From the NCBI GenBank assembly GCA_944326035.1, contig CALVCS010000003.1:124001-188000 (forward strand): a stretch of DNA of 64,000 bases, given 5' to 3'. The stretch is from an uncultured Alistipes sp. (lineage in GTDB: Bacteria > Bacteroidota > Bacteroidia > Bacteroidales > Rikenellaceae). The translations under genes were made by a program, and so were the position numbers. Positions 1 to 64,000 of the stretch are shown in pieces (the first letter of the stretch is position 1; each line of letters opens with the position of its first letter). The notes below the pieces were generated by a model. The model saw nothing but the letters and a program-made list of their open reading frames with translations. It ran no database searches and was not told where the DNA came from.

Positions 1-56
1 AAAGCGTTACGAAAGGAAACAGCCGCCGGCAAAAGAGGGTGTCGTCCAATCGGCCC

Positions 57-3000
57 TTATGCCCATTTGACCAGCGCAAAATCCATGCGATGCGGCAATT
101 TTGGATTCTTCGGGAAGAGCCGCAGCGCGGTATCGAAGGAGCCGGTGGTTGTCGGTGTCGCTTCGATGCGGTAGAAGGCCAGCGATTCTTCTTGCTTGAT
201 CAGCGTCAGTTCCCGCTTCGACACAACCTGTACGTTGTGGTCGGTGATCTGGTTGGCGACGATCATCTCTACCCCCAGGTTCTTGGGATCTACCCCACCG
301 GTGTCAACGACCGCTTCGACCGTGTATTTGTGTCCGATCAGGATGGCCTCTTTCCCCATATCGAACTGTTTGACGCTGACAATGCGGATCTTGTCCCAAG
401 CCGCACTGATCCGACGTTTCCAGGCGGCAATCTCCCGCGCCATGGTATAATCGGCGGCGATCATTTGCAGATTGCGTTCATAGAGTTTGTCGTAGAAGCG
501 TTCCTGGTAGTCGTGCAACATGCGGTTGGTAGTGAAGTTGGGCGCAATGTCGGCCAACGACGTCTTGATCATCGCAATCCATTTATGCGGCAGATGATCT
601 TCCGGACGGTCGTAATAGGTCGGCACGATCTCTTCTTCGATGGTGTTGTAGATCAATTCGGCATCCATTTCGTTCTGGGCATTCTGATCTTCGAAGGTCC
701 GTTCCATCGGCAGTTTCCAACCACCGCCTTTTTTGTACCCTTCGACCCACCAGCCATCCAGGACGCTGAAATGCAGTACCCCGTTCATGACGGCCTTTTC
801 GCCGCTGGTCCCCGAGGCTTCCAACGGACGCGTCGGGGTGTTCAGCCAAACGTCCACACCCTGCACCATGCGACGGGCCAGCTCCATGTCGTAGTTTTGC
901 AGGAAGATGATCTTGCCGGTGAATTGAGGCATGGCCGCTACTTCGACAATGCGTTTGATGAGGTCCTGACCCGGTTTGTCGTTCGGGTGTGCCTTCCCCG
1001 CAAAAATGAACTGTACAGGACGATCCGGGTCGTTTACGATCCGACTCAGACGGTCGAGGTTGGTGAAGAGCAGATGGGCCCGTTTATAGGTGGCGAAACG
1101 GCGGGCAAAGCCGATCGTCAGGACATCGGGTTTGAGTGACTCTTCGATGCGGATCATCTGGCGCGGCGAGTCGAACCGGAACTGTTTGGGGTCGGTGACC
1201 CGTTGCTTGATATGGTCGATTAGCTTGTTCTTGAGGACCATACGTTCGTTCCACAGTTCGCGGTCGTCGATCTCGCGGACCTTCTGCCAGGCCGAGATCT
1301 GATAGTCGGGTTCGGTGATCCCTTCCGGGAAATATTTTTGATAGAGCTTGCGCAGATTGGCGGCGCACCAAGTCGGATAGTGTACCCCGTTGGTGACGTA
1401 ACCGATGTGCAGTTCGTCTTTGAAATAGCCCGGCCACATGCCGCCGAGAATCTCTTTGCTCACTTCGCCGTGCAGCCAGCTGACCCCGTTCACCTCCTGC
1501 GAGAGGTTGCAGGCCAGGGCACTCATCGAAAACTTCTCTTCCGGATCGTTTGGCCGCGTTTTCCCCAGGTTGATGAACTGATCCCAGGTGATCCCCAGTC
1601 GGTCGGGGTAGTGCGACATGTATTGACGGATCATCGATTCCGGGAAGGCGTCGTGACCGGCCGGAACCGGGGTGTGGGTGGTGAACAGCGACGAGGAACG
1701 AACCACTTCCAACGCTTCGCTGAACGACAGTTTACGCCGTTTGATGAGGTTGTTGATCCGTTCGATTCCGATGAACGCAGCATGACCTTCGTTGCAGTGG
1801 TAGACATCGGGTTTGATCTCCAGAGTGTTGAGCAGCCGGATACCGCCGATGCCCAACAGAATCTCCTGTTTGAGTCGGTTTTCCCAGTCACCGCCATAGA
1901 GGTGATAGGTGATGCTGCGGTCTTCGTCCTGGTTGAGGTCGTGGTCGGTGTCCAGCAGGTAGAGTTCGGTGCGGCCCACATCGCATCGCCAGATACGGCC
2001 GGTGACGGTACGTCCCGGAAAGGCGATCTGGATTGTCAACCAGTTGCCGTTGGCGTCACGTGCCGGGGTGATCGGCAGTTTCAGGAAGTTCTGGGCTTCG
2101 TAGGTGGCTTCCTGATCGCCCGCCGCCGACAATTTCTGGGTGAAATATCCGTACCGGTAGAGCAATCCGACCGCTACCATGGGCACGTTCTTGTCGCTGG
2201 CCTCCTTGAGGTAGTCGCCGGCCAAGATGCCCAGACCCCCCGAATAGATCTTCAGACTCGAATGCAGCCCGTATTCCATGCTGAAGTAGCCGATTTTAGG
2301 TCCTTTGGCCTCTTTCTTCTCCTTCATGTAGGCATGGAAGGTTTCATACACGGCATCCATCTTACCCAGGAACACTTCGTCTTTTTCCAGCTCCAGAATC
2401 CGGGTATAGTTGAGGTTGTCCAGAAAGTCGATGGGGTTTTTGGCGCATTTGTACCACAACGGACGGTCGATGTATTCCCACAGCTCGTAAGCGGACGGGT
2501 TCCACGACCACCACAGGTTTTTGGAGAGTTCTTCCAGGGGATGGAGCCGTGGGGGTAGGGTCCGTTCGACCATCAGACGTGTCCAGGTGGGCTGGTTGCT
2601 GATCAGTTGCTGTTTGACGAAGTTGATCTGTTCGTTGTAGGCACCGCCGCCTTCGTAAGCCACCCGATTGCTGCGGGTGATCATCCGTTCGATGGCCAGA
2701 GAGTAGGCCCGCTGGTAATAAACGATCAGGTTCTCCCACAGGGCGATCTGCGAGATATTGAGCGCCGAATTGGCATAATTGCGCGACTCTTTGGCCCCCA
2801 TGGCGCAGAACTTTTCCAACGAGGCGGCGATGTGGGTGACCACGTCGCGATCGTTGTTGTCGTTACGGTCGATGACCTCTACGCCCTTGTGTTCTTTGAG
2901 ACTTTCGGCCACCCACAGCCCGAAACCGGTCAGCGAAGTGGTGATGGTCGGAACGCTGAAGGCGACGCTTTCCAACGGCGTGTAACCCCACGGTTCGTAA

Positions 3001-4319
3001 TAAGAGGGGTAGACCGTCAGGTCCATGCCGCAAAGCAGTTCATAGTAGTGTTTGTTGAAGATGCCGTCGTTGCCGTTGAGGTAGCAGGGCACGAAAATCA
3101 ACTGTACCGGGCAGGTCGGATCTTCGAGCTTCGTGCCGCGGATTTTGTTGATGATGGGGTCCCATTGGGGCGATTCCAGGTAGTGGGTGATGTGGCGGAT
3201 GACCGAGGAGTCGATCTGGGCCGAGGGGTCTTTCAGGCAGGCCTGCAGGTCTTTGCGTGGGCCGAGATTGCCGGCCGGAACGGTAATGTAGGCCAAAACC
3301 GGACGGGGAAACGTTTTTTCGGACGAGGCCAACTCGATGAGCGAATCGACGAAAACATCGAGCCCTTTGTTCTTGAATTCGTAGCGGCCGCTGGTCCCCA
3401 CGATCAAAGGGGGCTGGTCGTAGTGGATCCCCAAGCAGAGTTCAGCCACCCGGATCATCTGCTCGCGCGAGCTGCAGCGACGTTCGGCCAGCTGGTCGTC
3501 GGGCCAGACGAAGTCGTCTTCAAACCCGTTGGGCGTCACAATGTCCACCTCTTTATTTAATAAGTATTTGCATTCGCGGGCCGTCAGGTCGCTCACCGTG
3601 GTGAAACAGTCGTAGTTGCCGGCGGCGATCTTTTCCAACGAGTGTTTGGCGACCACCCCGAAACGACGAGCCAGATCGTCGGCATTGAGAGTCGTCAGGT
3701 CTCCGTAGAGCGGCATGCCGTTCCCGGCGATCGAACGGCCCATCACGGTGGCGTGGGTCGTGAAAACGGTGGCGATATAGGGCACTTTTTTCTGCAGGTA
3801 CAACCCGCCGCTGGAGGTCATCCATTCATGGAAGTGGGCGACCACCTTGTCGTTGGGGGAGCAGAAGCTGGCCGTATAGCTTTCGACCACCCGGGCAGCC
3901 ACGATCCCGAATAGAACCGGTTCGATATAATCCCATTGCCCGCTGATCGAGTCGACACGGTAGCTTTCCCACAAAAATTTCAGTACATCGTCTTTTTTAG
4001 GCACATATTGGCTGAAGTCGACCAGAATGGCGATCGGACGACCGGCAATTTTCCAACGCCCCACTTTGATGCGGAAACCATCGTTATAGAGCGTCTGGCG
4101 CCAATCTTTGAGCAATTCGGTATCTTCCTCGAACTCGAGGTTGACGTCTTCGCGGTGAATGTCCGGGCCGATGACCATGTAGTGGTCCCCCAGTTGATTG
4201 ACCATCGAAAGGGCTTTGGTAGCGATCACGGTGTGAATTCCACCGACTTTGTTGCACACTTCCCAGCTGGTTTCGAACACATAGCTGGGGGTTACATTGG
4301 CTGTGTTGGATAGGGCCAT
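57..4319 (-). CDS. Fused glycogen synthase / alpha-glucan phosphorylase
   Basis: A 1420-residue cytoplasmic protein made of two enzymes of glycogen metabolism. Residues 1 to about 560 resemble a glycogen synthase of the GT3/GT5 type, with the N-terminal sugar-nucleotide loop KVGGIHTV and the later KNKGLDVFVDSL segment. Residues from about 575 to the end are a GT35 alpha-glucan phosphorylase, with IGYFSMEYGLHSSL at its start and EASGTSGEKAVMNG holding the expected pyridoxal-phosphate lysine (Lys1175). The length is close to the sum of a separate synthase and phosphorylase, which I recall as neighbouring genes in Bacteroides. Synthesis and breakdown of the same polymer are therefore on one chain. 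The ATG at 4319 is used; a -7-like element lies 68 bases upstream. The join is one uninterrupted frame, so it is a real fusion. The relative activity of the two halves cannot be judged. Confidence 0.9.
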   Translation of the reverse strand: MALSNTANVTPSYVFETSWEVCNKVGGIHTVIATKALSMVNQLGDHYMVIGPDIHREDVNLEFEEDTELLKDWRQTLYNDGFRIKVGRWKIAGRPIAILVDFSQYVPKKDDVLKFLWESYRVDSISGQWDYIEPVLFGIVAARVVESYTASFCSPNDKVVAHFHEWMTSSGGLYLQKKVPYIATVFTTHATVMGRSIAGNGMPLYGDLTTLNADDLARRFGVVAKHSLEKIAAGNYDCFTTVSDLTARECKYLLNKEVDIVTPNGFEDDFVWPDDQLAERRCSSREQMIRVAELCLGIHYDQPPLIVGTSGRYEFKNKGLDVFVDSLIELASSEKTFPRPVLAYITVPAGNLGPRKDLQACLKDPSAQIDSSVIRHITHYLESPQWDPIINKIRGTKLEDPTCPVQLIFVPCYLNGNDGIFNKHYYELLCGMDLTVYPSYYEPWGYTPLESVAFSVPTITTSLTGFGLWVAESLKEHKGVEVIDRNDNNDRDVVTHIAASLEKFCAMGAKESRNYANSALNISQIALWENLIVYYQRAYSLAIERMITRSNRVAYEGGGAYNEQINFVKQQLISNQPTWTRLMVERTLPPRLHPLEELSKNLWWSWNPSAYELWEYIDRPLWYKCAKNPIDFLDNLNYTRILELEKDEVFLGKMDAVYETFHAYMKEKKEAKGPKIGYFSMEYGLHSSLKIYSGGLGILAGDYLKEASDKNVPMVAVGLLYRYGYFTQKLSAAGDQEATYEAQNFLKLPITPARDANGNWLTIQIAFPGRTVTGRIWRCDVGRTELYLLDTDHDLNQDEDRSITYHLYGGDWENRLKQEILLGIGGIRLLNTLEIKPDVYHCNEGHAAFIGIERINNLIKRRKLSFSEALEVVRSSSLFTTHTPVPAGHDAFPESMIRQYMSHYPDRLGITWDQFINLGKTRPNDPEEKFSMSALACNLSQEVNGVSWLHGEVSKEILGGMWPGYFKDELHIGYVTNGVHYPTWCAANLRKLYQKYFPEGITEPDYQISAWQKVREIDDRELWNERMVLKNKLIDHIKQRVTDPKQFRFDSPRQMIRIEESLKPDVLTIGFARRFATYKRAHLLFTNLDRLSRIVNDPDRPVQFIFAGKAHPNDKPGQDLIKRIVEVAAMPQFTGKIIFLQNYDMELARRMVQGVDVWLNTPTRPLEASGTSGEKAVMNGVLHFSVLDGWWVEGYKKGGGWKLPMERTFEDQNAQNEMDAELIYNTIEEEIVPTYYDRPEDHLPHKWIAMIKTSLADIAPNFTTNRMLHDYQERFYDKLYERNLQMIAADYTMAREIAAWKRRISAAWDKIRIVSVKQFDMGKEAILIGHKYTVEAVVDTGGVDPKNLGVEMIVANQITDHNVQVVSKRELTLIKQEESLAFYRIEATPTTTGSFDTALRLFPKNPKLPHRMDFALVKWA

Positions 4320-4386
4320 GTTATAACGGTTTTTGAAAGGTTCTTATACATTGTCCTGGCGCAAAAGACGGACAGGCAGATGGTGA

Positions 4387-4394
4387 CAAAGATA
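4387..4394 (-). promoter_or_regulatory. Candidate -7 element for the glycogen synthase/phosphorylase gene
   Basis: On the minus strand this reads TATCTTTG, a perfect match to the Bacteroidales -7 consensus TAnnTTTG, 68 bases before the start codon at 4319. No clear TTTG-like -33 element is present at the usual 19-21 base spacing. Confidence 0.4.
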
Positions 4395-4419
4395 ACATTT
4401 TTCGTCAGAGGCTTGTCGC

Positions 4420-5547
4420 TCAGTCCGAAAATAAATCGGAAATAATGCCGTCCGAGACAAAAAAGGCCTCGGCCGGAAGCCGGTAATGCCTCTGATGGCG
4501 GATCATCAGGCCTCCGGCGAGAAATTTGTCGGCGCGTTCCAGAAAGTACTGGGCCCGCTCCGGGCCGAACGTAGCGGACAGCTCCTGAAGATCGACCCCC
4601 CGATCGGTGCGCAGACGGGTCATGAGGTATTCGTTGTAGAGGTCCGTATCGCTGAGGGTTTCCGTTTCGTAGGGGGGCTGGTGGGGCATCTCGGTCAGGT
4701 AGCGGCGCAGATCGGCACAATTCCAGCGGCGGAGCCGTTTCCCGTCGTAGGAGTGGGCCGACGGACCCACGCCCAGATAGGGCTCGCCGAACCAGTAGCT
4801 GCTGTTGTGCACGGCCCGACGACCCGGACGGGCGAAATTGGAGATTTCGTAGTGTTCGAATCCGGCTTCGGTCATGCGGCGGTGGAGCCATTCGAACTGC
4901 TCGCGACCCGCCCGTTCGTCGGCCGGACGAAGCTGGCCTCGTGCGGCCTGACGACCGAATACCGTCCCCGGTTCGAGGGTGAGGTGGTAGGCCGAGAGGT
5001 GTTCGATGCCCAGGTCGAGGGCCTCTTGCAGGTTGGCGTCCCACTGCGCCAGGGTCATCGACGGCAGCCCGTAGATGAGGTCGAGGGTCAGGTTGTCGAA
5101 CCCGGCCGCCCGGGCCATATGAACGGCCTTGCGGGCCGAGGCGGCGTCGTGACGGCGGTGCATCCAGCGCAGGTCTTCGTCGCGGAACGACTGGACTCCG
5201 AGGCTGAGGCGATTGACGCCCTCGGCCCGCAAGGCTGCCAGGTAGGGTTCCGTGAGGTCGTCCGGATTGGCCTCCAGGGTCATCTCTTCCACCTGGGAGG
5301 TGTCCCACAGCGAGGCGGCTCGACGGATCAGTCGCCCGATCTCTTCCGGCGTACAGAGCGACGGCGTTCCGCCTCCGAAATAGAGCGTACGCAGGGGTTG
5401 TGCACCGAAAAAATCGCGGTTGAGGATCATCTCCTGTTCCAGGGTTTGGAGCAGCATCGGTTTCCGGGCCAGGGAGGTGCAGGAGTAGAAGTCGCAGTAG
5501 TAGCAGCGACTCAGACAGAACGGAATATGAAAATAAAGACCTGCCAT
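4420..5547 (-). CDS. hemW: HemW-like radical SAM heme chaperone
   Basis: A 375-residue radical SAM protein of the HemW (formerly HemN-like coproporphyrinogen oxidase) type. HemW proteins bind heme and a 4Fe-4S cluster and are thought to insert heme into respiratory enzymes. The cluster motif CxxxCxxC is near the N-terminus as CLSRCYYC (Cys11, Cys15, Cys18), followed by the SAM-binding FGGGTPS motif. In HemW/HemN proteins the residues after the last cluster cysteine help separate the types; here Asp-Phe follows, as is usual for HemW. The length fits HemW (about 375-400) rather than HemN (about 455). The ATG at 5547 puts the cluster right at the N-terminus, as expected. It stands alone between the glycogen gene and a divergent VanZ-like gene. 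Confidence 0.88.
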   Translation of the reverse strand: MAGLYFHIPFCLSRCYYCDFYSCTSLARKPMLLQTLEQEMILNRDFFGAQPLRTLYFGGGTPSLCTPEEIGRLIRRAASLWDTSQVEEMTLEANPDDLTEPYLAALRAEGVNRLSLGVQSFRDEDLRWMHRRHDAASARKAVHMARAAGFDNLTLDLIYGLPSMTLAQWDANLQEALDLGIEHLSAYHLTLEPGTVFGRQAARGQLRPADERAGREQFEWLHRRMTEAGFEHYEISNFARPGRRAVHNSSYWFGEPYLGVGPSAHSYDGKRLRRWNCADLRRYLTEMPHQPPYETETLSDTDLYNEYLMTRLRTDRGVDLQELSATFGPERAQYFLERADKFLAGGLMIRHQRHYRLPAEAFFVSDGIISDLFSD

Positions 5548-5603
5548 GGCAATAAGGACGATTTTCTTGGCGTTTATAGAAAAAATCGAGACCTTTGACG
5601 GCC

Positions 5604-5611
5604 CAAAAATA
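5604..5611 (-). promoter_or_regulatory. Candidate -7 element for hemW
   Basis: The minus strand reads TATTTTTG, matching TAnnTTTG, 57 bases before the hemW start. No good -33 element was found, so this is tentative. It lies just upstream of the divergent VanZ-like gene, so the two genes share a very short control region. Confidence 0.33.
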
Positions 5612-5619
5612 GCAAATTC

Positions 5620-6066
5620 ATGCGGAATAACCGGTATAAAGTAGGATTAACTTTTTTGTGGCTGCTGTGGACGGCCGGGGTCTTGTACGGCTCGCTGGCA
5701 CCCGGAGATGACCTGCCGAGCGGTTGGTTCGCCTGGATTCCCCATTTTGATAAAGGGGTGCATTTCGGCTTTTATGCGGGGGAGATGGCGTTGCTGTTGT
5801 TGCTGTTCAATCCGCCGACGTGGCGTAGAGGGGGCGTGCTGTTGCTCGTGATCGCCGCTTCGGCCCTGATCGAATACCTCCAGGGGGCCTATTTCGGCCG
5901 CTCGAATGACCGGTGGGATCTGTTGGCCAATGCCGTGGGCGCTCTGTGCGGACTGTTAATCGCTCCGTTGCTGCAACGTTGGATCTCCCGCCGGCAAACT
6001 CGTCAGGCTCCCCGCAATACGCTGCCGAACGTTCCATCGGTCCGGAAAAAAGGTCAATCGGTCTAA
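5620..6066 (+). CDS. VanZ-like family membrane protein
   Basis: A 148-residue integral membrane protein with about four hydrophobic segments: LTFLWLLWTAGVLYG, a second segment near residues 55-65, VLLLVIAASALIEYLQ, and LLANAVGALCGLLIAPLL. The pattern HFDKGVHFGFYAGEM followed by ALIEYLQGAYFGRSNDRWDLLANAVG is the hallmark of VanZ-like proteins, where a conserved acidic/aromatic IEYLQ and a DxxDLLANxxG-like motif are typical. VanZ was named from teicoplanin resistance, but most genomic copies have no proven function. It is divergent from hemW and precedes pckA by 180 bases, with pckA having its own promoter. The ATG at 5620 is the only reasonable start. Confidence 0.8.
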   Translation: MRNNRYKVGLTFLWLLWTAGVLYGSLAPGDDLPSGWFAWIPHFDKGVHFGFYAGEMALLLLLFNPPTWRRGGVLLLVIAASALIEYLQGAYFGRSNDRWDLLANAVGALCGLLIAPLLQRWISRRQTRQAPRNTLPNVPSVRKKGQSV

Positions 6067-6099
6067 ATATTAAGATTTTTAAAATTTTGTTACTGTTAT

Positions 6100-6132
6100 T
6101 TTGGTAACAATAAAATTCTTTCACTATCTTTG
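6100..6132 (+). promoter_or_regulatory. Promoter of pckA
   Basis: TTTG at 6100-6103, a 21-base spacer, then TATCTTTG at 6125-6132. This matches the Bacteroidales sigma-factor consensus in both elements and in spacing. The resulting leader to the pckA ATG is about 105 bases and ends in an A/T-rich stretch rather than a Shine-Dalgarno sequence, as is usual in this phylum. Confidence 0.72.
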
Positions 6133-6245
6133 TGGCGATTTCGTGAAGAAGGTCTTTTCCTCGCGCAATCCGGACAGAACCCTCGGCGGGGCCTGCCGCT
6201 GAAAAGAAGAAACAGAAGAGGTGTATAACTTAAAATAAATTCATT

Positions 6246-7853
6246 ATGTCTAACATCGATTTGACGAAGTACGGGATCACCGGCGTGACCGAAATCGTAC
6301 ACAATCCTTCCTATGACGAACTGTTCAAGGAAGAAACCAAACCGGGTTTGACCGGCTATGAAAAAGGAGTCGTAACCGACATGGGTGCCGTCAACGTAAT
6401 GACCGGCGTCTATACCGGCCGTTCGCCCAAAGACAAATTCTTTGTGATGGACGACACGACCAGAGATACCATCTGGTGGACCTCCGACGAATACAAAAAC
6501 GACAACAAACCCGTTAGCCAGGAAACCTGGAAAGCCCTCAAAGCTTTGGCAGACAAGGAACTCAGCGGCAAAAAACTGTATGTCGTAGATACCTTCTGCG
6601 GGGCCAATGTCAACACCCGTCTGAAAATCCGCTTCATCATGGAAGTGGCTTGGCAGGCTCACTTTGTGACCAACATGTTCATCCGCCCGACGGCTGAAGA
6701 ACTGGCCAACTACGGCGAACCCGATTTCGTGGTGCTGAACGCCAGCAAAGCCAAAGTGGAAAACTACAAGGAACTGGGTCTGAACTCGGAAACCGCTGTA
6801 GTGTTCAACCTGACCGAAAAAATGCAGGTGATCATCAACACCTGGTACGGGGGCGAAATGAAGAAAGGGATGTTCTCGTACATGAACTACCTGTTGCCGC
6901 TCAAAGGCATCGCTTCGATGCACTGCTCGGCCAATACCGATAAAGAAGGGAAAAACACCGCCATCTTCTTCGGTCTGTCGGGTACCGGTAAAACCACCCT
7001 GTCGACCGATCCGAAACGTCTGTTGATCGGTGACGACGAACACGGCTGGGACGACGAAGGGGTCTTCAACTTCGAAGGCGGTTGCTACGCCAAGGTCATC
7101 AACCTCGACAAAGAAAGCGAACCCGATATCTGGAACGCCATCAAACGCGACGCTCTGCTGGAAAACGTAACCGTCGATGCCAATGGTAAGATCGATTTCG
7201 CCGACAAGTCGGTGACCGAAAATACCCGTGTATCGTACCCGATCTACCACATCAAGAATATCGTAAAACCGGTATCTAAAGGGGGTCCTGCTGAAAAAGT
7301 GATCTTCCTGTCGGCCGATGCCTTCGGGGTACTGCCTCCGGTATCGATTCTGACGCCTGAACAGACGCAATACTACTTCCTGTCGGGCTTTACGGCTAAA
7401 CTGGCCGGTACCGAACGTGGGATTACCGAACCGACGCCGACCTTCTCGGCTTGCTTCGGGGCAGCCTTCCTGTCGCTGCACCCCACCAAGTACGGGGAAG
7501 AACTGGTGAAGAAGATGAAAGCTTCGGGCGCTACCGCTTACCTGGTGAACACCGGTTGGAACGGTACGGGCAAACGTATCTCGATCAAAGATACCCGTGG
7601 CATCATCGACGCCATCCTGGACGGTTCGATCGACAAGGCTCCGACCAAGATGATCCCCTATTTCGACTTCAAAGTGCCGACCGCGCTGCCCGGCGTAGAT
7701 CCCAAGATCCTCGATCCGCGCGATACCTACGCTAACTCGGCTGACTGGGATGTGAAAGCCAAAGACCTGGCTGAACGTTTCATCAAGAACTTTGCGAAGT
7801 TCACCGGCACTGCAACCGGAAAAGCCCTGGTGGCTGCAGGTCCGAAATTGTAA
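6246..7853 (+). CDS. pckA: Phosphoenolpyruvate carboxykinase (ATP)
   Basis: A 535-residue cytoplasmic enzyme interconverting oxaloacetate plus ATP and phosphoenolpyruvate plus CO2. In anaerobic gut Bacteroidales it normally runs toward oxaloacetate, feeding the succinate/propionate branch. The kinase P-loop is [11 protein letters not shown] (starting near residue 243), and the metal- and nucleotide-binding [21 protein letters not shown] follows directly. The earlier GRSPKDKF and later [16 protein letters not shown] and [12 protein letters not shown] segments are all classic for the ATP-dependent family, and the length is typical. The gene has a strong consensus promoter and its own terminator, so it is a single-gene unit. 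I see no missing active-site residue. Confidence 0.97.
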
Positions 7854-7866
7854 TCGTCGACCTTTT

Positions 7867-7916
7867 AATAAGAAAACGGGTTGCTCATACGAGCAACCCG
7901 TTTTTCTTATTTTTGG
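7867..7916 (+). terminator. Terminator after pckA
   Basis: A long perfect inverted repeat (7867-7886 paired with 7891-7911) with loop ATAC. The A-rich left arm and T-rich right arm would let it work in both directions. It begins 14 bases after the pckA stop. Confidence 0.85.
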
Positions 7917-7976
7917 GGGGGAGAGAGAGGCCTGCGGTATGGACGCCTGCCCCGTATGGGTCCCGATCTTCAACTC

Positions 7977-8090
7977 TTTGAGCGTTCGAAACGGTGATTT
8001 CCCGGTTCTCCGGGCATCTGAAACGTTGACTCTCTGATCTTTCGGGCGTCCGATCCGCTGATGCTTCGATCCTTCGGGCACGAAAAACCT
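7977..8090. repeat. Degenerate 32-bp tandem repeat, about 3.5 copies
   Basis: Copies begin near 7977, 8009, 8041 and 8073. The shared core is a GGGC(A/G)TC-like element, then GA, then CG(T/C)TGA and a GATC. The GC dinucleotide of the core sits at 7982, 8014, 8046 and 8078, exactly 32 bases apart each time, although the copies differ at about a third of positions. The block fills the gap between pckA and the oppositely oriented lipoprotein gene and carries no convincing reading frame. Confidence 0.6.
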
Positions 8091-8127
8091 CCTTGCCAAC
8101 GCGCGGGAAAACAGGTTCTCTGGGATG

Positions 8128-9363
8128 TTAATTCTGTAGGCCGCTGATTTGTAAATCGTCGAGTAAAAGGTTGGATTGAAGGGGTTTGATCTCGATCGTC
8201 AGGGATTCGACAGCCGGCAGGTTACCGGACGACGACACTAAATACCATTGTCCATACGCGGTAACCGTAAGGGGCAACGGAGTTGCTACGCCGGATTCAT
8301 TGGTGGAGACCGTGACGGCAATGTCGGAGGCGGTGAGGGTGGCGCCATTTTCAGACGAGAGACCGAAACTCAGCTCCAGTGCGGTGGCTCCGGCGGCATT
8401 GAGCTCGGAGACGGTGAAACTGCGGTTTGCCGAGGGAAAGAGCAGACAACAGCCGGCCGATGCCTCGGGATAACCCGCAGAGGGCGTGTCGGGCCGGATG
8501 ACTTGCTGGGTGCCGGCATAGGATACCGACGGGGTTTCCCAGTCGGTATAGGCCGTGACATAACTTCCGAGGGTGGCTTGTGTGCCGAAATTTTCATGGT
8601 ATAAAACCGTCCGGCTCCCGGCGTCGGGTGTCGTGGGGGTAGGATCCAGCGGGAAAAAGACCGGAACCTCTTCTTCTGTGTAGCTGGGATCGACTTGGAG
8701 GGTCAGACCCAGGGTGCCGCTGGGTTGGGCCTCATCCTGAATGGTGAGGGTGTAGAGACGTTGGGCTTGTAGGGTCAAGCTCTGTTGATGGGTCTGGCCG
8801 TCCACCGTCAGCACCAGGGTCACTTCGCCCGGCAGGAAATAACCGGTACGGGTGGCGTCGGCATCGGCATAAACCAGCTGGTGCCCCTGTTGCGAAATCG
8901 TGACCGAATAGGTGCTGTGGGCCTGCTGGAACGCTTCGTCATAGTGGATTCTGACCCCGGCATTGCTTTGAGTGCAGATCAGTTCGGCCGAGGAGGTGCT
9001 TCCGGATTGGATGGTAACCTGGGCTTCATCGCTGTACACCGGCATGTCGAACGCCGGAGTCGTAAACACGCTGCTGTAAGCTTGAACGCTGTACTCGCCG
9101 GGATCGAGGGAGATCTCCTTGTTGAGATCGCCGATCGGGGCAAATTTCTGGATGGAAACCCCTTCCTTGAAAATTTCGAGGGTTAGATCGGAGGCCTGTA
9201 ACGTCGTATTCGAGGCTTTACTGTAGACATCGACGTGATCGTCGAGTTCGGTGTGGATGCGGAGGGTCCCCGGTTCATCGGAGCTGATTGCAGGAAGCGA
9301 TTTGCGACAGCTCCACGATAGGGCCAGAAGCAACATCCCTAAAATAATCCATAACTTTCTCAT
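8128..9363 (-). CDS. DUF4493-like secreted lipoprotein
   Basis: A 411-residue predicted lipoprotein. The N-terminus MRKLWIILGMLLLALSWSCR has a type II signal ending in a lipobox (LSWSC), so the mature protein starts at Cys19. Residues about 25-250 match my memory of the Bacteroidetes DUF4493 domain: a TLEIFKEG strand, an LDPGEYSVQAYS element, and a YFLPGEVTLVLTV element typical of stacked beta-sandwich surface proteins. The remaining part, from about 270, looks like a separate beta-sandwich beginning VLYHENFG. The frame extends further upstream, but the ATG at 9363 is chosen because it puts the signal at the very N-terminus. Function unknown; probably surface-exposed. It is the only gene on its transcript. 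Confidence 0.72.
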   Translation of the reverse strand: MRKLWIILGMLLLALSWSCRKSLPAISSDEPGTLRIHTELDDHVDVYSKASNTTLQASDLTLEIFKEGVSIQKFAPIGDLNKEISLDPGEYSVQAYSSVFTTPAFDMPVYSDEAQVTIQSGSTSSAELICTQSNAGVRIHYDEAFQQAHSTYSVTISQQGHQLVYADADATRTGYFLPGEVTLVLTVDGQTHQQSLTLQAQRLYTLTIQDEAQPSGTLGLTLQVDPSYTEEEVPVFFPLDPTPTTPDAGSRTVLYHENFGTQATLGSYVTAYTDWETPSVSYAGTQQVIRPDTPSAGYPEASAGCCLLFPSANRSFTVSELNAAGATALELSFGLSSENGATLTASDIAVTVSTNESGVATPLPLTVTAYGQWYLVSSSGNLPAVESLTIEIKPLQSNLLLDDLQISGLQN

Positions 9364-9852
9364 ATTGTGTGTAATTGGTTCATGTATGTCGGGGAAAGTT
9401 TTGTGTCGGAACGGTCGCCTAAAGCTGTATAGGTTATCTGTAAAAACCTCTATAAGAGGCCGTAACTTAATCAAGGTACTTATATTTTCTATAAAAAGCA
9501 ATAATTTTGCCTCAATCGGAGTTGTATTGTTGTATGATTCGGCCGATATGTGGTATGTGGAGAAGTGTGCAGGATGGATCGAAACGAATCGCCCGTTCCT
9601 TTTATACGACCGTTATCGAGGGAGAGAACCTCTTCGTCCCCTTCAGAAGAGCGGAGAATTTTGCCACCGGGCGAAGATTTGGTACGTATTTTGCTCCCTT
9701 TAAACGCAATGGCGGATCGCCCGGGAATCTTACGGAAGAGCAGGAGAGGCTGTCCGTCGGTGACGTTGTTTGTTCGAAAGGGTGGTCTATCGGGCAAGAG
9801 CCTGATGATCCCGCAACAATAAAAGGTATGTTTAACATAATTTTTTAGTCGT
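9364..9852. other. 489-base intergenic region
   Basis: It lies between two divergent secreted-protein genes and must carry both promoters. A TAATTTTG element matching the -7 consensus occurs on the plus strand at 9502-9509, without a proper -33 element and far from the downstream start. The frames here (up to about 150 codons) lack homology, membrane segments or plausible starts and overlap one another in several frames. I see no convincing gene. Confidence 0.5.
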
Positions 9853-10431
9853 ATGAAAAAGATGATTTTCATTGCTGCTCTCGCCCTGTTGGGGTCGTTG
9901 TCAGGGAGCCAGCTTTTGGCCCAGGAATCGGAACGTGCTCAAAGAAAAGCTGAACAGGCCGAAGAAAATATGGATAAATTTAATCAGGCCGTACAGGCGA
10001 TTAAAGACCAGAATTTCGTGCTGGAAGCCCAACAAATCCAATTCGGTGCCGGGGCTAGTTCCTATGTGGTCAGCCAGAATAACTATGTGCTGATGGATGG
10101 CAACCAGGGGATGGTGCAGTTGGCGCTGAATAACGGAAATCCCGGTTTGAACGGAGCCGGCGGTATTACGGTGGCCGGACAGGTCAGCGGCATTAAGATG
10201 TCGACCGATAAGAAAGGTAATGTGATATATCAGTTCGATATCATGGGGAACGGCATCTCGGGGACCGTCGTTATCAACCTGCCTTACGGTAGCGGTTACG
10301 GTACGGCCAATGTGACCTCGACGTTCAACAACTCGTTGGTGATCTTCCGCGGGAATGTGATCCCGGGTTCGCAGTCGAATGTCTTTAAAGCGCAACCTTT
10401 CACGAATATTCCGATCGGTTTGGTAAGATAG
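9853..10431 (+). CDS. DUF4251-like secreted protein
   Basis: A 192-residue protein with a Sec signal peptide (MKKMIFIAALALLGSLSGSQ, cleavage near LLAQ-ES), a short charged helical stretch (about residues 25-50) and a beta-rich remainder. Recognition rests on the opening after the helix (FVLEAQQIQFG, then SSYVVSQNNYVLMDGNQGMVQL) and the glycine-rich central GNGISGTVVINLPYGSGYG, which resemble DUF4251 proteins of Bacteroidetes. Their role is unknown; they are predicted periplasmic or outer-membrane associated. It is a single gene with its own terminator. The ATG at 9853 places the signal peptide directly at the N-terminus. Confidence 0.72.
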   Translation: MKKMIFIAALALLGSLSGSQLLAQESERAQRKAEQAEENMDKFNQAVQAIKDQNFVLEAQQIQFGAGASSYVVSQNNYVLMDGNQGMVQLALNNGNPGLNGAGGITVAGQVSGIKMSTDKKGNVIYQFDIMGNGISGTVVINLPYGSGYGTANVTSTFNNSLVIFRGNVIPGSQSNVFKAQPFTNIPIGLVR

Positions 10432-10443
10432 TCTTGGTTCGTC

Positions 10444-10473
10444 GTTCCCGACGGGGAACGGGCTCTTTTTTTA
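10444..10473 (+). terminator. Terminator after the DUF4251-like gene
   Basis: A short hairpin (GTTCCC paired with GGGAAC around GACG) followed by GGGCTC and a run of seven T. It lies 13 bases after the stop codon, between the convergent DUF4251-like and TonB-receptor genes. Confidence 0.65.
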
Positions 10474-10488
10474 TTTTCAGAGGGAGGA

Positions 10489-12801
10489 TCAGATCATGAA
10501 CTTCACCCCGAAGAAGTACATACGCGGCATGGAGGGACCGTAAATATAGCCGGCATCCTTTTTCATGCCCCGATCGAGGTCTTTCTGGAACTGATCCAGC
10601 AGGTTCTTGACGCCGCCGTTCACCTCCAGGCGGATCAAATCGCTCAACCGGAACGTATAGGCCAGTTTAAGCCCCATGTCGAAGAAGGAGGGGGTCCAGC
10701 GTTCGGTATCTTGTTCGATGTAGCCGGCCAGGTGCTGAACCAACATCTTGCCGGTATAGTTCCCGAAGAGCGAGGCCTGGAACCGGGGAGTGATCGTGAA
10801 GGTGGAGGTCAGATAACCGTATTGGCTCGGGGAGCGGAACATGGTGCGTTGTGGGGTCAGTTGCGGATTGTCGGACCATTTGAGCGGCTCCTTGTAGCGG
10901 CTCTGCTGAAGGGTGAAGCCCAGCTGAATGTCGACCACCTGGGGAATGCCGATCCGTCCCTCGAAGTTGAGCCCCTTGACCGTCGCCCCGGAAGCGTTGG
11001 TTCGCTGCATGATCAGATTGCCCTGACTGTCTTTCCCCATTTCGACCAGCGTAAAGACATCGCTCAGAGAGGTGTAGAATCCTTCGATCAACAGGTTGGC
11101 CTGGACGCGTCCGAAGTTGTGGTAGAGATCGGCCGAGGCGCTGAAACTCTGAGAACTTTCGTGTTTGAGGTTGGGGTCGAGTTCGATCAGCATGACGTCG
11201 CCCCCTACGGCCGCTACGTGCAGGTCTTCGTCATAGGCCTGGGGCGCCCGATAGCCGCTCGAGTAACTGACGCGTAACCCGACCTCCTCCACCGGCGTGT
11301 AACGCAGATTGACCCGGGGACTGAAAATGGCTTTCTTCATCAGGTTGTGTTTGTCGAGACGACCCCCGATCACGAAATTGAACTTCTCGCTTTTCCATTC
11401 ATTCTGAAGGTAGCCGCCGATGACATTGCTCGTTTGGTAGAGGTCGCGGTTGTAACCCAACATCTGGTCGTGCAGATCGTTGTGGTTGAACTCCACCCCC
11501 ATGGTTAGCTCGGCCGGACTGAACCAAAACTTCTCCATCGAGTAGGCGTATTGAGCCCCGGCCACAAACGTACGGTCGAGGGTGTGTCCGTAAGCGTCGG
11601 GATTCTGTTCGGTACCGAAATAGCTGTCGCGGTCGATCATCTGGGCGGCGGTGTAGAGCCCTACGCGGTGCCGCTGATCCGGCGTGTAGAGGTCGAAACG
11701 AAGACTCCCTCCGTTAATTTTGTGACGCAGCTGTTCGGCGATATCCGCTTCGTGGGGGGGGCGGTCCATCCGGTTGCCACCCCGGCGAAACTCCCGCATG
11801 TGGTGATACTCGGCCGTGATTTTCGAGTAGGCGCTGGTCTTGTAATAGCTGCGGAACCCGATCGTTTCGCTGCTGAGTTTGGGAACGTCCGAGAAACCAT
11901 CGCTGTTCCGATCATACGGATCACGGTCGCGAACCATGCCGAACAGATAGACCCCCGCCCGGTTGTCGTCCGAAACGAACGAGCCGTTCAGGGCGGTGTT
12001 GATATCGAAGGTGTTGTGGGAGACGATCCCGGTGGTGTTACTGAGGGAGACACTGTTGCGCAGGGGCTCTTTGGTGATGATGTTGACGATGCCGCCGATG
12101 GCGTTCGATCCGTACAGCGCCGAACCGCCACCCCGAATGACTTCGACTCGTTCGACCATCGAGGTGGGCAGCTGTTCGAGCCCGTATACCCCGGCCAGAG
12201 AGCTGAAAATCGGACGGCTGTCGAGTAAAATTTGCGAGTACTGTCCTTCGAGGCCGTTGATGCGCAGCTGGGGAACCCCGCAGTTCGAGCAGTTGTATTC
12301 CATACGGATGCCCGATTGGAAGTTGAGCGTCTCGGCCAGCGAATGCGAAGCCGTACTTTCGAAGAGCTTGGTGGAGAGTACGTTGACAATCGTAGCCGAG
12401 CTCTTCTTGTCGGTTTCGTTGCGGGTGGCCGAGACAACGATCTGATCCATGTCGATCGTCTGATCCTCCAGCTCGAAATTGATCTCGAGCGTCTGGCCGG
12501 ATTTGCTTTCGAACGGCACTTCGACCGTCTTGTAGCCGACGGCGGATGCCGATAGAATAAGGCTGCCCTCGGGCAGGTTGTGCAGGGCATAGTGACCCGT
12601 GCCGTCGGTGACTGTTCCCAGCGTCGTGCCTTTGACCGAGATGGTGATGTATGAGAGGTGTTCGCCGGAGTTTTTGTGCAGGACGTGACCGGTGACATTC
12701 GAGTCGGTTTTCGGGGAACGGGGTTCGTCGTTGTCGGGGGCCCCGAACACGAACAGCGGACACAGCAAGGTCAGGCCCAGGAGAAAATATAGGGTTTTCA
12801 T
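10489..12801 (-). CDS. TonB-dependent outer-membrane receptor with carboxypeptidase-like N-terminal domain
   Basis: A 770-residue outer-membrane transporter. It has a signal peptide (MKTLYFLLGLTLLCPLFVFG), a carboxypeptidase-regulatory-like beta-sandwich (about residues 33-115, with GHYALHNLPEGSLILSASA), a TonB-box-like IVVSATR, a plug domain ending in the highly conserved ERVEVIRGGGSALYGSNAIG, and a 22-strand-type barrel ending in an aromatic strand (FFGVKFMI). The plug contains NCSNCG before PQLRINGLEGQYSQILLDSR, an uncommon cysteine pair. It lacks the SusC hallmarks and has no SusD partner, so it is more likely a metal, metallophore or cofactor importer than a glycan importer. The ATG at 12801 is chosen because the signal peptide follows directly; the frame is open 58 codons further. 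A small His-rich membrane protein lies upstream on the same strand. Confidence 0.88.
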   Translation of the reverse strand: MKTLYFLLGLTLLCPLFVFGAPDNDEPRSPKTDSNVTGHVLHKNSGEHLSYITISVKGTTLGTVTDGTGHYALHNLPEGSLILSASAVGYKTVEVPFESKSGQTLEINFELEDQTIDMDQIVVSATRNETDKKSSATIVNVLSTKLFESTASHSLAETLNFQSGIRMEYNCSNCGVPQLRINGLEGQYSQILLDSRPIFSSLAGVYGLEQLPTSMVERVEVIRGGGSALYGSNAIGGIVNIITKEPLRNSVSLSNTTGIVSHNTFDINTALNGSFVSDDNRAGVYLFGMVRDRDPYDRNSDGFSDVPKLSSETIGFRSYYKTSAYSKITAEYHHMREFRRGGNRMDRPPHEADIAEQLRHKINGGSLRFDLYTPDQRHRVGLYTAAQMIDRDSYFGTEQNPDAYGHTLDRTFVAGAQYAYSMEKFWFSPAELTMGVEFNHNDLHDQMLGYNRDLYQTSNVIGGYLQNEWKSEKFNFVIGGRLDKHNLMKKAIFSPRVNLRYTPVEEVGLRVSYSSGYRAPQAYDEDLHVAAVGGDVMLIELDPNLKHESSQSFSASADLYHNFGRVQANLLIEGFYTSLSDVFTLVEMGKDSQGNLIMQRTNASGATVKGLNFEGRIGIPQVVDIQLGFTLQQSRYKEPLKWSDNPQLTPQRTMFRSPSQYGYLTSTFTITPRFQASLFGNYTGKMLVQHLAGYIEQDTERWTPSFFDMGLKLAYTFRLSDLIRLEVNGGVKNLLDQFQKDLDRGMKKDAGYIYGPSMPRMYFFGVKFMI

Positions 12802-13002
12802 AAGATAAATCGTTAAAAAGGGTAAATAATGCGATGTGGGGCCGTTCCTCCTGAGGTTCGGCACGCCGAACGAAAGGAGAAACCACCTGAGAAAAAAGGT
12901 CGACCTTGCCCTATGAAGCGTAGAAAATTTCTTCCCGACAGGGAAGGAGCAGATGACAGTCGAGGGACTGTACATTCACAGGTTCACCGGGTGCATCGGG
13001 GG

Positions 13003-13371
13003 TTATGAGAGCGCCGGGTCGAACGGGGGGCATACCACCGGAGGACCGCGTAGCCGATAGGCATCCGAGTATTGGTTGCGAATAAAAGGAGCGGTGATGG
13101 CATGGTGAATGCGCCGATAGCCGCAGAGGAATAAGCCTACGAAAAAGGCCACACCGACCCACGTCAGCAGGGAGAGCCACTGCAACAGTTGTAGCTGTTG
13201 GGTGGAGTGTTGGTGGCCGGGATGGGAGGAGGTTCCTGCGTAGGGGTGAGAGTGGACGATGCGTTGACCGTTGATATCGTGGACGTGCGGAAACAGCGTG
13301 ATCCCTCCGTAATACCCCATAAAGAGGAGGAGGAAGAGGAAAACCAACCCATGTTTCGCGTGTCGCATCAT
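13003..13371 (-). CDS. Small His-rich membrane protein upstream of the TonB receptor
   Basis: A 122-residue protein of unknown function. It starts with one hydrophobic segment (HGLVFLFLLLFMGYYGG), then has a short periplasmic-looking loop loaded with histidines (HPHVHD, VHSHPY, SSHPGHQHS), then a second membrane segment (LTWVGVAFFVGLFLCGY) and a short tail with a cysteine near the end. Eight or more histidines in about 35 residues suggest metal binding. It is transcribed toward the TonB receptor, 201 bases apart, so the two may be one transcript. Two adjacent ATGs exist (13371 and 13368); the first is used. It is either a metal-binding accessory of the receptor or an unrelated protein; the former is inference from position and composition. 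Confidence 0.6.
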   Translation of the reverse strand: MMRHAKHGLVFLFLLLFMGYYGGITLFPHVHDINGQRIVHSHPYAGTSSHPGHQHSTQQLQLLQWLSLLTWVGVAFFVGLFLCGYRRIHHAITAPFIRNQYSDAYRLRGPPVVCPPFDPALS

Positions 13372-13554
13372 AGATAAAACGGTGATGAACAGAAACCTCG
13401 CATGAATATCGGCCAAAGATAGCCATTTCGGTCGAGAAAAAAAACGAAAGATCGATTACGAAGCTCAAAGGGGGGCTGTTGCCTGTGGCCCGTTTCGGGG
13501 GAAACGCGTGTGTATGCGCCGTGGAGGGCGAAAAGTCGCTTCAGTGTGGGCGAT

Positions 13555-13591
13555 AAAAAAACGTCCGAAGGTTTTTCCTTCGGACGTTTTT
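13555..13591 (-). terminator. Terminator after fucI
   Basis: A strong hairpin of AAAACGTCCGAAGG and its complement around a TTTTT loop, flanked by A and T runs, so it can stop transcription from either side. It lies about 18 bases downstream of the fucI stop. Confidence 0.8.
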
Positions 13592-13609
13592 GAGGGAGAT
13601 CGTGAGGGC

Positions 13610-15397
<1,788 letters not shown>

Positions 15398-15527
15398 AAC
15401 TGAATCGGTATTTGAGGTTGAATGATTTTGTTCCTCGGCCTTGGCCCAGCGAGACGGTGGTACGGTCACGTCGGGAGCGGTGCGGAACGGTGGGTATCCC
15501 CTTGTCTGTGAGGGAGACCCTATTCAA

Positions 15528-15558
15528 CAAATATACAAAAATATTGTGGAGCATCAAC
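15528..15558 (-). promoter_or_regulatory. Candidate promoter of fucI
   Basis: Read on the minus strand: GTTG, a 19-base spacer, then TATATTTG at 15535-15528. The -7 element is a perfect match and the -33 differs at one base. It is 131 bases before the fucI start, leaving a long leader. Confidence 0.5.
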
Positions 15559-15629
15559 CTTTCGGTCGAGAATCTTTGGAAAGAAAATCGAAGATCGGTG
15601 CTGAAAAAAGAGGCGGGAGGCTTGCTGGG

Positions 15630-17399
15630 TTAGGCAGGTTTGTTGGGTAGGTGATGGCGACGGTAGCGCAGGCCGGCGATCAGAATCAGCAGAACGACCG
15701 GAAGGGTCAAGGCCAACAATCCGACCATCGGAATGCCCTGGCTGTAGCCATAGGAGTGGAGGCCCGATAACAGGTAGTTGACGCCGAAAAAGGTCATCAG
15801 AACGGGGTAAATCCCCAGGAGGGCGAGGGCCCCGAAGGCGTAGTCGTTGCGGAAGGCGGGCAGATAGCGGGCGTGCAGGACAAAGGCGTAGTAGAGTAGG
15901 GTGATCAGGGCCCAGGTCTCTTTGGGATCCCAGCCCCAGTAGCGGCCCCAGGATTCGTTGGCCCAGATGGCGCCGAAGAAAATCCCGGCCGTTAGCAGGG
16001 CCAGACCGATGATCAGCGTCAGTTCACCGACGATGCGCAGCTCGCGGGGGACGCCTCCTCGCAAGAGGCTGCAGAGGATGCCGATGCCGCACAGGGCTCC
16101 GATGCCGAAAAAGCCGTAGCTGGCGGTGATGACCGAGACGTGGATCATCAGCCAGGGTGAGCGCAGGACCGGAACCAGCGGGGTGATTTGTGGATCGAGC
16201 CAGTTGAGGTTGGCGACGAAGAGGATGACCCCACCCATCAGGGTGGCGAGCAGCAGGGTCAAGGGCGAGCGACGGGCGAAGATCAATCCGCCCAACACCG
16301 TGGCCCAGCCGACATAGATGATCGACTCATAGGCGTTGGTCCAGGGGGGGCGGCTGGAGATGTACCATCGGAATCCCATCCCGGCGCTTTGCCACAGGAA
16401 GATCACCACCACCCCCCCTGACAACAGGGCCAGGATCAGACGACGGCGGGACGATCCGGAACGGGTGAACAGAAACGTCAACAGGAAGGCGGTGCCCAAC
16501 AACAGATACCCCCGGAAGGCGGTGCGGAAAAAGTCGGCCCGGTTGTAAAACAGTTCGGCCTTCTTACGGGCGTCACTCAGGCCGAGCTCTCCGATACGGA
16601 CTTGTTGGTAGCGGGCGATCTGGTCGATCAGCGAGTCGGCTTCGGCCTGATGGCCCTGGCGCAGGGCATCCAGCAACTGCGGGAATAATGTGTGGATGGA
16701 GGAGCTGTCACTCAAAGAAGTGGGGAGGTCTTTGTCGCCGGGGGAGGCCCAAACGCCGTTTTCGTCCGTCGGAAAGAGAGGCAACATACGCCCCTCGAAC
16801 AGGGCCATCAGCAGGTTGACCTTGTCATCGGTTTTCAGCACCGCTTGTTCGTGACGGGTATGGGAACTCAGCGACTGGGTGTAGATGGTTTCGATCTCCG
16901 GCATCAGCAGATATGTTCCCCGCTCATCGAAAAAACGGGCATAGGGGATGTGAACATCGTCCTCTCCGAACTGGTCGCGTAGCGGACGGTCTTTGACGTA
17001 GATGAGCGGGACCTCCTTCCAGAACGCCGGGTCGCACAGCCATTGTAGCAACATTTGGTTGGCATTCAGGGAGCCGTAGTGGTCGCGGTGATAGATTTTG
17101 CGTAGCAGCTGCGAGCTGTAGGTGTCGACGGGTTGAATGCGCTCGGCCGAGGCCTGGATCCACAGGCGGCCGAAGCGGTCGGCCGTTTCGACGGGAATGT
17201 CGATCGGGGGGTGTACTTTGGGGGCAGCCTGCAGGGTAGGGGTGAAGAGCCCCAGCAGTCCGATCAAACCGCATAGTAGTAGGTACCACGCCCCTCCGTT
17301 TCGTCCCGCAAAAATGGATCGGAAACGCGAAACGGGGGTCTCCTTCGATCGCGAAAGGACGAGGGTGAATAAAGGGGTGGTGGAGTGACGTTTGCTCAT
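15630..17399 (-). CDS. ccsA: CcsA/CcmF-type cytochrome c assembly protein with extra periplasmic domain
   Basis: A 589-residue inner-membrane protein of system II cytochrome c maturation, which handles heme for attachment to apocytochromes. After an N-terminal membrane segment (WYLLLCGLIGLLGLFTP) comes about 250 residues of soluble, presumably periplasmic sequence (PPIDIPVETADRFGRLWIQ onward), then about eight membrane helices. The heme-handling WWD-like signature is WGRYWGWDPKETWALITLLY, followed by the conserved histidine region. The periplasmic insert resembles the middle of the large Bacteroidetes CcsBA fusions, but the ResB/CcsB half is missing from this frame and its surroundings, so the partner must be elsewhere or dispensable. 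The ATG at 17399 is used; upstream codons look unconstrained. It stands alone on its transcript. Confidence 0.85.
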   Translation of the reverse strand: MSKRHSTTPLFTLVLSRSKETPVSRFRSIFAGRNGGAWYLLLCGLIGLLGLFTPTLQAAPKVHPPIDIPVETADRFGRLWIQASAERIQPVDTYSSQLLRKIYHRDHYGSLNANQMLLQWLCDPAFWKEVPLIYVKDRPLRDQFGEDDVHIPYARFFDERGTYLLMPEIETIYTQSLSSHTRHEQAVLKTDDKVNLLMALFEGRMLPLFPTDENGVWASPGDKDLPTSLSDSSSIHTLFPQLLDALRQGHQAEADSLIDQIARYQQVRIGELGLSDARKKAELFYNRADFFRTAFRGYLLLGTAFLLTFLFTRSGSSRRRLILALLSGGVVVIFLWQSAGMGFRWYISSRPPWTNAYESIIYVGWATVLGGLIFARRSPLTLLLATLMGGVILFVANLNWLDPQITPLVPVLRSPWLMIHVSVITASYGFFGIGALCGIGILCSLLRGGVPRELRIVGELTLIIGLALLTAGIFFGAIWANESWGRYWGWDPKETWALITLLYYAFVLHARYLPAFRNDYAFGALALLGIYPVLMTFFGVNYLLSGLHSYGYSQGIPMVGLLALTLPVVLLILIAGLRYRRHHLPNKPA

Positions 17400-17844
17400 A
17401 GCCCAACAACATCGGTGTTTGAACCGGTGGTCCAAGGTAGCGATTTCTGCGAGGATTCGCAAACGGGATAGGGCAGCGTGTGGAGGCTTGGGGTGGAGCG
17501 ACGGTCGGTTTGGAGCAAAAGGGTAATCGAATGGGGAAATGCGCCCGGAGCGAGCAGGAAAAATCACGCTTCCGGGGTGCATGGAGCGGAAATTTTGATA
17601 CATTTGCTCCGACCGAGATCAGCTTCTGAGGATCGTTCCGACGTTTGGAGCGTGGCCATAGGGGCACAGAGCGACGGTAGAACTGTCGGAAACGTGTGGA
17701 GGAAGATCGTCGGGAAACAGAGCGATACGGACCTCTCCGGAGGCGGAGTTTCCAAGAGAATCAACGCCTTTCCTCTCTTTCGATTCAGTCGGCTGCATCG
17801 AAACCCGGGGAAGGCAAAAAACGCATAAAAAGCAGATCAACATC
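17400..17844. other. 445-base intergenic region between divergent genes
   Basis: It holds the start regions of the CcsA-type gene (minus) and the D-lactate dehydrogenase-like gene (plus). TACATTTG at 17599-17606 on the plus strand matches the -7 consensus, 239 bases before the dehydrogenase start, and sits inside a GGAGC/GCTCC inverted repeat (17583-17610). Several overlapping frames of 60-116 codons occur, none of which looks like a protein. Confidence 0.45.
17599..17606 (+). promoter_or_regulatory. Possible -7 element for the lactate dehydrogenase-like gene
   Basis: TACATTTG matches TAnnTTTG but has no recognisable -33 partner and would give a leader of about 230 bases. It lies within an imperfect inverted repeat with arms GGAGC and GCTCC, which could be an operator. 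Weak evidence. Confidence 0.3.
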
Positions 17845-18846
17845 ATGAAAGCCGTTTTTTTCGGAACGCAACCCTATGATCAGGAGTCGTTCGAACAGCT
17901 CAATCAGACGTATGGCCTGGAACTCGTGTTTCAGACCAGTCATTTGAATCGGGATAATGTGGCGTTGGCCCGAGGTGCCCAGATTGTGTGTATTTTCGTG
18001 AATGATACGGCCGATGCCGAGACCATCCGTGGATTGGCCGAGGAGGGGGTGAAACTCATCGCGCTGCGGTGCGCGGGGTTCAACAACGTCGACCTGAAAG
18101 CGGCTGCCCAGTACGGCATTCCCGTCGTGCGAGTACCGGCCTATTCGCCCCATGCCGTGGCCGAGTATGCGGTGACGTTGATGCTGGCCCTCAATCGGAA
18201 AACCTATCGGGCTGTTTGGCGGACCCGCGACGGTAACTTCTCGTTGCACGGGCTGTTGGGGTTCGATATGTATGGCAAAACCGTCGGCGTGATCGGAACG
18301 GGGAAAATCGCACGGGTTTTGATCCACATTTTGCGGGGGTTCGGCATGAACGTGCTGGCCTACGATATCCGCCCCGATGAAGCCTTTGCAGCGGCCGAGG
18401 GAATTACCTACACGACCTTGGAGGATCTCTATGCCCAATCGGATATCATCACCCTCCACTGTCCGCTGACCGATCAGACCCGTCATATGATCGATGCCGC
18501 GGCGATTGCGCGGATGAAACCGGGGGTGATGTTGATCAACACCGGCCGTGGGCAGTTGATCCGTACGGCGGATTTGATCGATGGGCTGAAAAAGAAAAAA
18601 ATCGGTTCGGCGGGCTTGGATGTCTATGAAGAAGAGGCGGCCTATTTTTATGAAGATACCTCGGACCGGATCATGGACGATGACGTGTTGGCGCGTTTGT
18701 TGTCGTTCAATAACGTGATCGTGACTTCGCATCAGGCTTTCTTTACGCGGGAGGCGCTCGACAACATCGCCCATACCACGTTGCAGAATATGCTCGATTT
18801 CGAACAGGGCAAACCCTTGGTGAATGAGGTCCGCATCGACCAGTAA
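17845..18846 (+). CDS. ldhA: D-lactate dehydrogenase-like 2-hydroxyacid dehydrogenase
   Basis: A 333-residue cytoplasmic NAD-dependent D-2-hydroxyacid dehydrogenase, closest in layout to LdhA (pyruvate to D-lactate). The N-terminal catalytic domain carries the substrate-binding arginine in LIALRCAGFNNVD. The Rossmann NAD domain has GVIGTGKIARVLIHILRGFG followed by an acidic residue (AYDIRP) selecting NAD over NADP. The catalytic glutamate is in DVYEEEAAYFYED and the catalytic histidine in VIVTSHQAFFTREAL. Length and the LDVYEEE and NVIVTSHQAF features favour D-lactate dehydrogenase over phosphoglycerate or glyoxylate enzymes, though substrate cannot be proven from sequence. Single-gene unit with a bidirectional terminator after it. 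Confidence 0.88.
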   Translation: MKAVFFGTQPYDQESFEQLNQTYGLELVFQTSHLNRDNVALARGAQIVCIFVNDTADAETIRGLAEEGVKLIALRCAGFNNVDLKAAAQYGIPVVRVPAYSPHAVAEYAVTLMLALNRKTYRAVWRTRDGNFSLHGLLGFDMYGKTVGVIGTGKIARVLIHILRGFGMNVLAYDIRPDEAFAAAEGITYTTLEDLYAQSDIITLHCPLTDQTRHMIDAAAIARMKPGVMLINTGRGQLIRTADLIDGLKKKKIGSAGLDVYEEEAAYFYEDTSDRIMDDDVLARLLSFNNVIVTSHQAFFTREALDNIAHTTLQNMLDFEQGKPLVNEVRIDQ

Positions 18847-18886
18847 GCCTCCCCCTCCCGGTACGCCTCGGAAGGCGTGACCCCAT

Positions 18887-18921
18887 AAAAAAACCTGACG
18901 CTTGCGGCATCAGGTTTTTTT
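18887..18921. terminator. Bidirectional terminator between ldhA-like gene and the GH28/GH106 operon
   Basis: Inverted repeat with arms AAAAAAACCTGA and TCAGGTTTTTT, flanked by A and T runs. It lies about 40 bases after the plus-strand dehydrogenase stop and 17 bases after the end of the minus-strand glycosidase operon, so it serves both. Confidence 0.82.
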
Positions 18922-18937
18922 AGTCTATCGAGAGCGG

Positions 18938-20425
18938 TTATTTCTTGATCGTGACGTTGGTGGCCTTGTAGGTGTGTACCTGTTTTTTTCCGCCACCCGG
19001 TTCGATATACTTCATGTTTTCGAGCGTCACGTCGTCCACCTGTTGCAGCACGATAGCCGGACGATAGTCGCGTTTTTCAGCACGCAGGGTGATGTTGTCG
19101 AACAACACGCCTTTGGCATGACGAACATAGAAGCCCCAAGCCGGCAGCTCTTTGAACTGCGAGAATTCCGGATAGGAGGCTTCCATTTCGGGAATGCCGT
19201 CCAGATCGGCCGGTTTCAGCCCACGGTATGCGTAGTCGGGGTTCCCACCGCCCGGATAAACCAACTCGATGTTGCGCAGGGTAACGTTTTCGATGTCATG
19301 ACCTTCCAACCCTACGATGCTGGCCGGAGAGGTGTTGCGCGGCAGGTCTTCGATCGGGCCTTCGTAGTCGTACCCTTTGTCCGGTTTTTCGAGCGGAATT
19401 TCGCAGTACATGTTCTGGATCGTCACGTTTTTCATTGTGCCGACGGGACGTTCACCCAACCAACGTTTCCCGATACGCAGATAGATGGCGTTACCGGTGT
19501 TGTAGGCGTAGAGACTGTCCACCAGAATGTTTTCGATGTTCCCACCGTCAGGCGTGGCGATGGTGATGGCCGAACGATAGGTGTCGTATACCTTGTTGTT
19601 GATGATCTTCACATTTTTGTAACCCCCGGCCGATACGGTCCCGAATTTGATCCCGCTGGCGCTCGAACGGGCTACGTTGTTGCGGATTTCCACATTTTCG
19701 CACATCTGACGGTGATCGTGCGATTTGAGGCAGATCGCGTCGTCCGTAGCATCGATGAACGAGTTGGTCAGTTTGAAGTTGCGGCAGTCGACGATGTCGA
19801 TCCCGTCGTTGTTCCAGTAGGCCTTGCTGTCGACGGTGATGTTGTTGACCGTCATCTGGTCGCACTGGTCGTAGATCTGTACCCAGAAAGCCGAGTTCTT
19901 GAGCATGATCCCGTCGATGGTGACGTTTTTGCATTCGCGCAGATAGACCAGCGTCGGACGGATCGTCGGACGGTCGTATTTGAGGTCGTCCTTGATCAGC
20001 CCTTTCTGAATCAGGTCGATGCGGTTGTAGGACATTTCACGACCCTGGCCATCGATCACCCCTTTACCGGTGATCCCGATGTTTTCGCAGTTCAGGGCGC
20101 CGATCAGGGCCTGAGAGCTGGCGTTGAAGACTGTATCGTAGTCGTACGGGTTGGTGGAACCGACGATCACGGCCCCTTCGTTCAGGTGGATGGTGACGTT
20201 CGATTTCAGGTGGATGCTACCGGTCAGGTAACGACCTACGTAGAATACCAACCGGCCCCCGCCCTGAGCGTGAATGTAGTCGATGGCGGCTTGGATCGAG
20301 GTGGTATTCAGCGTGGTCCCGTTGGATTTGATGCCAAAATAGGAGGCATTGTAATCCTTGGCCTGGGCCACCGTGGCGAAAATCACCAGAAGCAGCGAGA
20401 AAAGGAAAGTTTTTGTCGTTCTCAT
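18938..20425 (-). CDS. GH28 family secreted glycosidase (last gene of the operon)
   Basis: A 495-residue right-handed beta-helix enzyme of family GH28 (polygalacturonase/rhamnogalacturonase type), acting on alpha-linked galacturonic acid. A Sec signal peptide ends at VAQA-KDY. Catalytic acids are Asn205-Asn206-Asp207 in YWNNDGIDIVDC and Asp228-Asp229 in ATDDAICLKSHD. The GHG histidine of classical polygalacturonases is replaced by RSSASGIKFGT, and the RIK element by YRSAITIATPDGG, which points to an exo-acting or rhamnogalacturonan-specific subgroup. It is the last of nine co-directional genes. Its closest relative is the GH28 at 31951-33435 (shared KSNGTTLNTT and IEPGGGKKQ near the C-terminus). 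Predicted periplasmic or surface-located; no lipobox is seen. Confidence 0.88.
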   Translation of the reverse strand: MRTTKTFLFSLLLVIFATVAQAKDYNASYFGIKSNGTTLNTTSIQAAIDYIHAQGGGRLVFYVGRYLTGSIHLKSNVTIHLNEGAVIVGSTNPYDYDTVFNASSQALIGALNCENIGITGKGVIDGQGREMSYNRIDLIQKGLIKDDLKYDRPTIRPTLVYLRECKNVTIDGIMLKNSAFWVQIYDQCDQMTVNNITVDSKAYWNNDGIDIVDCRNFKLTNSFIDATDDAICLKSHDHRQMCENVEIRNNVARSSASGIKFGTVSAGGYKNVKIINNKVYDTYRSAITIATPDGGNIENILVDSLYAYNTGNAIYLRIGKRWLGERPVGTMKNVTIQNMYCEIPLEKPDKGYDYEGPIEDLPRNTSPASIVGLEGHDIENVTLRNIELVYPGGGNPDYAYRGLKPADLDGIPEMEASYPEFSQFKELPAWGFYVRHAKGVLFDNITLRAEKRDYRPAIVLQQVDDVTLENMKYIEPGGGKKQVHTYKATNVTIKK

Positions 20426-20537
20426 GGTTTTTGGTTGTTTAGTATAATAATTATTCGTTTTGGTTGTTTCTTCCGTTTGTGGAGCGAGGAGGAGAGGCCC
20501 ACGGCGTGACCAGGACTTCCCGCTCCTCGTTTCCGTG

Positions 20538-23423
20538 TTAACCTTTACGGGCGTACAACGTAACCGGGCCGGCCAGCCCCAGCGATTGTACCGGTTGCGG
20601 ACGTCCTGGGCGGTTGGTCAGGCGTTGACCCTGTTCGTTGTCGAGCATCTCTTTCTGGATGTAGTTCCCCATGGTGGTGGTGACGCTCACTTCGATCTCG
20701 TTACGTCCTTGACGAAGGTGTTCGGCAATGTCGTAGAGACGACGACCGTACCATCTAACCCCACAATCTTCACCGTTGATCTTCAGCTCGGCGACCCCGA
20801 ACACTTTGCCCAGGTTCAGGACCGTACGGGCGGCCGGATCGCTCACCTCGAACGAAGCGCGGTAAATGGCCGTTCCGGTAAAGGAGACGTATTCGGTTTC
20901 CTTGAGGTCTTTGAGTTCATCCATCTCGATATTGATTGTCTGGCCGCTGAGGCTATTGCGCAGTTCGACCTGCCAGGGGCCGATCTGTACGGCGTCGGGC
21001 GCCGATGCCGGCAGCGGATTCCAGGTCGAGCCTTTGGACTCTTTGTTGAAGACGATCAGCAGCGCTTCGGCCGGTCCCAGATCGAAATCGGCATGGCCGT
21101 CGGTCAGCGGTAAGCGGTATTTTTCGCCGGTCTGCGGTTCCCATACCCAGGCGTAACGCCCCTGCGTCAGCTCTTTGGAGAAGGTGATGCGGGTGCGGTG
21201 GCTGTTGTGCAGGTGGCAGTTGGTCAGGTAGATGATCTGACTGCCGTCGTCGGTCCGGTAGCGCGTCTGCATCATATAGAGGTCGGGGTCGCTGAAGGTC
21301 AGATACGGTTTCAGATCGAATTTTTCCTGTACACTCGGCATCCAGGCCAGGAAGTCGTCGTCTTCGGGTTTGGCGATGACGTGGTAACGACCCGGCAGGG
21401 CTTTCAGTTTGGTGACCCATTCTTTGACTTCGGCGTCGTGAGCGACATGATCAGCCAGCCCCAGCGACATGCTGGGCTCTTTTTCGATGCTGATCACCGT
21501 ACCGCCCGATGCGGCGAACTCATACAGCTTGGCCAGCGTGGCCGGATACATGCGTTCGACGGCGACCAGTATCAGCGTGCGATAACGGCGTGTCCCATAG
21601 ACCAACCAGCCGTTTTTGACGTCGGAGGCCTGGATCACGCGTTCGGAGATATAGTCCGAGGCATTCCCGTTTTTGCACAGCGCCTCCCAAACGAACGAAT
21701 AGTACCGTACGTTGAGGTCGCTGGGGAAGGGCTCCTGTTGAACGCCCATGGTGGTCCACATGTCGTAGACGGGCGGCATCACCGCAATGTCGGCGAACAT
21801 CTCGGCGTTGGTCAGGATCGAACTCAGACGGGCCCGGTATTCGTTCAGCAGGTGGAAGTAGGGCCACCAGTTGTTGCGTTCGTTATAGAAGCCCCCGTAG
21901 ACGATCCAGCCCGGGAATTTGAAATTCGGTGCGTTGTAGTTGAACCCGTGCCAGATGGAGTGGGTGATCCCGGTCATGGCATTCATGTCGGAGCCCAGTT
22001 TCAGAAACTCCAGCGTGGCATTGAACACCCGGTAGGTGTTGGTCATCTCTTCGCAGCTGATCCACCGTTTGCCGGCCAGGTGTGCCCCCGAGGTGACGAA
22101 TTTGTTGACCATCGTGTAGGAGCGGCCCCGGCGGTAATCTTCGTACCCCATCTCTTCGCCGATGCGGTGCTGGAGGTAGTTGGTTGTCCACGATTCGCCT
22201 TCGGGAATGTCGAGGTACATGCTGCTGTCCAGCGGGAAGAATCCCCGGCCATACCCCTGAGCACGCGATTGGATGCCCTGTTTGTTGCACCAGGCGGTGA
22301 ACGTCTGCGTAAAGCGTTCCAGGAACAGTTCCGCTTTCACTTCGTCGAAATCGAAGCGAACCCGGTCGATCGTATCCTGGAATTCGGGGGTCATGTCGGC
22401 GCCGTAGTGGTAGTCGAGCACGTTGCCGAAGCTCCCGATTTCATAGAGAATGAACGGCAGATAGGGCATCAGGTCGTAGCCTTTGCGTTTGTGGAACTCT
22501 TCGGGCATGTCGTTGCACCAGTTGTGTCCGGCCAGCTCCATACTGTCGGTGAAGTAGGAACGGACATAGCCTTTGAGCGGACCGATTTTGGCTTCGATGG
22601 TGTCCGACATGTGGTTGAGGTACTTTTCGACCGCCTGTTTGTTGAGGTGGCTGAGGATCGGACCCATACCGCCCGGGGCCCCCTGGATAACCTTGGCGAA
22701 GCTATCGATGCGGACCAGCAGATAGAGGGCGTGTTTGCCTTCGGGAATGTCGATCGAGAGTTCGTTGCCGTCATCGAGCAGCTGGCTCAGATCCTTCACT
22801 TCGTCGAGGCTGCTCATCGGATCGGGAACCAGCAACAACGACAGCACTTTGTGTTGACGGCCCGTATACAGATGGCTCGATTTGGGATCGGATTCCAGCA
22901 AGAGGTTCTGCAGCGAGGTGTCGTAACGCATCGGTCCGGTCAATTTTTTCACGCCGATGCCGACCATCTGTGCGCGTTCATCGCCCTCCAGGAATTTCCC
23001 GCCGAAGGGGAAGCCCGTGCCGACCAGCAGATCGCAGGTCATGCCCAGTTTTTTTCCCTCGTCGAGCGCTACTTTCAGCATGTCGATCCATTCATCGCTC
23101 AGCCACGGTTTGGCCGGATAGCCCATGGGATCGCCCAAGGAGGGAAATTGTATCGTATTGATCTCGACGCCACCGATGCCGACGCCTTTGAGCATACGCA
23201 TTTCGCGTACGATTTCATCGGCTTCGACACGTCCGTCGGGCCACCACCAGCGGAAATAGGGATGGTATTTAAGTTCGGGGTTCCGGAAACGCTTGTAGAG
23301 TTCGCTGTCGAAACGCAGCTCGCCGCTTTTGACTGCGGCTTGAGCCAGCGTGGGGGAGGCGGCGACCAACAGGCCGGCGGCCCCTAACCAAGCACTTCGG
23401 ATTAAAAATTCTCGTCTGTTCAT
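20538..23423 (-). CDS. GH106 alpha-L-rhamnosidase-like enzyme
   Basis: A 961-residue secreted protein of the GH106 (alpha-L-rhamnosidase) type. The catalytic region covers about residues 45-820 and includes FRWWWPDGRVEADEI, GVEINTIQFPS, the acidic loop PEGESWTTN (about residue 408) and SCEEMTNTY (about residue 459), which hold the best candidates for the catalytic glutamates. A GH2-like sugar-binding sandwich follows (LNLGKVFGVAELKINGE, then WYGRRLYDIAEHL). The N-terminus NRREFLIRSAW with a later TLAQ-AAV cleavage site resembles a twin-arginine signal. It is followed by a GH28 gene 112 bases on and preceded by another at 20 bases. Family members remove rhamnose from pectic side chains; the exact linkage cannot be read from sequence. 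Confidence 0.85.
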   Translation of the reverse strand: MNRREFLIRSAWLGAAGLLVAASPTLAQAAVKSGELRFDSELYKRFRNPELKYHPYFRWWWPDGRVEADEIVREMRMLKGVGIGGVEINTIQFPSLGDPMGYPAKPWLSDEWIDMLKVALDEGKKLGMTCDLLVGTGFPFGGKFLEGDERAQMVGIGVKKLTGPMRYDTSLQNLLLESDPKSSHLYTGRQHKVLSLLLVPDPMSSLDEVKDLSQLLDDGNELSIDIPEGKHALYLLVRIDSFAKVIQGAPGGMGPILSHLNKQAVEKYLNHMSDTIEAKIGPLKGYVRSYFTDSMELAGHNWCNDMPEEFHKRKGYDLMPYLPFILYEIGSFGNVLDYHYGADMTPEFQDTIDRVRFDFDEVKAELFLERFTQTFTAWCNKQGIQSRAQGYGRGFFPLDSSMYLDIPEGESWTTNYLQHRIGEEMGYEDYRRGRSYTMVNKFVTSGAHLAGKRWISCEEMTNTYRVFNATLEFLKLGSDMNAMTGITHSIWHGFNYNAPNFKFPGWIVYGGFYNERNNWWPYFHLLNEYRARLSSILTNAEMFADIAVMPPVYDMWTTMGVQQEPFPSDLNVRYYSFVWEALCKNGNASDYISERVIQASDVKNGWLVYGTRRYRTLILVAVERMYPATLAKLYEFAASGGTVISIEKEPSMSLGLADHVAHDAEVKEWVTKLKALPGRYHVIAKPEDDDFLAWMPSVQEKFDLKPYLTFSDPDLYMMQTRYRTDDGSQIIYLTNCHLHNSHRTRITFSKELTQGRYAWVWEPQTGEKYRLPLTDGHADFDLGPAEALLIVFNKESKGSTWNPLPASAPDAVQIGPWQVELRNSLSGQTINIEMDELKDLKETEYVSFTGTAIYRASFEVSDPAARTVLNLGKVFGVAELKINGEDCGVRWYGRRLYDIAEHLRQGRNEIEVSVTTTMGNYIQKEMLDNEQGQRLTNRPGRPQPVQSLGLAGPVTLYARKG

Positions 23424-23443
23424 GATAGTGCGCTATGGCGGGT

Positions 23444-24931
23444 TTATTGAATGGTTACATGGTCGGTTTTATAGAAAAAGAGTTGCTCTTTCTGGTCGGC
23501 ATCCGGTTCGATCAGCCGGGTGTTGATCAGTTTGAGCCCCTGCACGTCATCGGTGACGATCCCCGGACGATAGTCGGGTTGGAGTGCGGTCATCGTTACG
23601 TTGTCGAAGGTGATGTTGCGGGCGTGGCGCAGGTAGAAACCCCAGGCCGGCAACTCCTTGAACTGTGAAAATTCCGGGTAACTTTTCCGCATTTCCGGAA
23701 TGCTGTCCAGTTCGGCCGGCGTCAGACCCACCTTGGCGTAGTAGGAATTGCCGCCACCCGGATAGACGATCTCGATGTTGCGCAGGGTGATATTTTCGAT
23801 CGGTAGGTCGGGCTGACCGATGATGCTGGCCGGCGAGATGTTGCGCGGCAGGTCTTCGATCGGGCCTTCGTAGTCGTAGCCTTTGTCGGGTTTGGTGGCC
23901 GGCACTTCGGCATAGACGTTTTGGATGGTCACGTTTTTCAACCAAGGGGTCTTGCCGCTGTTCCAGCGTTCACCGACGCGCAGGTAGATGACATTTCCGG
24001 TGTTGATCACCCGCAGCGTGTCGATCAGCACATCTTCGATCTGACCGCCGTCCACCGAGGCGAGCGTAATGGCCGATCGATAGGTGTCATAGACCTTGTT
24101 GTTCAGGATGCGGATGTTTTTGAAACGACCGCGCGAAGCCGTGCCGAATTTGATCCCGTTGGCGCCCGAACGAGCGACATTGTTGCGGATCAGCACGTTT
24201 TGGCACATGGCGTTGGGATCGTGCGATTTGAGGCAGATGGCATCGTCGGCAGCGTTGAAAAACGAGTTGGTGACCGTCACGTTTTCGCAGTCCACCACAT
24301 CCAGCCCGTCGTTGTTCCAGTAGGCGTTGCTTTCTACGCGAATATGATTGATGGTCAGCCCAATGCACTGGTCATAGGTCTGAACCCAGCTGCCGGAGTT
24401 GGTCAGTTGGACGCCTTCGATCTTGACGTTGCGGCAACTCCGGAAGTAGATAATCATCGGACGGGCTCCTTCCACCGGACGGTCCAGGCGCAGGTCGTCT
24501 TTCACCAGACCCTTATGGATCTGTTCCACCAGGTTGTAGGCCACTTCACGACCGCGACAGTTGATGGTGCCCAGCCCCGTGATACCGATGTTTTCCTGAT
24601 CTTTGGCCAGCAGAAAGGCCGTATTGAAACCCGGCATGCGGTCGTAGTCGTAGGGGTTGGTCGACCCCAGCAGAATGGCCCCGTCTTCCAGATGGAGCGT
24701 CACGTTCGAACGCAGATGGATCGTCCCCGAGACATAGCGGCCTAACGGAAAAATCAATCGTCCGCCCCCCTCTTCGTGAATCTTATCGACGGCGTATTGG
24801 ATAATGCGGGTATTGAGCGTCACTCCGTCGGGAACCGCCCCGAAATCATCCACCCGGTAATCTTTGGCAGAGGCAGACAGCGCCCCGAAGCTCAGCATGA
24901 GCACCCATAATCCTGTCGTAATATTTCTCAT
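23444..24931 (-). CDS. GH28 family secreted glycosidase
   Basis: A 495-residue GH28 beta-helix protein. The Sec signal peptide ends near LSASA-KDY. The catalytic set is Asn206-Asn207-Asp208 (YWNNDGLDVVDC) and Asp229-Asp230 (NAADDAICLKSHD). The classical GHG is replaced by RSGANGIKFGT. Compared with the other copies, it is intermediate between the pair at 18938/31951 and the pair at 25039/30414, for example FGAVPDGVTLNTR and INCRGREVAYN with a cysteine where the others have INGQG or IDGQG. It ends 20 bases before the start of the downstream GH106 gene and follows another GH28 gene by 107 bases. The expected target is galacturonic acid in pectin. Confidence 0.87.
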   Translation of the reverse strand: MRNITTGLWVLMLSFGALSASAKDYRVDDFGAVPDGVTLNTRIIQYAVDKIHEEGGGRLIFPLGRYVSGTIHLRSNVTLHLEDGAILLGSTNPYDYDRMPGFNTAFLLAKDQENIGITGLGTINCRGREVAYNLVEQIHKGLVKDDLRLDRPVEGARPMIIYFRSCRNVKIEGVQLTNSGSWVQTYDQCIGLTINHIRVESNAYWNNDGLDVVDCENVTVTNSFFNAADDAICLKSHDPNAMCQNVLIRNNVARSGANGIKFGTASRGRFKNIRILNNKVYDTYRSAITLASVDGGQIEDVLIDTLRVINTGNVIYLRVGERWNSGKTPWLKNVTIQNVYAEVPATKPDKGYDYEGPIEDLPRNISPASIIGQPDLPIENITLRNIEIVYPGGGNSYYAKVGLTPAELDSIPEMRKSYPEFSQFKELPAWGFYLRHARNITFDNVTMTALQPDYRPGIVTDDVQGLKLINTRLIEPDADQKEQLFFYKTDHVTIQ

Positions 24932-25038
24932 CTCTTTCTGTTTTATGGTTTCAAACTTTTGTGTGGCTCGCTTGGCGTTCGTTTGGGCAGTCTTTCGGTT
25001 TCGGAGGAGACGCGAGGGGCGTCTCGAGAAGAGGGGGC

Positions 25039-26544
25039 CTATTGGGGCGCCTCTTCGATATGGATATCGGAGGAGCGGTTCGAGACGATCTGCTCTTTGT
25101 CGCCCGGTTCCGGTTCGGTGATTTTCAGGTTGCGGAAGGTGATGCCGTGGACGTCATCCAGCACGATGGGTACCCGGTAATCCTTGCGCAAAGCCTTGAT
25201 GCTCACATTGTCGAAGGTAATATCTTTGGCGTGGCGAATGTAAAAACCCCAGGCCGGCAGCTCCTTGAACATCGAGAATTCGGGATAGGCATCCGGACGT
25301 TCGGGGACTTTGCTCAGCTCCTCGGGGGTCGTTCCCACGTGTGCGTAGAACGGGTCGCCGTCCCCCGGATAGACGATCTCGATGTTGCGCAGGGTCATGC
25401 GTTCGATCGGAATGTCGGGCATGCCCACGATCGACGACGGGGAGACATTGCGCGGCAGGTCTTCGATCGGGCCTTCGAACGGATACCCCGGGTCGGGTTT
25501 GCCGAGGGGTACTTCGGCGTAGACATTGCTGATCGTGATGTCGCGCATATAGGGTTTTTTGCCGCTGCTCCAGCGGTTGCCGATCACGAAGAAGAAGATG
25601 TTGCCGGTGTTGATGGCCCGCAGACCGTCCACTTCGATGTTTTCGATTTCGGCTCCGTCTACGGCTGCGAAGGTGACGGCCGAGCGATAGGTATTGTAAA
25701 TGGTGATGTTGGTGATCTTGAAGTTTTTGAATCCGCCCCGCGATACGGTGCCGAATTTCACGCCGTTGGCGCTCGAACGGCCGACACAGTTATCGACAAC
25801 CACGTTTTGGCAGGTATAGTCGGGGTGGTGAGATTTGAAGCAGATCACGTCGTCGGCGGCGTCGAACCAGCAGTTACGGATGGTAACGCCGTCACAGTCC
25901 ACGATATCGATCCCGTCGTTGTTCCAGAACGAGTTGCCGTCCACCTTGAGGCCTTCGACCGAAACGTTTTTGCAACGTTCGTAGGTGTTGGTCCAGGAAC
26001 CGGGAGCCCGCAAGGTGATATCGCGGATGGTGATGTCTTCGCATTCGAGGAAGTAGATATTCTGGTGGCGCCACTGGTCGGGACGGTCGTAACGGAACGT
26101 GTCTTTGAGCAGACCGCGGTGGATGAGGCTCACCACATTATTGGCCGAGGTCCAACCCTGCCCATTAATTTCGCCCTGTCCGGTAATGCCGATGCCTTTC
26201 TGGTTCAGGCTGAAGACCAGGGCCGGCCAGGTATTGTGTACGTCGTAATCGAGCGGATTGGCCGAACCCAACAGTACGGCTCCCCGTTCGAGGTGGAGTG
26301 TCACGCCCGATTTAAGGTAGATGCTGCCGGTCAGGTAGCGTCCGGCCGGGAAGATGAGTCGTCCGCCGCCGGCTGCACTGATCTGGTCGATGGCCTGTTG
26401 GATGGAGTGGGTGTTTTGGGAGATGCCGTCGGCACAGATTCCCCAATCGGCCACTTGATAATCTTTGGCCTGAACGTGTGGGGACAGAAGCGTCCACAGA
26501 CCTGTAATCAATAGTATATAAAAGGTTCTCATCGTTTGGGCCAT
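25039..26544 (-). CDS. GH28 family secreted glycosidase, start coupled to GH106 stop
   Basis: A 501-residue GH28 enzyme. Catalytic Asn208-Asn209-Asp210 (FWNNDGIDIVDC) and Asp231-Asp232 (DAADDVICFKSHH) are intact. Two starts are possible. The ATG at 26544 overlaps the stop of the upstream GH106 gene as TAATG; the ATG at 26532 (MRTFYILL) would give a more standard signal peptide, cleaved near VQA-KDY in either case. The overlap suggests translational coupling, so I keep the first. The segment RSSANGVKFGTVSRGGFKN marks it as a close relative of the copy at 30414. Predicted role as for the others: exo-type cleavage of galacturonosyl linkages outside the cytoplasm. Confidence 0.86.
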   Translation of the reverse strand: MAQTMRTFYILLITGLWTLLSPHVQAKDYQVADWGICADGISQNTHSIQQAIDQISAAGGGRLIFPAGRYLTGSIYLKSGVTLHLERGAVLLGSANPLDYDVHNTWPALVFSLNQKGIGITGQGEINGQGWTSANNVVSLIHRGLLKDTFRYDRPDQWRHQNIYFLECEDITIRDITLRAPGSWTNTYERCKNVSVEGLKVDGNSFWNNDGIDIVDCDGVTIRNCWFDAADDVICFKSHHPDYTCQNVVVDNCVGRSSANGVKFGTVSRGGFKNFKITNITIYNTYRSAVTFAAVDGAEIENIEVDGLRAINTGNIFFFVIGNRWSSGKKPYMRDITISNVYAEVPLGKPDPGYPFEGPIEDLPRNVSPSSIVGMPDIPIERMTLRNIEIVYPGDGDPFYAHVGTTPEELSKVPERPDAYPEFSMFKELPAWGFYIRHAKDITFDNVSIKALRKDYRVPIVLDDVHGITFRNLKITEPEPGDKEQIVSNRSSDIHIEEAPQ

Positions 26545-29423
26545 TATCCGATTTGGTAAAGGGTGACGGGACCGACCAGACCCATGGAACTGAGCGGCTG
26601 GTTTTTGGTGCCTTCCATGGTCCAGTATTGGGCCGTTTTATTGTCTTTCAGGGTTTTCGTATAGTTCAGCAGGGTGGTGGTCACCTTGACCTCGATCCGG
26701 TTGGCGCCGGGTTTCAGGCTGGAGGCCACGTCGTAGGTCTGATCGCCGTACCAGCGGACGCCCAGCTCCTGATCGTTGACCTTCACCTCCGCGACACCCC
26801 ATACCCGGCCCAGATTGAGCACCTTGTCGGTCGGGTCGTTCACTTCGACCGTCGTGCGATAGGTCACCGTACCGGTGAAGTTGACGAATTCGGTCTCTTT
26901 CAGGTCCGTGGGATCGTCCATGTGCGTGGTTTTCGTCCACCCTTCGCGGCTGTGTTTCAGCTCGACGTCCCAGTCGCGCAGGGTTTGCGTCCCGACCCCT
27001 TCGACCGGCAGTTGACGCCACAGGGGCCCCTTCTTGTTTTTGTCGAAGACGATCAGGCGCGAGTCGGCCGGGCTCATCTCCAGGACATAGCTGCCGTCGT
27101 TCAGTTCGATGCGATAGCGTTCGCCGGTGTGCGTATCCCAAACCCAGGGGTAACGGCCCCGGGTAATTTCGGGGGCAAAGGTCACCTTGCCTTTGTAGCG
27201 TTTATGCAGGTGGCTGTGGACAAAGAAGAAAATTTCGCTGCCGTCGTCGGCCTGATAGCGGTTCTGCATGAAATAGGGATCGGTCGTTTCGATGCGGACG
27301 AACGGTTCGAGCCCATATTTTTCCTGCACGTTCGTGAACCAGGTGATAAAGTCGTTGTCGGCCGGAATATCCAGCAAGACGAACCGGTCCGGGAATGCTT
27401 TCAGTTTTTCGACCCATTGCTGCACCTCGCGGTTGCGGTTTTCGTAGTCCCGATAACCCAGACAGCGGTCCGGATAGCGTTCCACACAGAAGACCCGACC
27501 GCCCTGTTGCACGAATTCGTACATTTTGGCCAGGGTTTCCGGGGCCAGGCCCTTGACACCGGCCAGGAAGAGCGTTCCGTACTGTTTGGGACCGTAGCAG
27601 AGTTTGCCGTTTTTGACGGTCGAATCGGCCAGGACGATTTCCGACGTGTAGTCGCAACCATGGCCGTTTTTGATCATGGCTTCCCACAGCAGCGTCATGT
27701 AGGGTACGTTCAGTCGTACCGGGAACGGTTCGGTCTGTACGCCCCAGGTGGTCCACATGTCGCCGTAAGCCGGCAGAATGGCAATGTCGGTATACATGTC
27801 GGCGTTTTGCAGCACCGACGACACGCGCGCCTTGTAGGTGTTGATATAGGAGACGTAGGGCCACCAGTTGTTGTGTTCGCTGAAGTAGGCACCATAACGG
27901 ACCCATCCCGGGAAGGGAATGTTCAGCGGGGAGTAGTTCACGCCGATCCAGAACGACTGGGTAACGCCCGAAATGAGGCTCATGTCCGAGCCCAGCTTCA
28001 GGAACTCCAGCGTGGCGGCGAAAACCTGGTAGGTATTGGTCATCTCTTCGCAGCTGACCACCCGTTTCCCGGTCAGGTGGGCCGCCGAAGAGACGAATTT
28101 GTTGATCATGGTGTAACCGCGTCCACGACGGTAGTCTTCATTGGACATCTCTTCGCCCAGCCGGTGTTTGAGCCAGTTGGTCGTCCACGATTCGCCTTCG
28201 GGAATGTCGTATCCGATGCTGCTCTCCAGCGGGAAGAAACCGCGACCGTAGGCCTGGGCGCGCGACATCACCCCCAGATCTTTACACCATTGCAGGTAGG
28301 TGGCATTGAACCGTTCACGCAGCAACTCGGCTTTGGTCAGTTCGAAGTCGTAGCGCATCCGGTTGTTTTCGTCCTTGAAGCGCGGGGTCTTTTCCACCCC
28401 GTAGTCGAAGTTGTAGACATCCCCCAGACGGCCCGTTTTGAACATCATGTAGGGCATGTAGGGGACAATGTCGTAACCGCGTCGGCGGATGAACTCTTCC
28501 CGGAAGTCGGTCGTCCAGTTCATGCCCTCCAGCTCCATCGAGTCGGTAAACATCGTCCGCATACGGCCTTTGAGCGGACCGATTTTGGCCTGGATCGTAT
28601 CGGACATGTGGTCCAGGTATTTGCGCACGGCGGTTTTGTCCAGATGGTTGAGAATCGGCCCGGCGGCTCCCGGAGCCCCGTTGATCACGCAGGCGAAGGC
28701 ATTGACCTGCACCACGGCATAGAAGTAGTGTTTGCCGGCGGGAACCTGCACGTGAATGATCTCGTTGTCTTTCTGGTCGGTCAGGTCGATCGCCTGGTCG
28801 ATGTTGTCCATGGGCGAGGGGACCAGGCTCAACGAGATGATCTTCATGGTCCGCACCGGAGAGGTCTCGGTGGCATGGGGATCGACCTTGGCGAAGAGGG
28901 CGAACTGCGAGATTTCGTATTCGCAGGGGCCGTCCAGCTCCTGGGCGTCGACCAGACGCACCATGGCGCGTTCATCGCCTTGCAGGTATTCGGCGCCGAA
29001 AGGCCAGCCCGAACCGACCAGCAGATCACAGGTCATGTCCAGACGTTTGGCTTCCTCGAAGGTGACGTTGAGCATCTCGATCCATTTGTCGCTGAGCCAT
29101 GGGGTCGCCTCTTTGAGCATCCCCATGTCGTTGTCTCGAGGCGGCAATTGGATGGGATTGATCTCCACGCCACCGATCCCGGCCTTTTTCATCACTTGCA
29201 GTTCGCGACGCAGTTCGTCGGCCTCCAAAATGTCGCCGTTCCACCACCACCGTACGAAGGGATGGTAGATCGACGCCGGTTCTTTGAAGGCGTTGTACAG
29301 GTCGCTATCGAAACGCAGCGAGTCGCTTTTGAGGGCCCATTTGGCTAATGTGGGCGACGTCGAGGCCAAAATACCCCCTGCGGTGAGCCAGGCGCTGCGG
29401 ATGAGGAAGGTTCTTCTGTCCAT
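26544..29423 (-). CDS. GH106 alpha-L-rhamnosidase-like enzyme
   Basis: A 959-residue paralog of the GH106 proteins at 20538 and 33552. The conserved blocks occur at the same distances: FVRWWWNGDILEADEL, GVEINPIQLPP, PEGESWTTN (about 408), SCEEMTNTY (about 458), and the C-terminal sandwich with LNLGRVWGVAEVKVNDQE. The N-terminus MDRRTFLIRSAWLTAGGI is a twin-arginine-like signal with cleavage near TLA-KWA. Overall it looks closer to the 33552 copy than to the 20538 copy. Its stop codon shares one base with the ATG of the next gene, a GH28. Upstream lies the truncated GH28-like gene, with a 192-base gap that is large for this operon. Confidence 0.85.
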   Translation of the reverse strand: MDRRTFLIRSAWLTAGGILASTSPTLAKWALKSDSLRFDSDLYNAFKEPASIYHPFVRWWWNGDILEADELRRELQVMKKAGIGGVEINPIQLPPRDNDMGMLKEATPWLSDKWIEMLNVTFEEAKRLDMTCDLLVGSGWPFGAEYLQGDERAMVRLVDAQELDGPCEYEISQFALFAKVDPHATETSPVRTMKIISLSLVPSPMDNIDQAIDLTDQKDNEIIHVQVPAGKHYFYAVVQVNAFACVINGAPGAAGPILNHLDKTAVRKYLDHMSDTIQAKIGPLKGRMRTMFTDSMELEGMNWTTDFREEFIRRRGYDIVPYMPYMMFKTGRLGDVYNFDYGVEKTPRFKDENNRMRYDFELTKAELLRERFNATYLQWCKDLGVMSRAQAYGRGFFPLESSIGYDIPEGESWTTNWLKHRLGEEMSNEDYRRGRGYTMINKFVSSAAHLTGKRVVSCEEMTNTYQVFAATLEFLKLGSDMSLISGVTQSFWIGVNYSPLNIPFPGWVRYGAYFSEHNNWWPYVSYINTYKARVSSVLQNADMYTDIAILPAYGDMWTTWGVQTEPFPVRLNVPYMTLLWEAMIKNGHGCDYTSEIVLADSTVKNGKLCYGPKQYGTLFLAGVKGLAPETLAKMYEFVQQGGRVFCVERYPDRCLGYRDYENRNREVQQWVEKLKAFPDRFVLLDIPADNDFITWFTNVQEKYGLEPFVRIETTDPYFMQNRYQADDGSEIFFFVHSHLHKRYKGKVTFAPEITRGRYPWVWDTHTGERYRIELNDGSYVLEMSPADSRLIVFDKNKKGPLWRQLPVEGVGTQTLRDWDVELKHSREGWTKTTHMDDPTDLKETEFVNFTGTVTYRTTVEVNDPTDKVLNLGRVWGVAEVKVNDQELGVRWYGDQTYDVASSLKPGANRIEVKVTTTLLNYTKTLKDNKTAQYWTMEGTKNQPLSSMGLVGPVTLYQIG

Positions 29424-29615
29424 GGTTTTCGGTTTGGTAGGGTTAGGTTTAGGAATCGGTCGGAATCCGGTTCCCGAAGTCGAATCGGGGCAGGATTCCG
29501 TTATGGGTTTAGGTTTTGGCTCGGGAGGGACCGATCAAAGTCCCTTCCGAAAGAGGGGGAGACAGAGTCTCCGTACAGCCGTGATCCCCACGGCTGACGA
29601 AGCTCCGGATCCGGT

Positions 29616-30371
29616 TTATTTTTTGGCTTTCAGCTGTTTGCCGTTGGGCGTTTTGCAGCCCGAGATGTTGACGTTGGTCGACGTGCCGGCCGATGCCAGG
29701 GCATCGCCCGTGGTGTCGAAGTAGCAATCCGTCATGCTGAAGCCCGTGCAACCCGAGAAGATAACCCCTTGGCTGTTGGCCGTTTGACGGCTGGTGACGG
29801 CCAGGTTGCTCAGCGTAACGTCTTTGCAGTCGCTGTACACCATCACGTTGCCGCAAGGATTCTGCAGGTTGATCCCTTCGATCTTGACGTTCGAGCAGTT
29901 TTTGAGGCTGATCAGAGCCGGGCTGGCCTGAGCCACGCTTTCTTTCAGGTTGCCTTTGTTGATCTGGGTCTGAACGTTGCCCAACAGCAGCGTACCTTGG
30001 CCTTGGATCACCCCTTTCCCGATAACGGCGATATTTTCCTGCCCTTCGGCGCAGATGATCGCTTTGGTATCACCGGCAGCGGTGTAGTCATACGGGAAGG
30101 TTACCCCTACCAGTACCGCTCCTTCGTGGAGTTGGATGGTGACATTGGATTTGAGGTTGAGCGTACCGGTCAAGTAGCGTCCTACGTAGAATTCGAGCGT
30201 ACCGCCACCCTGTTCGCTGATGTGGTCGATGGCTTTCTGGATGGAGCGGGTATTCAGCGTGGAACCGTCCGATTTAACCCCGAAGTAGGAGGCTTTGTAG
30301 GTGACTTGGGCCGAGAGACTCAGCGTGCAGACACTCGCCAGGGCGAGGGCGATAAATTTCAGCTTGTTCAT
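29616..30371 (-). CDS. Half-length GH28-like secreted protein lacking key catalytic acids
   Basis: A 251-residue protein with a clear Sec signal (MNKLKFIALALASVCTLSLS, then AQ) and an N-terminal half that aligns with the GH28 copies at 18938 and 31951 (KASYFGVKSDGSTLNTRSI, FYVGRYLTGTLNLKSN). The alignment continues through the catalytic zone, but NNDG has become NSQG (Asp to Gln201), DD has become GD (Gly222-Asp223), and the KSHD segment is ASAG. The protein then stops, about 240 residues short, with a short basic tail. The frame has no stop or frameshift and the following 192 bases hold no remnant of the missing half, so it reads as an intact short gene, not a fresh pseudogene. It could be a non-catalytic binding protein. 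A decaying gene is the alternative. Confidence 0.75.
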   Translation of the reverse strand: MNKLKFIALALASVCTLSLSAQVTYKASYFGVKSDGSTLNTRSIQKAIDHISEQGGGTLEFYVGRYLTGTLNLKSNVTIQLHEGAVLVGVTFPYDYTAAGDTKAIICAEGQENIAVIGKGVIQGQGTLLLGNVQTQINKGNLKESVAQASPALISLKNCSNVKIEGINLQNPCGNVMVYSDCKDVTLSNLAVTSRQTANSQGVIFSGCTGFSMTDCYFDTTGDALASAGTSTNVNISGCKTPNGKQLKAKK

Positions 30372-30413
30372 TGTATTGGATTTTATGTGTTTTACGACGG
30401 AAGAATAGCTTCG

Positions 30414-31913
30414 TTATTTGATCTCGATGTTCTGGGATTTGTAGTCGAAGAGCTGGTTTTTCCCTTCGCTGTTCGGTTCGATATACTGCATGCCTTCGAA
30501 CGTACCGCCGTTCACGTCATCCAAAACGATGGCCGGACGATAATCCGAAGCCAGGGCTTTGAACGTTACGTTCTTGAAGTGGATGCCGTTGGCGTGGCGG
30601 ATGTACATCCCCCAGGCGGGCAGCTCTTTGAACTGCGAGAATTCGGGGTAGCGGTCGGGCTGTTCGGGAATACCGTCCAGTTCTTCGGGGGTCAGACCCA
30701 CTTTGGCGTAGTAGGGGTTCCCGGCACCCGGGTAGACGATTTCGACGTTTTCGAGCGTCACGTTTTCGATTTTGTATTCGGGCAGACCCACGATGCTGGC
30801 CGGCGAGATGTTACGCGGCAGGTCTTCGATCGGGCCTTCGTAGTTGTAGCCGGCATCGGCTTTGTGGAACGGTACTTCGGCGTAGACATTCTTGATGGTG
30901 ATGTCTTTCATGACGGGTTCTTTCCCGCGGCTCCAACGGTTACCGATACGCAGGTAGATCACGTTCCCGGTGTTGATCGAGCGAACACCGTCTACCAGGA
31001 TGTTTTCGATGTGGGCTCCATCCACGGCAGCGAAGGTGATGGCCGAACGATAGGTGTCGTAGATGGTCATGTTCGTCACGGTGATGTTTTTGAACCCACC
31101 GCGCGATACGGTCCCGAATTTCAGACCGTTGGCGCTCGAACGACCTACGCAGTTGTCGATCAGGACGTTTTCGCACATGTGTTCGAAGCTGTGCGATTTG
31201 AGGCAGAGCACGTCATCGGCAGCGTCGAAGAACGAGTTTTTGATCACTACGTCTTTGCAGTCCACGATGTCGATCCCGTCGTTGTTCCAGTACGATTTGC
31301 TGTCGACGTAGATGTTATCCACGTACAGATTTTGGCACTGGTCGTAGGTCTGGTTCCAGCTGGCCGGGTCGCGCAGGGTGATATCCTTGATGGTGATGTT
31401 TTTGCATTCGCGGAAGTAGATGTTCTGCGGACGGTTCCATTCGCGGGGACGGTCCAGGGTGATGAGGTCGTTCCCGGGGTTGTAGCCGCGGTGGATCAGG
31501 TTCAAACGGTTGTTGGCCGTGATGAAGCCCCGGCCGTTGATCACGCCTTGGCCCGTGATACCGATGTTTTCCTGCTTGATGGCGAAAATCAGGGAGTGCC
31601 AAGCGCATATCTTTTCATACGTATAGTCGAGCGGGTTGGTCGAGCCCAAGAGGGTAGCACCCCGTTCGAGGTGGATCGTCACGTTCGATTTCAGGTAGAT
31701 CGAACCGGTGACGTAGCTGCCGGCGTGGAAGACCAGGCGTCCGCCGCCATTTTCATGGATGAAGTCGATGGCGTACTGAATGGTGTTGGTGTTCAGAGCG
31801 ATGCCGTCGGCTACGGCCCCGAAGTCCTGAACGTCATAGTCTTTGGCCGAGAGCTGGAAAGTGGCCAGCAGGGCGACGGCCAGCGAAAGTAATTTTGTCA
31901 TGCTTGCTTTCAT
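30414..31913 (-). CDS. GH28 family secreted glycosidase
   Basis: A 499-residue GH28 enzyme with Sec signal (cleavage near LSA-KDY). The ATG at 31913 is used; an alternative at 31901 (MTKLLSLA) gives an equally good signal. Catalytic residues are Asn210-Asn211-Asp212 (YWNNDGIDIVDC) and Asp233-Asp234 (DAADDVLCLKSH). Shared features with the 25039 copy, such as RPQNIYFRECKNITIKD and RSSANGLKFGTVSRGGFKN, indicate a fairly recent duplication. It starts 37 bases after the end of the preceding GH28 gene and ends 42 bases before the truncated GH28-like gene, so it is firmly inside the operon. Confidence 0.88.
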   Translation of the reverse strand: MKASMTKLLSLAVALLATFQLSAKDYDVQDFGAVADGIALNTNTIQYAIDFIHENGGGRLVFHAGSYVTGSIYLKSNVTIHLERGATLLGSTNPLDYTYEKICAWHSLIFAIKQENIGITGQGVINGRGFITANNRLNLIHRGYNPGNDLITLDRPREWNRPQNIYFRECKNITIKDITLRDPASWNQTYDQCQNLYVDNIYVDSKSYWNNDGIDIVDCKDVVIKNSFFDAADDVLCLKSHSFEHMCENVLIDNCVGRSSANGLKFGTVSRGGFKNITVTNMTIYDTYRSAITFAAVDGAHIENILVDGVRSINTGNVIYLRIGNRWSRGKEPVMKDITIKNVYAEVPFHKADAGYNYEGPIEDLPRNISPASIVGLPEYKIENVTLENVEIVYPGAGNPYYAKVGLTPEELDGIPEQPDRYPEFSQFKELPAWGMYIRHANGIHFKNVTFKALASDYRPAIVLDDVNGGTFEGMQYIEPNSEGKNQLFDYKSQNIEIK

Positions 31914-31950
31914 GGTGAGGTTAGTTTGATTTATGTTTTGAATTCTTTAT

Positions 31951-33435
31951 TTATTTCTTTTGAACGAGTCCGGTAGTTTTATAGGTGTGGAGTTGTTTCT
32001 TGCCGCCACCCGGTTCGATATAGGTGATATCTTCGAGCAGCGCCCCATCGACCTGTTGCAGCACCATGGCCGGACGATAGTCGCGGGCGAGGGCTTTGAA
32101 CGTGATGTTTTCCAGGGTCAGGTTTTTGGCGTGACGAACGTAGAGACCCCAGGCCGGCAGCTCTTTGAACTGCGAGAATTCGGGATAGCGGTCGGCTTGT
32201 TCGGGAATGGCATCCAGATCGGCCGGTTTCAGCCCGCAGTAGGCATAGTTGGGGTTCCCGCCGCCGGGATAGACCAGTTCGATGTTGCGCAGGGTGACGT
32301 TTTCGATGTCATGGCCTTCCAGCCCCACGATGCTGGCCGGCGAGATGTTGCGCGGCAGGTCTTCGATCGGCCCTTCGTAGTCGTATCCGGCATCGGGTTT
32401 GGTGGCCGGGATTTCGCAGTACATGTTCTGGATGGTCACGTTTTTGAGGGTGCCCACACTGCGTCCTTCGCCCATCCAGCGTTTGCCGATACGCAGGTAG
32501 ATGGCATTGCCGGTGTTGTAGGCGTAGAGACTGTCGACCAGAATGTCTTCCACCTGGCCACCGTCGGGCGTGGCGATGGTGATGGCCGAACGGTAGGTGT
32601 CGTACACCTTGTTGTTGATGATGCGGATGTTTTTGTAGCCGCCGGCCGACACCGTTCCGAATTTGATCCCGCTGGCGCTCGAACGGGCCACGCAGTTCCG
32701 GATTTCGATGTTTTCGCAACGGCTGTTGGCGTCATGTGATTTGAGGCAGATGGCGTCGTCCGTAGCGTCGATGAAGCTGTTGAGCACCTTCATGTCTTTG
32801 CAGTCCACGATGTCCAGCCCGTCGTTGTTCCAGTAGGCTTTGCTGTCGACGGTGATGCCGTCCAGCACGATGTTGCTGCACTGATCGTAGGTCTGTACCC
32901 AGTCGCAGGTGTTTTTGATCAGGATGCCCTGGATTTTGACGTTATCGCATTCGCGCAGGTAGATGCCCCGCGGACGGCGGCGACTGGGACGGTCGTATTT
33001 GAGATCGTCGTCGAGAATGCCCTGATGGATCTGGTCCATCATATTGTAGGCCAGGGCCCGGCCCTGCCCGTCGATCACGCCTTTCCCGGTGATGGCGATG
33101 TTGTCCACCTCCTTGGCATAGATCAGCGCGCAGTAAGGAGTTTCCAGGTTGTAGTCGTAAGGGTTCGTCGAACCCACCAGGACGGCCCCTTCATTGAGGT
33201 TGATCGTCACGTTGGGTTTCAGAAAGAGGGTCCCTGTCAGGTAGCGTCCCACATAGAATTGCAGAGTTCCACCCCCCTTTTCACTGATGTAGTCGATGGC
33301 TTTTTGGATGGCCGTCGTGTTGAGGGTGGTCCCGTTGGACTTGATGCCGAACAGGGAGGCGTTGTAGTCTTTGGCCGATACCTGGGTCAGGCAGAGCAGG
33401 CCGAGCAGCAGCGCCGCAAGGTTACGTTTGTTCAT
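31951..33435 (-). CDS. GH28 family secreted glycosidase
   Basis: A 494-residue GH28 enzyme with Sec signal (MNKRNLAALLLGLLCLTQVS, then AKDY). Catalytic Asn203-Asn204-Asp205 (YWNNDGLDIVDC) and Asp226-Asp227 (DATDDAICLKSHD) are present. It is the sister of the copy at 18938: both have GIKSNGTTLNTT, VARSSASGIKFGTVSAGGYK, a GKRW loop and a C-terminal YIEPGGGKKQ. The sisters sit as the second gene and the last gene of the same operon. The gap to the upstream GH106 is 116 bases. The expected substrate is an alpha-galacturonosyl bond in rhamnogalacturonan or homogalacturonan. Confidence 0.88.
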   Translation of the reverse strand: MNKRNLAALLLGLLCLTQVSAKDYNASLFGIKSNGTTLNTTAIQKAIDYISEKGGGTLQFYVGRYLTGTLFLKPNVTINLNEGAVLVGSTNPYDYNLETPYCALIYAKEVDNIAITGKGVIDGQGRALAYNMMDQIHQGILDDDLKYDRPSRRRPRGIYLRECDNVKIQGILIKNTCDWVQTYDQCSNIVLDGITVDSKAYWNNDGLDIVDCKDMKVLNSFIDATDDAICLKSHDANSRCENIEIRNCVARSSASGIKFGTVSAGGYKNIRIINNKVYDTYRSAITIATPDGGQVEDILVDSLYAYNTGNAIYLRIGKRWMGEGRSVGTLKNVTIQNMYCEIPATKPDAGYDYEGPIEDLPRNISPASIVGLEGHDIENVTLRNIELVYPGGGNPNYAYCGLKPADLDAIPEQADRYPEFSQFKELPAWGLYVRHAKNLTLENITFKALARDYRPAMVLQQVDGALLEDITYIEPGGGKKQLHTYKTTGLVQKK

Positions 33436-33551
33436 TTTGATAAGAGCTGTTTGGTTAGTTTAGGTTATCGCTCTGAGGGGTCGGACGCGGGGGAACCGAC
33501 CGCTTCAGAAGAGGATAAGCCCCGGAGACCATTCTCCAGGGCTTAGTAGGG

Positions 33552-36425
33552 TTACTTATATAAGGTGACGGGACCGACCATGCCCATCGACTGAACGAGT
33601 TGTTCTTTCCGTCCGGCCGTAAATTTCTGGGCGGTTTCGTTGTCGGTCAGGGTGTGCATGTAGTTCCCCATGTTGGTGACGACGCGTACTTCGATCTGGT
33701 TGGTACCCGGGCGAAGCAGGTCGGCGATGTCGTAGATGCGGTAGCCGAACCATTTCACGGGGCAGGCCTCTCCGTTGACGTAGAGTTCGTTGATACCCCA
33801 GACTTTCCCCAAATTGAGAATATGTTCGCCGGGGTTTTCCACTTCGAACGAGGTGCGATAGACAACCGTTCCGGTGAAGTTGACGAATTCGGTCTCTTTC
33901 AGATCGACGGGAGAATCCATGTGGGTGGTCTTGACCCAACCTTCGCGGGAGTGGTGCAGTTCGACTTCCCAATCGGTCAGGGTTTGGGTGTCGCTGCCCG
34001 AAACCGGCAGCGGATTCCACATCGGGCCCTTCTTTTCCCGGTCGAAGACGATCAGACGCGATTCGGCCGGACCCATATTCAGGTCGTAACTGCCGTCCTC
34101 GTTCAGTTCGATGCGGTATTTTTCGCCGGTATTGGCGTCCCAAACCCACGGATAGCGCTTGCGGGTGATCGTTTCCGAGAAGGTGATCCGGGAACGTTTC
34201 GGTTCGTGCATGTGGGCGTTCAGGAAGAAGAACAGTTGGCTGTCGTCGTCGGTGACGTAGCGGTTCTGCATCAGGAACCGATCGGGCGTATCGATGGTCA
34301 GATAGTGCGGAATGTCGTACTTTTCCATCACCTCTTTATACCATTCCAGGTAGTGGCCGTCGGCGGGTTTTTCGAGCAGGATGAACTGATCGGGGAAGGT
34401 TTTGAGTTTTTCCACCCACTCTTTGACCTCCTGGTCGCGTTGTTGGTAGTTGAGCAGCCCCAGCGATTTGGAGGGGTAGCAGCCGATGCAGAAGACCCGA
34501 CCGCCTTGCGAAACCATCTCATACAGTTTGGCCAGGGTGGCGGCGCTGGTGCCGGATACTTCGATCAGGAAGAGCGTGCCGTAGGCTTTGGGCCCGTAGC
34601 AGAGTTTCCCGTCGCGCACTTCGCTCTGACCGATCATGATTTCGGTCGTGATGTCGGCGGCTCCGCCGTTTTTGTGGATCGCTTCCCACACCAGCGGCAT
34701 GTACGGAACATTGAGCTCTTCGGGGAAGGGATCGGTCTTGACGCCTTCATCGGTCCACATGTCGTAGTTGGCCGTCAGCAACGCGATGTCGGTATACATG
34801 TCGGCGTTCTGCAACTGCGAGGAGAGACGGGCTTTGTACTGGTTGAGGTATTTGAAGTACGGCCAGTAGTTGTTGTTTTCGTTGTGGTAGGAGCCGTACT
34901 GCACCCATCCCGGGAAGGGTGCTTCGGGGGGCGAGTAGTTGAAACCGTGCCATACCGAGTGCGTTACCCCGGAGATGATGCTCATGTCGGACCCGATCTT
35001 CAGGAACTCGAGCGTGGCGTTGAAGACGTTGTAGGTGTTGGTCATCTCTTCGCAGCTCATGATCCGGCGGCCGGCCAGGTGCATGGCCGAAGAGACAAAC
35101 TTATTGATATACGTATAGCCTCGTCCGCGGCGATAGTCTTCGTCGCCCATCTCTTCGCCCAGACGGTGTTTCAACCAGTTCGAGGTCCAGGATTCGCCTT
35201 CGGGGATGGTATAGTAGAGGCTGTTTTCCAATTGGAAGAGCCCGCGGCCATAGGCCTGGGCACGCGAGTCGACGCCTTTGTCACGGCACCATTCCACATA
35301 GGTCATGATGTAGCGTTCGAACAGCAGTTCGGCTTTGGTGAGTTCGAAGTCGAAGCGCATGCGGTTGAGTTCGGCCTGCAGTTCGGGGCTTTTGGTTGCG
35401 CCTACGTTGCCTTTGATGACGGCTCCCAGACGTCCCGTCTTCAACAGAATGAACGGCAGATAGGGCATCATATCGTAACCGCGGCGTTTTTTGAACTCTT
35501 CGGCGAAGTCCGAGGTCCAGTTGCTGCCTTCCAGTTCGAGACTGTCGGCGAAGAAGGCGCGGATATGCTCTTTGAGCGGGCCGGTTTTGCGTTCGATGGT
35601 ATCGGACATGTGGTCCAGATAGCGGCGAACGGCCCCTTTATCCATGTGGTTGAGGATGGTTCCGGCGGCTCCGGGGGCTCCGTTGATGACGCTGGCGAAG
35701 GCGGTGATTTTGACCGTCGCATATAAATAGTGTACGCCGGCGGGTACATCGACACGGATAATTTCGTCGTGGCGCTTGTCGGAGACATCCACGGCATCCG
35801 CGAGGCTGTTCATCGGATCGGGCACCAGTTTCAGGGAGATGATCTCGAATTCGCGACGGGGGTTGGGGTCGGTGACCTGCGGGTCGACGTTTTTGAAGAT
35901 GGCCAGTTGGGACACTTCATAAGTGGTGGGACCTTCGATCTTTTCGGCGTCGATGTAGACAGCCTGGGCGCGGTCGTTGCCTTTGAGGTCTTCCGAGCCG
36001 AAGGGCCATCCCGAGCCGACGATCAGGTCGCAGGTCATATCCAGTTTTTTGGCTTCGGCGAAGGTGACGTTGAGCATGTCGATCCATTCGTCGCTGAGCC
36101 ATTTGAGGGATTTTTTACCCAGGTCGTCGCCGGTGGTCGGGAAGGAGATCGGGTTGATTTCCACTCCGCCGATGCCGGCATTTTTGAGCAGGTGCAGTTC
36201 GCGCACCAATTCGCCGGCTTCCACTTTGTCTCCGTTCCACCACCAACGTACGAAGGGATGGTATTTGGAGGCCGGGTTTTGGAACTGTTTGTAAAGATCG
36301 GAGTCGAAGCTCAGCTCGTTGCGTTTGGCCTTGACGGCGACGTCGGCCAGGGCGGGGGATACGGCGATCACCAGGGCTCCTCCGGCCAACATGGCGCTGC
36401 GCTTCAGAAAGGTTCTTCTGTCCAT
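33552..36425 (-). CDS. GH106 alpha-L-rhamnosidase-like enzyme (first gene of the operon)
   Basis: A 957-residue GH106-type protein opening the nine-gene operon. The N-terminus MDRRTFLKRSAMLAGGALV is the best twin-arginine match of the three (RRTFLK), with cleavage near PALA-DVA. Conserved blocks are FVRWWWNGDKVEAGEL, GVEINPISFPT, PEGESWTSN (about residue 409), SCEEMTNTY (about 459), and the C-terminal sandwich LNLGKVWGINELYVNGE with WFGYRIYDIADLL. Family members hydrolyse alpha-L-rhamnosyl bonds in pectin. Upstream is a 0.9-kb region shared with a divergent GH2 gene, which must contain the operon promoter. I see no regulator or transporter gene on either side. Confidence 0.86.
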   Translation of the reverse strand: MDRRTFLKRSAMLAGGALVIAVSPALADVAVKAKRNELSFDSDLYKQFQNPASKYHPFVRWWWNGDKVEAGELVRELHLLKNAGIGGVEINPISFPTTGDDLGKKSLKWLSDEWIDMLNVTFAEAKKLDMTCDLIVGSGWPFGSEDLKGNDRAQAVYIDAEKIEGPTTYEVSQLAIFKNVDPQVTDPNPRREFEIISLKLVPDPMNSLADAVDVSDKRHDEIIRVDVPAGVHYLYATVKITAFASVINGAPGAAGTILNHMDKGAVRRYLDHMSDTIERKTGPLKEHIRAFFADSLELEGSNWTSDFAEEFKKRRGYDMMPYLPFILLKTGRLGAVIKGNVGATKSPELQAELNRMRFDFELTKAELLFERYIMTYVEWCRDKGVDSRAQAYGRGLFQLENSLYYTIPEGESWTSNWLKHRLGEEMGDEDYRRGRGYTYINKFVSSAMHLAGRRIMSCEEMTNTYNVFNATLEFLKIGSDMSIISGVTHSVWHGFNYSPPEAPFPGWVQYGSYHNENNNYWPYFKYLNQYKARLSSQLQNADMYTDIALLTANYDMWTDEGVKTDPFPEELNVPYMPLVWEAIHKNGGAADITTEIMIGQSEVRDGKLCYGPKAYGTLFLIEVSGTSAATLAKLYEMVSQGGRVFCIGCYPSKSLGLLNYQQRDQEVKEWVEKLKTFPDQFILLEKPADGHYLEWYKEVMEKYDIPHYLTIDTPDRFLMQNRYVTDDDSQLFFFLNAHMHEPKRSRITFSETITRKRYPWVWDANTGEKYRIELNEDGSYDLNMGPAESRLIVFDREKKGPMWNPLPVSGSDTQTLTDWEVELHHSREGWVKTTHMDSPVDLKETEFVNFTGTVVYRTSFEVENPGEHILNLGKVWGINELYVNGEACPVKWFGYRIYDIADLLRPGTNQIEVRVVTNMGNYMHTLTDNETAQKFTAGRKEQLVQSMGMVGPVTLYK

Positions 36426-36782
36426 CGGTCAGTTATTTTGTCAGTACTTTCAGGTATGAAAGGGTTACGTATGAGGGTTTGGGTTGGAGTCATTCCGGTA
36501 ACCGGAGGCATCGGAATGAGGATCCAGGAAGCAAAAATTTTTACGAAATTAAGGATAATATTCGAGATTTCCTCGTCTTGCCGATCGTAGTAAGAGCCGA
36601 GACGGTCGAATTCGGTTTTTGGGAGGGGGTGCTAAAATTTTACGGGGGTGGTTCTGCCTGTTAATAAACGTTTCGGCGGAGAGGAGGGCGTGAGAATTTT
36701 AACAAAAAAATCGATTTTTCTGTTACATAAAATGGGTTATGTCTCGAAATTACCACGAAATTGAAGGTGCAGGAAGATTTTT

Positions 36783-36802
36783 AGAGTAGTATAGAGTAGT
36801 AT
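36783..36802. repeat. Two tandem copies of AGAGTAGTAT
   Basis: Two exact adjacent 10-base copies (36783-36792 and 36793-36802), followed by AG. The spacing of one helical turn is what a dimeric activator would see on one face of the DNA. It lies 358 bases from the first GH106 gene and 546 bases from GH2. Confidence 0.55.
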
Positions 36803-36910
36803 AGAAAACGGGAAGAGGGTCGTTTTGTACGTTCGGCTGACCCGAAGGGGGCCGGGGCAGAATCGGAGGGTGAACCTGGATCGAAAAGTGGTTTTGGGAA
36901 TCGTATTTTG

Positions 36911-37105
36911 GCGAGCCCTCTTTTCGGGGGCCCGACCCGTCGGATGGAGACTTGGTTCCCTGGGTGAGGCATCCCCTTTTCTCGGGAGATGAGGCTCCGG
37001 GGAGACGAGGTCTTTCTTTCCGTGCGGAGGGCCCCTCTGCCCAAGTGATGAGCCTCTTGCACCGCACGGAGGAGCCCTTTCCCGTGAGGTGAACTCCTCT
37101 TTTCC
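36911..37105. repeat. Degenerate GC-rich short repeats
   Basis: Copies sharing a GAG, two or three bases, CC, pyrimidines, then TTTTC or TTTCC core appear at about 36911-36930, 36964-36987, 37069-37090 and 37086-37105, with poorer copies between. Spacing is irregular, and no translation or RNA feature explains them. Confidence 0.35.
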
Positions 37106-37189
37106 TTATGTGGTCTCTACGCGGCGAAACTCCTCGTACGCTTCGGTCGAGAGCGGCAGTCGGGATTATGATATCTGGGAGAGAATCGC

Positions 37190-37197
37190 TATATTTG
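37190..37197 (+). promoter_or_regulatory. Candidate -7 element for the GH2 gene
   Basis: TATATTTG matches the consensus and lies 152 bases before the GH2 start. No TTTG is present at the expected distance upstream, so the promoter may be activator-dependent or the match may be chance. Confidence 0.35.
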
Positions 37198-37348
37198 TTT
37201 CTCTTGCATCGGGCGTTGCCCTGGTGACGGGACGAGCCCTTTTGACTTTGGGGAATGCTTCGGGTGATTCCTACGGCGAGTTGCCTCCGAAGGGTTATCT
37301 CCCGCGGTTTGTTGTTTTTTGAACCCCCTAACGAATTAAAATCCGATC

Positions 37349-40300
37349 ATGACAGCGATGAAAAAACTGACGCTATTTTTCCTGTTGGGTGCCGTGAGTG
37401 TGTCGGCGCAGGATAAATTCGCCGATATTGCGACGGGACATTATCAGTTGCGGCGCGAACGGCTTGTCGAACCCCAACCGCCCCGTTTGGATACGGTGTG
37501 GCTGCCGGTGGATCACGATCCCGAAGCGGTTTTTGCCCCCATGGAGGTGATCGATACCCCGGAAGAGCTGCAGGCCGAGCTGGATCGGATGAAGGCACAG
37601 TATGCGCCTTTTCTGCGGAATGTGGCGCCTCCGTTGGAGACCCTGCGGCAGCGGATGGCGTTGAAAACGTTCGACTGGCGGATCGAGACGCCTGAGGATC
37701 GGGGAAATTTGCCGGCTGTCTTGCGGGGCGAAGGGAGTTGGGAAACGGTATCGATTCCCCATTTCGGAGCCCCGCTGGGGCGGGCGGTGACCTACTACCG
37801 CAAAGAGGTGGAGGTGCCGGCCGAGATGTTGGGCACCGGATCGTTGTTTGTCTGCTTCAAAGGGGTGGACTATAAGGCCCAGGTCTACTGGAACGGTAAT
37901 TTGGTGGGGACCCATACCGGATTTTTTGCCCCCTTCGAATGCGAGATTTCGAAAGAGGCACGTCCCGGAAAAAACGTGCTGTTGGTCAAGGTCGAGAACG
38001 ACTACACCACCACGGGAACCAGTATTGCCCGTGAAAATGTACGCGGGGATAAAATTTATGCCGCTACGGGGCTCGGATACGATGATCCGGAGGTGGGGTG
38101 GCACCACTGTCCGGCCGGGATGGGCATCTACCAGGATTGTTACCTCGAGGCGCGGGCCGACATGCATGTGAACGATATTTTCGTACGGCCCCTGCCCGAC
38201 GATGCGGCGGCCGAGGCCTGGATTGAGATCAATAACTACGATTCGGTACAGCAACGCACGCAGCTGTTGATTTCGGTGTTCGGGCAGAATTTCGAGCAGA
38301 CTGTGGTACGGGATCTGACATATACACCCCGCTCGACCTATGTGCCGGGGGTGGGCGACCTGGCCAAACCGACCGACAACCAAAGCATCGAACTGAAAAT
38401 GGGTTATGGGGTCAACTTTGTGCGGGTGCCGCTCGATATGAAAGGCTTCCGGTGGTGGGAGCCCGATCATCCGTGGCTCTATCAGATTCAGGTCAGCGTG
38501 TTGGACAGCACCGGTCGGAAGCTCGACGGTGCGGTGCGTCAGTTCGGGATGCGGACCTTTACGATGGATACCCTGAGTCGTCCGCGCGGGATGATGTACC
38601 TGAACGGACGTCCCATCCGGTTGCGGGGTGCCAACACGATGGGCCATCTGCAACAGTGCGTTTTCAAAGGCGATACCACGCAGCTGATCGAAGACATTCT
38701 GTTGGCCAAGATCTGTCACATGAACTATCTGCGGTTGACGCAGCGTCCGGTACAGCCTGAAATCTACGATATGTGCGATCGGTTGGGGTTGTTGAATCAG
38801 GCCGACCTGCCGTTGTTCGGTAGCCTGCGCCGCAACCTGATGGCCGAAGCCGTCAAACAGGTCGAAGAGATGGAACGTCTGGTCCGCTCTCACCCCAGTA
38901 CCATTATGGTTTCCTATATCAATGAACGATTCCCGAATGCCGAGGGGCAGCCTCAGCGCAGTTTTGCCGAGTTGGAAGAGTACGAACGACTGTTTCAGGC
39001 GTTCGATCAGGCGGTCTTGCTGGCCAATCCCGATCGGGTGATCAAGGCGGGGGACGGGGATTACGATCCGCCCTCTCCGGGACTGCCCGACAACCATTGC
39101 TACAACGGATGGTATAACGGTCACGGTCTGGGACTGGGCAAGATGCACAAAGGATATTGGCAGATGGTCAAGCCCGACTGGTATTATGCCTGCGGGGAGT
39201 TCGGATCCGAAGGGCTCGATCCGGTGGAGGTGATGTACAAATACTATCCGGCATCGTGGTTGCCGCACTCGCCGGCCGAGGAGCGGACCTGGACCGCCAA
39301 CCGGATTCCGCAGGCCCAAACCCATCGTTTCCACTATATGTGGTATAATACGCAGCATACGTTGCAGGATTGGGTGGATGCCAGCTGGGAACATCAGCGT
39401 TGGGTGATCAAGTTTACCACGGAGGCCTTCCGACGGGACAATCGGATGGTGTCGTTTGCCATCCATCTGTTCATCGATGCCTTCCCGTCCGGGTGGATGA
39501 AGACGATCATGGATGTGGACCGCCAACCCAAACCGGCCTATTTTGCCTACCGGGAGGCGTTGACGCCGTTGATGACCTCGCTGAGAACCGACCGTTGGAA
39601 CTATTTCGCCGGTGAACCGATTGCGGTGGAGGCGTGGGTCAGCAACGATACCGATCGGGTGCCCGAAGGCTATACGCTCAGCTATCAGCTCGAACGGGGG
39701 AATCGGGTGATTTTTGCCCATCGCATTCCGGTTGAGGTGTCGGTTTGTGCGTCTGCCTATCAAGGGTCGATTGCGTTCGAGGCCCCGAAGGTGTCGAAAC
39801 GGACGACCTATCGTCTGCGGGTGTCGCTCAACGATGCGGAAGGCAAGCCCGTGCAACAGAACGTAGAGACGTTGGAGGTTTTCCCGGCAACGCGACCCAT
39901 CGCCCGGAAGGTCTATGCGTTGGGGAATAAGGCGCAGGCTTTGCGTGAAGAGATTGGGTGTCAGTCGGTTGCCATCCTGGCGGATGCACAGGTGGTGCTG
40001 ATCGACGATTTTGCGGCTTATGAACGCGAGCGGTCGGCCATCGACGCTTGGGTGGCTCGAGGCGGTAAGGCGCTTTTGCTGGAGCTGCCGGCCGGGGAGT
40101 ACACGGTGGCGGATACACCGGTGCAGGTGGAGAATACGACCATGGGCCAATACTATTTCGCTTCGCCGCTGGTGGATGCTCCGGTTATGAAAACGTTCCG
40201 GCCGAAGGATTTCTGGTTCTGGTACGATCCGGCGGTGGGGTATGTCACTCCGTTGTTGGGACAGACTCTGTCGGCTCCAGCCTGGACGCCGCTGGTGTTG

Positions 40301-40462
40301 AGCGGCAATTCGAACTGGCTCGAAGATAAAGGACCGGTGATGGCGGCTTGTGAGCTGCGTCACGGTCGGGGGGTGTTCCGCATCAGCGAAGTCATGCTGG
40401 CCGGACGGGTGACGACCAATCCGACGGCACGGCTGTTTGCCGAAGGGTTGATGACTTGGTGA
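37349..40462 (+). CDS. GH2 family secreted glycosidase
   Basis: A 1037-residue secreted enzyme of family GH2 (beta-galactosidase/beta-glucuronidase/beta-mannosidase group). It has a signal peptide (MKKLTLFFLLGAVSVSA, then QDK), an N-terminal sugar-binding sandwich (VSIPHFGAPLGRAVTYYRK onward), an immunoglobulin-like domain, and a TIM barrel with acid/base Glu526 in SYINERFPN and nucleophile Glu617 in YACGEFGSEGLDP. The C-terminal third (from about 760) has no assignment from me; VVLIDDFAAYERERSAIDAW resembles a small Rossmann-like domain. It is divergent from the GH28/GH106 operon and shares its control region, so it probably belongs to the same pectin-related set. The exact sugar is unclear: several RG-II and galactan enzymes are GH2. 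Two in-frame starts (37349, 37358) are possible. Confidence 0.87.
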   Translation: MTAMKKLTLFFLLGAVSVSAQDKFADIATGHYQLRRERLVEPQPPRLDTVWLPVDHDPEAVFAPMEVIDTPEELQAELDRMKAQYAPFLRNVAPPLETLRQRMALKTFDWRIETPEDRGNLPAVLRGEGSWETVSIPHFGAPLGRAVTYYRKEVEVPAEMLGTGSLFVCFKGVDYKAQVYWNGNLVGTHTGFFAPFECEISKEARPGKNVLLVKVENDYTTTGTSIARENVRGDKIYAATGLGYDDPEVGWHHCPAGMGIYQDCYLEARADMHVNDIFVRPLPDDAAAEAWIEINNYDSVQQRTQLLISVFGQNFEQTVVRDLTYTPRSTYVPGVGDLAKPTDNQSIELKMGYGVNFVRVPLDMKGFRWWEPDHPWLYQIQVSVLDSTGRKLDGAVRQFGMRTFTMDTLSRPRGMMYLNGRPIRLRGANTMGHLQQCVFKGDTTQLIEDILLAKICHMNYLRLTQRPVQPEIYDMCDRLGLLNQADLPLFGSLRRNLMAEAVKQVEEMERLVRSHPSTIMVSYINERFPNAEGQPQRSFAELEEYERLFQAFDQAVLLANPDRVIKAGDGDYDPPSPGLPDNHCYNGWYNGHGLGLGKMHKGYWQMVKPDWYYACGEFGSEGLDPVEVMYKYYPASWLPHSPAEERTWTANRIPQAQTHRFHYMWYNTQHTLQDWVDASWEHQRWVIKFTTEAFRRDNRMVSFAIHLFIDAFPSGWMKTIMDVDRQPKPAYFAYREALTPLMTSLRTDRWNYFAGEPIAVEAWVSNDTDRVPEGYTLSYQLERGNRVIFAHRIPVEVSVCASAYQGSIAFEAPKVSKRTTYRLRVSLNDAEGKPVQQNVETLEVFPATRPIARKVYALGNKAQALREEIGCQSVAILADAQVVLIDDFAAYERERSAIDAWVARGGKALLLELPAGEYTVADTPVQVENTTMGQYYFASPLVDAPVMKTFRPKDFWFWYDPAVGYVTPLLGQTLSAPAWTPLVLSGNSNWLEDKGPVMAACELRHGRGVFRISEVMLAGRVTTNPTARLFAEGLMTW

Positions 40463-40492
40463 GGGCGCCCGATTTACACTTCGAGATGAGAT

Positions 40493-40530
40493 AGAAAACC
40501 CCTCCGCTGTTGGAAGCGGAGGGGTTTTCT
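40493..40530. terminator. Bidirectional terminator after GH2
   Basis: A perfect stem of AGAAAACCCCTCCGCT with its complement around GTTGGA. It lies 30 bases after the GH2 stop and 36 bases after the end of the convergent UroD-like gene, and both arms end in A/T runs. Confidence 0.85.
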
Positions 40531-40566
40531 ATAAGGTCTGATCATTCCCAAAACCGGTAAGGTCGC

Positions 40567-41814
40567 TTACCGGGAGCCATTGAATTCGGCGATGGCATCG
40601 TACATGGCGAGGATGTTCTGCGGAGGAACATCCGGCAGAATGTTGTGTACGGTATTGAATACGAAACCGCCCCCGGGGGAGAAGATCTCCAGCCGTTCCA
40701 GCACCTGTTTGCGAACTTGTTCTGGAGTGCCCCGGTTGAGCATCGAAGCGGTATCGATACCGCCGCCCCAGAAGGTCACGTCGGCTCCGAATTCCCGTTT
40801 CAGAAAAGCCGGGTCCATTCCGGCTGCATTGGTTTGCACCGGGTTGATGATCTCGATGCCGGCGTCGATCAGATCGGGAATCAGGGCCGAAATAGATCCG
40901 CAGGAGTGGATAAAGGTGTGCATTTGGCTGTGGCTCTTCACATATTCGCATAAAATGCGATGGCGGGGTTTGAAGAGTTTCCGGTAGGTTTCTGGACTCA
41001 TAAAGGGGCCGGAGATCATACCGAGATCATCTCCGAAGCGGATAATGTCTACGAGGTCGCCTACCGACCGGCATACTTGTTCCAGGGTGGCCAGGTGGCG
41101 AGCCAGCAGTTCGTCCAGGAGGCATTCGACGTTGCGTTCGTCGCAGAGCAGGTCCATCAGAAAGTTGTCCATGCGGCGCAGAAAGGTTCCCCATTCGAAC
41201 AGGTTGCAGCCACAGACGATCATCAGGGCTTTGTCGGAGGTTTCGCGCAGTTTCAGGGCATGCTCTCGTAAGGTATCATAGAATCCTTCGTCGGCGGCAT
41301 GATCCCAGGGAGAGTGGACATGGCGGGCCCACAAAACGCGGCCCATTTCGGCGTCCAGGTTGGTATAGTCAGCCGGATAACCGTCGGCGTAAGGAAAATA
41401 AGTTTGATCGAAAAAGGTCGCGCCGACCGGCATTTTCGTCAACATCCGTTGTCCGTCGTCATCGTATGTGGCCCAGGAACCGTCAGGAAGGTGGCGGGGG
41501 TGAAAATTCTGTGGATAGTAGGCCTGCGCTCCGTTGGATAGGGTAATGGGATACCAATCTTCCGGGCGGGTATTGAAGGTGCGGCCGATGTCCAATACAT
41601 CGATCCCGAAGCGTTCGAGTAATTCGTCGTCGGGTTGGGCCAGTTGTTGTACAACGTCGTAGATCAGGGTGGGTTTGTCGAGACCCAGGTATCGGACGAG
41701 GTTGTTGTAGGCGATTGCGGAGATTCCGGATGAAGGGGTGGCTCCCAGATCGACCGGTACCCGGTCCGGCGTTCGGTGATCGATGGCGGCTAAAACGTTT
41801 TCGCGAGAGGTCAT
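40567..41814 (-). CDS. Uroporphyrinogen decarboxylase-superfamily protein, probable methyltransferase type
   Basis: A 415-residue cytoplasmic protein of the UroD/MtaA/CmuA superfamily. The start (TSRENVLAAIDHRTPDRVPVDLG), the central FGDDLGMISGPFMSPETYRKL and the metal-site segment HTFIHSCGSISALIPDLIDAG are typical of the methyltransferase branch, in which the HxCG cysteine and histidine bind zinc and the protein moves methyl groups between a corrinoid protein and a thiol or folate. True UroD (HemE) is shorter, about 345 residues, and has a different N-terminus. No corrinoid protein gene is next to it. Its neighbours are a GH2 glycosidase and an FKBP, so a link to methylated sugars or methanol from pectin is only a guess. 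Confidence 0.75.
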   Translation of the reverse strand: MTSRENVLAAIDHRTPDRVPVDLGATPSSGISAIAYNNLVRYLGLDKPTLIYDVVQQLAQPDDELLERFGIDVLDIGRTFNTRPEDWYPITLSNGAQAYYPQNFHPRHLPDGSWATYDDDGQRMLTKMPVGATFFDQTYFPYADGYPADYTNLDAEMGRVLWARHVHSPWDHAADEGFYDTLREHALKLRETSDKALMIVCGCNLFEWGTFLRRMDNFLMDLLCDERNVECLLDELLARHLATLEQVCRSVGDLVDIIRFGDDLGMISGPFMSPETYRKLFKPRHRILCEYVKSHSQMHTFIHSCGSISALIPDLIDAGIEIINPVQTNAAGMDPAFLKREFGADVTFWGGGIDTASMLNRGTPEQVRKQVLERLEIFSPGGGFVFNTVHNILPDVPPQNILAMYDAIAEFNGSR

Positions 41815-41883
41815 AAAAGGTGAAATTTTACTCTAAGGTAGCGAAATATCCCCAGAACGTACGGGTGTCGCTTGAAAATTTGC

Positions 41884-41891
41884 TATCTTTG
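41884..41891 (+). promoter_or_regulatory. Candidate -7 element for the FKBP gene
   Basis: TATCTTTG matches the -7 consensus exactly, 27 bases before the ATG at 41918, giving a leader of about 20 bases. The -33 element is not clear. Confidence 0.42.
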
Positions 41892-41917
41892 ATTTTGTTT
41901 GAAACAGAAGAAAACAG

Positions 41918-42661
41918 ATGAAGAAAGGAATATGGATCGGCCTGTTGATGGTTGGATTTGGTAGTTTTTCGAGCTATGGGGCCCTGCAGGAGGGAGCCCC
42001 GGTGACGTTGCAAACGGCATCGGATACACTGTCTTATGTATTGGGACGACTGATCGGCAACAGTTTGATGCGATCGGATAGTGCCATGTTGCGACAGGAG
42101 TTGAATCGAACGATCTTTTTCGATGCGGTAGAGGAGTGTCTGGACGGGCAGTCTGCTCGGTTGAACGATCAGGAGGGGACCCGTTTTTTGCAACAGTTCA
42201 AGCAGGCCTGGATCCAGAAACAGCAGGCGTCGGTACAACAGGTCGGCGAAGAGTTCTTGGCGGCTAATCGTAAACAACCGGGCGTCAAAACGACCTTTAG
42301 CGGATTGCAGTATCGCATCGTGAAGAAGGGCGAAGGGGCGAGACCGACGACTTCCGATGTGGTGCGGATTTATTATACGATGAAACGGACGGACGGAACC
42401 GTGATCGATTCGTCCGATCAACGGGGACAGCCGATGGATACGCCGTTACGCAACCTGATTCCGGGTGTAGTAGAGGGGATGCAACTCATGCCGCTGGGCG
42501 CCAAGTATATTTTTTATCTGCCGGCCAAACTGGCCTATGGATCGCGGGGTGCCGGGGATTTGGTACGGCCCAACGAAGCGCTGATTTTTGAGGTGGAGTT
42601 GTTCGATATTGACGCCGGGGCTGCGGTGTCTACTCCGCAGATGGGATTTCAGTTCCGTTGA
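41918..42661 (+). CDS. Periplasmic FKBP-type peptidyl-prolyl isomerase
   Basis: A 247-residue folding helper of the FkpA/Mip type. A signal peptide (MKKGIWIGLLMVGFGSFSSY, then GA) is followed by an FkpA-like N-terminal dimerisation helix region (about residues 30-115, with TLSYVLGRLIGNSL and FLQQFKQAWIQKQ). The C-terminal FKBP domain runs from about 125 to 230: TTFSGLQYRIVKKGEG, VIDSSDQRGQPMDTPL, NLIPGVVEGMQLMPLGAKY, and PNEALIFEVELFDI. The usual hydrophobic pocket residues are mostly recognisable. The protein is expected to act on outer-membrane and secreted proteins in the periplasm. Single-gene unit with its own promoter and terminator. Confidence 0.9.
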   Translation: MKKGIWIGLLMVGFGSFSSYGALQEGAPVTLQTASDTLSYVLGRLIGNSLMRSDSAMLRQELNRTIFFDAVEECLDGQSARLNDQEGTRFLQQFKQAWIQKQQASVQQVGEEFLAANRKQPGVKTTFSGLQYRIVKKGEGARPTTSDVVRIYYTMKRTDGTVIDSSDQRGQPMDTPLRNLIPGVVEGMQLMPLGAKYIFYLPAKLAYGSRGAGDLVRPNEALIFEVELFDIDAGAAVSTPQMGFQFR

Positions 42662-42761
42662 TTTTCGAAGTGACTCGGGATTGCAATTTTAACCGCTTGT
42701 GACCGAAAGATCGGCGTGATTTAAATAGGGCGCAGTGTAGGTTGCGGTGGCGCAGAACCTT

Positions 42762-42805
42762 AACGAGCCGGGGACTTCTGTAAAAGAAGTCCCCGGCTCG
42801 TTTTT
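42762..42805. terminator. Bidirectional terminator between FKBP gene and lysis-like cassette
   Basis: A 17-base perfect stem (42762-42778 with 42786-42802), GC-rich in the middle, followed by T5. It sits 7 bases from the end of the minus-strand cassette and about 100 bases after the FKBP stop. Confidence 0.88.
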
Positions 42806-42812
42806 GGAGGGG

Positions 42813-43382
42813 TTAGTTGTTGTGTGCAGAACGGAATAGACGATAGAGCAGCCACGATAGCGTGGCGAATCCGAGGAGCCAGACGCTGAGAGGTATGCGT
42901 CGAGCGGTCCGTTGCTGTTCCTGGTGCTGTTGGTGGACGGTAAGATCTGTTTGTTGTTGCTGAAGGGTGATCAGCGAATCGTTTTGACGATCGGTGTGGA
43001 GGGTCGAATGTTGGGCGGTTTCGCTCTGGAGCGTTTGCCGGTGGTTCTGAGCGGAGGTCCGATCGCCCCGATAGAGCGTTACGTCGGCTAATAGAGGTCT
43101 TTGGCCAAGGAGAGAATCGGGAGGTTGGGTGGTGTCGTATAGTTTCAGATGGAGCTGCCACCACTCCTCGGAACATAAATCCTGTATTTGAAGATCCTGT
43201 TGATGATCGGTATGGAGTGTATCGTTTGCGGTTGTCGACGTTTGTTGCCGATGCTGGGTTGTTTCGCTGGATTGCTCTTCTTGAAGGTCGGTTTGCAGGG
43301 AGCTTTGGAGGGCGTTTTTTTGTGGACTGCACCCCCCAAGCAATCCGCCGAGCAAGATGAGTAAGCCGATGGTTCGATGCAT
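42813..43382 (-). CDS. Lipoprotein with C-terminal membrane anchor, u-spanin-like
   Basis: A 189-residue protein. It begins with a type II signal (HRTIGLLILLGGLLGGC, lipidated cysteine near residue 18), continues with about 140 residues rich in Gln, His, Thr and Ser that look extended rather than globular, and ends with one hydrophobic helix (PLSVWLLGFATLSWLLYRLF) and a short basic tail. An outer-membrane lipid anchor plus an inner-membrane C-terminal helix on one polypeptide is the layout of unimolecular spanins, phage proteins that fuse the two membranes at lysis. It lies 38 bases after an endolysin-like gene on the same strand. The ATG at 43382 is preferred over an upstream GTG. I know no family for it, so the spanin call rests on architecture and context only. 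Confidence 0.55.
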   Translation of the reverse strand: MHRTIGLLILLGGLLGGCSPQKNALQSSLQTDLQEEQSSETTQHRQQTSTTANDTLHTDHQQDLQIQDLCSEEWWQLHLKLYDTTQPPDSLLGQRPLLADVTLYRGDRTSAQNHRQTLQSETAQHSTLHTDRQNDSLITLQQQQTDLTVHQQHQEQQRTARRIPLSVWLLGFATLSWLLYRLFRSAHNN

Positions 43383-43419
43383 AGAAAAAGAATTTAAGTT
43401 CACTGAAAAGAGTGGATGA

Positions 43420-43944
43420 TTAGGCTTCGAAACGGATGGCGTTGATGCGATTTTGCCATCCTTTGAGAAAGCGTTTTTGGAAAGGGTCGTTCCGCACGAT
43501 GTCGTTGATGAAGCGCAAGCGGGCTTTGTGGATTTGATCGAATAGGGCGGCGGGAGGACGACGGTTCAGAGCCGTCAAGGTTTTCGGCCCGACGATTCCG
43601 TCGACGGTCACCCCCAGGATACGTTGGGGAATTTTGATGCCATGTAGGCCGGAGGCCCACACCCAATCGACCAGGAGGTTGGCCAACGATTGATTGCGGA
43701 TCTCGTCGGCACGCCACCGATCCCAATAGTGGGGTTTCAGGACCTCGAAGATGACCTCGTCGGGGGTTAACAGCCGGAGGTCGTCGATATCGATGATTCC
43801 GTCGCCGGTTTTGTCGTAGCCGACCTGGCGCCAGGTGGAGAGGGTGACGCCGAGGTTGGTGGCGCCGCCGCGATCCCAGGGATCGTCGACGAATCCGCCC
43901 TCCCAGGAGAGGATGAAGGGGGCCAGTTTATGAATATCTGCCAT
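43420..43944 (-). CDS. GH108-type phage-like muramidase (endolysin)
   Basis: A 174-residue soluble peptidoglycan hydrolase of the GH108 type (N-acetylmuramidase). The N-terminal catalytic segment has the typical glutamate and glycine pattern [20 protein letters not shown] followed by LGVTLSTW. Then come a DxDxDD-like stretch ([14 protein letters not shown]) and the C-terminal peptidoglycan-binding part with [17 protein letters not shown]. No signal peptide is present, as in holin-dependent endolysins. Length is normal for the family. The ATG at 43944 is chosen because it begins [17 protein letters not shown]; the longer upstream frame is the shadow of the neighbouring gene. Next to it are two membrane proteins in lysis-like order. 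Confidence 0.85.
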
Positions 43945-43957
43945 AAGCGGGGAAGTA

Positions 43958-44314
43958 TTAAAAGCCGGTTTGCGGTTCACGGTCGAAGCATCCGCGGCGG
44001 TTGCAGAGTTTGAAATTGGCGATTTGCAATTGAATGGAGTAGTCGTGTTTTTCTTCGAGCAGTTTGAAAATCGTGTCGCGATCTTTGGCTTTGTCGGCCC
44101 AACGCTCGTCGAGCAGGCGGTTGAGGCGTTCGACTTCGTTTTCGCGTTTTTCGGCGATCTCTTTCCATTCGTTGCCGGCCAGGATGGCGTTGTTGGTCTC
44201 TTCGTGCACGGCTTCGGCTTTTTTGAGGCGCCGGGTTTCGCGCCATAGCCATACTCCGCCACTGCCCAGCAGAAGGTTGATGATAAGGGAGATGAGTCCC
44301 AGAAAATCGGTCAT
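43958..44314 (-). CDS. Small membrane protein with coiled coil, holin-like candidate
   Basis: A 118-residue protein with one N-terminal membrane helix ([21 protein letters not shown]), then a long charged helix (about residues 26-100, with [20 protein letters not shown]) that should form a coiled coil, and a Cys-containing tail. It ends 13 bases before the muramidase gene and is therefore co-transcribed. One helix plus a coiled coil is seen in Bacteroidetes phage proteins near endolysins and could be a holin or a holin regulator, but I cannot name a family. The start at 44314 puts the helix at residue 4, which is plausible. Confidence 0.65.
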
Positions 44315-44436
44315 AGTTAGGTTGTTTTAAGCGGGTTGAACAGACAAGGAGAAAGGGAAAGGGGCGGAGACATCGAGGGTCCCCAACGACGTCTCCATCA
44401 GGGGTTCCTGGGGGGGCGGTGTTTTTAGGGAAGGCG

Positions 44437-44712
44437 TTACGATCGGAGGCGATAGAGGGTCTGAAAGCGTTGCGGGTCGAAGTCGTTGGGGAGGTGATCT
44501 CCGTCGTCGGTGAAGGTTTCCAAGTCGAGTCGGTAGAACGCGAAACGGAACGCGTCCCGATCTTCATAGGCGATGGCTCCGATGTAGAGGGTTGCATTCA
44601 GGCCGTGGCCGATGATTTCCAGATCGGTATCCAGGTCGTCACAGCACCCGAAGGTTTCCTGTTCGAATCGTTCGAGGAGAAAAAGGTATTGGAAGGGGGT
44701 CAGATGGAGCAT
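44437..44712 (-). CDS. Hypothetical 91-residue acidic protein
   Basis: A short acidic protein starting MLHLTPFQYLFLLERFEQ, with no membrane segment or signal peptide, and rich in Asp, Phe and Tyr (for example DLDTDLEIIGHGLNATLYIG and FRFAFYRLDLETFTDDGDHL). The frame remains open to 44868, but the longer N-terminus is basic and unlike the rest, so the ATG at 44712 is preferred. It is followed after 122 bases by the one-helix membrane protein of the lysis-like cassette and may be the first gene of that unit. I recognise no family. Moderate support only. Confidence 0.45.
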   Translation of the reverse strand: MLHLTPFQYLFLLERFEQETFGCCDDLDTDLEIIGHGLNATLYIGAIAYEDRDAFRFAFYRLDLETFTDDGDHLPNDFDPQRFQTLYRLRS

Positions 44713-45204
44713 GGTTGGGAGGAAGTGCAGCGTGTGTTCCCGATGGGGAAAATTTCGTAACAGAATCGGTGACGTGAAGATAGGCTGGACTCCCCCTTTC
44801 CGGAGGCTATAAAATTGGAATTTTTGTGGATAACGGCTCTGTTCTACTCCGTGCCACGTTTTGCTCAAGAGGGCGTCATGTCCAACGATCCGGCTGCCAA
44901 ATAGTTAGGGTGTTAGGAAAAGGCCTCCCAGGGATCACAAGGAACCGGGTCGACAAGGAAGCCGAAAGGTGTAGATCGGTAAGAATCGGGCCGCGGCAAA
45001 AGTGGGTCGGTGAGCAGAAGGAAACGGCCCGGGCATGAATCACCCCCTTCCAAACGGGAACGGAACTGATCGATTCATCCCTGGAGACTCCTTGATAGGA
45101 AGAACACAATTAAATAATTCCAACGGGTGTTAGAGAAGAATCGGAGGGCGATCGAAAATGAGACGAAGGGCGTTGAAGGAGGGGAAAAAGAGGCGTCAGG
45201 GCGG
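44713..45204. other. 492-base region without a supported gene
   Basis: Lies between the lysis-like cassette and the end of the efflux operon, both on the minus strand. Short frames are present on both strands but overlap and show no recognisable protein. It should hold a terminator for the efflux operon and the promoter for the cassette; I could not identify either with confidence. Confidence 0.4.
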
Positions 45205-45939
45205 TCAGAACAACAGCGCATGATCGGCCAGGAAGTGGAAAAAGGCAGATCGATAATTCTCGGAGATCGGGATATAGGTCTTCCCGAAGACGATTCGATT
45301 GCGTTCGATCGTTCGGATTTTCGCGGGTTGGACGATGAACGAGCGGTGCACTCGAATGAACCGATCGCTGGGCAACTGCTCTTCGAGGGCCTTCAGGCTC
45401 ATGAGCGAGAGAATCGGATGGGGTTCGTTTTCAAGATGAATTTTGACGTAATCTTTGAGCCCCTCGATGTAAAGGATCGCATCGAGCGGAATCTGTTGAA
45501 GCCGGTACTCGGTTTTGACGAAGAGGCTGGTCGGTGTGGATCCGGTGGGGGAGACTGGTGGGTTTTCGGCTTTTTGTTTCAGCTCGAACCACTCCCGGGC
45601 CTTGTTGGCGGCCGCTAAGAAGTCGGCGTAACTGATTGGTTTGAGCAGGTAGTCGACGGCATTGACCCGAAATCCCTCGACCGCATAGTGACTGAAGGCG
45701 GTGGTGAAGATCACGCGGGTTTCAGGTGGGAGCATCCGGGAGAGTTCCATGCCGTTGAGTCCGGGCATTTGGATGTCGCAGAAGAGCAGATCGACCGGAT
45801 GGTCCCGCAGGGTGCTGAGGGCAGTTGTCCCGCTGTTGAAGGAGCCGTCCAGCGTCAGAAACGGGGTGTCACGGACATATCTTTCCATCAGCTCTATGGC
45901 CAACGGTTCGTCGTCGATAATGGCACAGCGGAGTTTCAT
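45205..45939 (-). CDS. LytTR-family response regulator
   Basis: A 244-residue cytoplasmic regulator. The receiver domain (residues 1-120) has the acidic pair in IIDDEPLAIELM, phospho-acceptor Asp55 in LLFCDIQMPGLNGMEL, and the conserved Lys in DYLLKPISYADF. The C-terminal LytTR DNA-binding domain (about 140-240) includes LDAILYIEGLKDYVKIHLEN and FIRVHRSFIVQPAKI. The start overlaps the stop of the upstream sensor kinase by ATGA, so the two are coupled. It is the last gene of the efflux operon and is therefore likely to regulate that operon in response to envelope signals. Confidence 0.92.
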   Translation of the reverse strand: MKLRCAIIDDEPLAIELMERYVRDTPFLTLDGSFNSGTTALSTLRDHPVDLLFCDIQMPGLNGMELSRMLPPETRVIFTTAFSHYAVEGFRVNAVDYLLKPISYADFLAAANKAREWFELKQKAENPPVSPTGSTPTSLFVKTEYRLQQIPLDAILYIEGLKDYVKIHLENEPHPILSLMSLKALEEQLPSDRFIRVHRSFIVQPAKIRTIERNRIVFGKTYIPISENYRSAFFHFLADHALLF

Positions 45940-46982
45940 GAGTCACGCAATTGAAGGATGAGGGAGGCTGTATAGGTATCTTCGTCGTGTCCGTATTGGA
46001 ATCGATACCGACCGGGATAGATCATTTCCAGCCGTTTCGAAAGATTCTTGAGACCGATTCCGGAACCGCTGCGATCCGACGACGGCTTCGGAAAATAGCT
46101 GTTTTTGATCGTACAGATCAACTGTTGGTCCGTTTCGTGGAGGTCGATGGTGATATGGGAGGGTTTTTCGTTGCTGACGCCGTGTTTGAAGGCGTTTTCG
46201 ACCAGCGAGATGAATAACAGTGGGGCGATGGGGGTTTGGGAGGGCTCTTCCGGCAGAGACACGAACACTTTGACGTGATGAGGTTGTCGGATCCGCATCA
46301 GTTCGATATAATCTTTCAGGAAGTCGATTTCGGCGGATAAGGGAACCGTAGTCTGGCTGCTGTCGTAGAGGACGTAGCGGAGCAGTCGGCTCAGTTCATG
46401 GACGATCCGTTGGGCCCGAGGAGGGTCGAGTTGGATCAGCGAATAGATGTTGTTCAGGGTGTTGAACAGGAAATGGGGGTTGAGTTGGCTTTTGAGGTTT
46501 TGCAGTTCGGCTTTGGTGTGGATGTGTTCCAGTTTTTGGCGTTCGGTTTCGGCCTTGTACCATCCTCCGGTCATGCGGATAGCGACGCTGGCGCTGACGA
46601 CCATCAGGTAGAGCATGGCGTTACTGGCGAAAAATCGGACGGTGTGTTGCCAGGGACGAGCCATTGGGGGGTGGAGGCTGTCGGGGGGCAGAATATAGCG
46701 GAAGAGCAGGTGGGTCAGGATCATGACGGCGCCGATGAGCAGGAGGTTTCCGCCGAGGAAACGTCCGAGACGGCGGGAGAAGAGGTAGCGTTCGATCAGC
46801 CCGAAGTAGTTGGTATAGAAGACGACCATGAACGACAGCGGGACGATCAGAAAACGCAGGTATTCGGTTCCGGTCATCAGGGGGCGGTTGGGCCCGGTGA
46901 AGAAGAGCGGCATACCGAACACGACGGCCCATGCGGTCAGATGGACCAGCCAGCCCGAATATTTGAGAGGGGACGTACGCAT
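45936..46982 (-). CDS. LytS/YehU-type sensor histidine kinase
   Basis: A 348-residue inner-membrane histidine kinase. About four N-terminal membrane segments (WLVHLTAWAVVFGMPLFF, FLIVPLSFMVVFYTNYF, LLLIGAVMILTHLLF, and one near 120-135) are followed by a short helix and the His_kinase domain, with phospho-accepting His170 in LNPHFLFNTLNNIYSL. The ATPase domain has the N-box SLVENAFKHGV and the glycine box SDRSGSGIGLKNLSKRL. It has no large extracellular sensor, so the signal probably comes through the membrane helices. It pairs with the LytTR regulator downstream and lies 30 bases after the permease gene of the exporter. Confidence 0.92.
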   Translation of the reverse strand: MRTSPLKYSGWLVHLTAWAVVFGMPLFFTGPNRPLMTGTEYLRFLIVPLSFMVVFYTNYFGLIERYLFSRRLGRFLGGNLLLIGAVMILTHLLFRYILPPDSLHPPMARPWQHTVRFFASNAMLYLMVVSASVAIRMTGGWYKAETERQKLEHIHTKAELQNLKSQLNPHFLFNTLNNIYSLIQLDPPRAQRIVHELSRLLRYVLYDSSQTTVPLSAEIDFLKDYIELMRIRQPHHVKVFVSLPEEPSQTPIAPLLFISLVENAFKHGVSNEKPSHITIDLHETDQQLICTIKNSYFPKPSSDRSGSGIGLKNLSKRLEMIYPGRYRFQYGHDEDTYTASLILQLRDS

Positions 46983-47012
46983 AGTCAGGTTAAAACTACG
47001 GATTATTTTCGA

Positions 47013-48233
47013 TTATTCATAGCGGATGGCTTCGATCGGGTCGAGCATGGCGGCTTTCTGGGCGGGGTACCAGCCGAAGAAGACGCCGGTAAGCGTGCAG
47101 ACGGCGAAGGAGAGGAAGACGCTCCAGGGCTGGATATAGATCGGGAAGGCGGCGACGATGTTGACAACGATGGCGGCCCCGATCCCGAACAGGACGCCGA
47201 TCAGACCTCCGGTGACGCTGATGAGGATGGATTCGATCAGGAATTGGGCGAGGATATCGCGACCTTTGGCGCCGATCGACATACGGAGTCCGATTTCACG
47301 GGTTCGTTCCGTGACGGAGACATACATGATGTTCATGATGCCGATTCCGCCGACCAGCAGCGAGATGCCGGCGACGGCGGCCAGCAGCACGGTCATCATA
47401 TCGGTGGTGGAGGTGAGCATCGAGGCGAGTTCCTGTTGAGAGCGGATCGAGAAGTCGTCTTCGTCCGAGGCTTTGAGTTTGTGGTTGGTTCGGAGGATTT
47501 CGCTGATTTCGTCGATGGCCTCTTGGGTGTAATCTTCGCTGAGAGCCGAGCAGACGATCTCCTGTAAATGGGTGATGGCCAGGATGCGTTTTTGAACGGT
47601 AGTATAGGGCGCAATGATTAGGTCATCCTGGTCCATCCCCATGCTGTTATATCCTTTGCTTTGGAGTACGCCGACGATGCGCAGAGGAATCGTGCCGAAT
47701 CGGATCACTTTCCCGACGGGGTTTTCGCCGTTGGGGAAGAGTTCGTCGACGACGGTTTTACCGATTAGGCAGACCTTGGCCGCGGTTTTGATATCGTGAT
47801 CCGAGAAGGTGTCGCCATCTTCGACCTTGTAGCGGCGGATCTCCAGGTAGTCGAGGTTGACGCCATAGACGGTGGTCGGGGTGTTATTGGCGCCGTAGAT
47901 GGCCTGGCCGGCACTATTGACGGAGGGCGAGATATAGGTGACGTAACGTGTTTTGGTTTGGATATCTTCCAGGTCTTCGAGTTTGAGCGACTCCATGTCG
48001 TCGGCATCGAGCCGGACGCCGCCCCGCATATCGCCGCCGGGGTGGATCATGATCATGTTGGATCCCATCTCGCTGATTTCGGCCTGGATGCTGCGTTTCG
48101 ATCCTTGGCCGATGGCGAGCATCGTGATGACCGAGGCGACCCCGATGATGATGCCGAGCATGGTGAGGAATCCTCTCAGTTTGTTGTTGCTGAGGGCTTT
48201 GAGGGCTATTTTGAATAGGTTGGCGAAATTCAT
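47013..48233 (-). CDS. MacB-like ABC transporter permease
   Basis: A 406-residue inner-membrane permease of the FtsX/MacB type, with one N-terminal membrane helix (residues about 20-40), a large periplasmic domain (about 45-270) and three C-terminal helices (about 285-390), the standard MacB topology. The segment GFLTMLGIIIGVASVITML and the C-terminal VTERTREIGLRMSIGAKGRD and GWYPAQKAAMLDPIEAIRYE are typical. In E. coli MacB the ATPase is fused; here it is a separate gene just upstream (2 bases apart). Together with the adaptor and TolC genes it forms a tripartite export pump that extrudes substrates from the periplasm. Confidence 0.92.
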   Translation of the reverse strand: MNFANLFKIALKALSNNKLRGFLTMLGIIIGVASVITMLAIGQGSKRSIQAEISEMGSNMIMIHPGGDMRGGVRLDADDMESLKLEDLEDIQTKTRYVTYISPSVNSAGQAIYGANNTPTTVYGVNLDYLEIRRYKVEDGDTFSDHDIKTAAKVCLIGKTVVDELFPNGENPVGKVIRFGTIPLRIVGVLQSKGYNSMGMDQDDLIIAPYTTVQKRILAITHLQEIVCSALSEDYTQEAIDEISEILRTNHKLKASDEDDFSIRSQQELASMLTSTTDMMTVLLAAVAGISLLVGGIGIMNIMYVSVTERTREIGLRMSIGAKGRDILAQFLIESILISVTGGLIGVLFGIGAAIVVNIVAAFPIYIQPWSVFLSFAVCTLTGVFFGWYPAQKAAMLDPIEAIRYE

Positions 48234-48235
48234 CG

Positions 48236-48979
48236 TTAGTCTTCCTGTTTAGGAAAGTGAGCCAGGGCTTCGGCGGCACTCAGGATGTGGGGATTCGGGG
48301 TGTCGTCCGTGATATGTCCGTCGCGCAGGGTGATGTTCCGGCTGCTGTATTGTGCGATTTCGGGGTTGTGGGTGACGAAGATGATCGTCCGTCCGGCGGC
48401 ATGGAGTTGCTGGAAGAGTACCAATACCTCGAAACTGGTTCGGGTATCGAGGTTCCCGGTTGCTTCGTCGGCCAGGATAACGGCCGGGTCGTTGACCAGC
48501 GCGCGGGCGATGGCCACCCGCTGCATCTGTCCGCCCGACATCTGGTTGCTTTTGTGGAGCAGGCGGTCGCCCAGTCCGACGGCTTTGAGGGCTTCGACAG
48601 CCTTTTGGTAGCGCAGGGCGGCCGAACAGGAGGGGTTATACATCAGGGGCAGTTCGACGTTTTCGATGGCGGTGGTTTTCGGCAGCAGGTTGTAGTTTTG
48701 GAAGACGAAGCCGATTTTGCGATTGCGCAGCGTAGCCCGTTGATTTTTGTCCATGGTGCGGACCGCGACGCCGTCGAGGTAGTATTCGCCCGAGGTGGGG
48801 GTATCGAGGCATCCGAGCGTATTGAGCAGGGTCGATTTACCGGAGCCGGAGGTGCCCATGATGGTGACGAACTCGCCTTCGGTGATCGAGAAACTGATGC
48901 CTCGCAGGGCATGGACCGTTTCGTCGCCCACCTGAAAATCGCGTCGGATATTTTCGAGTCGGATAACCTCTTTTTTCAT
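48236..48979 (-). CDS. MacB-like ABC transporter ATPase
   Basis: A 247-residue ABC ATPase of the MacB/LolD group. Walker A is GTSGSGKST (about 42-50), the signature is MSGGQMQRVAIARAL, Walker B is VILADEATGNLD, and the switch histidine is in IIFVTHNPEIAQYS. It energises the MacB-like permease encoded directly downstream. The start is 6 bases after the stop of the adaptor gene, giving a tight operon. Confidence 0.93.
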   Translation of the reverse strand: MKKEVIRLENIRRDFQVGDETVHALRGISFSITEGEFVTIMGTSGSGKSTLLNTLGCLDTPTSGEYYLDGVAVRTMDKNQRATLRNRKIGFVFQNYNLLPKTTAIENVELPLMYNPSCSAALRYQKAVEALKAVGLGDRLLHKSNQMSGGQMQRVAIARALVNDPAVILADEATGNLDTRTSFEVLVLFQQLHAAGRTIIFVTHNPEIAQYSSRNITLRDGHITDDTPNPHILSAAEALAHFPKQED

Positions 48980-48985
48980 GGTGCG

Positions 48986-50176
48986 TTATTTTTTCTTTTG
49001 ATCACCGCCCGGAGGGGAGGGCATGAAGGGACTCCGTTCCGTGGAGGGGGCTTGAGGAAGTTCCTTGGCGGCACTGAGGCCGACGGCGACGACATCGGTA
49101 TCGGTCAATCCACTGACGATTTCGGTCATTTCACCGCTGGCGGTTCCGGTCGATACCCGGCGGGGAGAGAGGCTCGAGTCGTTTTTGATCCAGATTTCTC
49201 GGGTTCCCGGGGTGTCGGAAAGGGTGTCGGTTTCGACGCTAAGACCCAGTTGGGCGAGCAGTTCCGCATCGGGAACGAACCGCAGGGCTTTGGTCGGTAC
49301 GGCCAGGGCGTTCTCTTTTTCGATGGTGAAGATCGTGACATTGGCCGTCAATCCCGGTTTGAGTTTCAGTTCGGGGTTGTAAGCGGTGATGACGACTTCG
49401 TAGGTGACGACGCTCGATTCGGTGGTGGCTTCGAGACGCACCTGTTCGACGGTTCCGGTGAAAGTGTCGTCCGGATAGGCGTCGACCGTAAATTCCACGC
49501 GTTGACCTTCGCTGACCTGTCCGATGTCGGCCTCATCGACATCGGCTACGACCTGCATTTGGGTGAGGTCGTTGGCGATGGTGAACAGGGTCGGGGTTTC
49601 GAAGCCGGCGGCCACGGTTTGTCCCTCTTCGACGGCCCGACTGATAACGACACCGTCGATGGGTGAGGTGATGGTGGCGTATTCCAGGTTCTGTTTGACT
49701 TTTACGATGGCGGCCTGAGCCTGTTCATAGGCATTTCGGGCGGTTTCGTAGAGATAGAGAGCCTGGTCGTATTCCGAATCGCTGACGAGTTCTTTTTCGT
49801 AGAGGGTTTTGGTTCGGGCGTACTCTTTGGTGCGGTATTCGTATTCGGTTTTACAGCTGGCCAGCTGAGCCTGAGACGATTCCAGTTCGGCCTGCAAGGT
49901 GACTTTATCCATTTCGGCAATCAGTTGACCGGCCTTGACGATATCGTTGTAGTCGACATAGAGTTTGTCGATAATGCCCGATACCTGTGTCCCGACCTCG
50001 ACTTCGGTCACCGGTTCGACGGTTCCGGTGGCGGTGACGGAATTTCGGATCGTAATACGGCTGGTCGGGGTGGTTTCCAGGGTGATCTCCGTTTTTTTCG
50101 AGGGGTGTACTCCCCACCAGATCCCGATGGCGACGAGGAGCACGCCTCCTCCGATCAGCCATTTTTTTCGTTTCAT
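48986..50176 (-). CDS. MacA-like periplasmic adaptor protein
   Basis: A 396-residue membrane-fusion protein linking the inner-membrane transporter to TolC. The N-terminal membrane anchor is WLIGGGVLLVAIGIWWGV. The lipoyl/barrel-sandwich halves are visible around VEVGTQVSGIIDKLYV and ATITSPIDGVVISRAVEEGQ, separated by a coiled-coil hairpin (about 90-160, with ELESSQAQLASCKTEYEYR). The beta-barrel and membrane-proximal domains follow. The C-terminus is proline- and lysine-rich. It starts 12 bases after the TolC gene end and is 6 bases from the ATPase gene. Confidence 0.92.
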   Translation of the reverse strand: MKRKKWLIGGGVLLVAIGIWWGVHPSKKTEITLETTPTSRITIRNSVTATGTVEPVTEVEVGTQVSGIIDKLYVDYNDIVKAGQLIAEMDKVTLQAELESSQAQLASCKTEYEYRTKEYARTKTLYEKELVSDSEYDQALYLYETARNAYEQAQAAIVKVKQNLEYATITSPIDGVVISRAVEEGQTVAAGFETPTLFTIANDLTQMQVVADVDEADIGQVSEGQRVEFTVDAYPDDTFTGTVEQVRLEATTESSVVTYEVVITAYNPELKLKPGLTANVTIFTIEKENALAVPTKALRFVPDAELLAQLGLSVETDTLSDTPGTREIWIKNDSSLSPRRVSTGTASGEMTEIVSGLTDTDVVAVGLSAAKELPQAPSTERSPFMPSPPGGDQKKK

Positions 50177-50187
50177 GAGTCAGCTTT

Positions 50188-51498
50188 TTAATCGGTTAGG
50201 TTGCCTTGGTAGATCTCCAGCAGTTCGATGTTGAGCAGTGCCATGTATTTGGCTTGCAGTTTTTCCTGTTGGGCGGCAGAAAGTTCGTTTTGGGCGGTGA
50301 TCAGTTCGACGGTGTTTTTCATGCCCACCTGGAACTGTTCGCTGGTCAGGTCAAAACTTTGTTGGGCGTATCGTTCTTTTTCCTGGGCGGCGCGGTATTG
50401 GGACTGCGAGGAGATGGCATTCAGATAGGCCGATTCGACCTTTCGTAACAGCTCTTTTTCCAGGTTTTGTCGTTCCAGTTGGTTGTTGGAGACGGTGATA
50501 CGGGCCTTGTTGAGCGCGGTTCGGTTTTGACGGTTCGAAAAGATCGGAACGCTGAGGGTCAGGCCGATGCTTTCGTTGAAACGGTTCCAGAGCTGGTTCC
50601 CGGATTGAAAATCGTTGCCTCCGGAAATATGCCCGGAACCCAGCGAGGCCGATAGAGAAACGGAGGGATAGAACCCTGCACGCGCCTGTTTCACTCCCAA
50701 TTCTGCAGCTTCGATGGCCAAGGTTCCCCGTTTGATTTCGGGCATGGCTCCCAAGGCCGTGGCATAGATCGTGGTCTTGGACGGCAGGGGCTGCAAAACA
50801 TCCTCCTCACTTTGCACAGGCGCGGCAAGGTTCATCTCCTCCGTGATATCGAGTTCGAGCAACTGTTTGAGTTGCAGTTTGTAGTTATCGAGGGTAGTTT
50901 GAGCGGTAACGACCTGATATTGGTCGCTGGCGTATTGGCTTTCCAGTTGGGCGAAGTCCACTTTCCCGATCGAACCGGTTTCCCACATCTGTTCGGCCCG
51001 ATCCCGTTGGGCTTTGGAGACGTTGGCGGTTCCGCGGGCGACGTCGACGGCCTCGGCGGCATACAGGGCTTGCAGATAGGCTTCGACGATGGAGACGCGA
51101 ATATCGTTTTCGGCTTCGGCGACCGAGAGGGCGTCGATCCGGTTTTGCAGGTTTTGTTGTTTGACGGCGGTACGTAATTTACCGCCTTCGAAGAGGGTGA
51201 TTCCGGTGTTGAGCCCATAGGTCCCGGTGTAGCTATTTTGATCGACGGCGCTCACGGAAGGGTAGTTCGTATAGCCTTGCGTGATGGAGGCGGACAGGGA
51301 GGGGAACAAGGCGGCTTTGGCTTGTTCGGTATCTTCGAGGCCGGAGAGGTAGTCGTTTCGGGTCTGTTGCAGCTGGATGTTGTTGGCCAGGGCGTGGTTC
51401 AGACAGCGGGACAGGGTCCAGGTTTGGATACTGTCCTGCGCCGATACGATTTGACCTCCCAGCAGGAAGAGGCATCCGATCCACAGGCTTTGTTTCAT
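50188..51498 (-). CDS. TolC-family outer-membrane efflux channel
   Basis: A 436-residue outer-membrane factor. A Sec signal peptide (LWIGCLFLLGGQIVSA, then QDS) is followed by two repeats of the TolC fold with long helices, seen in ALANNIQLQQTRNDYLSGLE and, in the second half, RTALNKARITVSNNQLERQN and EQFQVGMKNTVELITAQNEL. It is the first gene of a six-gene operon (TolC, adaptor, ATPase, permease, kinase, regulator), which makes it the outer exit of the pump. Length fits the family. The ATG at 51498 lies just downstream of a consensus-like promoter. Confidence 0.92.
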   Translation of the reverse strand: MKQSLWIGCLFLLGGQIVSAQDSIQTWTLSRCLNHALANNIQLQQTRNDYLSGLEDTEQAKAALFPSLSASITQGYTNYPSVSAVDQNSYTGTYGLNTGITLFEGGKLRTAVKQQNLQNRIDALSVAEAENDIRVSIVEAYLQALYAAEAVDVARGTANVSKAQRDRAEQMWETGSIGKVDFAQLESQYASDQYQVVTAQTTLDNYKLQLKQLLELDITEEMNLAAPVQSEEDVLQPLPSKTTIYATALGAMPEIKRGTLAIEAAELGVKQARAGFYPSVSLSASLGSGHISGGNDFQSGNQLWNRFNESIGLTLSVPIFSNRQNRTALNKARITVSNNQLERQNLEKELLRKVESAYLNAISSQSQYRAAQEKERYAQQSFDLTSEQFQVGMKNTVELITAQNELSAAQQEKLQAKYMALLNIELLEIYQGNLTD

Positions 51499-51514
51499 GG
51501 CTTTTATTTTGCCA

Positions 51515-51546
51515 CAAAGCTATGGGCGCCCGTACGGGTATCCAAT
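51515..51546 (-). promoter_or_regulatory. Promoter of the efflux operon
   Basis: Minus strand: ATTG, a 20-base spacer, then TAGCTTTG (51522-51515). Both elements are close to the consensus and the spacing is right. The start codon at 51498 is only 16 bases on, giving a leader of about 10 bases. Confidence 0.5.
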
Positions 51547-51808
51547 TAAACTAGACGAATCGCCCGATTGGGTGGACGAAAGGGGGTATTTGGTCGATCA
51601 GGGTTGGATCGAAAAGGGAGGGAAAAGCTCGGACATGGAGGGAGGGAAAGGCGTTTTCGATCGACGATGCGTGTGGTTTCGGGTGGGGAAAGCGAGGGGG
51701 CGAGGGTTTGAGGAGATCGGTTTTCCGAAGGTGCCTGAACGTGTGCCACGGATGATGGGGAAGGTCTTCGTGCGGGAGGAGAAGGTGCCTGAAGGACGTA
51801 GCGATAAC
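51547..51808. other. Gene-free region between the efflux promoter and the tRNA terminator
   Basis: A purine-rich plus strand with many GGGA and GAAGG runs. The 13-base GAAGGTGCCTGAA occurs twice (51727-51739 and 51781-51793). Short overlapping frames occur, but none has a credible start or family. I see nothing else here. Confidence 0.4.
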
Positions 51809-51840
51809 AAAAAAGGGATCTTCACAAAGATCCCTTTTTT
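51809..51840 (-). terminator. Terminator downstream of tRNA-Ser
   Basis: Perfect stem AAAAAAGGGATCTT paired with AAGATCCCTTTTTT around CACA. On the minus strand it follows the tRNA 3' end by 4 bases. Confidence 0.82.
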
Positions 51841-51844
51841 GTGG

Positions 51845-51936
<92 letters not shown>

Positions 51937-52134
51937 GGGCCGAATTTCTGAATAGGTTGGCGGTTGAGGTGTTTCGCTCGCAGAGCCAACCGAGGCACAA
52001 AAATAGTCTATTTTTGTTTATTTCCAAAATTTGATCGCCAAAATCCATCGCTCTAAAGAGAAAATGGCCGAAGTCTTTTGAGTTCAAAAATCGCTGGACG
52101 TTCGTTTGGCGTCGAGAAAAGCGGGCGTCGTATC

Positions 52135-53076
52135 TTAGAAGATGAACCGCGAACTGATCTCTTTATAGTTGTGTACGCGTTCGATCACATCGGCAAACAG
52201 ATCGGCGACGGAGAGCACCGTAAACTTGCTGAGGTCTTCGGTCTGTTTGAGGGGGATGGTATCGGTCACGATCACCTCTTTGAGGGCGCTGGCGTTGATC
52301 CGGTCGTAAGCCGGTCCCGACAACAGCGGGTGGGTGACGCAAGCGCGGACGCTGCGGGCACCCCGTTCCATAAACATATCGGCGGCTTTCACGATGGTCC
52401 CGGCCGTATCGATCATGTCGTCCATGATGATGATGTTGCGGTCGGCCACCTCTCCGATGGCGGTCATTTGTCCCACGACATTGGCTTTTTCGCGTTGTTT
52501 ATGGCTGATGATCATCGGAGCCTTGAGGTGTTGCGAGTAGGCGTTGGCGCGTTTGGCGCCGCCCATATCGGGGGCTGCGATCGAAAGGTTTTCGATATTG
52601 AGTTGTTTGATATAGGGAACGAAGATTCCGCTGGCATACAGATGGTCGACCGGGATATCGAAGAAGCCCTGGATTTGATCGGCATGCAGGTCCATGGTCA
52701 TGATCCGGTCGACGCCGGCGGCCCGCAACAGGTTAGCGACCAGTTTGGCTCCGATGGAGACGCGGGGACGGTCTTTGCGGTCCTGACGAGCCCAGCCGAA
52801 GTAGGGCATGACGGCGATGACGCGATGAGCCGAAGCGCGATGGGCGGCATCGATCATCAGCAGCAGTTCCATCAGGTTATCTGCGGGCGGGAAGGTCGAC
52901 TGTACGATGAAGACGGTGCAACCGCGGATACTTTCATTGAAGGCAGGTTGGAATTCTCCGTCGCTGAATTCCAGCACGGACGAGTCGCCGAGTTCGATTC
53001 CGAAACTCCGGGCGATTTTTTCGGCCAGGTAACGGGATTGACGGCAGGCAAAAAATTTCAGTTTATGAATAGCCAT
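52135..53076 (-). CDS. prs: Ribose-phosphate pyrophosphokinase
   Basis: A 313-residue cytoplasmic enzyme making PRPP from ribose 5-phosphate and ATP, the entry to purine, pyrimidine, NAD, histidine and tryptophan synthesis. The ATP-site flexible loop is PYFGWARQDRKDRPR, the ribose-5-phosphate loop and PRPP motif are MTMDLHADQIQGFFDIPVDH and IIIMDDMIDTAGTI, and SDGEFQPAFNESIRG is the typical N-terminal segment. Length and order are canonical for class I PRPP synthetases. It starts at the ATG at 53076, 30 bases after a TAACTTTG -7 element. It is a stand-alone gene upstream of the tRNA. Confidence 0.96.
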   Translation of the reverse strand: MAIHKLKFFACRQSRYLAEKIARSFGIELGDSSVLEFSDGEFQPAFNESIRGCTVFIVQSTFPPADNLMELLLMIDAAHRASAHRVIAVMPYFGWARQDRKDRPRVSIGAKLVANLLRAAGVDRIMTMDLHADQIQGFFDIPVDHLYASGIFVPYIKQLNIENLSIAAPDMGGAKRANAYSQHLKAPMIISHKQREKANVVGQMTAIGEVADRNIIIMDDMIDTAGTIVKAADMFMERGARSVRACVTHPLLSGPAYDRINASALKEVIVTDTIPLKQTEDLSKFTVLSVADLFADVIERVHNYKEISSRFIF

Positions 53077-53105
53077 TGTCAGCTAATGGATTTAGTTCGG
53101 ATGCA

Positions 53106-53113
53106 CAAAGTTA
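53106..53113 (-). promoter_or_regulatory. Candidate -7 element for prs
   Basis: Minus strand TAACTTTG, matching TAnnTTTG, 30 bases before the prs start. No matching -33 element at the right spacing. Confidence 0.4.
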
Positions 53114-53188
53114 CGTTTTTTCGCGCAATAACGGCCGGAGAGATCGAAAAAAAAATCGAAGGAACGGGAATTCTCTCGGTGGGAGGGG

Positions 53189-53803
53189 TTAGGGTTGGGG
53201 TGTTTGGGCGGCCTGATCGAGGCACTTTTCGATGAAGTCGAGGATGGCTTCCCGGCCTTGGCGTTTTTCGGAGGAGGTGTACCAGATTGGCGGGAGTTCT
53301 TCCCAGCTTTGTCGCAGGGTACGTTTATAGCGGGCGACATGGGATTCGACCTGATTGGACGACAGTTTGTCGCATTTGGTGAACACCAGTCCGAAGGGGA
53401 TGCCGTGTTGGCCCAGGAGGTTGATGAAGTCGAGGTCGATTTTCTGGGGTTCGAGGCGCACGTCGATCAGGACGAAGAGGAAGTACATGGCTTCCCGGCG
53501 GAACACATAGTCTGTGATGAGTTGGGAGAATCCCTGGCGCTGAGCTTTCGAGACGCGGGCGTAGCCGTATCCGGGCAGGTCGACGATATACCAGCGGTCG
53601 TTGATCAGGAAGTGGTTGATGAGTTTGGTTTTGCCGGGGGTCGAGGAGACCTTGGCCAATGCGGGGCTGTCGGTCAGCAGATTAATGAGGGACGATTTGC
53701 CGACATTGGATCGGCCGATGAAAGCGAACTCCAGTTTTCCGTCGGAGGGGCACTGGTCGAGACGGGTGCTGCTGCACCGGAAGCGGGCGGAAGCGATATG
53801 CAT
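53189..53803 (-). CDS. engB: EngB/YsxC ribosome-assembly GTPase
   Basis: A 204-residue essential GTPase that takes part in large-subunit ribosome assembly. The GTPase motifs are in order: G1 GRSNVGKSSLIN (about residues 31-42), G2 in SSTPGKTKLINHF, G3 DLPGYGYARVSK, G4 FTKCDKL, and G5 YTSSEK. The YGYARVSK segment is distinctive for EngB. Only a short proline-containing tail follows the GTPase domain. The ATG at 53803 is 15 bases from a TATCTTTG -7 element with an acceptable -33, so the leader is very short. It is separated from prs by 112 bases. Confidence 0.95.
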   Translation of the reverse strand: MHIASARFRCSSTRLDQCPSDGKLEFAFIGRSNVGKSSLINLLTDSPALAKVSSTPGKTKLINHFLINDRWYIVDLPGYGYARVSKAQRQGFSQLITDYVFRREAMYFLFVLIDVRLEPQKIDLDFINLLGQHGIPFGLVFTKCDKLSSNQVESHVARYKRTLRQSWEELPPIWYTSSEKRQGREAILDFIEKCLDQAAQTPQP

Positions 53804-53817
53804 AACGGCTTTTGAGG

Positions 53818-53848
53818 CAAAGATACATTTTTGGCAGGAGATCGGAAA
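53818..53848 (-). promoter_or_regulatory. Promoter of engB
   Basis: Minus strand: TTTC, 19 bases, then TATCTTTG at 53825-53818. The -7 is perfect and the -33 is one base off. The -7 is 15 bases from the ATG, giving a nearly leaderless transcript. Confidence 0.5.
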
Positions 53849-53918
53849 ACGGTTGCCGGTTTTTCGTCGGGTTTGCGGAAAAATGGGGCGAAGGAAGATT
53901 TTTTGCCGGCAATTTTGT

Positions 53919-53926
53919 TATATTTG
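53919..53926 (+). promoter_or_regulatory. Candidate -7 element for the OsmC-family gene
   Basis: TATATTTG matches the consensus, 101 bases before the ATG at 54027. A TTTG occurs upstream at 53902, but the spacing is 13, too short for a standard -33. Confidence 0.4.
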
Positions 53927-54026
53927 TTGATTATAGAAGGCGGTTTGGCGGCATCGAACCTGAAAATGTTGGTTAAGGGGGCTGTGCACACGCCGTTACC
54001 GCCGGTTTGTTAATTACGATTAGATT

Positions 54027-54434
54027 ATGGCAACCGTAGAAACGATTTACCTCGGCGATTTGCGCAGTGAGGCGACCCATGTACAATCCGGTACGAAAAT
54101 TTTGACCGACGCTCCCACCGATAATCACGGCAAGGGCGAAGCTTTTTCGCCGACCGATCTGGTGGCAACGGCTTTGGGCAGCTGCATGTTGACGATTATG
54201 GGCCTTGCCGCTTCGACGGGCAATTTCGATATCAAAGGCACCCGTTTGGAGATCACGAAGGTGATGGCGGCCGATCCGCGTCGCATCGGGGAGATCAAAA
54301 TCGACATCCACTTCCCGATGGACTACACCGACAAACAGCGTAAGATTCTGGAAAATGCAGCGCATGTTTGTCCGGTGGCCAAGAGTCTGCATCCGGATTG
54401 TAAACAGACCTTCCGTTTCTTTTACGGAGATTGA
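54027..54434 (+). CDS. OsmC-family peroxide-reducing protein
   Basis: A 135-residue cytoplasmic protein of the OsmC/Ohr family. The two redox cysteines are in LGSCMLTIMGLAAST (about residue 52) and HVCPVAKSL (about 113), and the family's opening NHGKGEAFSPTDLVATALG is present. OsmC members reduce hydroperoxides with thiols; those of the YhfA subgroup, which this resembles in the C-terminal CPVAKSLHPD, may have other substrates. No signal peptide. It lies 18 bases upstream of the first GH29 gene on the same strand with no terminator between, so read-through is likely. The functional link, if any, is unclear. Confidence 0.9.
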   Translation: MATVETIYLGDLRSEATHVQSGTKILTDAPTDNHGKGEAFSPTDLVATALGSCMLTIMGLAASTGNFDIKGTRLEITKVMAADPRRIGEIKIDIHFPMDYTDKQRKILENAAHVCPVAKSLHPDCKQTFRFFYGD

Positions 54435-54452
54435 TCCATCTGTCGGGACCTT

Positions 54453-55910
54453 ATGAATCGATACCTTCACCATGTGTGGGCGGTTCTGCTCCTGATCGGA
54501 GGAGCGGGAGTGGCCTGGGCGGGAGAGGATACCGTCTCTCCTCAGCCATCCGTTTGTGGATCCACCATCGCCGTATGTGCTCCGCCGCCGGCCTCTCGGG
54601 TCGACATGACCTGGTTTCAGGAGGCACGCTACGGGCTGTTTCTGCATTGGGGACTCTATTCGCTCACCGAGGGCGATTGGAAAGGAACCCCGGTGGGCGA
54701 GTTTTTCCAGTGGCAATTGAAGATTCCGGTTGCCGAAATGGAGGCTTTTGCCGGGGGATTCAATCCGACGGAGTTCGATGCCGATCAGTGGGTGGACTAT
54801 GCCCGTCGGGCCGGGATGAAGTATCTGGTCATTACCTCGAAACATAGCGAAGGCTTTTCGATGTTCGACTCGCCCAGCAGTGAGTACAACATCGTGCAGA
54901 AGACGCCTTTCGGTCGCGACCCGCTCAAAGAGCTTTCGGAGGCTTGTGAGCGAGCGGGGATCCGTTTTTGTGTCTATTATTCGTTGGGGCGCGATTGGGC
55001 CGATCCCGATGTACCGTCGAACTGGCCGGATATCGGAGGCCGCAGCAACGACTGGGATTACCCCGATGAGTGGAACAAGCGTTTCGAACGCTATTTCGAA
55101 CGGAAGGTCAAACCTCAGATCCGTGAGTTGTTGACGCAGTATAAGGTGCACATGTTGTGGTTCGACGTCCATGGCTTTTGTACGCCGGCCCAGTCGTTGG
55201 AGCTGCAGGAGATGATTCAGACCTTGTCGCCGGGCTGTTTGATCAATGATCGCATCGGCAATGGGCTGGGGGATTTTTATACTCCTGAACAGACGGTTCC
55301 GGAAGAGATCTCGCGGGAGCCGTGGGAGTCGTGTGTGACCATCGGGTCGAACTGGGGGTATCTTCGTCGGGATACGCTGTATAAATCTTCGGAGGTGATT
55401 GCCCGCTTGTTGACGGATGTGGTTTCCAAAGGCGGAAATCTGTTGTTCAACGTGGGGCCTACGCCTCGGGGCACCTTCCCGGAGGGGACGGTCGAACGGC
55501 TCGATAGTGTAGGCGACTGGCTGCGGGTGAATGGCGAAGCGATTTACGGTACGCAGCCGTGGCGGGTGTTCGGAGAGAGTACGGTCCGCGAGTCGGTGGT
55601 GATGCAGGCGGGGGATAAGCCCGATGAAATGCGGGATGAAACGGCCAAAGGGACCGATCCGGATATTCGTTTTACGACGAAGCCGGGGGTGTTGTATGTG
55701 ATCGCCCGCAGTTGGCGGGAGGCGAATGTGAGGGTTTCGGATCTGTTGCTGACTCCGGAAGAGGAGGTGAGCGACGTGACCTTGTTGGGATATGAAAAGG
55801 CGGTAAACTGGAGCCGTACGGGGCAGGGCATCGAGCTGGAATTGCCGGGTGATTTTCGTCCGGCGGTACCTTTATATGTGTATCGGCTGACCTTGTCCGA
55901 AGAAGGTTAA
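54453..55910 (+). CDS. GH29 alpha-L-fucosidase paralog 1
   Basis: A 485-residue secreted GH29 protein. Its signal peptide (VWAVLLLIGGAGVAWAG) is followed by a short linker with cysteines (about residues 35-42) not found in the other two copies. The barrel has the fucose-binding HWG (His65 in YGLFLHWGLYS) and the catalytic nucleophile Asp238 in HMLWFDVHG. The candidate acid/base region is SREPWESCVTIGSNWGY. The conserved KHHxGF element is KHSEGF here (second His replaced by Ser132). Its start is 18 bases after the OsmC-family gene. Acts outside the cytoplasm, presumably on alpha-linked fucose. It is the first of three tandem paralogs. Confidence 0.88.
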   Translation: MNRYLHHVWAVLLLIGGAGVAWAGEDTVSPQPSVCGSTIAVCAPPPASRVDMTWFQEARYGLFLHWGLYSLTEGDWKGTPVGEFFQWQLKIPVAEMEAFAGGFNPTEFDADQWVDYARRAGMKYLVITSKHSEGFSMFDSPSSEYNIVQKTPFGRDPLKELSEACERAGIRFCVYYSLGRDWADPDVPSNWPDIGGRSNDWDYPDEWNKRFERYFERKVKPQIRELLTQYKVHMLWFDVHGFCTPAQSLELQEMIQTLSPGCLINDRIGNGLGDFYTPEQTVPEEISREPWESCVTIGSNWGYLRRDTLYKSSEVIARLLTDVVSKGGNLLFNVGPTPRGTFPEGTVERLDSVGDWLRVNGEAIYGTQPWRVFGESTVRESVVMQAGDKPDEMRDETAKGTDPDIRFTTKPGVLYVIARSWREANVRVSDLLLTPEEEVSDVTLLGYEKAVNWSRTGQGIELELPGDFRPAVPLYVYRLTLSEEG

Positions 55911-56030
55911 CCCGTTTCGGGGAGGACCTTTGGGGACCTTTCGTGCCGCCCCGGTTCAGGAATCGGGGCTTGTGAAAGCGATATACGAGACCGGTATAAA
56001 AGGATAGAACTTAAACTACGAACCTAAATA

Positions 56031-57434
56031 ATGAATATGATGAAAAGAACATGGAGAGGTCGGACAGCATTGACTTTGTTGTTGGCGGCCTTGAGTCTGC
56101 CGGTATGGGCGGTAGCCCCGCGGGATGTGGATATGAGCTGGTGGCAGGACAGCAAGTATGGCTTGTTTATGCACTGGGGGCTTTATTCCGTGATTGGCGG
56201 GGAGTGGAAAGGCAAGAGCGGTTACGGGGAGTTTGTGCAACTGAACGCCCGTATTCCGGTCAAGGAGATGTGGGAGGTGGCGGGGACCTTCAACCCGACG
56301 CAATTCAATGCCGAAGAGTGGGTGAAATATGCTGTCGATGCCGGGATGAAATACCTGGTCATCACCTCGAAACATCACGAAGGTTTTGCGATGTATCACT
56401 CCGAAGCGAGCAAGTTCAATATTGTGGATGCGACGCCCTTCGGTCGCGACCCGCTCAAGGAACTGTCGGATGCCTGCGATAAATACGGTATCAAATTCTG
56501 CGTTTACTATTCGTTGGGCCGCGACTGGGAGGATCCGGACGTGTCGTCGAACTGGCCTCGGGTCGGAGGACGCAGCAATGACTGGGACTATCCCGATGAA
56601 GCGAATAAACGTTTCGAACGCTATTTTGAGCGGAAGTTGAAGCCGCAGGTGATCGAGCTGTTGAAAAACTATAACGTACATGTCTTGTGGTTCGATACGG
56701 AGGGGCCGTGTACGCCGTCGCAATCGCAGGCCTTGATCGATCTGGTTGAGGAGTATCGGCCGGGCTGTCTGATCAACGATCGGGTGGGGAACGGTCTGGG
56801 CGATTTTGTGACGCCGGAGCAGAAGTCGGTGGACGAGATCAGCCGTGAACCTTGGGAGTCGTGTATCACGATCGGGACGAACTGGGGGTATGTCAAACGC
56901 GATACGGTGTACAAATCGCCGGAAGTGATTGCCCGCCTGTTGACCGACATCGTTTCCAAGGGGGGCAATCTGTTGTTGAATGTCGGACCGACGCCGTGGG
57001 GGACCTTCCAGCCGCAGGCGGTGGACTATTTGCGGAAGGTGGGCAGATGGCTCAAGGTGAACGGCGAGGCGATTTACGGCACGAAACCGTGGCTGGTGTA
57101 TGGCGAAGCGGCGGCTCGGGAGCAGATCACGATCCAGGCCAGCGATAAACCCGACGAGGTGAAGGACGAAACGGCGAAAGGCACCGAACCGGATATCCGT
57201 TTCACGAGCAAGCCCGGGGTGTTGTACGTGATTGCCCGGAGCTGGAAGGACCCTCGGGTACGGGTCAACGATCTATTGCTGACGCCGGAACAACGGATTC
57301 AAAAGGTGGAATTGTTGGGGTATTCGGGACCGATCGACTATGCGATGCAGGGGAATGGCATCGAGATGGAACTGCCAGAAAAGTACCGTCCCGAAATACC
57401 GTTGTATGTGTATAAATTGACGCTGAACGAATAG
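56031..57434 (+). CDS. GH29 alpha-L-fucosidase paralog 2, most canonical copy
   Basis: A 467-residue secreted GH29 enzyme with Sec signal (TALTLLLAALSLPVWA). It keeps all expected elements: HWG with His48, the His pair in KHHEGF (His115-His116), nucleophile Asp222 in HVLWFDTEG, PWESCITIGTNWGY, and the LLNVGPTPWG motif. It is therefore the copy most likely to be a true alpha-L-fucosidase. The C-terminal region (about 350-467) has the beta-sandwich expected of the family. It lies 120 bases after paralog 1 and 78 bases before paralog 3. Confidence 0.92.
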   Translation: MNMMKRTWRGRTALTLLLAALSLPVWAVAPRDVDMSWWQDSKYGLFMHWGLYSVIGGEWKGKSGYGEFVQLNARIPVKEMWEVAGTFNPTQFNAEEWVKYAVDAGMKYLVITSKHHEGFAMYHSEASKFNIVDATPFGRDPLKELSDACDKYGIKFCVYYSLGRDWEDPDVSSNWPRVGGRSNDWDYPDEANKRFERYFERKLKPQVIELLKNYNVHVLWFDTEGPCTPSQSQALIDLVEEYRPGCLINDRVGNGLGDFVTPEQKSVDEISREPWESCITIGTNWGYVKRDTVYKSPEVIARLLTDIVSKGGNLLLNVGPTPWGTFQPQAVDYLRKVGRWLKVNGEAIYGTKPWLVYGEAAAREQITIQASDKPDEVKDETAKGTEPDIRFTSKPGVLYVIARSWKDPRVRVNDLLLTPEQRIQKVELLGYSGPIDYAMQGNGIEMELPEKYRPEIPLYVYKLTLNE

Positions 57435-57512
57435 CGAGCAGGCGGAGGGATCAGCGGCTGGACGTCAGTCCGGTCGGATATCTGTCAAGGGAAACTACTA
57501 ATCTAAACGAAT

Positions 57513-58928
57513 ATGATAGGAAAACGATTTTTAGGCGCGTGTTTGTTGGCGCTTATGACGGTGAGCAGTGGATGGGCCCAAACCGAACCGATTCCCTTGC
57601 GACCGGTACCGGGGCGCCACGTGGATATGAGCTGGTTCCGGGAACGACGACTGGGTTTGTTTCTGGTTTGGGGGTTGTACACCCAGACCCAGGGTATTTG
57701 GAAAGGCCAGAAGGGAACGGAATTTATTTCGTTGCAATATAAGATTCCCAACGCCGAGATGGCCGAGCTGGCCCGGCAGATGAATCCGGTCAATTTCGAT
57801 GCGGAGGCCATTGTGTTGGCGGCGAAACGGGCCGGAATGGGCTATATCGTGATCACGGCCAAGCATCAGGAGGGGTTTGTGATGTACGATTCGCCTTGCA
57901 ACGATTTCAATATCGTGAAGATGTCGCCTTGGGGGCGAGATCCGCTCAAGGAGTTGTCGGACGCGTGTCAGAAACACGACATCAAATTTTGTGTGTACTA
58001 CTCGTTGGGCCGCGATTTCGAGGATCCGGATGTGGGGTCGAACTGGCCGCGCATCGGGGGGCGCAGCAACGACTGGGATTTCCCCGACGAGAAAAACAAA
58101 CGCTTCGAACGTTACTTCGAACGAAAGGTCAAACCGCAGATCCGGGAGATCTTGACACAGTATAAGGTTGATATGTTGTGGTTCGATGTGCATGGGTTCT
58201 GTACGCCGTTCCAGTCGTTGGAGCTGATGCAGATGATCGAACATCTCTCTCCGGGCTGTTTGGTGAACGATCGGGTGGGGAACAGTTACGGCGACTTCTT
58301 TACGCCCGAACAGACGGTGCTCAAAGGTATTTGCCGGGAGCCTTGGGAATCCTGTGTGACGGTCGGTCGGGTGTGGAGTTATACGTGTTACGATACGATT
58401 TATAAATCATCTGAAGTGTTGGCCCGTTTGGCGACCGACATTGTGGCCAAGGGGGGCAATTTGTTGTTGAGTGTTCCTCCCACGCATTTGGGTGAGTTGA
58501 CGCCCATGGGGCTCGATCGTCTGCGCGCGTTGGGCGACTGGATGGCTGTGAACGGAGAAGCGGTGAACGGAACGCAACCGTGGCATGTGTATGGGGAGTC
58601 TTTCGTGCCGGTTCGCCGGACGGCTTCGGCGGATGCCGATATGCCCGACACGGTGAAGGACGAAACGGATAAAGATACCGAACCCGATATCCGATTTACG
58701 TGCAAACCCGGGGTATTGTATGTTATGGCCCGAAGTTGGAAGGATCCTTGGGTGAGGGTCAATGATCTGTTGCTGACCCCCGAGCAGCAAATTACGAAGG
58801 TGGAACTGTTGGGTTATTCGGGACCGATCGACTATACGTTGGAGGGGAATGGCATCGAGATGTCATTACCGTCGAGCTATCGCCCTGAAATTCCGTTGTA
58901 TGTCTATAAGCTGACGTTGAGCGAATAG
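57513..58928 (+). CDS. GH29 alpha-L-fucosidase paralog 3, diverged active site
   Basis: A 471-residue secreted GH29-like protein with signal peptide (GKRFLGACLLALMTVSSGWA). The nucleophile Asp225 is kept (DMLWFDVHG), but several contact positions differ from paralog 2: HWG is VWG (Val52 for His), KHHEGF is KHQEGF (Gln119 for the second His), WGY after the acid/base region is WSY, and NVGPTP is SVPPTH. It also lacks the extra linker of paralog 1. The changes are in substrate-contact positions and would be expected to reduce or redirect fucose recognition. Intact frame with a strong terminator behind it, so it is not a pseudogene. Confidence 0.85.
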   Translation: MIGKRFLGACLLALMTVSSGWAQTEPIPLRPVPGRHVDMSWFRERRLGLFLVWGLYTQTQGIWKGQKGTEFISLQYKIPNAEMAELARQMNPVNFDAEAIVLAAKRAGMGYIVITAKHQEGFVMYDSPCNDFNIVKMSPWGRDPLKELSDACQKHDIKFCVYYSLGRDFEDPDVGSNWPRIGGRSNDWDFPDEKNKRFERYFERKVKPQIREILTQYKVDMLWFDVHGFCTPFQSLELMQMIEHLSPGCLVNDRVGNSYGDFFTPEQTVLKGICREPWESCVTVGRVWSYTCYDTIYKSSEVLARLATDIVAKGGNLLLSVPPTHLGELTPMGLDRLRALGDWMAVNGEAVNGTQPWHVYGESFVPVRRTASADADMPDTVKDETDKDTEPDIRFTCKPGVLYVMARSWKDPWVRVNDLLLTPEQQITKVELLGYSGPIDYTLEGNGIEMSLPSSYRPEIPLYVYKLTLSE

Positions 58929-58956
58929 CCGAGGATACTATCCCTCAATTTCAAAC

Positions 58957-58990
58957 AAAAAGGAGAGTTCTCGTCGGGCTCTCCTTTTTT
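58957..58990 (+). terminator. Terminator after the GH29 cluster
   Basis: Stem of AAAAAGGAGAG with CTCTCCTTTTTT around TTCTCGTCGGG, ending in T6. It lies about 30 bases after the stop of GH29 paralog 3. Confidence 0.82.
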
Positions 58991-59358
58991 GCGGTCGGAC
59001 GTTTGGCGACCTGCGTCGATTCTTTAGAACACGACCGGGCTACGCATACACTTGTGCTCTCTGGTTCAGAAAAGAGTTTTGCCGAGAGGCCGGGGCCTTG
59101 AGGGAACTGTTGAGGGGATGGTAGAGACCTCTCTATGATGAAGGCAGGGGAGCGGTTGGCCGGCGGATTGGTTCTCCTTGGAGATGGGGAGGATAGGTTC
59201 GTGGTCGGACGGGAACAGGATGGCTGCGAACGCAGTGCTGGGTTTGGACAGGACAGTCAGGCTGGCCAGGTGATTCCGGTCGGGTAAGGCGATAAAAAAT
59301 GCCTGCGGGACCGGTTCCCAGAAACGACTTAGACCGCGGCACTGTCGGGCAAGGGCAT
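58991..59358. other. Gene-free region between two terminators
   Basis: Between the GH29 terminator and the gapA terminator. Only short overlapping frames (the longest about 120 codons on the minus strand, running into gapA's end). Nothing I can assign. Confidence 0.4.
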
Positions 59359-59390
59359 AAAAAAACCTCCTGCGGAACAGGAGGTTTTTT
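59359..59390 (-). terminator. Terminator downstream of gapA
   Basis: Perfect stem AAAAAACCTCCTG with CAGGAGGTTTTTT around CGGAA; on the minus strand it follows the gapA stop by about 60 bases. Confidence 0.8.
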
Positions 59391-59449
59391 ATCGAGATTC
59401 CGGACGGGCGACACGGTCGCCTTATACCGGCTCATCGTCGAGGCGATGA

Positions 59450-60463
<1,014 letters not shown>

Positions 60464-60498
60464 TTAAGGTGAATTCTTCTCTCTCTTCAGTCCGGTTG

Positions 60499-60530
60499 CA
60501 AAGGTAGAGAAAATACGAGAACCCTGCAAA
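60499..60530 (-). promoter_or_regulatory. Promoter of gapA
   Basis: Minus strand: TTTG (60530-60527), a 20-base spacer, then TACCTTTG (60506-60499). Both elements match the Bacteroidales consensus exactly and the start codon is 48 bases downstream of the -7. One of the two clearest promoters in the window. Confidence 0.75.
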
Positions 60531-60821
60531 AATAATTAAATTTTTTTAGTAAGGAAGAGTTGTCGGTTTTTTGGGAACGATTTTTTGGAGAGATGGTTGT
60601 TGAGGTGGATTGGGAGGGATGGTCGTTGGGGGTGGATCGTTGAGCGTGGAGGGAGCCCCACAGCAGGTCCTGTGAGAGGGTACGGACGGTCGACCCAAAG
60701 GCAGGTCCGGTGAAAGGGTGTGGGCGAAAAACCCGAAGTCCCGAAGAAAGGTCCAGCCCGAGACGAGCGATGGGCGGAGTGACAGGCCCTCAGGGCTGAC
60801 GGGTTTGCCCCTTCTGAACCG
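60531..60821. other. Gene-free region between mlaF and gapA
   Basis: Apart from the 38-bp repeat (60663-60760) I see only short overlapping frames without support. A terminator for mlaF is not obvious. Confidence 0.4.
60663..60760. repeat. Imperfect 38-bp direct repeat in the mlaF-gapA gap
   Basis: GCAGGTCC(T/G)GTGA(G/A)AGGGT recurs at 60663 and 60701 with a 38-base period, and both copies continue with similar GGGC/ACCC-rich sequence. A weaker third copy begins near 60748. It lies in the gap between the end of mlaF and the gapA promoter. Confidence 0.5.
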
Positions 60822-61595
60822 TTAGGGTTCGTCGAGGTGAATCTGGCTGCAGGCCTTGGCGCGTTTGGCCATGGTCGAAGCGAAGACAAAGTCGTTCAAC
60901 TCCCGGTTGTCCGTGTGCAGGATGTCGTGTTTGGTGCCTTCCCACCATTTTTGGCCCTTATAGATAAACAGGACATGTTCGCCGATTTCGAGGACAGAGT
61001 TCATGTCGTGGGTATTAATAATGGTGGTGATGTTGTACTCTTCGGTGATCTCCTTGATCAGGTTGTCGATCACCACCGAGGTCATGGGATCGAGGCCGGA
61101 GTTGGGCTCGTCGCAGAACAGGTATTTCGGGTTGAGGACGATAGCCCGGGCGATGGCCACCCGTTTGATCATCCCTCCGCTCAATTCGGCGGGGTAGAGG
61201 TGGTCGACGTTTTCGAGGTTCACGCGTTTGAGGCAGAAGTGGACGCGTTCGCGTTTCTCTTCCGCGCTTTGGGAGGTGAACAGGTCCAGCGGCAGGCGGA
61301 CGTTCTCTTCGACATTCGACGAGTCGAGCAGTGCGCCTCCCTGGAACAGCATGCCCACTTCGCGGCGGATAGCTTTCAGCTCCCGGAAACCCAGTTGACT
61401 GAAGCAGATGTCGTCGTAGTAGATCGCGCCGCTGTCAATACGGTGCAGTCCCACCAGGGATTTGAGCAGGACGGTTTTCCCCGAACCGCTTTGACCGATA
61501 ATCAGGTTGGTGGTCCCGGTTCGGAAGGTGGCCGAGATGTCGTTGAGCACGACCCGGCCGTCGAACGATTTGACGATATGTTCGGCTCGAATCAT
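60822..61595 (-). CDS. mlaF: MlaF-like ABC transporter ATPase
   Basis: A 257-residue ATPase of the Mla lipid-transport type. Walker A is IGQSGSGKTVLLKSL, the signature LSGGMIKRVAIARAI with methionine after SGG as in MlaF, Walker B YLFCDEPNSGLDP, and the switch histidine THDMNSVL. The PNSGLDPMTSVVID stretch is distinctive for the MlaF/Ttg2A group. The start lies one base after the stop of the MlaE permease gene. A partner MlaD (lipid-binding MCE protein) is not in the window. Confidence 0.88.
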   Translation of the reverse strand: MIRAEHIVKSFDGRVVLNDISATFRTGTTNLIIGQSGSGKTVLLKSLVGLHRIDSGAIYYDDICFSQLGFRELKAIRREVGMLFQGGALLDSSNVEENVRLPLDLFTSQSAEEKRERVHFCLKRVNLENVDHLYPAELSGGMIKRVAIARAIVLNPKYLFCDEPNSGLDPMTSVVIDNLIKEITEEYNITTIINTHDMNSVLEIGEHVLFIYKGQKWWEGTKHDILHTDNRELNDFVFASTMAKRAKACSQIHLDEP

Positions 61596-61596
61596 C

Positions 61597-62343
61597 TTAG
61601 GTCAGCAATACTTGGGTGAGAATGAGGTTGAAGATCAGGATGACGATGCTGCTCACCACCACAGCTTGGGTGCTGGCCCGGCCCACTTCCAGAGAGTTTC
61701 CGTTGGCGTAGTAGCCGTAGAATCCGGAGATGGAGGTGATGATGAAGGCGAAGGTCGAAGATTTGATCAGCGAGTAGGTGATGTAGAAGGGTTTGAAGTC
61801 GGATTGTACGCCGACGATATAGGCTTCGGGATTGACGATGCCGGTGAGCACGCAGACCACATACCCTCCGGCGACGCCGATGCCCATACTCAGGATGGTG
61901 AGGAAGGGGAAGAAGAGCACCGTAGCGACGATTTTGGGCAAGATGAGGTAGCTGGCCGAGTTGACGCCCATGATTTCGAGGGCGTCGATTTGTTCGGTGA
62001 TGCGCATGGTTCCGATCTCCGAGGCGATATTGGAGCCCACTTTCCCGGCCAGGATTAGGGCGACGACGGTCGAGCTGAACTCCAACAACATCGATTCGCG
62101 GGCGGCGTAGCCGATCAGGTATTTGGGGATAAAGGGCGATTCGAGGTTGAGGGCCATCTGGATGGTGATGACCGCGCCCATAAAGACCGAGATGATGGCC
62201 ACGATGCCGATGGAGTTGAGGCCCAGGCTGGCGATTTCGGCCAGGATGCGGCGTCCATAGATCGAGCGTTTCTCCGGTTTGGAGAGCACTTTTCCCATCA
62301 GGATAAAGTAGCGGCCGGCCAGGTCGAATAGATTATTCTTCAT
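61597..62343 (-). CDS. mlaE: MlaE-like lipid transport permease
   Basis: A 248-residue membrane protein with about five to six helices, of the MlaE/DUF140 type. Key segments are AIISVFMGAVITIQMALNL, STVVALILAGKVGSNIASEIG, TMRITEQIDALEIMGVNSAS and FYGYYANGNSLEVGRASTQA. MlaE pairs with the MlaF ATPase in phospholipid trafficking between the inner and outer membranes and helps keep outer-membrane asymmetry. Its stop and the next gene's start are one base apart, so the two are coupled. It lies 48 bases after the DUF4834-like gene. Confidence 0.9.
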   Translation of the reverse strand: MKNNLFDLAGRYFILMGKVLSKPEKRSIYGRRILAEIASLGLNSIGIVAIISVFMGAVITIQMALNLESPFIPKYLIGYAARESMLLEFSSTVVALILAGKVGSNIASEIGTMRITEQIDALEIMGVNSASYLILPKIVATVLFFPFLTILSMGIGVAGGYVVCVLTGIVNPEAYIVGVQSDFKPFYITYSLIKSSTFAFIITSISGFYGYYANGNSLEVGRASTQAVVVSSIVILIFNLILTQVLLT

Positions 62344-62391
62344 GGATGTCGTTTCCTGTGTTAACTATTTTCCGGGGTTTCGAGGGAGAGG

Positions 62392-62679
62392 TTATTCGGA
62401 GGTTTCTTTCACCTCTTCGTATTCGACATAGTCGCCCACGCCCCCTTTTACTTTACGTTGGCTGATCCGGGTTTGTTCCACAATGACTTCGCCCTCGCGT
62501 TGTGCTGTACGGGGTCTGGAGTTCCCATCGCTCCGCCATTGGAAGAAGGCACCGGTTCCATTTTGGGCGAATTCCTGTTGTTTTTTGCGGATCCAATAGC
62601 CTAAGAGGGCTCTTCCCAACACACCGAAGAGGTAAAACGCCAAAACGGTGATAACGATAAAACTCAATATGAATTCCAT
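62392..62679 (-). CDS. DUF4834-like small membrane protein
   Basis: A 95-residue protein with one N-terminal membrane helix (EFILSFIVITVLAFYLFGVLG), a basic stretch (LLGYWIRKKQQEF) and an acidic tail containing VGDYVEYEEVKE. This resembles the Bacteroidetes DUF4834 proteins, of unknown role. It is the first gene of the short mla transcript. The longer frame starts further upstream, but the ATG at 62679 puts the helix at residue 2, which is the better start. Confidence 0.72.
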   Translation of the reverse strand: MEFILSFIVITVLAFYLFGVLGRALLGYWIRKKQQEFAQNGTGAFFQWRSDGNSRPRTAQREGEVIVEQTRISQRKVKGGVGDYVEYEEVKETSE

Positions 62680-62714
62680 AACAATTTCGGGTCCAAACTC
62701 GCTTTGACAAAAGA

Positions 62715-62745
62715 CAAAGGTAACGCTTTTTCGTTGAAAAGGAAA
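62715..62745 (-). promoter_or_regulatory. Promoter of the DUF4834-mlaE-mlaF transcript
   Basis: Minus strand: TTTC, 19 bases, then TACCTTTG (62722-62715). The -7 is perfect and the -33 differs at one base. The leader to the ATG at 62679 is about 30 bases. Confidence 0.5.
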
Positions 62746-62905
62746 CGAGACAAAGATCAATAATCGTATCTGTTTTTCCGGTTAATTTGTCTTTTGGGGA
62801 GGATCATTTGGGTGGCGGGCCCTCCTGAGGGACTTTTGGAACGGGAGCGCCACTGTAGGATAGGGGAGGCCAGTGTTTCGGGGAGGCTTCCGGGGTAGGG
62901 AATAT

Positions 62906-64000
62906 TTAGTCGATCGCTCGGCAGTAGAGCACCCCTCCTTCGACCCGGACGATCTTGACCCGTTTCCCTTTGTCGATAAAGAGTCCGTCTTCGGCGACGG
63001 CGTCGTAGTATCGGTTTTGGAGAAGGACGTGGCCGGAGGGGCGAAGCACGCTCATTGCACGAGCCTCCTGTCCGACGAGTTCTTCAGGGTTTTCCCGACT
63101 CACGCACCCTTCTTCCGGTTTCAGATCGGTATCCAACACGATGCGTTTTCGCCAAGCCGAATGGCCGGTCAGGAATCGACGTCCCAGCCATATCGCCAGG
63201 ACCAGTCCGAGGGTGGTGGCGATGACGGTCACCAGTAGCGGACGTAGAACCCGGAGCCAGGAGATCTCTCCGGAAGGGATATAGCGCAACAGGTCGTTGT
63301 CGATAGCGGCGAACGAGAGTCCCAAGATCACGCAGACGATACCGGCTATGCCGGTGACCCCGAATCCGGGAATGACGAAAATCTCGACGGCGATCAGGGC
63401 CAGACCGGCGAGGAACAGTAACATTTCCCAATGTTGGGCGACGCCTTCGAGGTAGAGTGGGGCAAAATAGCCGACGACTCCCAGCAGTGCGATCGCCAGC
63501 GGCAATCCGATCCCCGGGCTTTGGAGTTCGAAATAGATGCCCCCGATGATCATCAGAATAAAGAGTCCCTGAACGCCGGGGAGCATCATCCACCCCAACA
63601 GGCGGTCGAGACCACTAGGACGGTACTCCTCGATCGTATAGGTTTCGATCCCGCCGGCGGTCAATACCTCTTCGAGGCTGGAGGCCTTCCCCTCGGCGAA
63701 GCCGGCTTGCAGGGCTTCGTCGGCCGTGAGCGTCAGCACTTGGACGGTGGTGGAGTCGCCGTGGGTACGGCCGACCATCGCTTCTGCGATAGCCGGATCG
63801 CGATACCATCGCCACAGGGTGTCTCCCCGGTCGATGCGGACGATACGTTTACCGTGGGCTTCGGCCGTCGAACGCATCATGGCCCGCATGAAGCTTTGGT
63901 ATTTGTCGGGCATCGGTTTTCCATTTCCGTCGACCACCGATGCAGCGCCGATACTGCCGCCGGGCCGGATGTAGATACGGTCAGCGGCTAAGGCGATCAA
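62906..64000 (-). CDS. NfeD family serine protease, partial at the window edge
   Basis: The last 364 residues of a membrane protease of the NfeD (ClpP-class) type; the N-terminus and most of the protease catalytic part lie beyond the right edge. Visible parts are the end of the ClpP-like domain (IALAADRIYIRPGGSIGAAS, with SFMRAMMRSTAEAHGKR after it) and about five membrane helices (LFILMIIGGIYFELQSPGIG, ALLGVVGYFAPLYLEG, EMLLFLAGLALIAVEIF, and two more). A C-terminal soluble OB-fold follows (VGQEARAMSVLRPSGHVLL through ILYCRAID-like end). NfeD proteins act together with stomatin-type proteins in membrane quality control; no stomatin gene is visible here. Confidence 0.85.
   Translation of the reverse strand: MIALAADRIYIRPGGSIGAASVVDGNGKPMPDKYQSFMRAMMRSTAEAHGKRIVRIDRGDTLWRWYRDPAIAEAMVGRTHGDSTTVQVLTLTADEALQAGFAEGKASSLEEVLTAGGIETYTIEEYRPSGLDRLLGWMMLPGVQGLFILMIIGGIYFELQSPGIGLPLAIALLGVVGYFAPLYLEGVAQHWEMLLFLAGLALIAVEIFVIPGFGVTGIAGIVCVILGLSFAAIDNDLLRYIPSGEISWLRVLRPLLVTVIATTLGLVLAIWLGRRFLTGHSAWRKRIVLDTDLKPEEGCVSRENPEELVGQEARAMSVLRPSGHVLLQNRYYDAVAEDGLFIDKGKRVKIVRVEGGVLYCRAID

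Follow-up and report, generated by a model that had tools for sequence, protein, structure and literature searches.

A nine-gene GH106/GH28 operon of Alistipes as the probable enzyme half of a split polysaccharide-utilisation locus

The stretch of DNA considered here, hereafter the window, comprises 64,000 nucleotides from the genome of an uncultured Alistipes sp. and carries an operon of nine genes for GH106-like and GH28-like proteins. The operon is a real and well-conserved array built on an uncharacterised module, and its nine genes probably constitute the enzyme half of a polysaccharide-utilisation locus that was split and enlarged in Alistipes. It leads to an enzyme module that is widely conserved and for which no functional description was found in the papers searched.

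Organisation of the operon

The nine open reading frames (18938-36425; A to I in the direction of transcription) are all located on the minus strand, contain no internal stops, and are separated by 116, 37, 42, 192, -1, 107, 20 and 112 bases. The three long genes match the Pfam family GH106 (PF17132) with 153-158 bits (cut-off 29) and the other six match GH28 (PF00295) with 46-73 bits (cut-off 22.9), so that three genes are GH106-like and six GH28-like, five of the latter being full-length and one short. These data confirm the preliminary description of a nine-gene GH106/GH28 operon, including the spacing of -1 to 192 bases between its genes, although the family labels mask a wide divergence from characterised members. 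All GH28 matches of the 2.3-Mb window genome fall inside the operon. The GH106 matches are scattered over this genome, and those of the operon score far below the best of them.

A hairpin followed by a T-run 3' of the last gene (18885-18935, minus strand; -20.6 kcal/mol, z -5.4) represents an intrinsic terminator that closes the operon. The intergenic region at the other end (36426-37348) is the expected promoter site, and no match to the promoter pattern of Bacteroides was found upstream of gene A. The operon is flanked downstream by a 2-hydroxyacid dehydrogenase gene and upstream by a divergent gene for a GH2 glycosidase of 1037 amino acids (37349-40462, plus strand), which adjoins the operon in each of the three Alistipes genomes that carry it and is a possible partner. 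Neither a SusC/SusD pair nor a sensor gene was found in the flanks, as had been stated earlier. The nearest TonB receptor gene (10489-12975, minus strand) was rejected as the transporter of the operon, since it has no adjoining SusD and is not of SusC-type length. Likewise, the nearest two-component genes, a LytTR/histidine kinase set at 45-47 kb of the window, were rejected as its regulator because they adjoin an efflux operon.

The TonB-dependent receptor gene at 10489-12975 adjoins a gene for L-fucose isomerase (13610-15469, minus strand) that reaches the equivalog cut-off of its family. Three tandem GH29 alpha-L-fucosidase genes (54453-58928, plus strand) encode proteins that are 62-68% identical among themselves and 31-42% identical to the products of module-linked GH29 genes of other genera. 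A single gene at 57-4319 (minus strand) encodes 1420 amino acids in which glycogen synthase and glycogen phosphorylase domains are fused.

Conservation in Alistipes

Nine Alistipes genomes were compared, including the window genome (G000), the complete genome G003 and the genome G007 (locus L001). G007 carries all nine genes in unchanged order with 85-97% protein identity, and dN/dS between the two sets is 0.03-0.11. G003, a third species, keeps eight of the nine gene types: genes A to E are followed by a further GH106 gene in the place of F, and then by G, H and I. Its operon is flanked by the same neighbours, namely the divergent GH2 gene and a cytochrome c assembly gene. The operon is therefore an old and maintained gene array, and a recent transfer was rejected, as three Alistipes genomes carry it between the same neighbours.

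An ancestral module in Bacteroidota

When 84,980 species genomes were scanned with the GH106 proteins of the operon, all three of them serving as queries, 79 loci were retrieved. Outside Alistipes, the order GH106-GH28-GH28-short GH28 is found in Prolixibacteraceae, Dysgonomonadaceae and Tannerellaceae, and in permuted form in Sphingobacteriaceae. Genes A to D are this ancient module, which is common to Bacteroidota; literature searches yielded no published description of the gene set. In 20 of the 79 loci, a SusC gene is located upstream on the same strand, usually together with SusD and often with genes for FecR and an ECF sigma factor. This linkage is not universal, as some rumen relatives are without it. 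In a number of rumen loci (L046, L051, L041, L062 and others), which have no linked SusC/SusD, a gene for an ADP-ribosylglycohydrolase-family protein lies beside the GH106 gene.

The genes that follow or face the module elsewhere encode GH92, GH29, a beta-helix protein, M28 and S15 peptidases, together with one more companion enzyme. The latter was labelled GH18 on the basis of Pfam, an identity that was dropped after the exosialidase 6RZD proved to be its best solved homologue. Since 6RZD is presumably the founder of GH156, the companion is referred to as GH156-like. The module set of Sphingobacterium is preceded by genes for a rhamnose isomerase-type protein and an FGGY kinase. Furthermore, five Sphingobacterium loci (L025, L032, L039, L053 and L075) contain genes for a PhyH-family dioxygenase and a xylose-isomerase-like protein between SusD and GH106, insertions that perhaps serve a modified sugar.

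The transporter and the split of the locus

The window contains no SusC/SusD pair, the presence of which in the same cluster is the mark of a polysaccharide-utilisation locus. The window genome contains just two SusD_RagB matches above the cut-off. On contig C12, a SusD gene is accompanied by a SusC gene. Over its length, the encoded SusC protein shares 47% identity with the one that belongs to the module locus of Tannerella forsythia. In the SusC tree, this copy is nested in the module-linked clade (SH-aLRT 100) and is separate from the copy on contig C11 and from the other Alistipes SusC proteins. Among the nine Alistipes genomes, a cognate SusC (at least 50% identity, nearly full length) is found only in the operon carriers G000, G003 and G007, and so is the GH156-like protein, which is 55-60% identical to a Proteiniphilum relative. 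Operon, SusC and GH156-like protein co-occur in three of three carriers versus none of the six other genomes (Fisher p 0.012, from nine genomes only).

In G003, the operon occupies 2.304-2.323 Mb, and the GH156-like gene is found some 0.4 Mb away, at 1.875-1.911 Mb, together with six SusC/SusD pairs. The six pairs (L126-L128; G003:C1:1876841-1910657) belong to one subfamily and occupy 34 kb in both orientations, possibly as a glycan-variant or specificity-switching array. In G007, a SusC/SusD pair lies beside the GH156-like gene, followed by genes for a beta-helix protein, a GH3-like and a GH123-like protein; the counterpart of this beta-helix protein in the window genome has a GH141 domain. 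In the window genome itself, the GH156-like gene adjoins the cut edge of contig C13, the first 100 bases of which (L131:1-100) encode a SusD C-terminus, VHHNPALTYPAASMTLLIPDQEMQTNNLCVQN (compare ...TYSVANMTLQIPEAETLYNPLCVQN in L015). Because C13 begins inside this C-terminus, another SusC/SusD pair was probably lost in the assembly gap. The contig also carries a GH92 gene and a gene for a GH106 protein that is 60% identical to a GH106 of the T. forsythia locus. The earlier proposal of a transporter encoded outside the operon is corroborated by the module-linked SusC/SusD on C12 and by the second SusD tail at the edge of C13.

The ancestral locus would have had the order (ECF sigma)-FecR-SusC-SusD-(GH156-like)-GH106-GH28-GH28-short GH28-(GH29/GH92/other enzymes), an arrangement that Prolixibacteraceae, Dysgonomonadaceae, Tannerellaceae and Sphingobacteriaceae have kept. 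In the simplest reading, which is limited mainly by the small number of genomes, the Alistipes locus broke after the GH156-like gene and ahead of the first GH106 gene, placing SusC/SusD and the GH156-like gene elsewhere. The detached enzyme module would then have gained more distant paralogs (E to I). The locus for sugar uptake is thus one that is split at a definable point and of which the transporter and enzyme halves still co-occur across species, and enzymes without an adjoining SusC/SusD need not imply a different strategy. In the resulting pathway, the SusC/SusD system would import an oligosaccharide or glycopeptide for the enzymes described below.

The GH106 proteins

The three GH106-like proteins are encoded by genes A (957 amino acids, 33552-36425), E (959 amino acids, 26544-29423) and H (961 amino acids, 20538-23423), all on the minus strand. 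A, an alpha-L-rhamnosidase by family, is orthologous to R1 of the conserved module. E, whose ortholog in G003 has 100/100 support, is an old paralog close to A, and H belongs to a second GH106 clade (R2) together with Parabacteroides and rumen proteins. The catalytic glutamate pair of BT0986, E461 and E593, aligns to E297 and E459 of A and is invariant in 34 GH106 relatives, and the best fold matches of the GH106 model are two solved GH106 rhamnosidases (Foldseek E 1e-49 or better). Among the NCBIfam families, A is nearest to that of BT4145 (NF049897), although its score of 312 bits remains below the equivalog cut-off of 1300. These proteins are predicted to remove terminal alpha-L-rhamnose in the periplasm.

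A, E and H begin with a twin-arginine-like motif, RRxFL, which is present in 48 of 83 relatives, unlike the GH28 proteins of the operon, which have ordinary hydrophobic signals. TatC was found in all nine Alistipes genomes. A lone GH106-like paralog that is 56% identical to A is encoded elsewhere in the window genome (L097; G000:C7:203201-206074), and its ortholog in G003 also lies outside the operon.

The full-length GH28 proteins

The five full-length GH28-like proteins are encoded on the minus strand by B (494 amino acids, 31951-33435), C (499 amino acids, 30414-31913), F (501 amino acids, 25039-26544), G (495 amino acids, 23444-24931) and I (495 amino acids, 18938-20425). B and C correspond to the module genes G1 and G2; I falls into the G1 clade, F, which is missing from G003, groups with the G2 clade, and G forms a separate Alistipes clade. 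The structure model of B (pLDDT 91) matches GH28 exo-enzymes with a right-handed beta-helix in Foldseek searches. In NCBIfam, B is nearest to the BT4146 family (NF049898) with 223 bits, which is below the equivalog cut-off of 500.

The aspartate triad D205, D226 and D227 (N-x-D, DD) is invariant in all 44 aligned full-length GH28-like sequences. In the same 44 sequences, the position of the canonical GHG histidine is occupied by alanine and the R-x-K positions hold neither arginine nor lysine, so that the polygalacturonase signature is absent. Four genuine rhamnogalacturonan galacturonidases of the BT4146 family are also without the canonical histidine and have threonine there. Since the missing histidine and the residues K232, K258, R319, R434 and H435, together with the aspartate triad, are common to the full-length GH28 proteins and the BT4146 branch, the former are plausible uronate-binding exo-enzymes. 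An insert at about 341-371 with invariant K346, D348, E354 and R362 is absent or not conserved in the BT4146 family. As the histidine and R-x-K are missing and this insert is absent from the BT4146 relatives, the substrate may differ from that of these relatives. The full-length proteins would take off terminal alpha-linked uronic acid, likewise in the periplasm, and the several paralogs could cover differently decorated or linked units.

The short GH28-like protein

Gene D (29616-30371, minus strand; module gene Gs) encodes a beta-helix protein of 251 amino acids. The preliminary description called it a truncated GH28, which is right as to length and wrong as an inference about its origin. 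D matches the solved structure 4MXN (Parabacteroides merdae PARMER_00599, 247 amino acids) over nearly its full length (E 1e-67), and homologues adjoin full-length GH28 genes in more than 30 of the retrieved loci (32-34 counted). These homologues are mostly 240-258 amino acids long, and about 190 in rumen relatives. The dN/dS between two Alistipes copies of D is 0.072, similar to that of neighbouring genes and indicative of purifying selection. The D family is conserved and not a remnant, and the interpretation of D as a pseudogene was rejected on the basis of these homologues, the 4MXN match and the selection on the gene. No functional paper on PARMER_00599 or 4MXN was found in the literature, and this uncharacterised structure is now tied to a fixed set of genomic partners.

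D, having lost the catalytic acids, most likely binds the glycan or helps a full-length partner. Alternatively, it could be enzymatically active, or a structural partner that the full-length GH28 proteins cannot do without, and not a binding protein. The strongly conserved N-terminal half and the location beside a full-length GH28 gene in nearly all loci agree with such a role, which is nevertheless somewhat doubtful given that the region expected to hold the aspartate triad is divergent and lacks it, and that the C-terminal half varies freely and is shortened in the rumen relatives.

The substrate

The preliminary description proposed a dedicated rhamnogalacturonan-stripping array. In this rival reading, GH106 and GH28 would dismantle the Rha-GalA backbone of rhamnogalacturonan-I (RG-I) from dietary pectin, as BT4145 and BT4146 of Bacteroides thetaiotaomicron do when working successively on RG-I oligosaccharides (PMC8002723). 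This RG-I pair represents the closest named families, the active-site basic residues are common to the BT4146 branch, and the window genome encodes both rhamnose isomerase (RhaA) and uronate isomerase (UxaC). The proximity of the active-site residues to BT4145/BT4146 supports a putative exo-attack on a glycan containing rhamnose and uronate. The kinship of the enzymes suggests that rhamnose and uronate alternate in it, in line with the preliminary description. However, the scores are far below the equivalog cut-offs, no pectin lyase is present among the top 25 families listed for 60 module-neighbour proteins, nor are the rhamnogalacturonan lyases PL9/PL11 or GH105, and the window genome has no GH28 outside the operon and only one weak GH88/GH105-type match. 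A dedicated rhamnogalacturonan array is doubtful, as the companions elsewhere are GH92, GH29, GH156-like proteins and peptidases, under ECF/FecR regulation. In addition, Tannerella forsythia carries the locus, an oral protein feeder that is unlikely to encounter plant pectin in its niche. A pectic RG-I substrate is therefore unlikely. The companion genes appear to fit a glycoprotein glycan better than pectin, because they would act on mannose, fucose, a sialic-acid-like sugar and peptides, and no pectin lyase stands among the commonest neighbour families listed.

The most interesting candidate is formed by the protein O-glycans of Bacteroidota, which the split locus would dismantle, allowing these bacteria to feed on the glycoproteins of their relatives, dead or alive. 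These glycans share a core of mannose, rhamnose and glucuronic acid, with Tannerella as an exception (PMC12871550). The O-glycan of B. fragilis carries alpha-GlcA and alpha-2-O-methyl-Rha on alpha-Man, with fucose and alpha-GalNAc further out (PMC8698959). The match with the enzymes is suggestive: GH106 could account for rhamnose, the GH28-like proteins for the alpha-uronate, GH92 for mannose, the GH29 and GH141-like proteins for fucose, the GH123-like protein for hexosamine, the GH156-like protein for a nonulosonic acid and the peptidases for the peptide. It is also imperfect, because GH123 is known for acting on beta-linked GalNAc and the B. fragilis glycan has alpha-GalNAc. Moreover, Tannerella has the locus though it is excepted from the shared core, and the O-glycan assignment is at present rather improbable. 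If true, it would provide the first route for recycling this abundant class of microbial glycoproteins. We know of no GH28 that acts on glucuronate so far, and the GH28-like group of the operon would then be the first.

Origin of the copies

Trees assign A, B, C and D to the module genes R1, G1, G2 and Gs, and distribute the remaining copies over the clades given above. AU tests reject the clades expected for first-position GH28 genes (B+F+I, p 2e-55; B+F, p 7e-5) and for second-position ones (C+G, p 0.002), as well as a single clade for all five GH28 proteins (p 0.002) or all three GH106 proteins (p 3e-5). The groupings A+E (p 0.075) and C+F (p 0.20) are not rejected. The earlier proposal, drawn from the repeating family order along the operon, that a single [GH106, GH28, GH28] block was recently amplified in tandem and that one copy decayed is refuted by these p values unless gene conversion was extensive, and is almost untenable since the copies are merely 48-75% identical, occur alike in three species and include a short gene that is conserved under purifying selection. 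The repetition seen in the family names does not go back to successive duplications of a block.

Comparison with known systems

The GH106 proteins of the operon share the overall fold and the catalytic glutamate pair with BT0986 (PDB 5MQM) and the Novosphingobium rhamnosidase (6Q2F), from which they differ by an identity of only 16-17%, a shorter protein and the twin-arginine-like N-terminus. PARMER_00599 (4MXN) is a solved homologue of D of the same length that is named a putative glycosyl hydrolase, yet its family is without the aspartate triad.

BT4145 (GH106) and BT4146 (GH28) of the B. thetaiotaomicron RG-I locus represent the same two families as the operon, and the GH28 proteins resemble the BT4146 branch in the aspartate triad, K258, R319, R434, H435 and the lost canonical histidine. 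The scores (312 versus 1300 and 223 versus 500) and a unique conserved insert at 341-371 set the two systems apart. In contrast to the RG-I locus, the operon contains three GH106 genes and five GH28 genes with a short paralog, has no linked SusC/SusD, and belongs to a module without lyases among the neighbour families listed.

The Tannerella forsythia locus (L011, L012) has the order FecR-SusC-SusD-GH106-GH106-GH28-GH92. It differs from the Alistipes system in that its parts are linked in one operon, with a single GH28 gene and without the short one, and it shares with Alistipes the cognate SusC/SusD, both GH106 types, GH28 and GH92.
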